Assembly (NCBI GenBank): GCA_935421135.1
Contig: OW285197.1
Coordinates: forward strand, 8,534,723-8,598,722
Origin: Bugulina stolonifera
Taxonomy: Eukaryota > Bryozoa > Gymnolaemata > Cheilostomatida > Bugulidae
DNA: 64,000 nucleotides
Direction: 5' to 3'
Shown: positions 1 through 64,000 of the stretch, in pieces
Layout of the letters: each line of letters starts with the position of its first letter
Position numbering within the stretch: the stretch's first letter is position 1
Program-made: the position numbers and the translations under genes
The notes under the pieces: generated by a model
The model's database searches: none
What the model saw: only the letters and a program-made list of their open reading frames with translations
Told to the model about the DNA's origin: nothing

Positions 1-249
1 GGCTACCCACTACCTCTATTCACTCATGGGAGTTTTTAGAAAATATGAAGAAGTATACCCTCAAATAAATGAGAAGTTTTCTTGCTAATTGCACTTCCTT
101 GTAGTTTGAAATAAAAACGGCAAGTAAATATATGTGGCCAAGTATCATGTTATTAAAAGTGTAGAAGGAATTTATAAACTCTTGGCTAATAGAAAAGTTA
201 TTGAATAAAAGCCTTTCCATGTGCTTTATAACAATGTCAACTGGGTTAC

Positions 250-863
250 TCAGATGACATAGACTGCCTTTGTTTGAGATCCATTTGTGGTAGATGACAT
301 CATCTGCTGTTGCAGTGGCAGACCATTTTGAATTGCTCTAAGCAAGTACTATTCAACAAGCTATTCAGCCTTTTGATTGGTTTTGGTCAATTTTGGAAAT
401 ACTCCCTCTTTAAAATTAACACAAAGCTTCCAAGCTAACAGTTTTTATCCAAATAATAAATAAACATACTAAGCTTTCAATTACCTCAATACAAACCACT
501 TCAAAGTCTCTTCAATTAAAGTTATTGTTGTATAAAGTTCATCTTCGGGTTTAAAATCTGCGCTCTGAGCACAAGTCTACACTTTGTAAGTCTAACAACT
601 GTGATCAACACACCATAATTTAATTACTTGTAGAACCAAACTTGCTGAAGTTGGTGGGCTACATTTAAAAACAAAATGTTAACTATTTCATATAATAAAT
701 AACTTACAATAAAGTTCAAATTCTGGGAACAAACGCTGAATTTGTGTAACGCTTTTCTCTCCCTACGAATTTGTATTAGCCAACATCTAATGCTAAAGTA
801 ATAGCTGGGATCCTGGAAAAGTTGGTAAGCTGGTAAGTGAGCTACTGCAACAGCCCTTATCAA
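250..863 (-). CDS. Hypothetical three-exon gene, function unknown
   Basis: Gene model joined by splice signals on the minus strand. Exon 1 is 863-708 (ATG at 863, donor GTAAGT), exon 2 is 564-485 (acceptor TGCTCAG, donor GTAATT) and exon 3 is 337-250 (acceptor GCTTAG, stop TGA). Exon phases agree at both junctions (0, then 2), giving 106 residues. Exon 1 has a basic stretch (IRRERKALHKF). Exon 2 is acidic then amphipathic (EDELYTTITLIEETLKWF). The C terminus is QTKAVYVI. No family is recognised. The start could lie further upstream in another exon. Phase agreement over three small exons is the main support; no homology is claimed. Confidence 0.42.
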
Positions 864-1544
864 ACGAAAATAATGCTATAAAACCTAGGTTACTTCACAT
901 GAGTTTGCCATCGCAAGAAATTATTAGCTATGTGATTGGCTACAATCCCAGTGATATACTTAGCGCTAAACTCCACTATCACAATAATATTAGTGACGTT
1001 CGTGATAATAGCAATATACTGGCGAAGTTGTCCAATCTCTGCAGTAAACATTCAGCGACTCGACTAAACACATTTAGATACCGAGGCGCACATCGAACAC
1101 AGATTTGTCAAAGACGAGCCTCCTTCTCTTCTTGCTCCTTTGTTGCAATAAATACCAATGTCCAGTTAAACGTACATGTACTTTAAAATGTTTTACTGCA
1201 AGAGGCAAAGCCTGATCGGTAGACGTAAGAAGTTGATAACACTCAGTGTTTGATAATTGTAAATATTTTAAGATATTGCAATTCTGGGAACCAGTAAAGC
1301 ACTACCACATTGCAACAATACAACATGTAAATATTATATAGTAGTGACACCTCCAGCAACTACAAGTGCATGTGTCACATACAATGTATATGATCATTTA
1401 TTATATTTTATAACTCGATGCGGTGTTTAGTCTTTAGTCTCTACCATGACAATATTGTGAACACATGCCTTTTGCCCACCTAAATTTTACATTTGGTTAA
1501 AAGCAACACACTTAATGCAAGTAGTGCAAGTCAAAACCACCCAG
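864..1544. other. Intergenic, AT-rich
   Basis: No supportable gene. The plus-strand open frame at 899-1,186 has no recognisable domain or splice context. The short gap 864-898 could be a promoter for the minus-strand gene. Confidence 0.4.
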
Positions 1545-1862
1545 TACTACTCTAAACTACTGTATAGAGAGAAGATAACTCTAGACTATTGTATAGAGAG
1601 AAGATAACTCTAAGCTACTGTATAGAGAGAAGATAACTCTAGACTACTGCACAGAGAGAAGACAACTCTACACCGCTGTATAGCGTGTAGATAACTCTAC
1701 ACCATTGTATGGAGATAAACTAACTCTACACTAATGTATAGAGAGAAGACAACTCTACACTAATGCATAGAGAGAAGATAACTCTGTGCTGCTGTATTGA
1801 GAGAAGACAACTCTATACTACTGTATAGAGAAGATGATGTTAGGCTATTGTAAAGAGAGAGG
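1545..1862. repeat. 29-bp minisatellite, locus 1
   Basis: About 11 degenerate tandem copies of a 29-bp unit with the core CTCTACACTACTGTATAGAG followed by AGAAGATAA. The same unit recurs at 18.2-18.7 kb in reverse orientation, at 28.5-30.0 kb and at 39.8-41.3 kb. The unit has partial dyad symmetry (CTCTA and TATAGAG). Confidence 0.85.
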
Positions 1863-4603
1863 ATGACCCTGCACAAATCTGTAGGAAAAATACATCTGCA
1901 ATACCAAATTTTATGGAAAGATATACATGTAATTGCATGTACTGTATATAATACAATTCCAGCAGCAGCAGATGTACAAAAAATGAATTAGCAAAATAAT
2001 ATGTTCCAGAACAAAATGCCTTAATGCTTTTCAGAGAAAAATGCCCAAATAATATATTACGTACTACACTAGGATCAAGGAGTGAAACTGATATAGACCA
2101 TAGCATCACAATTCCTGAATATGCTTACCTGGAAATTTCAGCTTTTACCAATAAACGTTATGACACTGCCCAGTTGTGAACTACAGTGAAAGCACCAATG
2201 CCTGGATGGGTTTCTACCATTTTTACGTCATTGAATACAGCTTAAAACAGTAGCTCAGTGTTCGAAGTGTGGTTATATGGGAGTATACGGTGTGTACCCA
2301 CATCAATTTTAGTGGTTATGCGGTCATCATAGTTCCAATAGCTATTTTTCCCCATACAGTCAGTGTGAACTGTGAACCTGATAGTGTAGTGGTAGAGTGC
2401 TTGACACTCATTTATAAGGTTTTGAGTTTGAATCTCACCAGGGCAAAGTTTTTCACTACTTTCTTAGCTATGCAATACTAATCTGTAAGATTGCATGCAC
2501 TGTTTACCCACCTCATTTTTTCCACTTGAAAACTGCAGTAACTTGGTAAAGCATCAACAACCACATGTTTATCATTGATCAATATTCTATTAGGCTGACA
2601 GGACTGACTATTAAATAGATACCAAATCCTGCATAGTACTATTGTTGCATAGCCATTCAATAATTTAAATAGTCAGTTAGAAGTCATCCTCACAACACAA
2701 AGAACTTACCACTGTTAATTATTGAGAGCTAATGCTAGTGTGCATACTTGCCAAGTGTCCCGGGTTTCTCGGGACACCCCCGGGATTTGAAAATTGTCCC
2801 TACACTGTCCCAATGTCCTGATTTATACCCCGGGAATTAGGAAATTGCTGCTCCAAAAAATTTTATTTATTATTTCCTTTGGATTTTCCAAAACATTGGC
2901 TGAAAAAGGGTTGAGCGTCGCAAATCCTGGGGAATTTTGCTAAATATAATGCTACACACCGTTTATTTTTTAAGTAGTTCGATGTCTACTGACTGTCGTG
3001 TCTATGCCAATTGCCACTAGTGATAGCCCCAACTCTGACTAATTCCTGAGCTATATTGGCAGTGTACTAAAGCCTCCTCAACAGTGGATAGCTATTTTAT
3101 ATAAACGCTCTAATGTCAATGACAACCACCGCGCAAATGAAAATTCACTCATTAATTATTTGCTTGTACAAATAATGTTTCTATTATTAGTCTATTGGAT
3201 GTTAATTTAGCTGTTAAGCCAAACAATTCTCACACAGTACAGACAAGCAAAAGACTCGGCAACTTTCAAAATTAAAATCAATGGGTCAAGTTTATTTATT
3301 TTATTTCTAAAAGTAAATTATGTTTTTAATATCAATATCATAATTATGCCTTCTGCACCCTCTAGTATTACTGATGGTGGTACCAATGACATAGCCAGGC
3401 ACACGCTGACCCGGAAGCATATCAAAGCTGTTGTCTAAAAGCTGTCACATCACTTAAAAGCTTAGAAGATTTGTTTATTCTCAATGATTCTGAAGTTTAA
3501 AAGACAGGCTTACATTATGATTATAATTTTTAATATAATAATTATAAACTTAACTTATGAAAATACTGAATTATTAATATTATTATTATAATTCAGTGTT
3601 TTCATAAATAAAGCTATTTATATGTTTATAATTTAATAAAATGAAACAAAAATTTGGTTTCTAATAAATTTTTATATTGTAGCAAGTTTTATAGGTCTTC
3701 TTTAGATAATCCAACCTGAAGCACTCTTTGCAATTTCATTCCTATTCTAATTCTTCCCACCATTTTAAAACTATTCCAATATGCATGTAATATGAACATA
3801 TTTTTGACCACTAGAGCAGCATACAAATACAAGTGGAATTGCCCTAACTACTGTCATTTTAGTGGCTCACAAAAAATATTTTGAATGCGGGAGAGTGCTC
3901 CTCTACCCCTCCCGCACCCTTTCTGGCAGCCCGCTACGCGGGCTGGCATGGCCTGCGGCCATGTCACCAGTCCTCCCTCTGGTCCGCGCATGTGTCCAGA
4001 TTTTTTACCCAGGTTACTTGGCAAGTATGCTAGTGTGAGGCATCCCATAAACATTACACAATGTATGCCCCACCCTCACTCTACTGATCAATTGCACAGA
4101 TAAGAAATGATGGATGACTAATGGAGGGAGATTTGATAGGGTATGCGCTCTTTATTACATCCATAACGTAAGGGGTGTAGGGTGTAAATAAACAACCAAC
4201 ACTGAAGCCAATAATATTGTTGCAAAAAGCTTGGCACAGACCTAGAAGCAGCTGTAGAAGAAAGCCTATGCCCAACAATGCTTCAGCAGTAATTCAAGTT
4301 GTGGTTAGGTTCCACACCTTTTAAATTGCCGTATGATTATATACATGTACATGTAGATACATGTGTATAATATATGATTATCTATCTATGGCAATGTGCA
4401 ATGTGCAATGTGCAATGTTGTTGATAAGGCCTTGTTGATAGGTTTCGGATTGGTTAGTAAGTCTCATTATTATTATTACTAGTTTACTACTAGCCGCTTC
4501 TAGCCTGATACGCTTCAGTGCATTTTACTACACTCATTCACTGTGTACAGAACACAGTCAGTAGGCAAGTTAGTAAGACTGCAGCTTCAGTTTTCCTACA
4601 AAC
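1863..4603. other. Intergenic with degraded repeats
   Basis: No supportable protein gene. It holds a tRNA-like stretch (2,380-2,455), a CCCGGG-rich interspersed-repeat-like segment near 2,755-2,845, and a GC-rich island at 3,885-4,005 containing CCCGCTACGCGGGC, which can form a hairpin. The remainder is AT-rich, with many TACATGTA words near 4,340-4,365. Confidence 0.4.
2380..2455 (+). repeat. tRNA-like sequence, possible SINE head
   Basis: It contains an A-box-like TAGTGGTAGAGTGC and, 34 bp later, a B-box/T-arm-like GAGTTTGAATCTC that can form a stem with a 7-nt loop. The acceptor and anticodon stems do not pair well, so it is more likely a tRNA-derived SINE or tRNA relic than a working tRNA gene. 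Confidence 0.4.
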
Positions 4604-5863
4604 ATGATTATCAGAACAAGGTTTGGTGTCTTATGTGTTGTAGTCATTCTCAGTGTTACAATTACCAGTTTAATGTTGTCAGTTTCACAATGGCGTAGCA
4701 CAGATCCAAATAGATTCATCCAAAGACAGTCACAAGTTACAAGGACTACAAGCCATCGTAATCATAATCATTATGGCAATGGTGCCGACACTCAAAGTAT
4801 GCCACAGCATGGGGAGCTGGTTAAGCTTATACTTGCCTACACCAATGTCTACGGCGATCCATTTGACGTGACAAAATTTGATCGATATGGGGAGGATCAA
4901 AATAAAGACCCATGGAAAGAATGTGACTACAAATGCAAATGGAGTATGGATACGAACGATTACAACGTAAGTGATGCTGTAGTATTTCATTTATATAATA
5001 ACCCCCCAAATAAAGATTTTGTGATAAGTAAACTTCCTGTACGTCAAAATGTAGACCAGAAGTGGATCATGATGGCTAGAGAACCACAAGCATTCTACTA
5101 TCCTGAACAGCTCAAGTTGTTAAACGATAAATTCAATTTGACCATGACATTCAAGAGAGATTCCGATATTACAATACCTTACGGTACGTATTGGAGACTC
5201 AGTGACACTGAAATGAGCAGTAAGTCTAAGACTAATCTTGATTATATGGGCAGCAAGAGCAAAACAGTCGCCTGGGTAGTTAGTAACTGTGTAACTAGTA
5301 GCAGAAGGGAGGATTATGTAAAGGAATTACAGAAACACATTCCAGTGGACATATATGGAGATTGTGGGCCCCTTGAAATTGAACCAGAACACAATAACAT
5401 GTTCTGGCGTAATATCAAGAATGTATACAAATTCTACCTTGCCTTAGAAAATTCCGACTGCGAGGATTATATAACAGAGAAGTTTTGGAGTAGTTTAGAG
5501 AATGGGATGATTCCAATAGTTCGAGGGCGCAGGGCTAACTATGAGTCACTCGTACCTCCAGGATCATACATACAGGCTGAGGACTTCCCTTCTCCACAAA
5601 AACTTGCCGAACATCTCAAAACGGTTGCTTTAGACTCTAAAGCATATAATAAGTACCATGAGTGGAGAAAGACTTATGATGGTGTGTTCAAGTTTCCAAC
5701 AACTAATAGGAAGTGGATGTGTGACCTATGTGAAAGGGTGCATAACTCCCCGAGGAAAACCGTAGATATATATAATCATTTTAGTGAGGACACGCAGTGC
5801 GTAGCACACAGGGGTGCAAACAGTAGACAAAAGGAGCAAATGGAAGATATTACTCGGGTGTAA
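4604..5863 (+). CDS. Alpha-1,3-fucosyltransferase (GT10 family)
   Basis: Single-exon gene of 419 residues, the usual length for Golgi alpha-1,3/4-fucosyltransferases, which transfer fucose from GDP-fucose to N-acetylglucosamine-containing glycans. Type II membrane layout: short cytoplasmic N terminus, membrane anchor at about residues 8-28 (VLCVVVILSVTITSLMLSV), a stem rich in His, Asn and Thr, then the catalytic domain. GT10 hallmarks are visible: MMAREPQAFYYP near 150-165, KTVAWVVSNC near 220-230, DIYGDCG near 250, and the nucleotide-sugar motif FYLALENSDCEDYITEKFW near 275-295 followed by GMIPIVRG. The C-terminal CDLCERVH supplies cysteines typical of the family. The ATG is the first in frame and directly precedes the anchor. 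The frame is intact. Confidence 0.95.
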   Translation: MIIRTRFGVLCVVVILSVTITSLMLSVSQWRSTDPNRFIQRQSQVTRTTSHRNHNHYGNGADTQSMPQHGELVKLILAYTNVYGDPFDVTKFDRYGEDQNKDPWKECDYKCKWSMDTNDYNVSDAVVFHLYNNPPNKDFVISKLPVRQNVDQKWIMMAREPQAFYYPEQLKLLNDKFNLTMTFKRDSDITIPYGTYWRLSDTEMSSKSKTNLDYMGSKSKTVAWVVSNCVTSSRREDYVKELQKHIPVDIYGDCGPLEIEPEHNNMFWRNIKNVYKFYLALENSDCEDYITEKFWSSLENGMIPIVRGRRANYESLVPPGSYIQAEDFPSPQKLAEHLKTVALDSKAYNKYHEWRKTYDGVFKFPTTNRKWMCDLCERVHNSPRKTVDIYNHFSEDTQCVAHRGANSRQKEQMEDITRV

Positions 5864-7633
5864 AATATAGCATAATTATAATTATATTATATAATATGTT
5901 GAATATAATAATATATTCAAAGTTTACCACCAGAAACCGAATAACTTTAACTTATTTGTATTTTATGCTCGTGCCAATGAGCATTATTTTATGCATTACG
6001 TGCAGTACATGTTTATTCCTGTTTAGTTAACATGACATAATGATTTGCATGTACACTGTGTGTGTACATACTTTTCGCCTAATCACAGTGACCATTTGTA
6101 ATGGCAGTGGAGGAATCTCACTGTGTTAATGTTAAATATAATAATTACATGTTTACACATTGTGTGATGTAATTATGGCAGTGGGCTAGTAGTGCTTTGT
6201 TGCTTCTACAGTACATACAGAGTAGTATCAGTAATATGAGATAGCCTTGGTTCTTCAAACTTCTTCAAGCTGGTGGAATTTGGGTGGCCTCAACTGCTTA
6301 CAAGGAGCTAAGGCTATCTCAATTGACCCCACAGCTGTGCCTAATAGCTCAATGAGCTAATGCCTTACTTTACCATAAACAACTTATCGCCAGCATATTG
6401 AAATAATGTTATCAGCCAATAATATATTGTTTTTCCTGCTCCATTATCAGCTACAGTTCATGAAGCAGGAGCCAAAAATATGCGATCAACATTACAACAG
6501 TTGCCTCAGGTATTTGTGTAGCAGTTAATGGTCTGCTAAGGACCCAGCAAGCTTATTTAGAGAGGTGTTCTCTACTGATGTGGTTGTGTGTGTAGTCAAT
6601 TAATACAGCCAACTTTTGTCAATTGTAGATTAACACTTTATTACACAACCCGACGACACCGTGAAGTCTAAAATAATGGCATAAAACAACAATAAATGTA
6701 TGATTACAAGCAATGAGTGACAGGGTATAGATAATATTTAACATAAGAACATATATAAAATAGTTGACAGGAATATGAAATAATTGATAAGTGAGTATGA
6801 TAAAATATGTAGATTAATAGTAAATTACAACGGACCTTTGTTCTCCTTATAGCTTGCTATTATTGTACCTATATGTTGAGTAGTATATGACAATATTCTC
6901 ACTTTCACACTAAAAATCTAACTTAAATGAATTACATTTCTTCAAAACCAACTTGTATCTGTGGCAGATGAAATACTACTGACTGGCCAGGAGTTCAGTG
7001 GATCTGACCAGAGCAAATTTGCAAAGTTGTAAACAAAATTCATTTGTGTCTCGCTGTTATTGGTCATCAAAAAATTGCACCATCAGACCCAACCAACCAA
7101 ACGGCAAAGAGCCCAGGAAGCTCGCAGAATCATCCCCCCACCTTGTTCCTGCTTGCGTCGGCACCAACAATTGATTGCAACCTGTTTTGTAAGCAGATTG
7201 ATTCACAATGTGTGGTTTCAGTGTGTTATCTTTAGTGTTTATTTATGCATGTACATGCCATACTCTAAAAATATCAGGAGGAACACACTGTTTACTACAA
7301 TTTGGGTAGTAAAGTAAAACAACTAGAGTGTGATTGGATGATATACCTGTACATGTACTAGCTACTATAATAAATAATATTGATTGTCACTTTTGGTAGT
7401 AGCTACATGTAACTATCTAATCAAACTGATCCTGTATGCTAAGCTAGCTAGTGTAACTACTTGTACTGTTTGCTGTAGTTCAGTTGGTCTTCTGTGTTGT
7501 TGGCTATGACAGCTTATTGGCAATTCAACACTATTTACCCTATTGGTTTCATCACAACCATAATGTAGGATATCAATAGATCAATGTATTTATGGTTCAC
7601 ACAAGTGGTTGCCAATCCTTTTCTGAAGGGTTT
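5864..7633. other. Intergenic; small hairpin-ended repeat
   Basis: No supportable gene. At 6,237-6,335 a ~95-bp segment is bounded by inverted ends (GAGATAGCCTT and AAGGCTATCTC). A similar pair (GATAGCCTT and GGCTATCTCA) brackets ~17,465-17,568, suggesting a small MITE family. The rest is AT-rich without motifs. Confidence 0.4.
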
Positions 7634-7639
7634 GTCACA
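7634..7639. repeat. Target site duplication of E1, left copy
   Basis: GTCACA directly before the left terminus. The identical GTCACA follows the right terminus at 17,283-17,288. A 6-bp duplication is the known Polinton/Maverick size. Confidence 0.9.
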
Positions 7640-8184
7640 AGTAGTATAGTCAGTGCAGATCTACACAGACACCCGGCCCTTTCCGCGTCGTTTTAGCCCT
7701 AGATCCAAAAACTCCCCGGGCGGACGACCACCCCACCCGTCCTCTCGCCCCTCCTCTCCCCTAAACCTCACTCTATGTGCAAAGCCCTAGAACCTACTCC
7801 CCCCCATCGCGGGTGGGGTTTCAAAAACCTCATCGGCTGTTCCGCGGAACCCAGTCTAAAGAGCAAACCCCTCGCCCCGTCCCACGGCTCGGGCGAGGGG
7901 GCGCGCGCGTACGCGCGCGCCCCCCCCGCCCCGCGAACCCCACCCGTCCTCCCTCCACCCGTCCCCGCCCCTCCCCACCCCTCCCCACCCCAAACCCCTC
8001 CGCCTCGCCCTCCGCCTCGCGGCGGTTCTCGTTCGCGAGTCCAGCCGTGGCCCCACGCCGCCCTCCCCCCGCCCATCCCCCGCCCCTCCCCCGCCCTCCC
8101 GCCCCAACGACCCGTCGCGACCCTCGCGGGCGGACCGTCGGCTGGAGTAGGGTGAAGCGAAGGAAAATACGGGTTAGAGTAATG
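7640..8184 (+). repeat. E1 left terminal inverted repeat
   Basis: About 545 bp, nearly identical to the reverse complement of 16,739-17,282. It is extremely GC-rich, with C-runs and the alternating palindrome GCGCGCGCGTACGCGCGCGC near 7,900-7,922, a potential Z-DNA or cruciform site. The open frames in all directions here are compositional. Confidence 0.95.
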
Positions 8185-8600
8185 GTGTGTGATGTATTCT
8201 AGAATAGATGATATACGACTATGAAAATATGAGTCAGGGTAATGATACACGAGTTTGTTTTAATTTTCAATGCGTTTGAGAGTAATAATATAAAATCAAT
8301 CGATAAAAAACTTGATATGTGACTACGAAAAATATGAGTAAGGGTAATGATACGCGAGTTTGTTTTAATTTTCAATACGTTTGAGAGTAATAATATAAAA
8401 TCAAGCGATAAAAAACTTGATATACGACTATGAAAAATATGAGTAAGGGTAATGATACACGAGTTTGTTTTAATTTTCAATACGTTTGAGAGTAATAATA
8501 TAAAATCAATCGATAAAAACCGATATACGACTATGAAAAATATGAGTAAGGCTAACGATACACGAGTTTGAGAGTAATAATATAAAATCAATTGATAAGT
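8160..8600. repeat. 105-bp tandem repeat inside E1
   Basis: About four copies of a 105-bp AT-rich unit (GAGTAAGGGTAATGATAC at 8,231, 8,336, 8,441 and, shortened, 8,544). It starts at the inner TIR edge and ends at the 3' end of the minus-strand gene. The phase of the open frame across it is coincidental (105 is a multiple of 3). Confidence 0.85.
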
Positions 8601-8636
8601 AGACACGAATGAGTGTGAATGACAAAAGTTTTTGCC

Positions 8637-9951
8637 TCAAAACTGTGCAGTGGCGGGGAGGAGACGCTCGCCGAGGATGGAGTCTAGAATGGCACAATCG
8701 TAGAATGTTCTCCCGCTCTTGGAAGTCTTCTGTCCCTTGTACACCATCACGGAGGGGAGGAGCTCTTTCATCGAAACTGCCAGACGTCCCGGAAGGAAGA
8801 CTTCTCCCTTTTTTTCTTCGTTTCCAATCCGGCACTCGTAGGTGGCAATGGAGTTGCTCGCATTATCACCATCACCGCATCTTGGGACGTATGTGGGTCG
8901 GAGCGCGGTCACCACCAGCACAGAACCAACGGGGAAGGAAGATAGCGTTTGCACTCGAAAAAATTCTTCCAACTGGGCCAAGGTCTTCTTTCTCAAGTCA
9001 CCGGCCAGCTTTTTCATGGCTGCTCCTGGCAGGGAGCACACGCTCTCGATACGGTTGAATGTGTTTTGTCCTTTAGCGGTCTCCTGCTGTCCCAAGTACA
9101 CCATGATCCTAGGTGGAAGGGTAAGGTCCTTTAGCTCCTCTTCTTTGACATCCGCTAGCTTGGGCATGGCGTGACGAATGTTGGTGTGAAAGCTGATGCA
9201 ATGTCTCATCCCCTTGTCATCCACATAGCTTGCCCTGGCTAAGAATGCTTTTCCGAATGCCGTTTCAACCACCGAACCTCCACTCACTTCTAGCACAGTT
9301 CCTGGCTCTAGCTCCGACAGCTTCACCGTTGTCTGCAGAGAGCTCCTCTTCTCCGCTCCCATGCTCCTACAATAATGAAAGTGGTGTATATAGATCCGAC
9401 AAAGTGGTTAAACGGGAGAAAGATAGTACGGTAATTTATAGATATACGAATAGGGCTACTTACATTAGGGTTGCCGCCACTGCACGAGCTTTCTCCAGGC
9501 TTAGTCCCCCGCTCTTTTTCTTCCCCTTGCAAGGGGACTTGGTAGCTTTTTTTCCCTTCGTCGTCTCACCACCATCCATTTCTTCCGTAGCCGTATCGGC
9601 TCCGTGGCCATCATCATCATCATCTGATATTACAATCACCTGGGGTTTCTTTTTTTTCTTAGCACAGATTTCATCTCCTTTTGGGTTCTTCCTCTTCTTG
9701 GTTGTTGTGGTCTCGCCCCTATCCGAGGCCCGCTCCGGGGAGGACGGAGAGTCCGCCATGTTAGAAAGATCCTTTCGGGCAAGACTCCCCACTCCTATTA
9801 TTTTCCCCTTCTTCCGTGCCTCTTTTAACGCATCCACCTCTTCTTTCCTCTTCTGACTGCACTCTTCTTCTTCAATAATTCCATCCATTTGTGAGTCCGT
9901 TAAGCCCGCAAATAACTCTTCTTGGTTCTGGACTATGTTGTCAGTATCCAT
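8637..9951 (-). CDS. E1 duplicated-domain protein, candidate ssDNA-binding factor
   Basis: Two exons: 9,951-9,464 and 9,366-8,637, joined by a 97-bp intron (donor GTAAGTAG, acceptor ATTGTAG) with the frame kept, about 406 residues. The N-terminal ~165 residues are charged: acidic near the start, then KKRKNPKGD, KKKKKP and SDDDDD, looking like nuclear-localisation and linker sequence. The C-terminal ~240 residues hold two related modules. Each starts with a G(T/S)VL(E/V)V strand and ends with an MVY-GQ-K-G-TF pattern: MVYLGQQETAKGQNTF and MVYKGQKTSKSGRTF. This beta-rich pattern and GEVFLPGRL resemble OB-fold-like proteins that accompany DNA polymerase genes in Polinton-like elements; that assignment is inference. 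Its position opposite the polymerase across the iterons fits a role in element replication. Confidence 0.8.
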
Positions 9952-10004
9952 TGATAATGTACTATTGTAGTAGTGTTCCTGTACAGTAGTGATGTGCTGA
10001 ACTT

Positions 10005-10082
10005 TGAATGCTGAGACTGTGATCCCACTCTCCCTTTATACATCTGCTCATTTCTTGACTCCTCCCTTTTTATTATCCAATC
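10005..10082 (-). promoter_or_regulatory. E1 minus-strand promoter (CCAAT + TATA)
   Basis: On the minus strand, TGTATAAAGG lies at 10,042-10,033, about 85 bp before the ATG at 9,951, with an inverted CCAAT (ATTGG) about 30-40 bp further upstream. It adjoins the iteron array directly. Confidence 0.65.
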
Positions 10083-10850
10083 CCAATGTGTCCCGATGCA
10101 TCCCGATGTGAATCCGAAGCTTCCCGATGCATCCCGATGTGATTCCGAAGCTTCCCGATGCATCCCGATGTGAATCCGAAGCTTCCCGATGCATCCCGAT
10201 GTGATTCCGAAGCTTCCCGATGCATCCCGATGCATCCCGATGTGATTCCGAAGCTTCCCGATGCATCCCGATGTGAATCCGAAGCTTCCCGATGCATCCC
10301 GATGTGATTCCGAAGCTTCCCGATGCATCCCGATGTGATTCCGAAGCTTCCCGATGCATCCCGATGCATCCCGATGTGATTCCGAAGCTTCCCGATGCAT
10401 CCCGATGTGAATCCGAAGCTTCCCGATACATCCCGATGTGATTCCGAAGCTTCCCGATGCATCCCGATGTGATTCCGAAGCTTCCCGATGCATCCCGATG
10501 TGTCCCGATGTGTCAATTCACATCGGGGTGCATCGGGATGCATCGGGATGCATCGGGAAGCTTCGGAATCACATCGGGATGCATCGGGAAGCTTCGGATT
10601 CACATCGGGATGCATCGGGAAGCTTCGGAATCACATCGGGATGCATCGGGAAGCTTCGGATTCACATCGGGATGCATCGGGAAGCTTCGGAATCACATCG
10701 GGATGCATCGGGAAGCTTCGGATTCACATCGGGATGCATCGGGAAGCTTCGGATTCACATCGGGATGCATCGGGAAGCTTCGGAATCACATCGGGATGCA
10801 TCGGGAAGCTTCGGATTCACATCGGGATGCATCGGATTCACATCGGGGTG
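10083..10850. repeat. E1 central inverted array of 31-bp iterons
   Basis: Two arrays of the same 31-bp unit in opposite orientation. The left arm (about 10,083-10,512) reads CCCGATGTGAATCC-GAAGCTTCCCGATGCAT; the right arm (10,519-10,850) is its reverse complement. The axis is at 10,515/10,516 with a 6-nt loop (CCCGATGTG-TCAATT-CACATCGGG). Units alternate GTGAATCC and GTGATTCC versions. Each unit also contains the palindromes GATGCATC and GAAGCTTC. Since 31 is not a multiple of 3 and stops are absent, every frame is open; these frames are not genes. The array sits exactly between divergent promoters, suiting an origin or enhancer. Confidence 0.95.
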
Positions 10851-10879
10851 GTATTGCCAAGGGTGGGGAAATGGTTAGA

Positions 10880-10935
10880 CTCCGCCCACTGAATACTACT
10901 ATTTAAGGTATGAGTTTCTCACTCTAGCAGTATGA
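10880..10935 (+). promoter_or_regulatory. E1 polymerase promoter (GC box + TATA-like)
   Basis: A CCGCCCAC box followed by ACTATTTAAGG and, about 25 bp on, a pyrimidine-rich initiator-like TCTCACTCTAG. It faces the polymerase leader exons. Confidence 0.55.
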
Positions 10936-10965
10936 ACAATCAGCCTCTGGTCAACAGAGTGAGAG

Positions 10966-11307
10966 TAAACAGAGACAGCTACCTACTAGTCAGCACCTGA
11001 TCAGAGATGTCAACAAGTACAACATAAGGTTAGTGCTAAATAGGGTAATCGGCAGCAATTGTGAAGTGTCTATTGTATATAACGCTATTGAGCCAAAAAC
11101 AAAAAAAATTAACTTACACCCTACTACTATATATTTTTTATAGGGAGACTAAACAGAGACACCTACCTACTAGTCAGCACCTGATCAGAGATGTCAACAA
11201 GTAAAAAAGGTTAGTGCTAAATGAGGTAGTTGGTAACAATTGTGGATTGCTAATAGTAGTATGAGGTAAAAGAATAACTTACACCCTACTATTTTGTATT
11301 TTTATAG
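10966..11307 (+). repeat. Tandemly duplicated leader exon-intron cassette
   Basis: A ~184-bp unit is present twice (10,966-11,149 and 11,150 onward). Each copy has an exon with ATGTCAACAAGT, a GTTAGTGC donor and a TTTTATAG acceptor. In copy 1 the ATG (11,007) runs into TAA after six codons. In copy 2 the ATG (11,191) splices in frame into the polymerase. The two can act in series (a short upstream ORF) or as alternative first exons. Confidence 0.8.
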
Positions 11308-14300
11308 GGGGGGAGAGCTCTCGTCAGGCCGAGCACACTTGTCAACTATGCGGTCTGGTTCTCAAAACAGCGTTTTCTCTAGACAGGCACACGAAGAGAA
11401 TGCATGCACAGGCTCACCCACACAAGTGCCCGGTTTGTGGTGGATGTTTTGATGGGAGGAGAAAGCTAGGTCATCACATGAGACGATTTCATAGCGAGGC
11501 CAAGGCGGAAAAAGATGAGGGGGATGCAGAGAAGTTTGATGATGTTTTCTGGTCCAAACCTCCAACAGCTGAAGAGGGGGATGAGATGGGGGTGCTACTA
11601 GCCCGCTATTGGAGCTCGATCAGGTCCACAATACACTCTCGTCCTGTAGAAGACATTCTCAACGTTCGAGTGTGGAGAGGGGAATGTGAAGATGAAGGAG
11701 ATGAAGAGGTGTGGACTAAATTGAGAGCGATGTGGAAGAGAGTACCTTGTACTGTGAAGATTAACTGTAGCGCTGGAGTCATCCTCGAGCATAAGACCAG
11801 TGGAGAGTTGCGCTACTTTCACTCATCAAGCAACAATGCCGCGTTCTTCCCCAAGCCAAGACTGATCAGAGCAGAGAATGAGATGAGAGAGTTTTGCGAA
11901 TCTGTGCAGGAGCTCGACTTGAGAGAGAGGTCAGCACAAAGGAGACCGAACACCGCTTGGGCTTTACGTCACATTGCGAATCTGACATTCTACATCTATA
12001 AACTCCTAGAGATTGGCAAGGTGGGCGGTGTAGTGAGCAAACTCCCAGACTACATACTTAACAACCGACATGTGATAGCACTAGATGTAGACTTTTGGGC
12101 CAGAGGAGGTGCCCGTCCCTACCCAGACAAATTGTGTTTCTTTAGATGTTTGGCCATGATGTATGACTGTAACTGCGACCCAAAGAAGGGATGTTGCTGT
12201 CATCGCCCCTCTCAGACCACAACACATCGCTTGTTTAAACAATACATGAGACAATCTAGATCTTCTTCCCCACCCTCATCAACTTTGTCAGACTTTCCCG
12301 GGGTGGGCGCGAGTGATCTGCTGGCCTTGGAAGATCATTTTGACATATCTATAATAGTCTTCTGCCTAACTGATGAGGGGGTAGCTCCGATAGTTTGGTC
12401 ATCTGGGGCACGAAACAAAGCCCGTAAACTCTTTGTCAACATGTACGAAAAACACTTCAGCTGGATAAAGAATGTTGATTCGTTTGCCAGATGTTTCACC
12501 TGCAAGTTGTGCGATGGCGCTTTCACACGTTTGTCCAGCCTACGGCGACATAAGTGCTCGCCAGAGGAAGCATCGGTGTTTGTTTTCCCTGGTGGAACGT
12601 TTGGACCCCCGCCAACCATATTCACAAAACTCAAGCGAGTGGCGGGAATAGAGGTGGTGAACCCCGACCTCTTATACTACCCCTACTATATCACCTATGA
12701 TATTGAATGCTTCATGCCAAAAGACAACCTACAAACTAACACCTCCACAATGACTTTTAGTGCAAGACACGAGTTACTGAGCATATCTGTATGTTCTAAC
12801 GTCCCGGGGTTTGAGCAGGCCAAGTGCTTTGTGAGGAGTGTCGACAGCAAGGATGGAACGAAGTGCATTCGTCAATTCGTCCACTACATAGCAAAGATTG
12901 CTGACGTGGCAGGAGATTTGTTCGGAGAAAGATTCCGGGATGTACGCAAGCGACTCTCTACTTTCCTTGCGGATCGGGCGGATAGAGAAGAAGCCTTTGC
13001 TGACGAAAAGTTCTCTAACGTCTCGACTTACAGGGTGAAGTCCGGTCTCTCCGGATTAGAAAGAGAGTTAGAACAGCACATCTCCAGCGTTCCGGTGGTT
13101 GGTTTCAACTCACAAAAGTATGACCTAAATATACTAAAGGGACCTTTGCTTCGCTCTCTACAAGAGGAGGAGGGAGAAGATTTTGTCTTCATCGTTAAGC
13201 GTGTTAACAGTATGTCCTGCGTGGAGAGTAGACGTTTTAGGTTCCTTGACATATGCAACTTTATCGCACCGGGCTTCAACTACTCCAAATACTTGAAGGC
13301 ATTTGGCGTGTCAGAGAGTAAGGGATTCTTTCCTTACGACTGGGTAGATTCCCTGAGAAGGTTGGATTATTATGGACTCCCTCCCCGAGAGAGTTTTTTC
13401 AACTCGCTGACTCAGCAAGAATTGAGCGAGCAAGATTATCACCACTGTCAGGTCGTGTGGGAAAGAGAGAACATGGAAACGTTCAGGGATTTTCTCATCT
13501 GGTACAACAACCTCGATGTGGCCCCATTCATCGAGGCCATTGCACGTCAGAGCTCTATCTATCGACAAAAGGGTATTGACATGTTGAAATCCGCAATCTC
13601 GCTTCCAGGCTTGGCTATCAGATGGTTGTTTATGGAGGTGGAGGCCCGACCTTATGGCTACTCTCCTCCACAAGCCGCTCTTCCGCTGCATAGGTTAATG
13701 TCTCTCCGAGACGAACTTTGCAACTCGCAACCCATATGTCTGTTCGATGAGGAGAGCAAAAGTCTGTACCATACTCTTCGCGATAACCTCGTGGGAGGGC
13801 CAAGCATTATCTTTCACAGACATCATGAAGTTGGAGTGACCTCTATTCGAGAGAAGATGTATGGCACATCCGCAAAACCCTGTAGGTCCATTCTGGGAGT
13901 TGATGCCAACGCCCTCTACCTATACTGTATGATGGGGAATATGCCTACGGGTTATCCCAGGCGGAGGCTAGAGAGCCGAGGCTTTGCTCTAGAACCTATT
14001 AAAAAGTTCAGCAAAGTGGCGCATGGTTGGTTAGAGTTCCAATCGTGGAAGAGAGGAGAGGTCATCCTTCACCAACAGAATGGAGGAGAAATGAGGATAG
14101 GCTGTCACAACCTACCAGTGGATGGTTATAGCGAACAGAGTCGGACGGTGTACCAATTCCACGGTTGCTACTGGCATGGGCACGAGTGCGAGCTAGGAGG
14201 GAACGGAAAAGGTGTCAGAAACATGACGAATGAAGAGCTCCGGGTGGACACTGCAAGGAAAGAAGATTACATCAAGGCTCTAGGCTATAAGCTCATCACC

Positions 14301-15857
14301 ACTCGGCAGTGTGAGTGGGAAGCGCGAGTTCGTTCGGATGTAGAAGTTAGGACATTTCTCGCCATCTTCTTTTCTTCTCTCTATCCGGAGAGGGGTTACG
14401 TCAACCTCGATAAGATAATCAATAACATTCGTAGTGGAGAGTACTATGGTTTAGTGGAGTGTGACATTTCCGTACCCGAAGAGCTAAAAGCGAAGTTCTC
14501 TGAGATGGCACCTATTTTCAAGAATATAAACGTGGGAAGAGAACACCTTAGCGAACACATGCGCGCTTTTGCCGAACAGAACGGATTCTTGAAGAGACCT
14601 CAGCGAATGCTCGTGGGGAGTCTTTTTGGCGAGCGAATCACACTACTCTCCGATCTGGCTAGATGGTATCTAGATCAAGGTTTGATAATTACCAGGATCT
14701 ATCAGTTTGTTCACTTTATCCCACGAGCCATCTACAAAGACTTTGGTTCTTCGGTCTCAGACGCAAGAAGAGGTGGGGATGTGAACCCCGACCTGGCCCT
14801 CTTGGCCAGCACCAGCAAGCTCGTTGGGAATTCAGCCTACGGAAAGACCATAACAAATAAAGAGAAACATAAGACTGTCAAGTATGTGGAGACAGTAGAG
14901 GAGGCGGCTGTCAAAGTGAGGAGTAGGCACTTTTCTAGTCTAAACGAAGTTGATGAAAACTACTTTGAGATAGAGCTTCACAAGAAAAAGGCAAGTGTTG
15001 ACAATCTTTTTTTTTTATTTTGATTCTTGATTTGACGAAACTTTTTCTGAGTGGTAGGGTAAACTCTCTCTCTCTCTTTCTTTCTTTTAGATTCGAATGG
15101 ATGTTCCATCTGTCGTAGGATTCGTTATCCTCCAGAGAGCCAAGTTGAGAATGCTAGAATTCTACTACGACTTTATGGATAGGTAAGTAGCACTAGACTA
15201 TACAAAGATTTTATCAAATCCTTCTCTATTTATTCTTTGGTGTCAACCCCAACCCCCCCCCCTACAACCCGTCCGTTTTATTTTCACAGATTCGTCAGCA
15301 GAGAGGACTTTGAGTACGTAGAAATGGACACGGATAGCGCTTACATGGCTCTGAGTGCTCGTAGTATAGATGAGGTCATCCGAAAAGATAAAAAAGAAGA
15401 GTTCTACAGAGAATATGGTAGATGGTTTCCCAGACCCTTCTGCGATAGGCACAAGGAAGACTTTATCACGACCAAGGTGCTTGGCCAAGAGTGGGAGATG
15501 AGGGAATGTTGTGAGAAGGTGCAACGATACGAAACACGAACCCCCGGCCTGTTTAAGGAGGAGTTTCGGGGGGAGGGGGTCATCGCGCTCAACTCAAAAA
15601 CATACTTTTGCTGGTCCGCTGATGGTGATAGCAAGTATAGCAGCAAAGGACTAAACAAAAGAGGAAACGCCCTAACCAAAGAGAAGTTCCTCTCCGTGCT
15701 CAGGACAGGGGAGTCGGTGAGAGGGGACAATCGGGGTTTTATCAGAAGAGGAAACCAAACGTATAGCTACACCCAGCTAAAGACCGGACTCACCTACTTC
15801 TATGGTAAGCGGAAGGTTGCAGAAGACGGGGTGAGTACGAGTCCTATAGAATGCTAG
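11191..15857 (+). CDS. Protein-primed-type family B DNA polymerase of E1
   Basis: Four exons: 11,191-11,209; 11,308-14,990; 15,091-15,182; 15,290-15,857, with phases consistent throughout, about 1,453 residues. N terminus: two C2H2 fingers (C18/C21/H34/H39 and C47/C50/H63/H68). Near residues 250-425 a segment with CFFRCLAMM, HFSWIKNV and the finger C405-C408-H421-C423 resembles the OTU-like/Zn region known in Polinton polymerases. 3'-5' exonuclease: D471-x-E473 (TYDIECF), D612 (FNSQKYD), D743 (YNNLDVA). Polymerase: motif A D872 (VDANALYLY), motif B N1181-K1186 (NSAYGK), motif C D1278 and D1280 (EMDTDSAY). Between A and B, FHGCYWHGHEC near 955-965 matches the endonuclease-like insertion seen in related polymerases. 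The C terminus KRKVAEDGVSTSPIEC has the family's usual ending. All catalytic residues are present. Intron 2 is GC-AG. Confidence 0.93.
14991..15090 (+). other. GC-AG intron in the polymerase gene
   Basis: The donor is AAG|GCAAGT, the strong GC-type consensus. The acceptor is TTTCTTTTAG after a CT-rich tract. Splicing here is phase 0 and restores the path to motif C; without it the frame stops at 15,021. Confidence 0.75.
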
Positions 15858-16292
15858 TACTGATTTCTCGGAGATGAGACTACTTCATTCGATAAATTGG
15901 AGAGTAAACGAACAGTGCATCATAACCCTTGTACATATACCCGTATAATTTTTTTCACATTCACTCTCTATTGTAAGGGGTCTCCGTCCTCAAAACGGAG
16001 GGTTTACCGGTTGTAGCCTTAAAACCGAGCAATAAAACACTAGCTAATACATTAAAAACCATTTACCTCTCCAAACCAAAGGGGTAGACGATACTAGCGC
16101 AGCTTCCGCTCATACTCACCCCTTATCAGTTCACATTTCTTCTATTGTCTTCATTCGTAGGTGGGGGGTGACATCGCACGCGCACGATGCGCTCTCTCCC
16201 TATCGGAGTTTGCTACCCGGGGGAAAGTGGACGCGGTGGTCAAAGAAATTGGTGGCGAGTCAACGACATCATCGTAGAGGCGGGTCTATTTG

Positions 16293-16336
<44 letters not shown>

Positions 16337-16738
16337 CGATGGCGATGAGAAGACAAGCGTCCATCTATCCCGTTTATCTATTTCTATTTCTACCCCTCCG
16401 AGCGATGATGTCGTCGGCTAACCTCCTCGCGAAGTCTACGGTTTGAAGCGCGGAAGAGCCACCGCCTTCACTTTCTCTCGCCGCTCGTCACGGGGACGGG
16501 CGATTTCCCTAGGGGAGGGTCCGGGGAAAATGAGGGTTAAGACGCGAGTCTTTCATCGAAGGTCCGGGGGCGCTCGAACGGAGGAGCGCGCGAGTGCGGT
16601 GTCACCCCGACCAGTTCAGTCTCAACAGTCCCCGGCACAGTCCCCGGAAGCACCACCACCACCACTCGGTAAGTTTTTTATAGTAGTATAGTCAGCGTCG
16701 TAAACTCTGCACGGGCACTCCGCACGGGTGTAGCCTAT
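15858..16738 (+). other. E1 3' region with possible extra exon
   Basis: The polymerase stop is at 15,855-15,857. A GTGAGT donor just before it (15,831) and an acceptor at 16,160 (TTCGTAG) would allow an alternative C terminus of about 38 residues. A second donor (GTAAGT at 16,671) and a CTCCAG acceptor inside the right TIR (about 16,783) suggest transcripts run into the TIR. An arginine-rich, then proline-rich frame lies at 16,443-16,691. A GAT triplet microsatellite lies at 16,297-16,336. None is strong enough to call a gene. Confidence 0.35.
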
Positions 16739-17282
16739 CATTACTCTAACCCGTATTTTCCTTCGCTTCACCCTACTCCAGCCGACGGTCCGCCCGCGAG
16801 GGTCGCGACGGGTCGTTGGGGCGGGAGGGCGGGGGAGGGGCGGGGGATGGGCGGGGGGAGGGCGGCGGGGGGCCACGGCTGGACTCGCGAACGAGAACCG
16901 CCGCGAGGCGGAGGGCGAGGCGGAGGGGTTTGGGGTGGGGAGGGGTGGGGAGGGGCGGGGACGGGTGGAGGGAGGACGGGTGGGGTTCGCGGGGCGGGGG
17001 GGCGCGCGCGTACGCGCGCGCCCCCTCGCCCGAGCCGTGGGACGGGGCGAGGGGTTTGCTCTTTAGACTGGGTTCCGCGGAACAGCCGATGAGGTTTTTG
17101 AAACCCCACCCGCGATGGGGGGGAGTAGGTTCTAGGGCTTTGCACATAGAGTGAGGTTTAGGGGAGAGGAGGGGCGAGAGGACGGGTGGGGTGGTCGTCC
17201 GCCCGGGGAGTTTTTGGATCTAGGGCTAAAACGACGCGGAAAGGGCCGGGTGTCTGTGTAGATCTGCACTGACTATACTACT
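16739..17282 (-). repeat. E1 right terminal inverted repeat
   Basis: Inverted partner of 7,640-8,184, differing by a few single-base changes and indels. It ends CTGACTATACTACT, then the GTCACA duplication. Confidence 0.95.
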
Positions 17283-17288
17283 GTCACA

Positions 17289-18214
17289 CAAGGATATAGG
17301 CCTACAACATGTAGTTGAATCAGCTAATGCTCCCCCTCCATGCATTTACAATGTAGGTTACATCATAAGCACTTCTAAGATAATACCTCATCAATAAAAA
17401 TTTATTATTCACTCAAGTGGCTGTCAATTCATTTAGCTATTAGGGGCAGTAGCAGGAAATTTGGATAGCCTTAATTCTTGGTTAGGGTAAGGTCGTCAAC
17501 CAATCAAACATATATAGAGAAGACAACTTCTGTTTAAGTTTTGACAATATGGGCGGGGCTATCTCAAATTTTTCCTTTCTTCTTTTTTGAAAGGTTTGCT
17601 ATAGGAGGGTATAGTTTAGTCAGCTAATACCACTCCTCCCATCTTGTGTTTGACGGACAGAAAGTTGGCTATCTGATCAGCTGTACAACTGTCACAAAAT
17701 ACTGTTCAGTGTATTCATGCACTACAAGGCATTAATAGTAATACTAACATCATGTACATGTATTATGTTGGACTGCATGAAACAGCAGTGATTAGTCAGC
17801 TTAACTATCACATTGTGTTGGATAAGTTGCAGACCACATAATAGCAATACTGCTAGGCAATGGCTGCATCCCCATCATTTCTATTTGCATTCACTACCAC
17901 TACTGAATGATTGGCTAGTCAACCCTGTGGGTATACCTGTTATATATAGTCAGTACTGTCAACCATGATAGATGAGTGGGGTTGTATGGTTCGGACAGAG
18001 CCAATGGCTCTGGTTCAGGACTAACCCACACTATAGCATACTATATACTGGCCCCAATAAGTGACAGCTCACTGGCTCTGGGTAACAGGTGCTATGCAGG
18101 AATTTTACTTTCTGCACAGTACCATATACATGGGTACTTCTACCTCTGCGCTATAACACTGTGCTGTGGATAACTAGTATCAGTTATTATTCTAATCAGT
18201 CATATAAATATTGC
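17289..18214. other. Intergenic
   Basis: No gene supported. It contains the second copy of the small hairpin-ended repeat (about 17,465-17,568). Confidence 0.4.
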
Positions 18215-18715
18215 AGAGCAGTTATCTTCTCTCTGTACAGCACTGTGGAGTTATCTTCCTACTGTACAATTCTGTAGAGTTGTCTTCTCTCTGTACAGTG
18301 CTGTAGAGTTATTTTGTCAATGTACAGTACACTATATGGTAAGGTTATCTTCCCTCTATGCAGTGAACTATACAGTAAAGTTACATGTGTCTTCTCTCTA
18401 TGCATTGAACTGTACTGTAGAGTTATCTTCTCTCTGTACAGTGAGCTGTACTGTAGAGTTATATTCTCTCTGTGCAGTGAGCTGCTGTGGAGTTATCTTC
18501 CCTCTATGCAGTGAACTATACAGTAAAGTTACATGTGTCTTCTCTCTATGCAGTGAAATATACGGAAAAGTTATCTTCTCTCTATGCATTGAACTGTACT
18601 GTAGAGTTATCTTCTCTCTGCACAGTGAGCTCTACTGTAGAGTTATATTCTCTCTGTGCAGTGAGCTGCTGTGGAGTTATCTTCTCTCTATACAGTGAAC
18701 TATGCTATAATACTG
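18215..18715 (-). repeat. 29-bp minisatellite, locus 2 (reverse orientation)
   Basis: About 16 degenerate units reading GTTATCTTCTCTCTGTACAG on the plus strand, the reverse complement of loci 1, 3 and 4. Open frames rich in Leu/Ser/Tyr here are repeat artefacts. Confidence 0.85.
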
Positions 18716-19340
18716 TCTATACAGAAGCGTCGAATGACTTTTCTCTATATGCAATGTTCTAAAGCTACCTAATCCTTGTCTAGCAGTGTGGAGTTATCTC
18801 CTTTCTATGTTCTACTGTGTTTTAATGTCAATATTGAGACTGAGCAGCTTTGTTTGTGTAATGGAATGTGTTTTATTGTTAGGTTTCAGCTATTCTGATG
18901 TTCCTGATGATTGTATAGGCCTGCTGAAGTAAATACATGTCTCTAAAGCACTTTCAATTAGGGCTGTGGCTTATCAATATTGATGCTACTGAAAAATTAA
19001 AAATTTGTTAATTTACTATAATATATTGTGAAATCTTATGGCACAGATAAAATTCAGAAATCACTCGTATAATGTAGTCTACAATGTGGGTTTTCATTTA
19101 CAAGTTGAATTTGAATCAGTAGCTGAAAAAATTGCCGTACATATGCATATTGCAATTCAGTGTGAGCAAGAGAACACAACTCCTCAACTTATTTGCTGCT
19201 AACCTGAATAAGAAAGGCTGTATTGAATATGTACAGAAATCACCTGTCACAACTCATCTAGACAATATTATAATATCATATATTTATGTAGTTACTTTGC
19301 CACCAGCTATATGTACATGTACATGTACGTATATTAATAT
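18716..19340. other. Intergenic
   Basis: AT-rich, nothing recognised apart from TACATGTA-type words near 19,310-19,330. Confidence 0.4.
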
Positions 19341-20119
19341 TGTAATGATCAGGACATTTTCTTAGGCGGCCTCAGCTTGGCTGATGGACGTTATCGCACC
19401 TTCAGTGCCTGTAGTTGTCATTGCTCAACTCACATATGTCCTGAACCTAGCTCTTGTACTTACAGGTCTACATTTGACTCATATCTGTATTGTTATGCAT
19501 GTTTTGACCATATAATTATATATTACTGTACGCTTATACACTTGTTGTATGCATTACTAAGCATTTATGCCCTTTTTATACCCATGTAAAGAGGGCTGAC
19601 CTCCTAGAAATAGCTGTAAATAATCTTGCACATGAATCTCATGATTTCAAGCATCTTTTGTTATTCCCGACCTATTTTGGGTCGGCCTAGGGCTTCCGGC
19701 CACCATCTTGTTGCACAATTTCCAAACGACACTGTGTCGGCCTTTTTACCGGAACTTTTTCCGAAAGCTAGAATACTATATAAAGCACATGGTTTTTACT
19801 ATCATTGTCTCATTTGGCTCTTGAATCTCACTTCTATACTACTTATACAGAGTCTTCTCTCGTAGTACAGGTAGTTCCAGCTGATAAGGTCCCTGACTTT
19901 CATGCCCAAACAACCTACTAGGACTGAACATACTTTTTCTCAGTATAGCAAAATAGCATTAACTCAGGACCACATGGGCTGTCTTGGTTAGTCTTTGGAC
20001 TACTAGTACCCGTCGCTCTTTCATGTAATGACAGAGGTCTAGCACCACTCATAGGCTCTTCACTTTTGCAAGTGGTTCGTCCCAGACGACATGTATACAC
20101 ACACATCGAAAAGCATTAC
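19341..20119 (+). mobile_element. Old solo LTR of the 807-bp LTR family
   Basis: Diverged copy of the LTR found intact at 43,148, 47,710 and 52,569. Shared landmarks in order: TGTAATGATCAGGACATTT start, ATACCCATGTA, CCCGACCTATTTTGGGTCGG, TTCCGGCCACCATCTTGTTG, ACTATATAAAG TATA box, the transcription-start region, CTCATAGGC and a terminal CATTAC. No internal region follows. Divergence is high, so the family has a long history here. Confidence 0.8.
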
Positions 20120-20626
20120 TTATACAATGTAGCAGCAACAAAGCTGTCTTGTTTACATTTACATTGTATTTACAAGATCATATAACTAATAAATTATGAC
20201 AACATTATTATTTGTATTTTTGACATATATAATGTTGTCAAATCTCCACTTGATGTTGAGCTTTGTCTACCACTTGTTATTTCACTTCAGAATTCGTAGT
20301 CAGTCAATATTTGTATATATATAATTATATAAATGATCACATGCACGCAGTAAGACGTATTTTAATTATAGTTTGCAGTGCTAAAGAGGTGGTTGATATG
20401 AATGCGGTTCAAAAGGATAGAATAATGTGTTATAAAGTGTTATTTATTTTACAATATCTTGAGTGCATATTAAAATATTATTACAGTGTTTGATATTAAA
20501 ATCTAAAAGCAGCTTTGCAGCAAGGCCATTAACCCACCTTCTGTCTCTCTAATGACTATCTCATGCTCAAATATTTCTGACACTAACGGCATTTTAATTT
20601 CAACCATCCAGCTGTAAAGAAATAAC
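20120..20626. other. Intergenic upstream of lectin-like gene 1
   Basis: AT-rich; no feature apart from the presumed promoter of the following gene. Confidence 0.35.
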
Positions 20627-23402
20627 ATGGCTAGCACTAGCTTTTCAGCAGGTGTTTTTATTTTATTTCTGCTTTTGCAAGCGTGTGTGTATAGATCCAA
20701 GCAAGGGACAGCTAAGTTGGCTAACGACCCATTTTACATTCTGCAGAAAAACGTCCAAGATCTGCCAACAACGGGTCAACTTAATGCCACAGTCCACCGT
20801 AGTAAGTATGCCTTCAGAATATATTACACTATTATTATAATGGTTAGCAGGTTAGTTAGTGTCATGTCGCTAACTGGCATCACAGTTAGTGAAGCTGTGG
20901 CTTCAATTTATATGTAATGCCTCGCCAGGGAAGCAATACAGTCATGCTATTTCATGAAGAATTAACACGGCATTTAGCCTCTCTATCCCAATTAGAATGT
21001 ACTAAGCACATGCAAAGAACACTACACAGCATCGCTAATGATCTCTCATCGACAACCAATGCATGCAAGTTCATCATTTCTGTAACATTTGGGTTGACTA
21101 CAACCAGCACAAATATGAATTTGAAATCATCAGTTTTTTTTAAATCTTGCAGAGGTTAGAAGATCCATCAACTGTATGTCGCTGTGTAACTCTGTCAATG
21201 AGAAATGTCTGTCTGGAATGTACAACTCTGTAAATAAAACATGTCACCTGTACACTGATACTTTAGATGTTACTGTGGCCGGAGATAGTGACTCGACCTA
21301 CTTTGAGAAGACCACAGGTAATCGATGGGTATTTATAATATCAGTACCACAATACATGTAATATGACAGCTAGAGTCACATTGGCGGATAGTTTACTCCA
21401 GATTCTCGGAGATTGGATTATTTGTCCTTCAAAAATCTGCTAAATATTTTATGTGATTAAACTCAATATACAATTATTATTAAATGATATTTATATATTG
21501 AGTTTAAATTTTGCTAATATCACAAATGGATTATTTTCCCGATGTCAATTACTTTCCCCATAATGCCACTACTGATTATATCCAAAAAATATAGCTACAT
21601 GTATTGTATTGTAACACATACTTGCATCAATCGCTAGATACCGGGTACGAGAGACTAGATACCGGGTACGAGAGACTAGCGAATGCAGCCCTCCTTGAAG
21701 TCTACATTATCAGCACGGTCTGTTCCGTTGAGACCTGTCATACAATGTGTTCACTCAACCAATCATGCGCTGCCTTTTCCTACAACAACATCTCATCTGT
21801 CTGTGCTCGATCGGGGAAAGATAGATGTTGTGACATACCAAGGTGAGGACGTTCAACTCTGTGTTTATGTGGAAGAGGCTTACTTTAGGGAGCTGAAGAT
21901 GCACATGTTCCTACGAAATTTGACCAGTGGTGTGCTCACAGTTATTACATTGTATGGGATTGTGGGACATTGTATTCATTGATGTTATCGATCGAATAGC
22001 TTCAGATGTGCTTCACCAATATCAACGAACCAACACTGAGCCAGTTTTTATTTCATAATCCTCACTAAAGTTTGCATACGGTGCCGTTTCATAATGTTGT
22101 GTGGGTTTGGGGCCATGAATTGTCTCAGGATTTCAAAACTACTGTTAACAGTGGAATTCCTTGTCAGTTTGTCAAACAATGACAGTGGCCAGAGAAATGT
22201 TAGCAATTCTATTTCGTTGTGATTAAAATGTAAAATTATATGAACCCGAACAATGGAGTTTCACACACATTTTTACCAATGTTAGTTCACCTTTTATACA
22301 TTATACAGTCATTTCCATAGCTAAATAAATGAATTGACACGAGCTATTTATCTCAATATATTATGGCGCTGTGTCACTCATGAGTAAGTGCAATAATAGA
22401 TAAATACATAAACTTGAACTGCAGTGTATAATATTATAGTAGTATATCAGCAAGAAACAAGTCCCTCAAACTACATGTACATTTGTACATGTATATACTC
22501 TGAAAAAGGCATTAAATCACATCTGAATCTTCTAACTGAATTTAATGTTCACTGTTTGGGGAAGAAAATTACGTGTACACTACTTGCCTTCGTCAGACCA
22601 AATGTTCAATTATATTCCAAGTTATCTCAAACAGTTGTAACTTATCTGGAATTTTATGGGAGCGACGATGAATCTGTCGAGCAATCATTCTACGCATAAA
22701 GCCCACCATGCATATAAAGCGATAGATGGAATCTATCTACCATCAGAGTATGGTGGTGTTGGTGAAGCGTACAGTATAGCCGCTACTGATTCTGAACTCT
22801 CTCCATGGATTCAAGCTGATCTTCTAACTAGCTATTACATATTTGAGGTGGAAATATGGGATAGATCCGAATGCAAAATAAAAGGTGGCTAAATTTCATG
22901 TGCGAACAACTTCCCATTTGTTGTTCTTCATATACATGAATTTTTTCAAGTACAGTTTTATACACTAATTTGGTAGATTGGGATCCATGTTTTACAGTCG
23001 TCATGGACAATTCTGTTGAGATTGGTAACATCAGATACACCGTCTTCAATTATATAGTCTATTAGAAATCGGCTCTTGTTATTGGTCGGATACTAATCGA
23101 GGTTGCTAGTAGACTGTACTAAGTCTTGTCTATGAATAGAGCCATGGCAACGAACAGTGAGGTCGTATAGTGAGGTCATACAGTGAGGTCGGAGTCAATC
23201 TTTTGAAACTCATGATTTCTCAAATAACCAAGCGTTAACAAATTTGTACTCAAATCAGCATTGCGTAATGCTAGCTGGTTAAGTGTGGGCAAGAGAACTC
23301 AACTCTGCCTATAGTAGCACATAATATACATGTACATATAAAATATTAAAAAATTGAATACCAAAGGCTGCATTGAATATACACAAGCCCCAAAGCATAT
23401 AG

Positions 23403-26400
23403 GGCCATTCCATGGGGACTGATCAAATTTGCGTGCTGGCCCGACTCGAATTGTTTTGAAAATTTGCAGGTAGAAAGAGCACTTTTGAATTAGTGGGAAA
23501 CTAGCAATTTTTTTTTATTTGATCCCTGTGGTTCCGGCAGCAGCTCGTTGAAAAAGAGAAAAATGTTGTGGAGACAACTCCAAACTGAATTTTTTGAAAT
23601 TTTTGAACATTCTAATTATTACTGTGGCCACTGTATGATACTTACAGCTGTAATTTTTGTTACATAGACACTTTCATATGCGTGCTTCAGTTTCATTACT
23701 CATTCAAGCCTGTATGGTCAGAGGTCACTGAAAACACCTCTCGGAACTAGTTTGACCCAAATTCACTGAAAATCGACCAAATAGACACTGCTGGATTTGA
23801 TGAAAAGAAGGTTGATATATAATAACTAAGGATTTGAGGTGCTCAACACAAGGATAAATGAATTTTGGAGAGAAAAAAACACTCTCCAAAATAAAATGTA
23901 TGGCGACAGGGGCTCAAATTCAACATGGCCGTCGTATGAGTTGGCCAAATCTACTAAGCTTAGTAGTGAAAATTAATGGTTAAAACGTTGCTATATATAC
24001 AATTCTCACCTGTAGATTCCATTTCTGCAATAAAAATTTTGTCTTTTTGGGTCTAAAAGGCTGAATTCTCAGACTTAAATTCTACATACATTCGCTATAA
24101 TATAGTGACTATATCACCAATGCAGTTAATTGGCTATGGCCATAGAGGTCAGTCAAGACTTAATTTGAGGTACAATTTGGGACTTGGCTTAATTATACAA
24201 CCTATTTTGTGAAAAAAAATGGGTGAAATCTGTTTAAATAGCCTAAACATACAGTTTTGGTAACTGTGCCATTACTCCTCCTTTCGTGCGTTTGTTAAAT
24301 GAGGCAGGATGGCTAAGCGAAGCAGTATTTCCAGGTCTGACTTAACCAAGTATTGTTTAATGAAAAGGAAAGGGAAAAAGATGGAGCTCCATAGAACTAA
24401 GGCTTCTTTAATCGGTGGGTGAGGTAGTGTTTCTAGCTCGAGATAAATTTTGGGGTCACCATTAGTTATCAGATTCTAATCAAAAATATACATGCAAAAT
24501 TATAGCCACAGCCCACAAACAATAGTTTTTGACAAATTTATATATATATTTAGCTTACAATTAAACCAGTCTTTGCTAATTAGCTTCAAAAATACTTTTT
24601 GTTCATAATATGTGAATTGTTCATTTTCGGGTGTGTAAGTGTTGCACAGTGTTCTTTTGAAGAGATTGAATTTCAGCAGTCCATAGTATAACAATTATTA
24701 TGGCCAGGTCAATATGGTTGTCTGCACTTAGAAAGGTGAGATCTGCTCTTCTTTTATTCACTGAGCGCAATCTCTTTCAGATGAGTGGTTTTGTCTTTCG
24801 AAGGGTCAAAAATATCTCGAGTGAAAATCAAGTTGTCGTTATAGGGAACGGTAAATTTGGCGAGGTGATGCTAGCAAGTACATTAAACATTATTACCCTT
24901 GAAAACAAGTGAGCACCTGTAACATAATTTCAACTTGCTAGGTACAACAAACTAAGTCTCACAAAACCATATTCATATTTTTGATTACTCTGTTGATTAA
25001 AAGTTAACGCATGTCGCACCACTTACCTTAGTTGTGGTCATTTATATAGGACCAAAAAGATATTTTTGGAGCTAATTAGCAAACACCAGTTTAATTGTCA
25101 GCTACATATAAATATATATAAAAATGGTCAAAAGTTATTATTCGTGGGCTGTGGCTATAGTTATGCATGTACATGTATATATTTGATTAGAATCTGATAA
25201 CTAATGGTGACCCCAAAATTTGTCTTGAGTTAGTTTAAATAACCTTTAACCCCTCAGCCTCACCCACTGGTTAAAGAAGCCTTAGTTCCATGGAGCATCA
25301 TTTTCTCCCCCTTCGTTTTCACTAAACAATACTTGGTATAAGTTATACCTTGAAATACTGCTTAGCTCAGAACTGGTTGGCAGAGAAAAGCCAAAGACAG
25401 AGACGGTTGGAGACAGTTGATCAGACCAAAGTGAAGATAGTCATTGTCGAACCGACAGACTGCTATGATGATGACTGCTTAGCTTAGCTATCCTACCTCA
25501 TTTAACAAACATGTGAATGGACGAGTCATGGTAAAGTTACCAAAACTGCATGTTTGCGCTATTAAAAAAAATTTCACCCCTTTTTCTTTACAAAGTAGGT
25601 TGTATAACCAGGCCAAGTCCCAAATTGTACCTCAAATTAAGTCTTGACTGACCTCTATGGCCATAGCCAATTAACTGCATGGCGATGTAGTCACTATGTT
25701 ACAGCGAATGTATGTAGAATTTAAATCTGAGAATTCAGCCTTTTAGACCCAAAAAGACAAAATTTTTATTGCAGAAATGGTATCTACAGGTTTGAGTTGT
25801 ATATATAGCAACATTTTCACCATTAATTTTCACTACTAAGTTTAGTAGGTTTGGGCTTGAATAACACCCCAAAACGCCAACTTGGACGACAGCCATGTTG
25901 AATTTGAGCCGCTGTCACCATACAGTTTATTTTGGAGAGTGTTTTTTGTTCCTAAAAATTCATTTATCCTTGTGTTGAGCACCTCTAATCCTTAGTTATT
26001 GTAGATCAACCTTCTTTTCATCAAATCCAGCAGTGTCTATTTGGTCGATTTTCAGTGAATTTGGGTCAAACTAGCTCCGAGAGGTGTTTTTGGTGACCTC
26101 TGACCCTCAATATGTTGATCATACAGGCTTGAATAAGTATTGAAACTGAAGCACGTATATAAAAGTATCTATGTAACAAAATTACAGCTCTGAGTATCAT
26201 ACAGTGACCACAGTAATAATTAGAACGTTCAGAAATTTCAAAAAATTTCATTTGGAGTTGTCCCCACCACATTTTTTCACTTTTCAACGAGCTGCTGCCG
26301 GAACCACAGGGATCAAATAAAAAAAAATTGCTGGTTTCCCACTAATTCAAAGGTGCTCTTTCTACCTGCAAATTTTCAAAACAATCTGAGTCGGGCCAGC

Positions 26401-26432
26401 ACGCAAATTTGATCAGTCCCCATGGAATGGCC
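23403..26432. mobile_element. Fold-back element with ~1.2-1.4 kb inverted arms
   Basis: The left arm (23,403-~24,610) and right arm (~25,045-26,432) are inverted copies, both ending at GGCCATTCCATGGGGACTGA. The right arm has an extra ~115 bp near 25,370-25,490. Flanks share ATATAG within 2 bp, a possible target duplication. The ~430-bp spacer holds a kinase-like exon pair. No transposase is seen. It lies in intron 4 of lectin-like gene 1 and is absent from the matching intron of gene 2. Confidence 0.85.
24700..24908 (+). pseudogene. Captured protein-kinase exon pair (glycine-rich loop)
   Basis: Exon 24,700-24,735 (donor GTGAGA), a 45-bp intron, and exon 24,781-24,908 (acceptor CTCTTTCAG, donor GTGAGC) keep one frame. 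The second exon encodes VVVIGNGKFGEVMLAS, matching the kinase ATP-loop GxGxFGxV with beta-strand residues on either side; the upstream FVFRRVKNISS looks like a juxtamembrane segment. Nothing of the rest of a kinase follows, so this is a host exon fragment carried in the fold-back spacer. The downstream copy retains only the second half (from 36,122). Confidence 0.55.
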
Positions 26433-26751
26433 ATATATAGACGTGATCATAATCTACAGCACAATATAGCATATTATATAGATATGATATATTATACGCT
26501 TATTTACATTAACAGCAAAGAATGACAGACTGGCTAATGTAAGAGTAACTGTTGGTGAAAGTGATGCTAACTTTAATGATCCTCCAGAAGATGAGATCTG
26601 TAACTATCTTCCTGGACAACCACCAGCAGATCAGTTTCTGGTTACTTGTCGTACGAGAATGTATGGTAGATATGTGAGGGTAACAGCTGTTGAGACTAAT
26701 AAACAGCTAAACATCTATGAGATGGAGATCCATGAATGCCTGATTTTATAA

Positions 26752-28500
26752 ATTGAAAGAATGAATTTACGTGACAGGGTCATTTCTTACAAGCTGTTCA
26801 CAACTAGGAAGAAATACCATCTAAAAAGCAGTACAACTTGTTTTCTCAACTTATATTATTCTAATCACACCTTGTGCTATATGCATGCACCCAGTACTTG
26901 GTTTGCAACAAACTAACTAGTATGAACACATTGGCTAACTACTACACTTATAAATACATTTAGCTGTGGTGCGGGTAGCTTGATCTCCATATTATGTCAA
27001 GATACGAGAAAAGGCTGACTGATACTTTGCAGCAATATACATGCTAAACAGTCTCTCTCTCTCTCCCTCGCCGCCATCATAGTACATGTATATGCCACTA
27101 TCAATGGCATGTGTCCTACAGATCATCACTCAGATTGCTTGTTTATATCTTACTATTTTCATGGTACAATTTAAATCTTTCTCCAAAACTTTTTAGTAAA
27201 TCATTAGTGCCTTATTACAATCGCAAATAAGATTTGACTTCCCTTTTTTTATGATGGTACAGTACCAGTACAAATGCAGTAATTGGTTAGTTTACATGTA
27301 TTTTAATTTTCAACAAATGAGCATTTAATTTATATATTGTTTTATGACATTGTCCCTAAAATTGACAAGAATGTTATATATTAGATTATTGTTTTCCAGC
27401 TGTATTATGTTATTGATGGTGGTATGCTCATTGTGTATTAGTGTTGTGGATTAAATAATATGTTTGTGTGCAATAACTTTATTGAAGATTGTAATATGAA
27501 TTCATACGACATGGTTTGCGCTGCTATTACATTGGAACAGTGCATTGTTGTTGTTTTAAACACCTGAGCACCTGAACATCCTGTATTATTGTCAATAAAG
27601 TTGCATTAAAAAATCTTTAAAGAAACATTTTTCCGGTTAAAAGAATTTAGAGTTGTGCTCTCTTGACTACGCTGGATCACATGACACTGTTTGTTTATTC
27701 ATACACAATTTCAAAATAAAGATGTACCAACAGGCTTGCCAAGTTTGACTAATGAAAGTCAGGGAGATTCAGTATTTGGGTGGAAAGTGTCCATTTTGGG
27801 TGGGGTACCAAAACTTGAGTTGAAAATCAGGGAGTCTTCTGTGGAATTAGGGAGACTTGGTAAGCCTGCGTACCAAGTTACATCATAACTTATCCGGAAC
27901 TTTCCAGAATTTTAGCTGTTTTGCAACAAGGTTGCCAAAAACGAAACATCATTTTAGAAAATCAGAGTATATTGACCAAATTGATACATTTGGAAGGTTT
28001 AGAACTCTTTTATTTACATCAGCATCTTGCTTGTGCATGGACATGTAGCTTTGCCGAGAGACACATAGCTGTTGCTCGTAGCAACTGTAGTTTTTGTTCA
28101 CTAGTTACGTCCAGTCTACAAGTTCAACTACAATTCTTAGCAGCATACATGTAAACAGTGATTATATCCTTTTGTAGATCCCTAACTAAATAAGTATTGG
28201 CTCCATGAGAGATCACTTGTTCTTTGACGGCCAGCGGAGCCCCATTCTAGAGCAAATAACAAACTAACCCATAAATTGGTCTTTTCAATATCAAGTGTCA
28301 TGGAACGCTGTTGTGATTGGTTATTAGTATTAGACACAATAAATCCAATTTTATAATTTTTGTTAGGAATCAGCTTTGGTTATTGAATAGATGTTGATCA
28401 AGGTCACTGGTGGACTGGTACTACGCATTGCCTACAGAGCCACCACAAATGAACAACGGAGTGGTTCTACCGAAGCTGGAGGCCTCTAGTGTACCCGAGC
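26752..28500. other. Intergenic, duplicated segment
   Basis: No supported gene. Short frames at 27,691-28,154 are identical in both copies only because the DNA is duplicated. A repeat-like stretch (GGGAGATTC, GGGAGTCTTC, GGGAGACTTGG) spans about 27,760-27,870. Confidence 0.4.
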
Positions 28501-28504
28501 CTTT

Positions 28505-30020
28505 ATAGAATGAGAAGATCACTCTACACTGCTCCATGAAGAGAAAATAACTCTACATTACTGTATTGAGAGAAGATAACTCTACACTACTTGTGCCAGT
28601 ATGAGGTGTTGGGTTGACTGGGTATCATTACGTTATGTGCATGTTATTCCTTTTATTACATGTATGTATTCGTAACCTAAGTAAACAACAAAAAAACGTA
28701 CACGTGTCATAATACAAAAAAATGATTCACCAAAAACAATGCTGAACTATATACAAAACAACACAGAAATAATACAAAACCGTACTTACAGATTTTAACC
28801 CTTTTATCTGCCTCACTTCTATTAACATTTTAGCCTTTTGCCTAGTGAGGAACTGGCACCCAGTGCTCTACTAGCTATCTGTATATAAGTATTATGCTTG
28901 GTGAAGCTATAATCTAAAAGCTACATGTACTGAATGCCTATACTTAGTAAAGATAATATATCTAAAACTACTTGTAATACTTCCCAGTGCTCTACACTTT
29001 ACTGTATAGAGAAAAGATAACTCTACACCACTGTGTAGAGAGAAGATAACTCCACATAACTGTATGGATAGAAGATAACTCTACAGTTTTGTATAGAGAG
29101 AACACAACTCTACACTACTGTATAGAGAGAAGATAACTCTACACTACTGTATAGAGAGAAGACAACTCCACATAACTGTATGGAAAGAAGATAACTCTAC
29201 TGTTTTGTATAGAGAGAGCGCAACTCTACACTACTGTATAGAGAGAATATAACTCTATACTACTGTACAGAGAGAATATAACTCTACAGTCCTCTATAGA
29301 GAGAAGACAACTCTACACTACTGTGTAGAGAGAAGATAACTTTAAACTACTGTATAGAGAGAAGACAACTTTACACTACTGTATAGAGAGAAGATAACTC
29401 TACACTACTGTATAGAGAGAAGACAACTCCACATAACTGTATGGAAAAAAGATAACTCTACAGTTTTGTATAGAGAGAACGCAACTCTACACTACTGTAT
29501 AGAGAGAATATAAATCTATACTACTGTACAGAGAGAATATAACTCTACAGTCCTGTATAGAGAGAAGACAACTCTACACTACTGTGTAGAGAGAAGATAA
29601 CTCTAAACCACTGTATAAAGAGAAGACAAGTCTACACTACCGCATAGAGAGAATATAACTCTACACTACTGTATAGAGAGAAGATAACTCTAAACTACTG
29701 TATAGAGAAAAGATAACTCTACACTACTGTATAGAGAGAATATAACTCTACACTACTGTGTAGAGAGAAGATAACTCTAAACTACTGCATCGAGAGAAGA
29801 TAACTCTACACTACTGTATAGAGAGAAGTCGACTCTACACTGCTGTATGAAGAGGAGACAACTCTACGCTATTGTATGAATAACTCCACACGGCTATATG
29901 GAGAGAAAATAACTCCACACCAATGTACAGAGAAAAGATAACTCTGCAGTGCTGTCTAGAGAGAGGATAACTCTACAATTATACTGCATAGAGAGAGGAT
30001 AACTCTGTAGTTCTGTATGT
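28505..30020. repeat. 29-bp minisatellite, locus 3
   Basis: A short block at 28,505-28,590, then about 35 tandem units at 28,985-30,020 of CTCTACACTACTGTATAGAG plus AGAAGATAA, with variants TATGGAAAGAAG and TACAGAGAGAATATA forming higher-order groups. Confidence 0.92.
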
Positions 30021-30583
30021 GCTTTGGTGTTTCATGGAACTTCTAGTCATACTCACCGTGCAATTATTTCTAATAGCATTCTAACTTCTGTAAATCAGGT
30101 AGATATTCTAGACCATCACTGATATCACTTTATCTGGATGTGTCCACACCGAATGATTGCACTTCTAGACAAAAATTACATGTTGGGTTCGACTGGGTTG
30201 CTGAGGCTCAGCAGTGCAAGATGCAGTTCGGAGTACAGGGAGCAAACCAGAAGCGACTGATCAAGCAGAAGTTTAGGGTCAACAAGTCTAGTCGACAGTG
30301 TGAACACGCGGCTGTGAGACGAAGACCACCAGGGGTCCCATCAAGGCCAGAGTCCCACAAGGTCTGGGGTTGTGAGTACTACTCATATAGCTAGACTGGA
30401 ACTAGCAGGAGTGAGACCTACAACTGTGGAGAAGAGTTGAACTGTCGGGTCCTAGTACTAATCATGAAACTGTACTTGAGAAGTTTCAAGGCCACGGAGG
30501 TGTGCCTATTACTCTACTGTTAGTAGTAAACAAAAAGATGTACAAGAAAAAAACATGAAACACAAGGAGATTAACCTTAATAC

Positions 30584-30719
30584 CTGACAAGTCATGGCAA
30601 CAAACAGAGTTGCATGGAAAGCTGCAATATACCCCAAGCCTTGACTATAAAACAGTCCTAGTTGACTGACTGCAAGAGAGATAGTAGTCAACAGTAAGAG
30701 ACTCAATAACAGCATACGC
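30584..30719 (-). other. Candidate internal exon of a membrane protein
   Basis: On the minus strand a 136-bp open stretch lies between an acceptor (TTGTCTGTAG) and a donor (CAG|GTATTA). It encodes hydrophobic LLLSLLLLTTISLAV and YIAAFHATLFVAM, two likely membrane segments. No neighbouring exons were assembled and no family is recognised. The paralogous copy is 41,860-41,995, immediately beside E2. Confidence 0.3.
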
Positions 30720-30730
30720 CTACAGACAAC

Positions 30731-32484
30731 AGAGCAATAATGGAAAATCGTGATCCTTATAATTATGAAATTCAGTTGTGAACCAAGGTCAAAAGGTCAA
30801 CTACAGTACACGAGGTTGGTCTCTCAGAACAAAATAGGGTCCAAGCTACAGTGAGTGCAAAAAAGTCTCGAACTAGAATGTGAAAAGGCAAGGTTACACA
30901 TGAATCACAGATGGTAGAGTTCTACAGGAAATAAACCTAACATCTAGAGTGATGCATAATGTGAAATAACCAAGGATATACATTGCAAGTCAAGGTACAT
31001 GTAGCAGCGTAGCAAGTGTACACACATTTTTCAATGTTAACATATTGCATAATTTGCACTTCAAAGCCTTCAAAAGATTACAAAGACAGAGATTACATTT
31101 GTTTGATTTACATTGTACACGTATCATACAACAGAAATATTGACTATTAATTATACTTAACAATGCAAATATTTACCATAAATCATATACGTAAAGAAAC
31201 ATTTACATGTATATTTATATATAGAAGCACTGAACAATTAAGAAGGCAGTTACATGTACAATGTACATCATAATTACCACAAAAATATTGAATTTCAATT
31301 TATAACATTTATAATGTAATTCAAGCTCATGGGTTACCTACATATATATTTATTTGATTTTTGATCTTTCTGAGCTGACAGGCTAAAATCCCTACATCCA
31401 TTGAATACCAGTTTATAGTGTTGATAATAATGATTATTGACTTATGCTAGCAAAATCAATACTGAGCACCGGTTGGCGTTTTGTGATATAAAGTCAATTA
31501 ATAAATACACGTTGCTAAGGTGTGTATAGGTTGCATGTATAAAGTTCAGGAAATTTATTGTGTAGACTGTGATGTGGAAGTCATGATGGAAAACCTGGTT
31601 TTTGCCAGAGTGACCTGTACATCCTACAAGTACCATGTCCGTAGTCGGATTTATTCCGCTGCAGATTTTCCTAGACAAGGAAGTTGTTTTTTTCTCGCCA
31701 GGCCACTGTGTGGCCAAGCAGTGATGAGGATATTATATACTGTAGCTCACTTTTCTGGTATTTAGTTGTTTGTTAGAACGCACATAGTGTCCTACCGTCG
31801 TATTTAACGTCAGTAAACACCGACAAAATAGCTCATTCGACTCTACTGTATTTTGTATAGCTATTCTTCATTTCTACAAGTAAACAACCTTTACTCTTTA
31901 TATAGTTGTAGTTAGTTTAATCTCAAGTCGCACCCACAAGTGAAGTAATGCCCCCTACATGTACATGTAACTTTGAACTGTTTTTGACTGCAGTATACGT
32001 ACCTACATACCTACATACATGTACATGCGCAGCATACGGGTACATAAGGTAGCGCACACATGTAAAGCAGATATATAATGTGATACAAAGATATTATGCA
32101 TGTACTTTACCGAACTGCCGGCTATAATGTAGCTGAACTTCAAAGAGTAGCACTGCGTTGATGAAGGATATAGATTTTGAACTTACCAAGGCACTTCCTA
32201 TATCACTTCCTGTACACGCACAGCATTGTAGACAAAACAAATATGATCATGCATATTGTGCACACATAATATTGAGCAACAGCCAAACATTAAGCACCGG
32301 CAGCCGCTTGTTTTCACTACAATATCCGTAACTAATCAATACATATAGTTTTTGTATTATAGTACATTTCATTTGATCGCGTATCAAGTATTTTATTTAT
32401 AGCCGGCATCGCATACGAGGCAAATCATACAATTTCTCCTAAGCTTACAATATTTTAGCTTGAAGTATTCTACAGTAAAATAAA
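30731..32484. other. Intergenic
   Basis: AT-rich; no supported gene. Several TACATGTA-type words (31,205, 31,255, 31,960, 32,015). Its final part is the presumed promoter of lectin-like gene 2. Confidence 0.4.
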
Positions 32485-35220
32485 ATGGGTAGTTTTTCCA
32501 CAAGTGTTTTTATTTTATTTCTGCTTTTACAAGCTTGTGTATACGGATCCCAGCAAGTGACATCTAACTTGGCTGATGAACCATTTTACATCTTGCAAAA
32601 AGGCATTCAAGAAATGTCAACAGCAGGTCAACTTGATACCACAGCCCACATTAGTAAGTATAATATTATATCCATGCATGGTATCACTTTAGTATAGCTG
32701 TGTTAGCCTGTGATCTTTTCAATCCTCATCTTATGACATAAAGCATGACCAATGATTTCTTCTCGTTGAGTAACAATGCTTGGCTAATACTTTATGTTAC
32801 TTTTGAGTAGACTTTAGACGCTCTAAATTTTTATTCAAAGTTGTTATTTTGTTCAAATTCTTTTAGATGTTAGGCGAGCCATCAACTGTATGTCTCTGTG
32901 TGACTCTGCCAATGAAAAATGTCTGTCTGGAATCTACAACTCTGTAAATAAAACGTGTCATCTGTATAACGATGATATAGAAGTTGCCGAGGGAAGAACC
33001 AACAACATCACCTACTTTCAGAAGTCCACAGGTAATCAATGTTTATCATATAATGTCACCCGCACCCAAATATATGAAGACCGGAAATACACTAGTACAT
33101 GTACATGTAGGTGGTAGCTAAACACTGGGTGGATAGATACCTATAGCTCAAAAATGTCATATGTTATTGTACTCTATAATATTTAAGAAATATCCAAGCG
33201 TGTGCAGATTCTACATAAAAGCTTTTTTCTTAATAGAGTTATTTTTACCAAAGCATTGCTAATAATTCCATGTAAACTAAGTTTACCAGTTTCACATCCC
33301 ATTAAAAATCTCAGGTGTGAAAGGAATGGCCTAAAGAGATCTGTATTTTTCCTACACATACTTTTAGGGTGTGAGCATTATCTCAATAGCAAATTAAATA
33401 ATGTAGTGAAGGAACACTATAAGGTTTAATTTCATTCCTAACACTATCAACGACCTTTACGGGAATCGAATCTCCCTTCCCTCACGTGCAAGGCCAAAGC
33501 TCTCGTCATTGGGCCATGGCTGCTCCCAATTGCTACTGAACATTATGTTAAAGATAATTGAATCAAAACATGATAAACCTGGCGTGTTTCTGTCACAGGT
33601 ATTGCCTATGAGAGAGTAGAAAATGCAGCACTTATGGAGCCCCACAGCACCAGAACGGTCTATTCTGTTGAAACTTGCAAGACTCTGTGTTCACTTGATG
33701 AAACATGCGCTGCCTTTTCTTACAACAACATATCATCTGTCTGTGCTCGATCTGGAAGGACAGATGTTGTGAGAGATCAAGGTGATGACATTTACTTCTG
33801 TGTTCATGTGAAAGAGGCTTAATTCAAGGAGCTTAAGCAGCACACGCTCCGTAAGGACTTAACAGCAGGTGAGTTCTCTATTTTCAATAATAATGCAAAG
33901 ATGAATAGTCAGCTCGGGGTGGTACTAATTTCAACGAAACTACACTGACTCTATTCTAAATGTTTTTTGAGTGTTGGGCCAATGATGTAGCAAGGAGTGT
34001 GTTAACTAGCCTGTGTGACAGCGCTTGGTAAACTAAAACATCAACATTTGATCTCATTATTTGACTAAAGTTGGTTAATGCGCCACTTATAATTATTACA
34101 TTAAACTTAATAGCATTATAATATAATGCTATAATGTGCAATGCGGAATGCTATTTCAATTCGTTTATATTATAACCAAATGTACATGTAAATTATAATA
34201 TATTATATATAAAAAAACTGTGATTGTACCATAGAGATGTATTAAATCACATAAGAATCATCCATATCAGCTTTCCAGTTAGAGTTGAAAATTAATTAAA
34301 TTGATCCAATGCAATGAAAATTGTCTGCTGTGTTTCAAGGAGCTGCAATGACCTTCTCCAGTGATTATGCAGCTAATAATGAACACGGCGTAGAGAAAGC
34401 CATAGACGGAATCTATTTACCGGTTCAGTATGGTTATGGTGAAGGGTACAGTATAGCTGTTACTGACAATGAGCTCTCTCCATGGATTCAAGCTGATATT
34501 CTAACTAACTACTACGTATTTGAGATGGAGATATGGGACAGATCGGAAGCTGCCAATCCAGGTTGGTTAGAAACTGTTAATTAATTATGACAGTCTGATA
34601 ATTTGTCATAAATATGTTGTTCTTCTGCAAACGGATATTGGGCATACTGGGTTTATTTAGCTTCCTCATGATACACTAATTTAATAGACTGAGATCCATG
34701 CTTGTGGTTGGGATAACTGGGAAAGAGTTTACCAAGTTAGTTACCAAGTTAAAGCATGAGAACGCAGTCTCTCATTTCCGTTTTGTTTGACCAACAGCAC
34801 AGAAGCTAACTCATTATTTTATTGTTAGCTTCTGCACCTACATTCACATCTGTACGTCAGCGTCAGCGAGTTGGAGGTTGTTTGTATGCATCTACATGTA
34901 CCTCTGTGTTGGCTCAATAAATTCACATTCAAATGGGAGAAGAACTAGCTTCCTGACTTGACATATTAATATAATATTGTTTGACAGTAATGAATGACAG
35001 ACTGGCTAATGTAAGAGTAACAGTTGGTGAAAGTGATGCTAACTTTGATGATCCTCCAGAAGATGAGATCTGTAACTACCTTCCTGGACAACCACCAGCA
35101 GATCAATTTCTGGTTACTTGTCACACCACAATGTATGGTAGATATGTGAGGATGACCGCTGTAGAGGTCAACACATGCATGAATATCTATGAGATTGAGA
35201 TCCATGGATTTCTCATATAA
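32485..35220 (+). pseudogene. Lectin-like gene 2 (PAN-like + F5/8 type C), nonsense codon
   Basis: Five exons with consistent phase-1 junctions: 32,485-32,653; 32,867-33,031; 33,599-33,868; 34,340-34,561; 34,988-35,220, 353 codons in all. Signal peptide SVFILFLLLQACVYG; PAN-like Cys patterns NCMSLCDSANEKC and CKTLCSLDETC; then a discoidin/F-type-lectin-like domain split over exons 4 and 5 (AIDGIYLPVQYG, SPWIQADIL, RLANVRVTVGES, YGRYVRMTAVE). All splice sites are canonical. In exon 3 an in-frame TAA (33,820-33,822) replaces the TAC of gene 1, so the predicted product ends before the lectin-like domain. Either the copy is a recent pseudogene or allele, or it makes a short secreted PAN-only protein. 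Confidence 0.75.
33449..33532 (-). repeat. tRNA-derived SINE-like head in intron 2
   Basis: On the minus strand an A-box-like TGGCCCAATGACGAG is followed by a B-box/T-arm GGGAGATTCGATTCCC with a perfect 5-bp stem. tRNA-like but not a convincing intact cloverleaf; it lies inside intron 2 of lectin-like gene 2. Confidence 0.5.
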
Positions 35221-35848
35221 ATGGTGAAAACTGGCGTTATATTATTATCTAATCATACACTACACGTATGTGCCCTCTGCAAAGTAGACAACAGAATGAC
35301 TTTAGCTAATTATAATATCACAAGATTGTAATAGTAATACGGATAGTATTAGTTCTATATGTCTTTTTTGTCTGTACCTGTGCCCTTGCTCGTAATAATC
35401 AGTAGTTAGCATGATTTGTACTACTATTATTAATAGCATGTACATTATTATACTCCACGCTTGAGAAGGGTGAATTATTGTCAATGATGTTACATTCAAA
35501 ACTCTTCCGAAAAATCCGAAAAAGAGGCTTTTTGCGTATTGGTACGCATTTGGGTTATATGGTGTTGTTAAAACTTGTTGGTAGCGTTAATGATTGTGTG
35601 AACTTATATACATGTAATATGCAGCGAAGTGAATATACATTGTACTGTGCATGTAACAAACTACAAATAATAATATGTGTCTGTAATAAAATAAATAAAG
35701 TTTTCTAGAAACTTCATTCCTGGAGTTAACATTTCTTCTGGTTCAAAGAGCGAGTACACTGGGTACGGCTTCAAGTACCTTGGGATGCTACATGTAGGTT
35801 AGGCACGAGATAGGATCAGGACATGGTATGCCAGTTCGATAGAGAATA
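35221..35848. other. Intergenic
   Basis: 3' flank of lectin-like gene 2; nothing recognised. Confidence 0.35.
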
Positions 35849-37826
35849 TATTACTGTGGCCACTGTATGATACTTACAGCTGTAATTTTTGTTACATAGA
35901 CACTTTCATATGCGTGCTTCAGTTTCATTACTCATTCAAGCCTGTATGGTCAGAGGTCACTGAAAACACCTCTCGGAGCTAGTTTGACCCAAATTCACTG
36001 AAAATCGACCAAATAGACACTGCTGGATTTGATGAAAAGAAGGTTGATATATAATAACTAAGGATTTGAGGTGCTCAACACAAGGATAAATGAATTTTGG
36101 AGAGAAAAAAACACTCTCCAAAATATCTCGAGTGAAAATCAAGTTGTCGTTATAGGGAACGGTAAATTTGGCGAGGTGATGCTAGCAAGTACATTAAACA
36201 TTATTACCCTTGAAAACAAGTGAGCACCTGTAACATAATTTCAACTTGCTAGGTACAACAAACTAAGTCTCACAAAACCATATTCATATTTTTGATTACT
36301 CTGTTGATTAAAAGTTAACGCATGTCGCACCACTTACCTTAGTTGTGGTCATTTATATAGGACCAAAAAGATATTTTTGGAGCTAATTAGCAAACACCAG
36401 TTTAATTGTCAGCTACATATAAATATATATAAAAATGGTCAAAAGTTATTATTCGTGGGCTGTGGCTATAGTTATGCATGTACATGTATATATTTGATTA
36501 GAATCTGATAACTAATGGTGACCCCAAAATTTGTCTTGAGTTAGTTTAAATAACCTTTAACCCCTCAGCCTCACCCACTGGTTAAAGAAGCCTTAGTTCC
36601 ATGGAGCATCATTTTCTCCCCCTTCGTTTTCACTAAACAATACTTGGTATAAGTTATACCTTGAAATACTGCTTAGCTCAGAACTGGTTGGCAGAGAAAA
36701 GCCAAAGACAGAGACGGTTGGAGACAGTTGATCAGACCAAAGTGAAGATAGTCATTGTCGAACCGACAGACTGCTATGATGATGACTGCTTAGCTTAGCT
36801 ATCCTACCTCATTTAACAAACATGTGAATGGACGAGTCATGGTAAAGTTACCAAAACTGCATGTTTGCGCTATTAAAAAAAATTTCACCCCTTTTTCTTT
36901 ACAAAGTAGGTTGTATAACCAGGCCAAGTCCCAAATTGTACCTCAAATTAAGTCTTGACTGACCTCTATGGCCATAGCCAATTAACTGCATGGCGATGTA
37001 GTCACTATGTTACAGCGAATGTATGTAGAATTTAAATCTGAGAATTCAGCCTTTTAGACCCAAAAAGACAAAATTTTTATTGCAGAAATGGAATCTACAG
37101 GTTTGAGTTGTATATATAGCAACATTTTCACCATTAATTTTCCCTACTAAGTTTAGTAGGTTTGGGCTTGAATAACACCCCAAAACGCCAACTTGGACGA
37201 CAGCCATGTTGAATTTGAGCCGCTGTCACCATACAGTTTATTTTGGAGAGTGTTTTTTGTTCCCAAAAATTCATTTATCCTTGTGTTGAGCACCTCTAAT
37301 CCTTAGTTATTGTAGATCAACCTTCTTTTCATCAAATCCAGCAGTGTCTATTTGGTCGATTTTCAGTGAATTTGGGTCAAACTAGCTCCGAGAGGTGTTT
37401 TTGGTGACCTCTGACCCTCAATATGTTGATCATACAGGCTTGAATAAGTATTGAAACTGAAGCACGTATATAAAAGTATCTATGTAACAAAATTACAGCT
37501 CTGAGTATCATACAGTGACCACAGTAATAATTAGAACGTTCAGAAATTTCAAAAAATTTCATTTGGAGTTGTCCCCACCACATTTTTCCACTTTTCAACG
37601 AGCTGCTGCCGAAACCACAGGGATCAAATAAAAAAAAATTGCTGGTTTCCCACTAATTCAAAGGTGCTCTTTCTACCTGCAAATTTTCAAAACAATCTGA
37701 GTCGGGCCAGCACGCAAATTTGATCAGTCCCCATGGAATGGCCATATATAGACGTGATCATAATCTACAGCACAATATAGCATATTATATAGATATGATA
37801 TATTATACGCTTATTTACATTAACAG

Positions 37827-38062
37827 CAAAGAATGACAGACTGGCTAATGTAAGAGTAACTGTTGGTGAAAGTGATGCTAACTTTAATGATCCTCCAGAA
37901 GATGAGATCTGTAACTATCTTCCTGGACAACCACCAGCAGATCAGTTTCTGGTTACTTGTCGTACGAGAATGTATGGTAGATATGTGAGGGTAACAGCTG
38001 TTGAGACTAATAAACAGCTAAACATCTATGAGATGGAGATCCATGAATGCCTGATTTTATAA
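37827..38062 (+). pseudogene. Orphan lectin-like exon 5 (third copy)
   Basis: Identical or near-identical to 26,516-26,751, encoding the C-terminal half of the discoidin/F-type-lectin-like domain (RLANVRVTVGES to the stop). No exons 1-4 precede it, so it is a duplication remnant. Confidence 0.85.
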
Positions 38063-39831
38063 ATTGAAAGAATGAATTTACGTGACAGGGTCATTTCTTA
38101 CAAGCTGTTCACAACTAGGAAGAAATACCATCTAAAAAGCAGTACAACTTGTTTTCTCAACTTATATTATTCTAATCACACCTTGTGCTATATGCATGCA
38201 CCCAGTACTTGGTTTGCAACAAACTAACTAGTATGAACACATTGGCTAACTACTACACTTATAAATACATTTAGCTGTGGTGCGGGTAGCTTGATCTCCA
38301 TATTATGTCAAGATACGAGAAAAGGCTGACTGATACTTTGCAGCAATATACATGCTAAACAGTCTCTCTCTCTCTCCCTCGCCGCCATCATAGTACATGT
38401 ATATGCCACTATCAATGGCATGTGTCCTACAGATCATCACTCAGATTGCTTGTTTATATCTTACTATTTCCATGGTACAATTTAAATCTTTCTCCAAAAC
38501 TTTTTAGTAAATCATTAGTGCCTTATTACAATCGCAAATAAGATTTGACTTCCCTTTTTTTATGATGGTACAGTACCAGTACAAATGCAGTAATTGGTTA
38601 GTTTACATGTATTTTAATTTTCAACAAATGAGCATTTAATTTATATATTGTTTTATGACATTGTCCCTAAAATTGACAAGAATATTATATATTAGATTAT
38701 TGTTTTCCAGCTGTATTATGTTATTGATGGTGGTATGCTCATTGTGTATTAGTGTTGTGGATTAAATAATATGTTTGTGTGCAATAACTTTATTGAAGAA
38801 TGTAATATGAATTCATACGACATGGTTTGCGCTGCTATTACATTGGAACAGTGCATTGTTGTTGTTTTAAACACCTGAGCACCTGAACATCCTGTATTAT
38901 TGTCAATAAAGTTGCATTAAAAAATCTTTAAAGAAACATTTTTCCGGTTAAAAGAATTTAGAGTTGTGCTCTCTTGACTACGCTGGATCACATGACACTG
39001 TTTGTTTATTCATACACAATTTCAAAATAAAGATGTACCAACAGGCTTGCCAAGTTTGACTAATGAAAGTCAGGGAGATTCAGTATTTGGGTGGAAAGTG
39101 TCCATTTTGGGTGGGGTACCAAAACTTGAGTTGAAAATCAGGGAGTCTTCTGTGGAATTAGGGAGACTTGGTAAGCCTGCGTACCAAGTTACATCATAAC
39201 TTATCCGGAACTTTCCAGAATTTTAGCTGTTTTGCAACAAGGTTGCCAAAAACGAAACATCATTTTAGAAAATCAGAGTATATTGACCAAATTGATACAT
39301 TTGGAAGGTTTAGAACTCTTTTATTTACATCAGCATCTTGCTTGTGCATGGACATGTAGTTTTGCCGAGAGACACATAGCTGTTGCTCGTAGCAACTGTA
39401 GTTTTTGTTCACTAGTTACGTCCAGTCTACAAGTTCAACTACAATTCTTAGCAGCATACATGTAAACAGTGATTATATCCTTTTGTAGATCCCTAACTAA
39501 ATAAGTATTGGCTCCATGAGAGGTCACTTGTTCTTTGACGGCCAGCGGAGCCCAATTCTAGAGCAAATAACAAACTAACCCATAAATTGGTCTTTTCAAT
39601 ATCAAGTGTCATGGAACGCTGTTGTGATTGGTTATAGTATTAGACACAATAAATCCAATTTTATAATTTTTGTTAGGAATCAGCTTTGGTTATTGAATAG
39701 ATGTTGATCAAGGTCACTGGTGGACTGGTACTACGCATTGCCTACAGAGCCACCACAAATGAACAACGGAGTGGTTCTACCGAAGCTGGAGGCCTCTAGT
39801 GTACCCGAGCCTTTATAGAATGAGAAGATCA

Positions 39832-41290
39832 CTCTACACTGCTCCATGAAGAGAAAATAACTCTACATTACTGTATTGAGAGAAGATAACTCTACACTAC
39901 TTGTGCCAGTATGAGGTGTTGGGTTGACTGGGTATCATTACGTTATGTGCATGTTATTCCTTTTATTACATGTATGTATTCGTAACCTAAGTAAACAACA
40001 AAAAAACGTACACGTGTCATAATACAAAAAAATGATTCACCAAAAACAATGCTGAACTATATACAAAAAAACACAGAAATAATACAAAACCGTACTTACA
40101 GATTTTAACCCTTTTATCTGCCTCACTTCTATTAACATTTTAGCCTTTTGCCTAGTGAGGAACTGGCACCCAGTGCTATCTGTATATAAGTATTATGCCT
40201 GGTGAAGCTATAATCTAAAAGCTACATGTACTGAATGCCTATACTTAGTAAAGATAATATATCTAAAAGCTACTTGTAATACTTCCCAGTGCTCTACACT
40301 TTACTGTATAGAGAAAAGATAACTCTACACCACTGTGTAGAGAGAAGATAACTCCACATAACTGTATGGATAGAAGATAACTCTACAGTTTTGTATAGAG
40401 AGAACACAACTCTACACTACTGTATAGAGAGAAGATAACTCTACACTACTGTATAGAGAGAAGACAACTCCACATAACTGTATGGAAAGAAGATAACTCT
40501 ACTGTTTTGTATAGAGAGAGCGCAACTCTACACTACTGTATAGAGAGAATATAACTCTATACTACTGTACAGAGAGAATATAACTCTACAGTCCTGTATA
40601 GAGAGAAAACAACTCTACACTACTGTGTAGAGAGAAGATAACTTTAAACTACTGTATAGAGAGAAGACAACTTTACACTACTGTATAGAGAGAAGATAAC
40701 TCTACACTACTGTATAGAGAGAAGACAACTCCACATAACTGTATGGAAAAAAGATAACTCTACAGTTTTGTATAGAGAGAACGCAACTCTACACTACTGT
40801 ATAGAGAGAATATAAATCTATACTACTGTACAGAGAGAATATAACTCTACAGTCCTGTATAGAGAGAAGACAACTCTACACTACTGTGTAGAGAGAAGAT
40901 AACTCTAAACCACTACCGCATAGAGAGAATATAACTCTACACTACTGTATAGAGAGAAGATAACTCTAAACTACTGTATAGAGAAAAGATAACTCTACAC
41001 TACTGTATAGAGAGAATATAACTCTACACTACTGTGTAGAGAGAAGATAACTCTAAACTACTGCATCGAGAGAAGATAACTCTACACTACTGTATAGAGA
41101 GAAGTCGACTCTACACTGCTGTATGAAGAGGAGACAACTCTACGCTATTGTATAAATAACTCCACACGGCTATATGGAGAGAAAATAACTCCACACCAAT
41201 GTACAGAGAAAAGATAACTCTGCAGTGCTGTCTAGAGAGAGGATAACTCTACAATTATACTGCATAGAGAGAGGATAACTCTGTAGTTCT
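39832..41290. repeat. 29-bp minisatellite, locus 4
   Basis: Paralogue of locus 3, with one block shortened near 40,915 (about one unit lost) and scattered single-base changes. Confidence 0.92.
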
Positions 41291-42000
41291 GTATGTGCTT
41301 TGGTGTTTCATGGAACTTCTAGTCATACTCACCGTGCAATTATTTCTAATAGCATTCTAACTTCTGTAAATCAGGTAGATATTCTAGACCATCACTGATA
41401 TCACTTTATCTGGATGTGTCCACACCGAATGATTGCACTTCTAGACAAAAATTACATGTTGGGTTCGACTGGGTTGCTGAGGCTCAGCAGTGCAAGATGC
41501 AGTTCGGAGTACAGGGAGCAAACCAGAAGCGACTGATCAAGCAGAAGTTTAGGGTCAACAAGTCTAGTCGACAGTGTGAACACGCGGCTGTGAGACGAAG
41601 ACCACCAGGGGTCCCATCAAGGCCAGAGTCCCACAAGGTCTGGGGTTGTGAGTACTACTCATATAGCTAGACTGGAACTAGCAGGAGTGAGACCTACAAC
41701 TGTGGAGAAGAGTTGAACTGTCGGGTCCTAGTACTAATCATGAAAGTGTACTTGAGAAGTTTCAAGGCCACGGAGGTGTGCCTATTACTCTACTGTTAGT
41801 AGTAAACAAAAAGATGTACAAGAAAAAAACATGAAACACAAGGAGATTAACCTTAATACCTGACAAGTCATGGCAACAAACAGAGTTGCATGGAAAGCTG
41901 CAATATACCCCAAGCCTTGACTATAAAACAGTCCTAGTTGACTGACTGCAAGAGAGATAGTAGTCAACAGTAAGAGACTCAATAACAGCATACGCCTACA

Positions 42001-42006
42001 GACAAC
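42001..42006. repeat. Predicted target site duplication of E2, left copy
   Basis: GACAAC precedes the E2 terminus. The uninterrupted paralogue at 30,725-30,730 shows the same bases running on into AGAGCAATAATGG. The right copy lies beyond the window. Confidence 0.65.
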
Positions 42007-42224
42007 AGTAGTATAGTCAGTGCACTTCTAGACAGACACGCACTCATTGACCCCTGTTTTCAACCAATCACAAGCCGGTATTTCCGATTTCAACCAATCA
42101 CAGAAGAGCACAAAAATTTTGCACACGACCTTGCCAAGGTCACCCCAAAATCCCCCCTTCTGATTGGTCGAAAAAACATTTGCACACTTGACCCCGAACC
42201 CGGCCACGACCCCTTCCCTTCCTC

Positions 42225-42374
42225 CTTCCCACCCTCCTCCCCTCCCCCCCCCCCACCTCCCACTCCTCCCTCCTCCCCGCCACCGCCCTCGTCCCGTCCG
42301 CACCACCGCCGTCGCCGCCGCCGCCACCGCCGCCCTCACCACCGCCGCCGCCGCCACCACCACCGCCCTCACCA

Positions 42375-42405
<31 letters not shown>

Positions 42406-42545
42406 CGCCACCACCACCACCGCCGCCACCGCCACCACCGCCACCGCCGCCGCCGCCGCCACCACCACCACCACCACCGCCGCCGCCGCCACCATCACCG
42501 TCATCACCGCCACCCCTCCTCCACCGCCGCCCACCCTCCCCCCGC
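42225..42545. repeat. CCN trinucleotide tract in the E2 TIR
   Basis: Long CCG/CCA triplet run within a C-rich stretch. It gives open frames of poly-Gly, Val/Ala or Thr/Ala on both strands; these are compositional, not genes. Confidence 0.9.
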
Positions 42546-43147
42546 AACCCCCACTCACCCGAACGACCAATCGTTTGAGGCGGTCAAGCCGCGTCCGCCC
42601 ACGTTGCGTGCGGCGCCGACCGTACACGTGGAGGCGACGCCGGTGCCCCGTATCCACCGGGCCAAGCGACTAGGCAGCGGCCCGCCGCTTCTCCCGAGCC
42701 CTCCACTCGAAAAGCTTGTGATCTAAACGAGCGAATTCGGCTGCGCTTCTTCGCCTATAACTCTCATTAGCGATAAGAAGAAGTACTACGGAAGGCTTGG
42801 TTTCAGCGATAAGAAGAAGTACTACGGAAGGCTTGGTTTATGATGTGCATTGCATTGTTAATAAAGAAATGTGTAAAGTCTCGGCTATAAATATACTGAT
42901 GGGAAGAAGGGTTGTTTCTATAATATACATTGTATTGACAACAAAGAACCGTGTGCATGTGTTAAGTCAGCATATATATATATAATGCATTAAATAAACT
43001 TTTCACAATGGTGACAATAGAATGAATAAAAGATTGTGTACACGTGTTAAAACACAATTGAAAGAATAAAAGACACATATTTAAAAGAGTATGTCATATC
43101 TGTTATTAGCAAGGAAGTCTGTGTGCATGTGTTAAGACAGTGTATAT

Positions 43148-43954
43148 TGTGATGGTACAGGACATTTGTATACGACTCCAACTCCCGGACGAAGCTCCAC
43201 CGCACCCTAAGTGCCTAGTAGTTGTTACAGCACTACTCACCTGACACTAACATTCTCACAATTAGTGCTCGTATACTTACCCTTAACTGCATTGCATGTT
43301 CAAAGTACTTAATTACCGTCTATATACATGTCTCCATGTGTTTATGCTCATTCCTTATTCATGTATCTTACTATATGTTGTTGTACATAGTCACATGAAT
43401 GTTACTAAGTCTTTTTTATGCCTTTTATACCCATGTACAGAGGCCCGACCTCTCAGAATCCATTGATATTCATTTTGTACATGAATTGGACCATTATAAG
43501 CAACTTTTGTAGAACCCGACCTATTTTGGGTCGGCCGTCGGGCTTCCGGCGGCCATCTTGTTGCGCAACTTCCGGACGACCACACGTCGTCTTTTCCCGA
43601 CGTCATGTCGGCCGGAAGTCCTTATACTATATAAAGGGCACTGTTTTACTGTTCATTGTCTCAGTCTACACTTGGCTTTCAATAAAGACACATCTATACT
43701 TGATACAGGGACTTTCTCTTCCTTTTACTAGGTCATTCGCTCTGCGAACCGCCTACTAGGTTGAATTACTCTCTTTCATTGTATAGTCTGAAGGTCGGAC
43801 TTGAGATCAGATGGGTCGTCTTTGGTAGTATTTGGGCTACTGAGACCGCTCGATCTTTCATGTAATGCGAAGTCCTATTACCACTCATAGGCACTTCATT
43901 TCTGGGTCGATAGTCGTCCAAGGACGACCGCACCAAAACACAGAAACCATTACA
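43148..43954 (+). mobile_element. Solo LTR, 807 bp, inside the E2 TIR
   Basis: Starts TGTGATGG, ends CATTACA, flanked by a 4-bp duplication (ATAT at 43,144-43,147 and 43,955-43,958). The uninterrupted right TIR shows the pre-insertion sequence GTGTATATTATAC. Almost identical to the LTRs at 47,710 and 52,569. Confidence 0.95.
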
Positions 43955-44352
43955 ATATTATACATTAGATAAACTTTTCACAATAGTAGCAATAGAATAA
44001 ATAGAGATTGTGTACACATGTTGAAATATCATTATAATATGATTTAAACACAATTGAAAGAATAAAAGACACATATGTAAAGGAGTATGTCATAGCTATT
44101 ATAGCAAGAGACAGCTGTGTGCATGTGTTAAGTCAGCACATATAATACATTAAACAAACTTTTTACAAAAGTAGCAATAGAATGTATAAAAGGATGTGTA
44201 TAAGTGTTAGAATACCATTATATAATAATTTAAAAAATAATTTAAAAAAATCCTCACTGATTTGATATCACATAAAAGTAAATGCAGAGGGAATGAGACA
44301 CTACAGAGAGAGAGAGTGGGAGAAAGAGAGTGGGAGAAAAAAGAAAAGATGA

Positions 44353-46906
44353 TTAGAGCTTTTCTTCACTGACTCGAAGGTAAGCTTCAGCTTGTGCTAT
44401 TACCTCTCTGTGATACCCATTCTTCTTGAGATGAAAAATGGCAGAGCGGTAATACTCAACTGCTCCAGAGAAAAAAGATGGGGGGAGTCTGCTTCGATCA
44501 ACTAGTTCACTGACAGTCTCCTCTTCTATGGGGGTAATAGTGGTGGGGGTATTAAGATTGAGTTCAGACGAACAAGAAGGAGATTGCGAGCTAAGTAGCT
44601 CTCTTCCAAAAGAAAGAGAGGGTGAAGCTAAAGAAAAGGAAGAAGTGGTAGTAGTAGAAGTAGTAATAAAAGTAGGTATTGAAAGACTAGTAATTGTATT
44701 ATTAGACCTTCCAAGAGAAAAAGAGGGTGAATCTAAGAAAAAGAGTGGAGCAGGTGAAGAGGTGGGAGTAGAAGTAGGTATCGAAACAGTGGTAACTGTA
44801 TCATCAAATCTTTCAGGAGAATGAGAGGGTGAATGTGAAGAAAAGAGTGGGGGAAAAGAAGCAGTAGAAGGAGTGGTAGTAATGGTAGTAGTAATAGTAG
44901 TAGTTGTAAGAGAAGAAGTAGAGGTGGTAATGTCTCCATTAGTAAGAGAGTTACTGATGGAAGAAGCATCTGAATCAAAATGATGGTGAGAAGGGAGAGG
45001 AAATTGTGAAGAGCACACCCCAGACTTTACAGATCTTTCAGGAGAATGAGAGGGTGAATGTGAAGAAAAGAGTGGAGGAAAAGAAGTAGTAGAAGGAGTA
45101 GTAGTAATAGTAGTAGTTGTAAGAGAAGAAGTAGAGATGGAAATGTCTCCATTAGTAAGAGAGTTACTGATGGAAGAAGCATCTGAATCAAAATGACGGT
45201 GAGAAGGGAGAGGAAATTGTGAAGAGCACACCCCAGACTTTAAAGAGAATGGAGTAGTAGACATCCCCTTAAAGAAGGGAGGGTATACTACCCCACCAAC
45301 AGTTGTTGGAGTGTATGCGGGGATGAGTATTTTGGAAGGTGGAGAGTGACCAGTGACCCTTTGCAAAAAGGATATGGTCTTTTTTAGTGAATAGATATCT
45401 GTTAGAAAGCGTGTGTTGAATGAGATGTGTCGGTGACAGGGCTTTCCATCAATATGATGATTAGATGGAAAGTTGTAGTGTCTATTCATCCCCTCATCAT
45501 CTACTGTTATGTGATAGCAAAAACAGATTCGGAGCAAAAAATGCTGTTGAATGTGGACACCTCGTCGGTGCCCAACATTCTTATTGCATAAAAAACAGGG
45601 GTCATCCGATTCAAATGGCTTTGTTAGTGACATCTCCAGTCTTCTTTTTGTCTCATCACTAACAAAGACATAGAATCTTAGACCCCCCTTACATATCGAC
45701 TTTGCTCTGAGTCCTAAAAAAGAAAGAAAATAACAAGAATAAGTGAGAGAGAACATATGACTTACTTGTAAATCAGAAAAAAAAAGATTCTAAATCTACA
45801 AATAGATACTAAATCATTCTTACCTATCTCGAAGCCATCTACTCCCCCACATTGTTCAAATAAAGCAATCTCTTCTTCCCCTAGTTCTGTTTCTTTTTCA
45901 TTCTATAATGTAAATAAAATGTGCAGTGACTAATTAACAAACTACATTAACATAGCTATTTGTAATATATGGTTTTTGAAGAATTTGATGAAAAAACTGG
46001 CACTCTAAGTACTAAGCAAGTCTACTAAAGCCTGTCTATTTACTCACATAAAGAGAAATACATCATCAACATAAGAAAACCAGTTGTAATTTATGTTATA
46101 TTTTTTCACATAAGAAAAGAAAAAAAAAAGTGTCTTATTGATAAAAATAATACATAAGAAAGAAAGTGCAATACTTATAATAAAAATATCACTAATCTTT
46201 AACATCTTAGACATGGTAAGAGACTTATAGAATTAGAGAAAATCATACTATGACTAATTAACATCTGGTTTTAAAAAGGAAGTAGTCTCTTTTGACATTC
46301 TAGACATGGTAAGAGGCTTATAGTATAAAAAAGTACATCATCATTATGTGTAACTAACATGTACTTCTGCAGAAATGTCAGTAATCTCCTTTGACATCTT
46401 AGAAACCCAACACCATAGTGGATTGAAGGTGTAATGCATGTGTGAACAAATAAGATAATAGACTAACCATTTCTGGAGATGGGATTCTTTTCCTCGAGAT
46501 TCGTCTTCTGTCTTCCGAGTCGTACGTAATCATATACTTCGTACCTTTTTTTGATGTTTTAATTTTTCTTATATATTTCTTTCTTTGATATTTAGATGTA
46601 GAAGCCTGTAAGTATATGTAGAGTAATAAACATATACCAAAGCATAAGTCAAGTAAACGGAACTACTAATGCAACATAGTTACTAAACAAAGAAAATAAG
46701 AATGAATAAAAATATATAGGAAACATGAGCATAGTGGTAGTGTACAAGTCAAGTATACAAAAATACTAATTCCTATAGTTATTGAGCAAGAGAATAAGAA
46801 TACTGATAACAACTACTTTTAGAATGAATAGCATAGGCAAGTTAAATAACAAGTAATAATATATACTAAAGCCTTAACTGTGTGGATAAAACCACCAACT
46901 CACCAT
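44353..46906 (-). CDS. E2 Ser/Thr/Pro-rich protein with Cys/His region, unknown function
   Basis: Coding exons 46,906-46,904 (ATG, donor GTGAGT), 46,605-46,468, 45,902-45,824 and 45,713-44,353. All junctions are canonical and in phase, giving 526 residues. Residues 1-47 are strongly basic (KYQRKKYIRKIKTSKK), then an acidic stretch and a Cys/His segment (CFLCNKNVGHRRGVH, RICFCYH) that may bind zinc. The middle is Ser/Thr/Pro-rich and holds a 71-residue direct duplication (SGVCSSQFPLPSH seen twice, 213 bp apart). The C terminus is helical-looking (FSGAVEYYRSAIFHLKKNGYH). An upstream leader exon probably lies at 53,725-53,840, which puts the LTR retrotransposon in the first intron. No family recognised. 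Confidence 0.75.
45714..46903 (-). other. Introns of the E2 minus-strand gene
   Basis: AT-rich introns between its exons. The largest (45,903-46,467) contains degenerate repeats (CATTCTAGACATGGTAAGAG and CATCTTAGACATGGTAAGAG). No other gene seen. Confidence 0.5.
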
Positions 46907-46911
46907 AGTCA
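46904..46911 (-). other. 8-nt microexon candidate with second start codon
   Basis: TGACTATG between a good acceptor (TTTCTATTCCCCAG) and the donor GTGAGT. Joined after the leader exon at 53,725 (which also ends ATG|GTGAGT) it would give ATG-TGA, a minimal upstream ORF, then a second ATG. Confidence 0.4.
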
Positions 46912-47054
46912 CTGGGGAATAGAAACAAGAACAGATAAACAGAACATGTGTTAGCAAGAATTAATTTTGAAGTGAATAATCAGTATAAGACAGAAAAAAA
47001 ACCAAAAATACCACCCCTTACTTTTTATGTGTTTTTCAACCAATTGAGTCTTTC

Positions 47055-47345
47055 TGATGGTAAGCTCCTCCCAAACAGAGAGATAAATTACTCTTGTGTT
47101 AGTGCAGATCTATTTATTAGAATTAATCAGTTAGTCTTTTTAGCTTCAAGTTCATCCTAAGTAGTGTAATAAATCACTTTGGTGTAGACCTATTTATTAG
47201 AATTATTCAGTTAATCTTTTTAGCAACAAGTTCATCCCAAGTAGTGTAATAAATCACTTTAGTGCAGACCTATTCATTAGAATTATCCAGTTAATCTTTT
47301 TAGCAGCAAGTCCACCCCAAGTATTGTGATAGGCCACTTTAGTAC
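47055..47345. repeat. ~82-bp tandem repeat in E2
   Basis: About three and a half copies of a unit containing CAGTTAATCTTTTTAGC and AAGTAGTGTAATAAATCACT. No gene. Confidence 0.8.
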
Positions 47346-47709
47346 AGTATAGTCTTGGATGTAGAGTATAGGCTACACTTGATAATATACTTCTTTGCTA
47401 GGATGTACAAGTATAGTCAGTACAAGTGGTAATAAACTGTTTTGATACTTATTACCCTACTAGTGGTATAACTACTCATATTGAAAATAAATCTCACCAC
47501 TTATAAAGTTTCTAAGCTATGGTCACACTAATTGTAGTATAGACAGAGCAGGTCTCTACACACATGCTTTCATGTTGAGAATCAAAACAGTTTAATATAT
47601 AAGCTTACAAAGTTTCTAAGCCCTGGACATACCAAAGGAGAATTATACCACTACTAAAATATAATTAGCCCCAATGTTAACTCAAATGAGTAAGTTCATA
47701 TTAAAATAC

Positions 47710-48516
47710 TGTGATGGTACAGGACATTTGTATACGACTTCAACTCCCGGACGAAGCTCCACCGCACCCTAAGTGCCTAGTAGTTGTTACAGCACTACTC
47801 ACCTGACACTAACATTCTCACAATTAGTGCTCGTATACTTACCCTTAACTGCATTGCATGTTCAAAGTACTTAATTACCGTCTATATACATGTCTCCATG
47901 TGTTTATGCTCATTCCTTATTCATGTATCTTACTATATGTTGTTGTACATAGTCACATGAATGTTACTAAGTCTTTTTTATGCCTTTTATACCCATGTAC
48001 AGAGGCCCGACCTCTCAGAATCCATTGATATTCATTTTGTACATGAATTGGACCATTATAAGCAACTTTTGTAGAACCCGACCTATTTTGGGTCGGCCGT
48101 CGGGCTTCCGGCGGCCATCTTGTTGCGCAACTTCCGGACGACCACACGTCGTCTTTTCCCGACGTCATGTCGGCCGGAAGTCCTTATACTATATAAAGGG
48201 CACTGTTTTACTGTTCATTGTCTCAGTCTACGCTTGGCTTTCAATAAAGACACATCTATACTTGATACAGGGACTTTCTCTTCCTTTTACTAGGTCATTC
48301 GCTCTGCGAACCGCCTACTAGGTTGAATTACTCTCTTTCATTGTATAGTCTGAAGGTCGGACTTGAGATCAGATGGGTCGTCTTTGGTAGTATTTGGGCT
48401 ACTGAGACCGCTCGATCTTTCATGTAATGCGAAGTCCTATTACCACTCATAGGCACTTCATTTCTGGGTCGATAGTCGTCCAAGGACGACCGCACCAAAT
48501 CACAGAAACCATTACA
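47710..48516 (+). repeat. 5' LTR with promoter and poly(A) signal
   Basis: TGT...ACA ends. TATA box CTATATAAAGG at 48,189-48,199 and AATAAA at 48,243-48,248, so U3, R and U5 can be placed. Contains inverted CCCGACC/GGTCGG-type motifs. The 113-codon frame here and in the other LTR copies is not a credible gene. Confidence 0.95.
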
Positions 48517-48517
48517 T

Positions 48518-48535
48518 TGGTGGCAGCGGTGGGAT
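48518..48535 (+). other. Primer binding site, tRNA-Leu type
   Basis: TGGTGGCAGCGGTGGGAT, one base after the 5' LTR, is complementary to the CCA-tailed 3' end of the animal tRNA-Leu(AAG) class (…ATCCCACCGCTGCCA-CCA). Confidence 0.7.
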
Positions 48536-48905
48536 CTAAGGTCGTACTCTTACGATACGAAGCGAAGGAAGGTGACCTCGGCCTCGGGTAACCCGACCGA
48601 CCTCATTCTTCAATACTTCTACGGCGATTTAGGACTCGGACCCGGGAACCTTGGATACGAGAAGGTGACAAACGCTAAAGTGCACCCATAATTCTCGTGG
48701 TTCCGCTGGATGTAGCCCGACCTACGCCGGATCTTCAATCAAAGACCGACCTCGGATCCAGAACAGATTGACGGTACTCAGTACGACCACCAGGCCGACC
48801 CGGCCTAACAAACTACGGTAGTTAACTAGCTACCCGACACCCTACAGACATCAAACCGAGGACGACACGTCCCCTCCATTAAAGAGGCTCCATCTATACT
48901 CAGCA

Positions 48906-49766
48906 ATGGCTAGCGATATAGACAGGCTAGTAGAGGTAATCGGACAGTACATAGAAGTAGCTCGACCTCAGCCGCCTCAACCCTCTTTCAAGACACCACA
49001 GTTCGACGGACAAGGAGACGTCGAGTTCTTTATAGAACAATTCCTGACCATAGCCGAGGCAAACGACTGGAGCCCGGCAGCCATGTACCTTCACCTAAGA
49101 GAGGCCCTCAAGGGACCGGCACAAGAATGTGGCCGACCCGGCACCTCAGAAGGGATCTTCGAAGCTCTACGCGCCCGATACGGGTTAACTGATAAAGAAG
49201 CTAGACTCCAGCTCATACAGCTGCGGAAAGATCCCGGCATGTCATTACAAGAACATGCCACCTTAGTCAAGAAACTTGTACATGTGGCTTTCCAGGAACT
49301 ACCCGAAGCACACCGCCGGGTATTGGCTGTGGAAAACTTCAGTAACTCTCTTGAGGACGGACACCTACAGAGACACCTCTTGGCAATAAACCCCAGAGAC
49401 GTGGACTCGGCCGTCCGAGCCGGAAATGACTTCCTGCTCGTCAAGGGACCTTCCCGTGGAAGTAAAGCACACCAAATCAGGGCAGTCACAGAACCCGAGC
49501 CGGAGACACCCCAAATAAATACAGTGGACTCCGACCTGACCTGGATCAACGACCTGAAAGAGGCCATCCAGACACTCAGCCAAGAAGTCAGACGACTTCG
49601 AGGACTACTAGACGCCCCCAGAGCGCCAGGACCTCGGAACAGACCCTCCTGGCAGACCAGCAAAAAGCCTGGTCCCCCTCCTCAACGGACCAATGGGAAC
49701 ACTCCCCCCACATATCCTGAGCCGCCAGTACCCGAGTCGGGAAAAGGCTCCGGCCCGAGACAGTAG
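48906..49766 (+). CDS. Retrotransposon Gag (capsid) protein
   Basis: 286 residues. It resembles Ty3/gypsy-type capsid: FKTPQFDGQGDVEFFIEQF near 28-46, then LREALKGPAQE, LRARYGLTDKEARLQLIQL and the major-homology-like region with YxxH-type spacing replaced by LQEHATLVKKLV. The C-terminal tail is Pro-rich. There is no CCHC zinc knuckle. The ATG is the first in frame after a ~390-bp leader. The last codons overlap the frameshift signal, and the TAG is at 49,764-49,766. Confidence 0.85.
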   Translation: MASDIDRLVEVIGQYIEVARPQPPQPSFKTPQFDGQGDVEFFIEQFLTIAEANDWSPAAMYLHLREALKGPAQECGRPGTSEGIFEALRARYGLTDKEARLQLIQLRKDPGMSLQEHATLVKKLVHVAFQELPEAHRRVLAVENFSNSLEDGHLQRHLLAINPRDVDSAVRAGNDFLLVKGPSRGSKAHQIRAVTEPEPETPQINTVDSDLTWINDLKEAIQTLSQEVRRLRGLLDAPRAPGPRNRPSWQTSKKPGPPPQRTNGNTPPTYPEPPVPESGKGSGPRQ

Positions 49767-49783
49767 AGGCTGGCACTCGGGCC
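49739..49783 (+). promoter_or_regulatory. -1 ribosomal frameshift signal between gag and protease
   Basis: Slippery heptamer G-GGA-AAA (49,739-49,745) in the gag frame, a 6-nt spacer, then a perfect 8-bp stem GGCCCGAG (49,752-49,759) with CTCGGGCC (49,776-49,783). The -1 frame is open across the gag stop and joins the protease frame directly. Confidence 0.8.
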
Positions 49784-52573
49784 CTACAAGTTCCTCACAC
49801 CTCTCACATTTCCATCTCGGAAGACCGTCCCAAGTATCCGGTCGGCAAGGCCGACCCCCCTTCTAAAACAGTGACTCAAGTGACGTATGTGAAGCCGCAT
49901 GTACCTAGCCTGTACATACAAGGACGACTATGTAGCCAAGATGTAACCCTACTCTTGGACACGGGCTGTACGACCAACCTAATATCGCCCCGCATCCTGA
50001 AGAAGCTGCAGAGACCCGACCTAGAGGTCCTACCAGTAAGTCAGCCATATGGCAAGATGGCCGATGGCTCGACTCTCAGGTTCGAGGGAATGGTAAGGCT
50101 ACCTATGGTAGTCGGTCGTACCTTTAGCCAAGAACTGTTCCTCATCGGCTCCATACCAGAAGATGGCGTCCTAGGGATGCCCTACCTGACTAAACACAAG
50201 TGCTCTGTAAACTGCCATACCGCAAAGGTATACACCAGCCGAGATCAATGGCCGTGTGTCGATAGAACGGGAAGCCCTTATACATTGAGGACGATGCCTG
50301 AGATGAAGCCTAGTACGCCTCCGCCCGACGTCGATGACTCATGCCGACGTCAAGGACACCCCACCAGAGGATCCAGGGCCGAGGGAGGAACGGATAATTC
50401 AGTACCTAGTACACCTGCGCCCGACGTTGATGATCAATGCCGACGTCAAGGACACCCCAACAGAGGATCCAGGGCCAAGGGAGGAACGGGAAGCTCATCA
50501 CTTAGTACACCTGCGCCCGACGTCGATGATCAATGCCGACGTCAAGGACACCCCCATAGAGGATCCAGGGCCGAGGGAGGAAAAGGATCATTACCGCCCA
50601 GTACAACTCCGCATGGCGTCGAAGTACAATGCCGACGTCCTGGCCACCCGATAGGGGGGCTAGAAGCCGAGGGAGGAACAGCGAAGAAAAAGAGGCAAGT
50701 AGAGGACCAGGGCCGACAGGCTAAAAAGCCGCGCATCCAGGAGCGTAGACAAGGCGCAAACCGCCTCGAGGAAGGAGCTGTCGACTATTTCCAGCACCCG
50801 ATATTCCCGCCGCCCGACTGGGGCAGAGGTTCAAAAGGTAGACCCTCCTACGTCCGGATGCTAACGCCCTACACTAGGGAAAACAGACCCTTATCATACA
50901 GGAGGAAGGCCCGGTGGAAGCGAGGCCGACCCCCAGAGGTTATATTAGAAGAAATTCATCATAAATGGGCTGCCCAGACGACTACCTATCGTAGGCCGAC
51001 ACGGCCAGGCCCGTGTTTACTCTCCAATTCCACAGACGGATCCGGTGACCCAGACAACCTTGAGATCAAAATAGATCTAACAACAGGGGTCAGACAAGTG
51101 CACTTCCGCCGCAACGTAGTTCTACTACATGGTGAGAAGCCAGGTGTTGCAGGCATAACGTCGCACACCACAAGGAGAACCAGGGCAGCCCCCACACCTA
51201 TAAAAGGCCAGGATCCAGATGGATCCCCCAGTACCTTCACCACCACCACTCAGTCAACACCTAGTCGGACAACAGAGCACTCTATTCGAGACCCCTCAAC
51301 CAGGACGGTGCCCTCCCTAGTCGGCCTACTCATGGACTTGCCAGGTGAGCCAATAGACTTGGACGAGGTACTGTTGCTTTTGGACGACGACGACTTATAT
51401 GCTGATCTCGGGAACTCCTCGAGGGATGAGGTCGTGCCAGTCGGGTCGGGTCATACTGAAGTACCTTCGGTGCTTCGGGACGATGCCGTCCTAACCGACT
51501 CGGACATGCACCGCCTCCCCTCCGGGACGACTTCGGACACGCATATGTACTCCAATAACATTATACACCATGTGACTGAGTCGGGTGACGAAGACGACTC
51601 GGCCTACGCCAACATTGATAATCTAAATGATCAACCTCTTGTATCTACACTTTCTCTTATAGAGACCTCTCCAGAGACGCCTATGCCGCAGTCTCAACTT
51701 TGCTGGATCTCTCCACGGACCAGTAGTGATATACGTCGGACAGCCCGATGTAAAGGAAGGAACTCCTATTGTCGACTATGTAAGCTAGAAGGGACGGAGA
51801 ACACCATCAAGGCTCACACACGCCAACACTTTACCCAGTTCTTCTGTTCCTGTGGAGTCAGCGCCCGTGATGCAGAGACTGTCTATCGGCACCAAAGCCA
51901 GACAGGCCACGGAGCCATCCAGTATGAAGTGGATTCCCACATGTTCCAGCTTTTCCTCAAGGCAATGAAGCTCGACAAGAGGGTCGCTTACCCCTCATGC
52001 ATCCCAGCAGACGTAGGACCGAAACCTTTCACTATACCAGCTCCTCCAGAAGCTGAAGCCAGAGCAGCAGTGGTGCGACTGACACCTCCTCCTGCCCCAA
52101 AGAAAACAAGTAAAAGAAAGTCGCCCTGGGAGCGACTAGGCAGTCCAAAGCGACCACAGACTCGTATGGACCCTCCAGCCTTGGATCACCGAGGGACTGA
52201 TACTTACGACATACCCAAACGTCGGCCCCGGCCGCCTAAGGCTAGACCCGGATCAGACAAGGCCGTCCCGTTGTCGACCAGCCCTCCAGATACTAAAAAT
52301 ACAAAGAAGACTCTTGAATCCCGCACCCCTACAGCAGAATTCCCGAAGGAGAGAGAACGATTGTGTGCTACTCTGAACAATCGTCTCGGACGCCTCAGGC
52401 ACCAATTGCACATACTCCAGCAGAGACTTCTTCACTCACATGTTAGAGACCAGCTTACTATAGTCCAGCAGACGGAAGCCGTACAGGACGAAATATCCCT
52501 CCACCAACGGCTCACGGAGCAGATCCTTAGACATACTCGGAGAGATAGTGCCAAGGATCGGGGGGCTATGTGA
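49746..52573 (+). CDS. Protease plus unknown region (ORF2, -1 frame), no reverse transcriptase
   Basis: Frame -1 relative to gag, open from the slippery site to TGA at 52,571; there is no ATG near its start, so frameshifting is the likely route. An aspartic protease follows: VTLLLDTGCTTNLIS with the catalytic DTG near 49,960, then DGVLGMPYL as flap/second motif. Next are four 32-residue repeats (period 96 bp, about 50,308-50,690, core DVDDQCRRQGHP). A basic region follows (YRRKARWKRGRPPE), then an acidic Asp-rich stretch (LLLLDDDDLYAD), a Cys/His region (CRLC, H..RQH, CSCG, H..SQTGH; 51,760-51,920), and a helical basic C terminus (LGRLRHQLHILQQRLL). No polymerase, RNase H or integrase motif was found. 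Confidence 0.8.
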
Positions 52574-53375
52574 TGGTACAGGACATTTGTATACGACTCC
52601 AACTCCCGGACGAAGCTCCACCGCACCCTAAGTGCCTAGTAGTTGTTACAGCACTACTCACCTGACACTAACATTCTCACAATTAGTGCTCGTATACTTA
52701 CCCTTAACTGCATTGCATGTTCAAAGTACTTAATTACCGTCTATATACATGTCTCCATGTGTTTATGCTCATTCCTTATTCATGTATCTTACTATATGTT
52801 GTTGTACATAGTCACATGAATGTTACTAAGTCTTTTTTATGCCTTTTATACCCATGTACAGAGGCCCGACCTCTCAGAATCCATTGATATTCATTTTGTA
52901 CATGAATTGGACCATTATAAGCAACTTTTGTAGAACCCGACCTATTTTGGGTCGGCCGTCGGGCTTCCGGCGGCCATCTTGTTGCGCAACTTCCGGACGA
53001 CCACACGTCGTCTTTTCCCGACGTCATGTCGGCCGGAAGTCCTTATACTATATAAAGGGCACTGTTTTACTGTTCATTGTCTCAGTCTACGCTTGGCTTT
53101 CAATAAAGACACATCTATACTTGATACAGGGACTTTCTCTTCCTTTTACTAGGTCATTCGCTCTGCGAACCGCCTACTAGGTTGAATTACTCTCTTTCAT
53201 TGTATAGTCTGAAGGTCGGACTTGAGATCAGATGGGTCGTCTTTGGTAGTATTTGGGCTACTGAGACCGCTCGATCTTTCATGTAATGCGAAGTCCTATT
53301 ACCACTCATAGGCACTTCATTTCTGGGTCGATAGTCGTCCAAGGACGACCGCACCAAATCACAGAAACCATTACA
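52569..53375 (+). repeat. 3' LTR
   Basis: Second 807-bp LTR, nearly identical to the first. ORF2 ends on its third to fifth bases. A short purine stretch (GGATCGGGGGG) just upstream may be the polypurine tract. Confidence 0.95.
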
Positions 53376-53379
53376 ATAC

Positions 53380-53700
53380 ATATTAAAATAGCTAGGATGT
53401 ACTAGTATAGCCAGTACAAGTGGTAATAAACTGTTTTGATACTTATTACACTACTAGTGGTATAACTACTCATATTGAAAAAAATCTCACCACATATAAA
53501 GCTTCTAAGCTCCGGTCACACAAATTGTAGTATAGACAGATCAGATCTCTACATACTTGCTCTCATGTTGAGAATCAAAACAGTTTAATACATAAGCTTA
53601 CAAAGTTTCTAAGCTCTAGTCATACCAAGGGAGTATTATATCACTACTAAAATAGAATTAGTCCCAATGTTAACTCAAATGAGTAAATTCATACTAAAAT
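53380..53700. other. E2 intron sequence
   Basis: Similar to 47,395-47,709 (repeated AGTATAGTCAGTACAAGTGG and GGTATAACTACTCATATTGA), so the LTR element landed within a local duplication. No gene. Confidence 0.6.
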
Positions 53701-53718
53701 ACATATTAAAATAAGTTT

Positions 53719-53870
53719 ACTCACCATATTAATTGTTGAGTGATGTTTATTCAGAGAAATTAGTAAATATCCACAGAGTTGCAAGTCTTTACTAGGTGGT
53801 TGAGTGGTAATGATAAAAATCCTCTCTCACGCTTGCTTTTATGGAAATCTCTGTCCAATCAGAAGTGATT
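53719..53870 (-). promoter_or_regulatory. E2 minus-strand promoter and leader exon
   Basis: On the minus strand: an inverted CCAAT (GATTGGACAG), then CCATAAAAGC as a TATA-like box at about 53,845, then a leader ending AATATG|GTGAGT (ATG 53,727-53,725). It abuts the iteron array. Confidence 0.55.
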
Positions 53871-53883
53871 TGCCTTTTTTTAG

Positions 53884-54850
53884 TCTGATTTATTGCATCC
53901 CGATGTGATTCGATGTAACCCGATGTAACCCGATGTAACCCGATGTAACCCGATGTAACCCGATGTGTTTTCGACCTCCCCCGATGTGTTTTCGACCTCC
54001 CCCGATGTGATTCGATGTGTCTCGATGTGTTTTCGACCTCCCCCGATGTGATTCGATGTGTCCCGATGTGTTTTCGACCTTCCCCGATGTGACCCGATGT
54101 AACCCGATGTAACCCGATGTAACCCGATGTGTTTTTTACCTCCCCCGATGTGTTTTCGACCTCCCCCGATGTGATTCGATGTGTCTCGATGTGTTTTTGA
54201 CCTTCCCCGATGTAACCCGATGTGTTTTTGACCTCCCCCGATGTGATTCGATGTGTCCCGATGTGTTTTCGACCTCCCCCGATGTGATTCGATGTGTTTT
54301 CGACCTCCCCCGATGTGATTCGATGTGTTTTCGACCTCCCCCGATGTGATTCAATGTGTTTTCGACCTCCCCCGATGTGATTCGATGTGTCCCGATGTGT
54401 TTTCGACCTCCCCCGATGTGTTTTCGACCTCCCCCGATGTGATTCGATGTGTTTTCGACCTCCCCCGATGTGATTCGATGTGTTTTCGACCTCCCCCGAT
54501 GTGATTCGATGTGTTTTCGACCTCCCCCGACGTGATTCGATGTGTTTTCGGCCTCCCCCGATGTGATTCGATGTGTTTTCGACCTCCTCCGATGTGTTTT
54601 CGACCTCCCCCGATGTGATTCGATGTGTTTTCGACCTCCCCCGATGTGATTCGATGTGTCCCGATGTGTTTTCGACCTCCCCCGATGTGATTCGATGTGT
54701 CCCGATGTGTTTTCGACCTCCCCCGATGTGATTCGATGTGTCCCGATGTGTTTTCGACCTCTCCCGATGTGTTTTCGACCTTTCCCGATGTGTTTCGATG
54801 TTTCCCTATGTGTTTTCGATCTTTCCCGATGTGATTCGATGCACTCTGAT
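53884..54850. repeat. E2 central 31-bp iteron array
   Basis: About 31 copies of a 31-bp unit CCCGATGTGATTCGATGTGT-TTTCGACCTCC, with edge variants (CCCGATGTAAC). It has the same period and same core (CCCGATGTGAWTC) as the E1 array, and the same place between divergent promoters, but in a single orientation. Long frames through it are repeat artefacts. Confidence 0.95.
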
Positions 54851-54879
54851 GTGTTTCCAATGCACTCCAATGTATATGC

Positions 54880-54965
54880 TGTTAGCCAATCAGCTTTATT
54901 TGTATCTTTTTATTCACTATATAAAGAGAGGTGGAAACAGTAGTTTAGTTAACTCTTTCTAGCTC
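54880..54965 (+). promoter_or_regulatory. E2 plus-strand promoter (CCAAT + TATA)
   Basis: AGCCAATCAGC at about 54,885, then CACTATATAAAGAG at 54,915-54,928, about 90 bp before the ankyrin gene ATG. Confidence 0.75.
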
Positions 54966-55011
54966 CAGTCTGTTCTTAATAGAAATTAAAGAAGGTTAGC
55001 ACACAAATAGC

Positions 55012-56456
55012 ATGGAAAGTGGATATGGATCAAGCGAGTATAGCAACAAGCTAATGACTCCTATAAACCAAGAGCTGATGAAGGTAACAGTGGAAAGATG
55101 TACAGAACAAAGCAAGTATGAGAATAAAGACTTATTTGAGGGGGTGTCTGAGCTCTTTCTCCAAAAAAGCTTACCTCTAGACTGGCAGAAATGGGATCCT
55201 TTAACCGATATTCGTAATAAGCTTAGCACACAGTTACTAGAAGAAATTCGTTCTATCTTTTGGGAGCAAGATGGAAAGGATGAAGAGTTGTAAGTTATAC
55301 ATACTTCCAACTATTTTTTTTTTTTTTGTTTCGTATTGTCTTTTATGATCAAAATAAAATATGATAGACAAATTTCCCATATAACTACCTCTCAACTATG
55401 TGAAAAACAAATATCATGCTAAATGATGTAGTGAGGTACTAGAAGCAGCCCGAGATAGAGATGAGAGAGCCATTGCACTCGCGGTATTTGTTGCGAGGAG
55501 TCACAAACAACTGAATACAAAGAATGCGAATCGGCAGACATTACTTCACCTAACTGTACAGTCTTATTGTTCGGATTCACTAATTCGTCTCATCATCACA
55601 AGGGGAGCGGATGGAGCAATAGCCGATGCTTGGGGTTAGTGTTTTATAGCACCAATGTTTGCATGCATTGCTTGTTAAAAATATAGTATTGCAAAACTTG
55701 TAACAATTCGATACTTATCTATATTGCTAATGTTTATTTGGAAGGTGACACCCCCCTTCACATTGCTGCACGTCTGGGTAGAGCTAAGGTTATTCATGCT
55801 CTAACCACAAGTTTGACCAGAGCAGAAGTAAAGCATCCATACTTCAGAGTTCCTTACAAATCACTTCCCCAAGACAATGTACAGAGCTACAATCATGATG
55901 GAAGGAGTGTAGTCCACCTCATTGTTGAAACAGCGCATAGCAGCAAGCATAGAGAGGCACTAAAAGTACTAAAAAAAAATACTCGGGCTGACTTAGATAT
56001 GAGGGTAAGTGAATACATTACAGTGGAATAAAAGTAGAGTAGATCGAATTGATAAGTTAGATGGGGAGTTTAATTCTATTCTCTTGTTTGATATTATAGC
56101 GAATGGGAGATGGATATGCCCCATCTCACATTGCCATAGAGAATGAAGACTACGAATGTCTACATACATGTCTAAGATTGGGAGCTGATTCTGAAGTTCG
56201 TAACTACAAAAGTGAAACTCCTCAACAACTAGCTCACCTCTACAAATCAGCAGATATGGTAAGGGACCAACAACATAAAGAAGTATAGATTTCTTGCTTT
56301 GTCCACCTTGAGTGATATTCGTCTGAGTAAAAAACTAAAATCATCTTGTAGGTAAGACTGTGTCAAGAGTTTGGAGCTGGAGCATATCAATTAGAGTATG
56401 CTGAGACCGAAGTCGTAAACATTATAGCTCCTACGACTTCTGATGAAGATGAGTAA
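55012..56456 (+). CDS. IkB-like ankyrin-repeat protein carried by E2
   Basis: Five exons: 55,012-55,289; 55,432-55,634; 55,745-56,004; 56,100-56,258; 56,352-56,456. All introns are GT-AG with matching phases; 334 residues, close to IkB size. The N terminus MESGYGSSEYS resembles the IkB phosphodegron DSGxxS, with Glu for Asp. Ankyrin repeats run from about residue 95: TLLHLTVQSYCSDSLIRLII, GDTPLHIAARLGRAKVIHAL, GRSVVHLIVETAHSSKHREAL, GYAPSHIAIENEDYECL followed by LRLGADSEVRN. The C terminus is acidic (TSDEDE). IkB proteins hold NF-kB in the cytoplasm; an element-borne version could damp host NF-kB signalling, but that is inference. It could also be a general ankyrin adaptor. The gene is intact. 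Confidence 0.75.
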
Positions 56457-57029
56457 TAAGTACCTAAACCCCTCTTTTATTTATTCTATTGCTACTATTG
56501 TGAAGTTTATTTAATATATTACATAATGCTGACTTAACACATGCACACAACCTTTTATTTATTCTATTGCTACCATTGTGCGCAGCTCAGGCGACAGTTG
56601 CGGGGACATTCGTCTGCACGCACACCCGACAAGTGGGGACCAGTTTGACTTGCGGGGTCCGGCCCGGTCCCCACAACTGCAACAGGCTCAGTTGAAAGGA
56701 AATTTCATTCTGAGCAGATAGATACCTAGTTTTGGGTCGGTCCCCACAATGACCATTTTTGATGCACACGCTTTTGCACAAATATTGGGGAGATAACAAC
56801 AGTGCGCAGACGGTGTGTGCATAGGCATGTGCATGGCCTGGACCCCACACTGTATGTCTTGAGTCAAGCAAAAACGCGGACCCCACTTTAATGACGGTTG
56901 GCAGGTGGCGGTCCCCACTTTGATAATCTCCTGCAGGTCTCTCCATTGCGCATGGAAATGCAGTTGCGGGTACCGCTTGACAGGAAGTGCTCTTGTATGT
57001 TAGAAGGAAAAAAACATCGTATTGACTGT

Positions 57030-60000
57030 GTGCATCTGTTACTTTCCATAAAAGTCATTGTGGGGACCGTTAACCGTTTATTGATATTATATTGAATGTG
57101 TGCATGTGACTCGTTATGTAAAGGTTCTTGTGGGGACCGCCTACTGTATAATGATATTATATTGACTGCGTGCATGTGATGCTTTCAATAATGGTTATTG
57201 TGGGGACCATGAACAGTATAACTACATTGTATATTGGGACCTCTGTGTGCATGTGATACATTGTGTTATAGTTCTTGTGGGGACCGCTTACTGTGTAGCT
57301 ATGTTATATTGATTAAGGTGCATATGTTGCTATCAAAGAAGAGTTATTGTGGGGACCGCTAACACTTTCAGCCATGAGGACGAGTATACTCGCAGCTATG
57401 TTTTTCACAGGGCCCTGAGGAGGAGCATACTCGCAGTTGCAGTCTTTTATTCATAACAGCAAAACTATTGGGTTTGTGGTATAAGTAAAGCAATATTTAG
57501 TGAGAGCATACTTTTTTGCGTTGACAGATAATCTCCAGGATTCTAGTGCTAATACAAATGATTTAATTGGGTGATGAAAACAACTACATTAAATGTCTTC
57601 GGGAACTAAACTTCAGACCTAGGTCGATCTACAAAAATATTTTCGGGCACACACCTGTCACAGGGTCGTAAAGTCCTCATTTTCGCGCGAAGAAATCAGG
57701 TGTGCCGATGAGCTAAGAATGGTTTCGTCCGGCCAACCAAAATCGCAGGCCAATAGCCCTTCAGAGCTGAGCTGGACGGCTATCTTGTGATTTTTATTTG
57801 TGAAAACACCTATAGTATATCCTCTGTTTAGAGTAAAAATGGCCTCCTTCAATAGGTTTGATGCTGTCGGTTTGATTGATGAAATTATTGGCTGTGAGAG
57901 GCCAGAACTTGGTTCAAACACTCATCCAAGTATGTTTAGCTAATTTTGGCATGATGTTAACTAAATTTTGATAGGAAATAGAGTACTTGCTTGGTAAATA
58001 ATACTATTTTAGTATTGAGTTTTTAGCAGAATGATAAAAATAGGTTTCGCCTATCTCGCTGTCATCTAATGGCTATGCATGATGGCTCAGGTTTGTTTCT
58101 ATTAATAGTTCTGCAGGTGTTAAGCTTCATTTTGATACATAATTTTTATAGGTACAGCGAGGATTAATGTGATTAAAATGTTGATGGAAAGTAGGAAAAA
58201 TGGCCAAGACCACATAGTCTGCCACATAGGAACGCGCTGTGGACTCATGATAGTATTAACCGTCTAACGACATTATACAGACTGTGTGCAAGTGATACTT
58301 TCGATAAAAGTACTTGTGGGGTCCACAAACCGTCTAACTATATTATAATTATTGACTTTGTGAATATGACACTTTCTATAAGAGCACTCGTGGGGACCGC
58401 TACCTGTCAAACTATATTATATTGACTGTGTGCATGTGACACTTTCTATTAGAACACCTGTGGGGACCGCTAACTATATTATTTTGACTGTGTGCATGTG
58501 TCACTTTCTATAAGAGCACTTGTGGGGTCCGCTACCTGTCAAACTATATTATATTGACTGTGTGCATGTGACACTTTCTATAAGAGTACTTGTGGGGTCC
58601 GCTACCTGTCAAACTATATAATATTGACTGTGTGCATGTGACACTTTCTATAAGAGTACTTGTGGGGACTGCTACCTGTCCAACTATATTATATTGACTG
58701 TGTGCATGTGACACTTTCTATTAGAACACCTGTGGGGACCACTAACTATATTATATTGACTGTGTGCATGTGTCACTTTCTATAAGAGCACTTGTGGGGT
58801 CCGCTAACTATATTATATTGACTGTGTGCATGTGTCACTTTCTATAAGAGCACTTGTGGGGACCGCTAACTATATTATATTGACTGTGTGCATGTGTCAC
58901 TTTCTATAAGAGCACTTGTGGGGTCCGCTACCTGTCAAACTATATTATATTGACGGTGTGCATGTGTAACCTTCTATAAGAGTACTTGTGGGGTCCGCTA
59001 CCTGTCAAACTATATTATATTGACTGTGTGCATGTGACACTTTCTATAAGAGTACTTGTGGGGTCCGCTACCTGTCAAACTATATTATATTGACTGTGTG
59101 CATGTGACACTTTCTATTAGGACACCTGTGGGGACCGCTAACTATATTATATTGACTGTGTGCATGTGTCACTTTCTATAAGAGCACTTGTGGGGTCCGC
59201 TACCTGTCAAACTGCATCATATTGACTGTGTGCATGTGACACTTTCTATAACAGCACTTGTGGGGCCCGCTACCTGTCAAACTATATAATATTGACTGTG
59301 TACATGTGTCACTTTCTAAAAGAGTACTTGTGGGGACCGCTAGCAGTCCAAATATGTTATATTGGCTGCGTGTGTGTGATACTCCTATTGATGGTCATTG
59401 TGGGGACCACCATCCGACTAAAGTTATTGTATTCGCTGTGTGCATGACATGGTTTCTATGGCAGTACTTGTGAGGTCCGCTAGCAGTCTAACTATATTAT
59501 ATTGAGTGTGTGCATGTGTAACTTTCTATAAAAGCGCTTGTGGGGTCCGCTACCTGTCTAACTATATTATATTGACTGTGTGCATGTGACACTTTCTATA
59601 AGAGCACTTGTGGGGCCCGCTACCTATCAAACTATATTATATCGACTGTGTGCATGTGTAACTTTCTATAAAAGCACTTGTGGGGTCCGCTACCTGTCAA
59701 ACTATATTATATTGACTGTGTGCATGTGACACTTTCTATAAGAGCACCTGTGGGGTCCGCTACCTGTCAAACTATACTATATTGACTGTGTGCATGTGAC
59801 ACTTTCTATAAGAGCACTTGTGGGGACCGCTAACCGTCTAACTATATAATATTGACTGTGTACATGTGTCACTTTCTAAAAGAGTACTTGTGGGGACCGC
59901 TAGCAGTCCAACTATGTTATATTGGCTGCGTGTGTGTGATACTCCTATTGATGGTCATTGTGGGGACCACCATCCGACTAAAGTTATTGTATTCGCTGTG

Positions 60001-61330
60001 TGCATGACATGGTTTCTATGGCAGTACTTGTGAGGTCCGCTAGCAGTCTAACTATATTATATTGAGTGTGTGCATGTGTAACTTTCTATAAAAGCGCTTG
60101 TGGGGTCCGCTACCTGTCTAACTATATTATATTGGCTGTGTGCGTGTGACACATTCTATTAGAGTACTTGTGGGGTCCGCTAACTATAATATTATATGGA
60201 CTGTGTGCATGTGACACTTTCTATAAGAGCACTTGTGGGGTCCGCTACCTGTCAAACTATATTATATTAACTGTGTGCGTGTGACACTTTCTATTAGAGT
60301 ACTTGTGGGGTCCGCTAACTATAATATTATATGGACTTTGTGCATGGGTAACTTTCTATAAGAGCCCTTTTGGGGTCCGCTACCTGTCAAACTATATTAT
60401 ATTGACTGTGTGCGTGTATAACTTTCTATAAGAGCACTTGTGGGGTCCGCTACCTGTCAACCTATATTATATTGACTGTGTGCATGTGTAACTTTCTATA
60501 AGAGTACTTGTGGGGACCACTAGTACTCTAACTATATTATATTGACTGTGTGCATGTGATACTTTCTATAAGAGTACTTGCGGGGACCGCTAGCAGTCTA
60601 ACTATATTATATTGAGTGTGTGCATGTGTAACTTTCTATAAAAACGCTTGTGGGGTCCGCTACCTGTCTAACTATATTATATTGACTGTGTGCATGTGAC
60701 ACTTTCTATAAGAGCACTTGTGGGGCCCGCTACCTATCAAACTATATTATATCGACTGTGTGCATGTGTAACTTTCTATAAGAGCACTTGTGGGGTCCGC
60801 TGCCTGTCAAACTATATTATATTGACTGTGTGCATGTGACACTTTCTATAAGAGCACTTGTGGGGTCTGCTACCTGTCAAACTATACTATATTGACTGTG
60901 TGCATGTGACACTTTCTATAAGAGCACTTGTGGGGACCGCTAACCATCTAACTATATAATATTGACTGTGTACATGTGTCACTTTCTAAAAGAGTACTTG
61001 TGGGGACCGCTAGCAGTCCAACTATGTTATATTGGCTGCGTGTGTGTGATACTCCTATTGATGGTCATTGTGGGGACCACCATCCGACTAAAGTTATTCT
61101 ATTCGCTGTGTGCATGACATGATTTCTATGGCAGTACTTGTGGGGTCCGCTAGCAGTCTAACTATATTATATTGACTGTGTGCATGTGATACTTTCTATA
61201 AGAGTACTTGCGGGGACCGCTAGCAGCCTAACTATATTATATTGAGTGTGTGCATGTGATACTCTCTATCAGAGCATTTGTGGGGACCACTCACAGTCCA
61301 GTTATGTCTTATTGACTGTATGCTTAGAAT
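57030..61330. repeat. 70-bp satellite (TGTGGGGTCCGC) with higher-order structure
   Basis: Diffuse copies at 57,030-57,365, then about 45 tandem copies at 58,260-61,330. Typical unit ~70 bp: TGTGGGGTCCGCTACCTGTC, AAACTATATTATATTGACTG, TGTGCATGTGACACTTTCTA, TAAGAGCACT. A shorter ~60-bp variant lacks the CCTGTCAA part. A distinctive block recurs at about 59,288, 59,856 and 60,968, showing multi-unit duplication. Confidence 0.95.
57839..58267 (+). pseudogene. Two-exon ORF, possibly a captured host gene start
   Basis: Exon 57,839-57,929 (AAAATGGCC start context, donor GTATGT) and exon 58,152-58,267 (acceptor TTTTTATAG) keep one frame for 68 residues (MASFNRFDAVGLIDEIIG...). The second exon runs into the satellite edge and stops there. 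A CT-rich acceptor (CTCTTGCAG, 61,423) past the satellite could mark a further exon. Product unknown; probably a fragment. Confidence 0.35.
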
Positions 61331-61568
61331 ACTTTATTTAGTACAATCATGTAGTTATTGCAGGATCGTTTAGTGGTGAGTCATGTTATATATTTATATG
61401 ATGTTCTCTTTCTCTTGCAGCATCTGGAGAGTGTTTAAGTTTTAGCATAACTTGTGTTTCATGTACGGAAGTTAGATTAGGCTTGAAAGTGGTCATGATA
61501 TATCTAAATAAATTAGATGATATTGCTCACACCTATACATTTTTTGTACGTGTATATGTCTATTAGTG

Positions 61569-62100
61569 ATAATGTATTTTTAGGCAAAGAAATTTAGGCC
61601 TACTTTTGAGCGGCAGGAGACTTGTTTCAAGTCCATTAAAATGCCAGCCCCCAACTGTGGTTTGAATCCGAGGCGCCTATGATAGGTAGTAGCCTAGCAC
61701 AGTGATTTGAAACAAGTCTCTGACCGCTCAAAAATAACTTTCCTTGCCTAAAAATACATAATAATATATAAAAGATGGCCAAACACCCTAACATCTTATA
61801 TATATACATGTACATAACAAGGTGGCCGTAGTAAGAGTGGTGTATTGAGTGAAGTCCGCTCAGGGCATGTCTATTGCTCACTGGTGAAGCTTCCTTTTTA
61901 AGGCTGTTTAGGTGGTGTAGTGGTGGCATGTTCTGTTCACTGCGCTGGCGATTCGGTTCCGTGGAGGCACCAGTCAGAGACTAAATTTTTATTGATTTTA
62001 AAAAGCTATCTCCGAATGCTCAAAGATAAAATTTTTTCCGTAAAAATGCATCATTATGTGCAGAAATGGCCACCCCCCCCCCCCAACACCCTATCCTTGT
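61569..62100. repeat. Two related short elements, one hairpin-shaped
   Basis: 61,569-61,762 has inverted ends (TGTATTTTTAGGCAA) and internal GAGACTTGTTTCAA with its inverse, forming a hairpin. It contains a B-box-like GGTTTGAATCC. 61,905-62,095 shares its 3' portion (GCTCAAA-ATAA, TAAAAATGCAT, ATGGCCA, AACACCCTA) and starts with tRNA-like GGTGTAGTGGT / CGGTTCC. Probably SINE-derived. Confidence 0.45.
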
Positions 62101-63432
62101 GACGTAGTTTCATTAAGGTCATGCTTATAACAATTAAAGGGAAGTGGGATAGGAGAGTGCCTATCCTTTTAACAAGAGGTCATGGGAAGAGAGCTTATAT
62201 TGACCCTCTGGGAAACAGCCAGAATACCCACCAAAAATCCCTAAGTCATTTCCTTACCTAGCAACGCCATGCCATGCAAGGCTCATAGGCATTGAAGCAA
62301 ATTGCAGAAAACTTCTCACAAATCCAAAGGCCAGAGGGCATTCCTAGTACTAAAATTCCAAAATATGTTGCCACAATATCCCTGACAGGTGTGTAGACAA
62401 AAAAAATTTGCCACTGTTCGAATATTTTAGTTAGAACCAGGACGTCCTGAAAACATTTGAACCCCAATTCTCAACCCGAAAACCCAAACTAATGTTTTTG
62501 AAACACCTTGTTTTTAACATTTATGGAATGCTTCTTTACCAGCAAAAGCTTTACAATGGGGTGAATTTTGCTCTGTCAAAACATAAACAAGCGCTACGGT
62601 TGTTGCAAAGTTGCTCGAGGCAAAGACTTTTCTCCCTATGGCCATGCAATGGTTAACAATACCTTGCCAAGACTTTATATTACCGTTGCAACCTTATGTT
62701 TGGTGAGCAACACAGCTTTATGCTAAGTGATACAAGTGAAAAGGCTTGCCATAAGACTTGACATAACACTACATGTGTGTATATTTCTTCCCACTTGAAG
62801 GCTCCAGTCTCTGGCAACTACCATGGCTGACAAGGATTCTTCATCCAATTCAACAATATTTTTCACCAACATCCAAGAAAGAGCTTTTTGAAAGACCACA
62901 ATTTGGTCTTATACATGTAGATAGGCTGGATTGCTGTTCTAGACCTTTCCAGGGTGCCTTGGCGGCGCCCTGGACCCCTGGCATGTTTACTTTGCCATCC
63001 CTCTGGCAATTTTCTAGAAACCCCTCTGAATTGTCTTCTCTTGGCGTGTGCATGACTACTTTTTGGGGACCATTTTGCACAAACACAGCTATGTGTGCAA
63101 CTAGCGGACCCCGCTTTTATTCAGAAATGCAGATGGTTATGCGGTCCCCACTTTGTGGACTTCTAGCAGATGACACTTTTTGCACGGTGCCCGCAACTGT
63201 TATCTCATCTGCAAAATATTATGAAAGTGCGTTGCCTGGACCCCACAACTGTTTTGAAGTATTGTGGCCACAATTACCAAAATGAAATTATATGAAAATG
63301 GTTTTCTTGGTTGGTGAGAAGTTGTCTTTTCAATGAGCCAATAAACAAGCTCCTAGCCCTTCTAGAAGTGGTGGTCCCCGGAATACGCACTTGGGTCAGA
63401 TGTCCCCGCAACTGTCGTCTCACCCGTATAGG
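62101..63432. other. Unique part and right edge of the nested element
   Basis: No convincing gene. The 170-codon frame at 62,773-63,285 lacks domain features. From about 63,060 onward GGGGACC/GGTCCCC motifs mirror those at 56,640-56,910. Confidence 0.4.
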
Positions 63433-64000
63433 TGAAAAGTTTATCTAATGTATAATATACACTGTCTTAACACATGTACACAGACTTTCTTGCTAATAAC
63501 AGATATGACATACTCTTTTAAATATGTGTCTTTTATTCTTTCAATTGTGTTTTAACACGTGTACACAATCTTTTATTCATTCTATTGTCACCATTGCGGA
63601 AAGTTTATTTAATGTATTATATATGCTGACTTAACACATGCACACGTTTCTTTATTGTCAATACAATGTATATCATAGAACCAACCCTTCTTCCCATCAG
63701 TGTATTTATAGCCAAGACTTTACACATTTCTTTATTAACAATGCGATGCACATCATAAACCATCCCTTCCGTAGTACTTCTTCTTATCGCTAATGAGAGT
63801 TATAGGCGAAGAAGCGCAGCCGAATTCGCTCGTTTAGATCACAAGCTTTTCGAGTGGAGGGCTCGGGAGAAGCGGCGGGCCGCTGCCTAGTCGCTTGGCC
63901 CGGTGGATACGGGGCACCGGCGTCGCCTCCACGTGTACGGTCGGCGCCGCACGCAACGTGGGCGGACGCGGCTTGACCGCCTCAAACGATTGGTCGTTCG

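What the first reader, a model, noticed from the sequence alone, without database searches (positions are those of the whole stretch)
7640..64000. E1 and E2: a family of compact Polinton-ended elements with shared iteron core and different cargo
Two elements 25 kb apart share the terminus AGTAGTATAGTCAGTGCA (about 34 bp similar in all), long TIRs, a central array of 31-bp repeats built on CCCGATGTGAWTC, divergent CCAAT/TATA promoters, intron-bearing genes, and a core size near 9.5 kb. Their genes are unrelated: polymerase plus duplicated-domain protein in E1, Ser/Thr-rich protein plus IkB-like protein in E2. This suggests a modular or multipartite family using common ends and iterons, with replication genes and host-manipulating genes on separate units. 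Full Polintons normally keep integrase, ATPase and capsid genes together.
Basis: partly seen in the sequence, partly recalled or inferred. Interest (0 to 1): 0.88.

Follow-up and report, generated by a model that had tools for sequence, protein, structure and literature searches.

The report
Polinton virus split into three elements
In a bryozoan genome, a virus-like mobile element of the Polinton kind, which normally keeps all its genes together, appears to be divided over three separate kinds of roughly 10-kb elements with matching ends: one with the DNA-copying enzyme, one with the shell and insertion enzymes, and one with possible host-manipulating genes.

Summary

Of 46 terminus pairs over 20 Mb of chromosome 1, 16 hold only the A marker, 15 only C, 8 only B, 7 none, 0 two. 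Exact markers genome-wide: A 235, C 187, B 119. The same genome holds an unsplit 17.3-kb relative with class C gene order and the polymerase sitting where class C lacks it; no iterons were found in its fetched parts.

Best reading: a Polinton genome divided over three separately integrating elements that complement each other in trans, probably a multipartite dsDNA virus. Virions, expression and mobilisation are untested.

The parts
7634..7639 (.). left TSD of E1 (GTCACA)
7640..17282 (.). E1: complete class-A element, 9643 bp
   Evidence: termini, TIR and TSD
7640..8184 (+). E1 left TIR (GC-rich), pairs with 16739-17282
   Evidence: I1, I2
8637..9407 (-). 256-aa protein with two similar halves (by eye; possible OB-like/SSB-like); no Pfam or PDB relative; single-sequence model unusable (pLDDT 33)
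9460..10035 (-). 191-aa frame next to the iterons; class C keeps about 100-112 aa of it
9783..10992 (.). iteron block shared by classes A and C (30-mers common to E1, 8 sampled A copies and 4 sampled C copies)
10091..10847 (.). E1 iteron array (core CCCGATGTGAWTC, two inverted halves)
11265..15023 (+). polymerase reading frame, exon piece 1 (PF03175, C2H2, Vsr-like insert; exonuclease and palm motifs A and B and a vOTU-like stretch by eye)
15183..15857 (+). polymerase exon piece 2 (motif C DTDS)
16739..17282 (-). E1 right TIR
17283..17288 (.). right TSD of E1 (GTCACA)
42001..42006 (.). left TSD of E2 (GACAAC)
42007..64000 (.). E2: class-B element; runs to window position 64557, outside the window
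42007..43148 (+). E2 left TIR with subterminal repeats; inside the window 42560-43148 pairs with 63454-64000
43149..43962 (.). solo LTR inserted in E2 (approximate ends)
44353..45789 (-). 478-aa Ser/Thr-rich protein piece, holds the class-B marker
47708..53392 (+). LTR retroelement inserted in E2 (aspartyl-protease-like frame; approximate ends)
53899..54867 (.). E2 iteron array on the same core
55000..56456 (+). ankyrin/IkB-like gene in pieces (55000-55293 with N-terminal ESGYGS, 55427-55639, 55687-56031, 56100-56288, 56352-56456)
   Evidence: that the pieces are exons of one gene is inferred by eye; ankyrin hits only in the third and, weakly, the fourth piece
56580..63432 (.). insertion of about 6.85 kb in E2, absent at this place from the class-B copies compared; carries the 70-bp tandem array

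Best explanation
E1 and E2 are two of three kinds of integrated elements that together carry one Polinton (Maverick/adintovirus-type) gene set, divided by function. Class A (E1) supplies a Polinton-type family B DNA polymerase and a small two-domain protein. Class C supplies integrase, packaging ATPase, double-jelly-roll capsid protein, penton-like protein and protease. Class B (E2) supplies a Ser/Thr-rich protein and an ankyrin/IkB-like protein, probably acting on the host. Shown: the division of genes, the common terminus, the common iterons, the common 6-bp target rule and the near-identity of many copies. Inferred: the class C integrase inserts all three; the class A polymerase copies all three from their matching termini (protein-primed, by family), with the iterons as shared origin, enhancer or packaging signal; class C proteins package them; and the lineage arose from a monopartite Polinton, like the 17.3-kb one in the same genome, when the polymerase gene moved to its own element.
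Against: No evidence here of virions, transcription, excision or free linear DNA. Protease and penton were not recognised by Pfam (Peptidase_C5 E = 0.14; penton none). Three of the ten class C frames (C_N450, C_145, C_195) have no hit at E 0.01 in the fetched parts of the monopartite relative. Need for class B is not shown. Unsplit Polintons in the genome could supply functions in trans, and their number is a lower bound: that search reported only about two of the 235 or more class A polymerases, whose scores lie at the cut-off, and group Y scores little higher. Some sampled copies carry a stop: 1 of 4 MCPs (L023), three class A polymerase pieces (L026, L033, L043), 1 of 4 C_N450 (L048). Pairs without any marker: 7 of 46, 14 of 95. 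B and C ends are alike beyond the first 18 bases, while A ends differ from both.
Confidence: 0.8

Rival explanations
1. A transposon consortium without virions: A, B and C transpose in trans using A's polymerase and C's integrase, and the capsid genes are no longer used for particles.
For: Hundreds of copies in one genome suggest copying within the germline; no particle evidence.
Against: In the 4 sampled C copies integrase, ATPase and penton-like frames are open in 4 and the MCP in 3, and the MCP keeps a full double jelly roll. But the copies are too alike (99.6-99.7%) for open frames to prove selection on the capsid genes.
Confidence: 0.3
2. Class C (and B) are satellites that borrow the polymerase of unsplit Polintons, and class A is an independent linear-plasmid-like element that shares only the ends.
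For: The genome holds unsplit Polintons (groups X and Y); linear plasmids with pPolB and no capsid module are known (PMC11071308, passages).
Against: About 8 unsplit polymerase places were seen (lower bound) against 187 C markers; group Y shares only AGTAGTAT of the terminus and has no iterons in the fetched pieces, while A and C share the full 18-bp terminus and an iteron block.
Confidence: 0.08
3. Class B is not a genome segment but an optional passenger with captured cargo, mobilised by A + C, which alone are the virus (bipartite).
For: No replication or morphogenesis gene was found in B; its marker is the rarest (119 versus 235 and 187); a palindromic satellite without a coding frame of note suggests that cargo-free elements are mobilised too.
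Against: No stop in the Ser/Thr-rich and ankyrin pieces in 7 of 7 sampled copies each, though one ankyrin piece (L041) matches only in part; B shares TIR sequence with C and keeps its own iteron array.
Confidence: 0.35
4. Assembly or decay artefact: unsplit elements broken into parts.
For: None found.
Against: 20 of 20 fetched elements have both termini and perfect TSDs, sizes are narrow per class, and marker copies lie on many contigs.
Confidence: 0.01

Closest known systems
Polinton/Maverick (polintoviruses, adintoviruses; PMC4028283 and PMC11071308, passages)
   Same: family B polymerase of this type, rve integrase (here with chromodomain), packaging ATPase, DJR capsid protein; long TIRs, 6-bp TSD and AG..CT ends (these three recalled as Polinton traits)
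   Different: Genes lie on three separate elements of about 9-11 kb instead of one of 15-20 kb; each element has a CCCGATG iteron array; a third element carries ankyrin/IkB-like cargo
Bidnaviruses (Bombyx mori bidensovirus; Vesanto virus; PMC4061559 and PMC8363768, passages)
   Same: multipartite DNA viruses with Polinton-derived PolB and similar terminal repeats on the segments
   Different: Those have ssDNA genomes, a parvovirus-related capsid and a superfamily 3 helicase; here the capsid is a double jelly roll with packaging ATPase and integrase
Cytoplasmic linear plasmids (PMC11071308, passages)
   Same: class A alone resembles them: polymerase without capsid module
   Different: class A is chromosomally integrated with TSDs and shares ends and iterons with a capsid-bearing partner
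Polydnaviriforms (recalled; seen only in listings)
   Same: dsDNA divided over units, some with ankyrin/IkB-like genes (recalled)
   Different: domesticated, circular, without replication genes on the packaged units (recalled)

Membership tests
Polinton/Maverick | Polinton-type family B polymerase (PF03175) | tested here: met
   class A: 27.1 bits, cutoff 25.8; motif strings located (reading recalled); no polymerase hit in class C halves
Polinton/Maverick | protein priming of replication | not testable with these tools
   inferred from family and linear TIR structure; terminal protein and TPR parts not tested
Polinton/Maverick | rve-family integrase | tested here: met
   class C only: rve 2e-11 plus Chromo 1.2e-6
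Polinton/Maverick | FtsK/A32-like packaging ATPase | tested here: met
   class C: Pox_A32 1.4e-6, 28.4 bits, cutoff 22.8
Polinton/Maverick | adenovirus-like cysteine protease | tested here: inconclusive
   Peptidase_C5 E = 0.14, ASFV S273R E = 0.065; homolog after the MCP in the monopartite relative
Polinton/Maverick | double-jelly-roll major capsid protein | tested here: met
Polinton/Maverick | single-jelly-roll penton near the MCP | tested here: inconclusive
   237-aa piece, one gene before the MCP; no Pfam hit; homolog in the monopartite relative; fold not predicted
Polinton/Maverick | TIRs and 6-bp TSD | tested here: met
   E1, E2 and 20 of 20 fetched elements for TSDs; TIRs
Polinton/Maverick | the gene set together in one 15-20 kb element | tested here: not met
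   0 of 46 and 0 of 95 pairs carry two class markers; met by the relative at C1:22072416-22089691
Bidnaviridae | parvovirus-related capsid protein | tested here: not met
   capsid is a double jelly roll
Bidnaviridae | ssDNA segments packed in separate capsids | not testable with these tools
   needs particles
Cytoplasmic linear plasmid | kept outside the chromosomes | tested here: not met
   sampled class A copies are integrated with 6-bp TSDs; a free form in addition is not excluded

The most novel reading that the evidence does not exclude
A multipartite integrating double-stranded DNA virus of animals. A Polinton gave up its single genome for three separately packaged and separately inserted segments held together by a shared terminus and newly gained iterons, and in this host it apparently became far more numerous than its unsplit relatives (whose count here is a lower bound).
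Probability: 0.55. Interest if true: 0.95.

Novelty: new variant of a known kind. Interest (0 to 1): 0.9.

Why it matters
Multipartite genomes are best known in RNA and small single-stranded DNA viruses, and why they persist is disputed. Here one animal genome preserves the split form (over a hundred copies per module) beside an unsplit relative with the same gene order. So the steps of splitting (export of the polymerase, gain of iterons, gain of a cargo element, a common integration rule) can be compared directly. It also offers a natural case of mobile elements that seem to complement each other in trans, with satellites that hint at which cis sequences suffice.

Tried and rejected
Rejected: that E2 runs into quite different ends; that the terminus is a chance repeat (reversed-pattern control 0). 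A fourth coding class was not seen among the sampled copies (L071 lies in a pair with the B marker; L014 has no coding frame of note), but is not excluded among unsampled or unmarked ones.

Led nowhere: MCP and polymerase relatives in viral contigs (none; three weak matches that fall in the Vsr-like stretch); PHROGs (integrase-like transposases, otherwise weak rows); PDB by sequence for the MCP profile (two weak unrelated rows) and for the two-domain protein (nothing below E 0.6); structure of the two-domain protein (pLDDT 33, not used). The genome search with the MCP protein did not complete, so MCP copies were not counted on their own; the integrase 28-mer stands for class C. No held paper describing a multipartite or split Polinton was seen in the listings, several of which show only part of the papers that matched; most subscription papers and preprints are missing from that library, and the adintovirus founding paper (PMC8502044) is not held. 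Viral fold library: best row a Cotesia bracovirus-labelled protein with low TM-score, the others mainly capsid proteins.

Dropped before counts: 8 of the first 100 terminus places were unpaired; from the A-type listing 4 of 100 places (three reverse ends alone, one last place), from the B/C-type listing 6 of 100 (one unpaired, five on C3). Markers on chromosomes 1 and 2 outside the 95 pairs: 3 A, 3 B, 6 C; why was not followed up for each. One search counted 38 A because it added one polymerase protein match; by the 28-mer alone it is 37. A1 holds 35 of the 40 MCP relatives; A2 holds 20 of the 120 listed polymerase relatives.
Full report
Setting. The window is C11:8534723-8598722 of a 235-Mb genome. 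Contig sizes (C1 36,811,656; C11 14,312,582) match Table 2 of the Bugulina stolonifera genome note (36.81 and 14.31 Mb; PMC10213821, passages), and the nearest named relatives of the host fucosyltransferase at 4577-5863 are from the bryozoan Watersipora. So the host is taken to be this cheilostome bryozoan.

Check of the observation. E1 is 9643 bp with TSD GTCACA. E2 starts at 42007 and ends at window position 64557, 557 bases beyond the window, with TSD GACAAC. Both begin AGTAGTATAGTCAGTGCA and end with its reverse complement. The 18-mer occurs 678 + 693 times in the genome, its reversed control 0 times. Two kinds of continuation exist: A-type GATCTRCACAGACACC (298 + 299) and B/C-type CTTCTAGACAGACAC (271 + 277), together 1145 of 1371. 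E2 is 22.55 kb because of three insertions: a solo LTR, an LTR element of about 5.7 kb whose two LTRs are each 99.5-99.8% like the solo LTR, and an insertion of about 6.85 kb. The uninterrupted sites were seen in class-B copies among the 8 halves looked at (L020, L021, L024, L025, L034, L035, L040, L041).

The division is strict in what was examined. Exact 28-mers for A polymerase, B Ser/Thr-rich protein and C integrase, mapped onto the 46 pairs, give 16 A, 15 C, 8 B, 7 none, 0 with two. On the pairs readable from the end-type listings of chromosomes 1 and 2, with all three markers tested: A-type ends 37 A, 11 none; B/C-type ends 21 B, 23 C, 3 none; 0 of 95 with two. The two sets share 43 pairs and make 98 together. 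Twelve markers on these chromosomes lie outside the 95 pairs. The nearest A and C markers are 11.8 kb apart. Whole-genome exact counts are A 235, B 119 (a few double within one element), C 187.

Common cis elements. Each of 19 fetched coding elements has one iteron array with 12-27 copies of the 13-base core in the half that holds it; the palindromic satellite has up to 11 in two pieces that overlap by 101 bases. A and C share an iteron block (86-89% over about 1.46-1.48 kb in the two C copies compared; shared 30-mers over E1 9783-10992). B and C share TIR sequence. TSDs from A, B, C and the satellite follow N-A-Y-R-T-N (21 of 22 pyrimidine at position 3, 21 of 22 purine at position 4; no background model run), as one integrase for all would predict.

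Activity and age. In a 1.5-kb polymerase block, 5 of 5 other A1 copies are 99.9-100% like E1 (one over 1.07 kb only) and four A2 copies 95.8-96.2%; C blocks are 99.6-99.7% alike, B 99.0-100%. In the protein search all 111 scored polymerase matches (of 382 candidates) are 99-100% identical without stops inside. E1 against one A2 copy gives dN/dS 0.13-0.18 in the polymerase pieces; dS varies from 0.025 to 0.34 along the element, which suggests recombination. A few sampled copies have single stops. L014/L015 is a large inverted repeat (99.9% over 1816 bp, then about 92% over 2.5 kb) of A ends, B-type subterminal repeats and iterons; its L014 half has no coding frame of note. I read it as a non-coding satellite, and as the kind of product expected from linear replication (inference).

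Unsplit relatives in the same genome. A PF03175 search (11 matches of 14 scored candidates) showed two other polymerase groups. It reported only about two class A polymerases (one beside the class A marker at C4:2176615, one at C10:9729434 with the same score), so its counts are lower bounds. Group X (6 places at about 95-101 bits, one of them in two pieces with 45-51 bits) looks like an ordinary Polinton: at C1 the fetched pieces beside the polymerase hold an integrase relative (E 1.6e-16), a P-loop frame (weak ATPase match, E 0.025) and a frame that I take by eye for a capsid protein; the class C capsid profile does not match it. Group Y (C1:22080281; C7:13185903 not fetched) is a closer relative of the split system. 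The element C1:22072416-22089691 (17,276 bp) starts AGTAGTAT, has a 215-bp TIR at 98.6% and TSD GCAGTG. It carries, in class C order, ATPase (37-38%), polymerase (43-49% to class A pieces), a C_134 homolog (40%), integrase (40%), penton-like protein (29-49% in two pieces), C_147 (44%), MCP (33%; class C family profile 9.8e-137) and protease (36%). About 3 kb of its polymerase region, C1:22079501-22082499, was not fetched; the PF03175 match lies there in an open frame of 1415 aa. C_N450, C_145, C_195, A_OB and A_191 had no hit at E 0.01 in the fetched pieces, and no CCCGATG was found in them. So class C looks like this element with the polymerase taken out from between ATPase and C_134, and class A like the polymerase on its own.

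Mechanism. Shown: modules, terminus, iterons, target rule, unsplit relative. Inferred: class C integrase inserts all classes; class A polymerase, by its family of the protein-primed type, copies linear forms from the shared termini; class C proteins package them; class B, with a Ser/Thr-rich protein and an ankyrin gene whose N-terminus ESGYGS recalls the IkB degron (recalled motif), acts on the host. The sizes of coding copies without inserts (about 9-11 kb) and of some unmarked pairs (about 8 kb) would fit a packaging limit, but this is only a suggestion.

Comparison. In PMC4028283 (passages) Polintons are 15-20 kb with this gene set; PMC11071308 (passages) describes pPolBs with TP-vOTU-EXO-PALM order; bidnaviruses (PMC4061559, PMC8363768, passages) are multipartite with Polinton-derived PolB but a parvovirus-related capsid. 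Bidnavirus segments are also discussed in PMC11071296 (passages). Literature searches showed no split Polinton (listings, several of them partial). I therefore describe this as a split, multipartite derivative of Polintons and not as an ordinary Polinton, since the one-element feature was tested and not met.

Noticed in passing
C1:22072416-22089691 (L083, L081, L082, L084 in pieces): Unsplit 17.3-kb Polinton related to the split system, no iterons in the fetched pieces; second polymerase match at C7:13185903 not fetched.
   Followed up: partly
C1 about 12.825-12.838 Mb (L077-L080): A different, ordinary-looking Polinton (group X, 6 polymerase places) with polymerase, integrase and, by eye, ATPase and capsid frames together; a tubulin-like frame lies in L077 (by eye, not searched).
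   Followed up: partly
L014/L015 (C1:11555876-11564273): Palindromic, apparently non-coding satellite of 8.4 kb with both ends from class A; several unmarked A-type pairs of 7.3-8.5 kb may be of the same kind (mostly not fetched).
   Followed up: partly
C1:14505550-14505589: Two termini facing each other within 40 bp, possibly a remnant of end joining.
   Followed up: no
window 11265-15023: The polymerase holds a Vsr-endonuclease-like stretch between palm motifs A and B; several database relatives are named after it.
   Followed up: no
window 56580-63432: Insertion of about 6.85 kb in E2 with a 3-kb array of 70-bp units and similar, imperfect inverted sequences near its ends; family unknown.
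   Followed up: no
window 1549-1831, 18220-18703, 28990-30006, 40292-41282: Arrays built on a similar unit of about 29 bp; two of them lie in repeated contexts about 11.3 kb apart.
   Followed up: no
class A copies: Two polymerase lineages A1 and A2 (about 96% nt) beside a much more uniform class C in the small sample; could be reassortment-like.
   Followed up: partly
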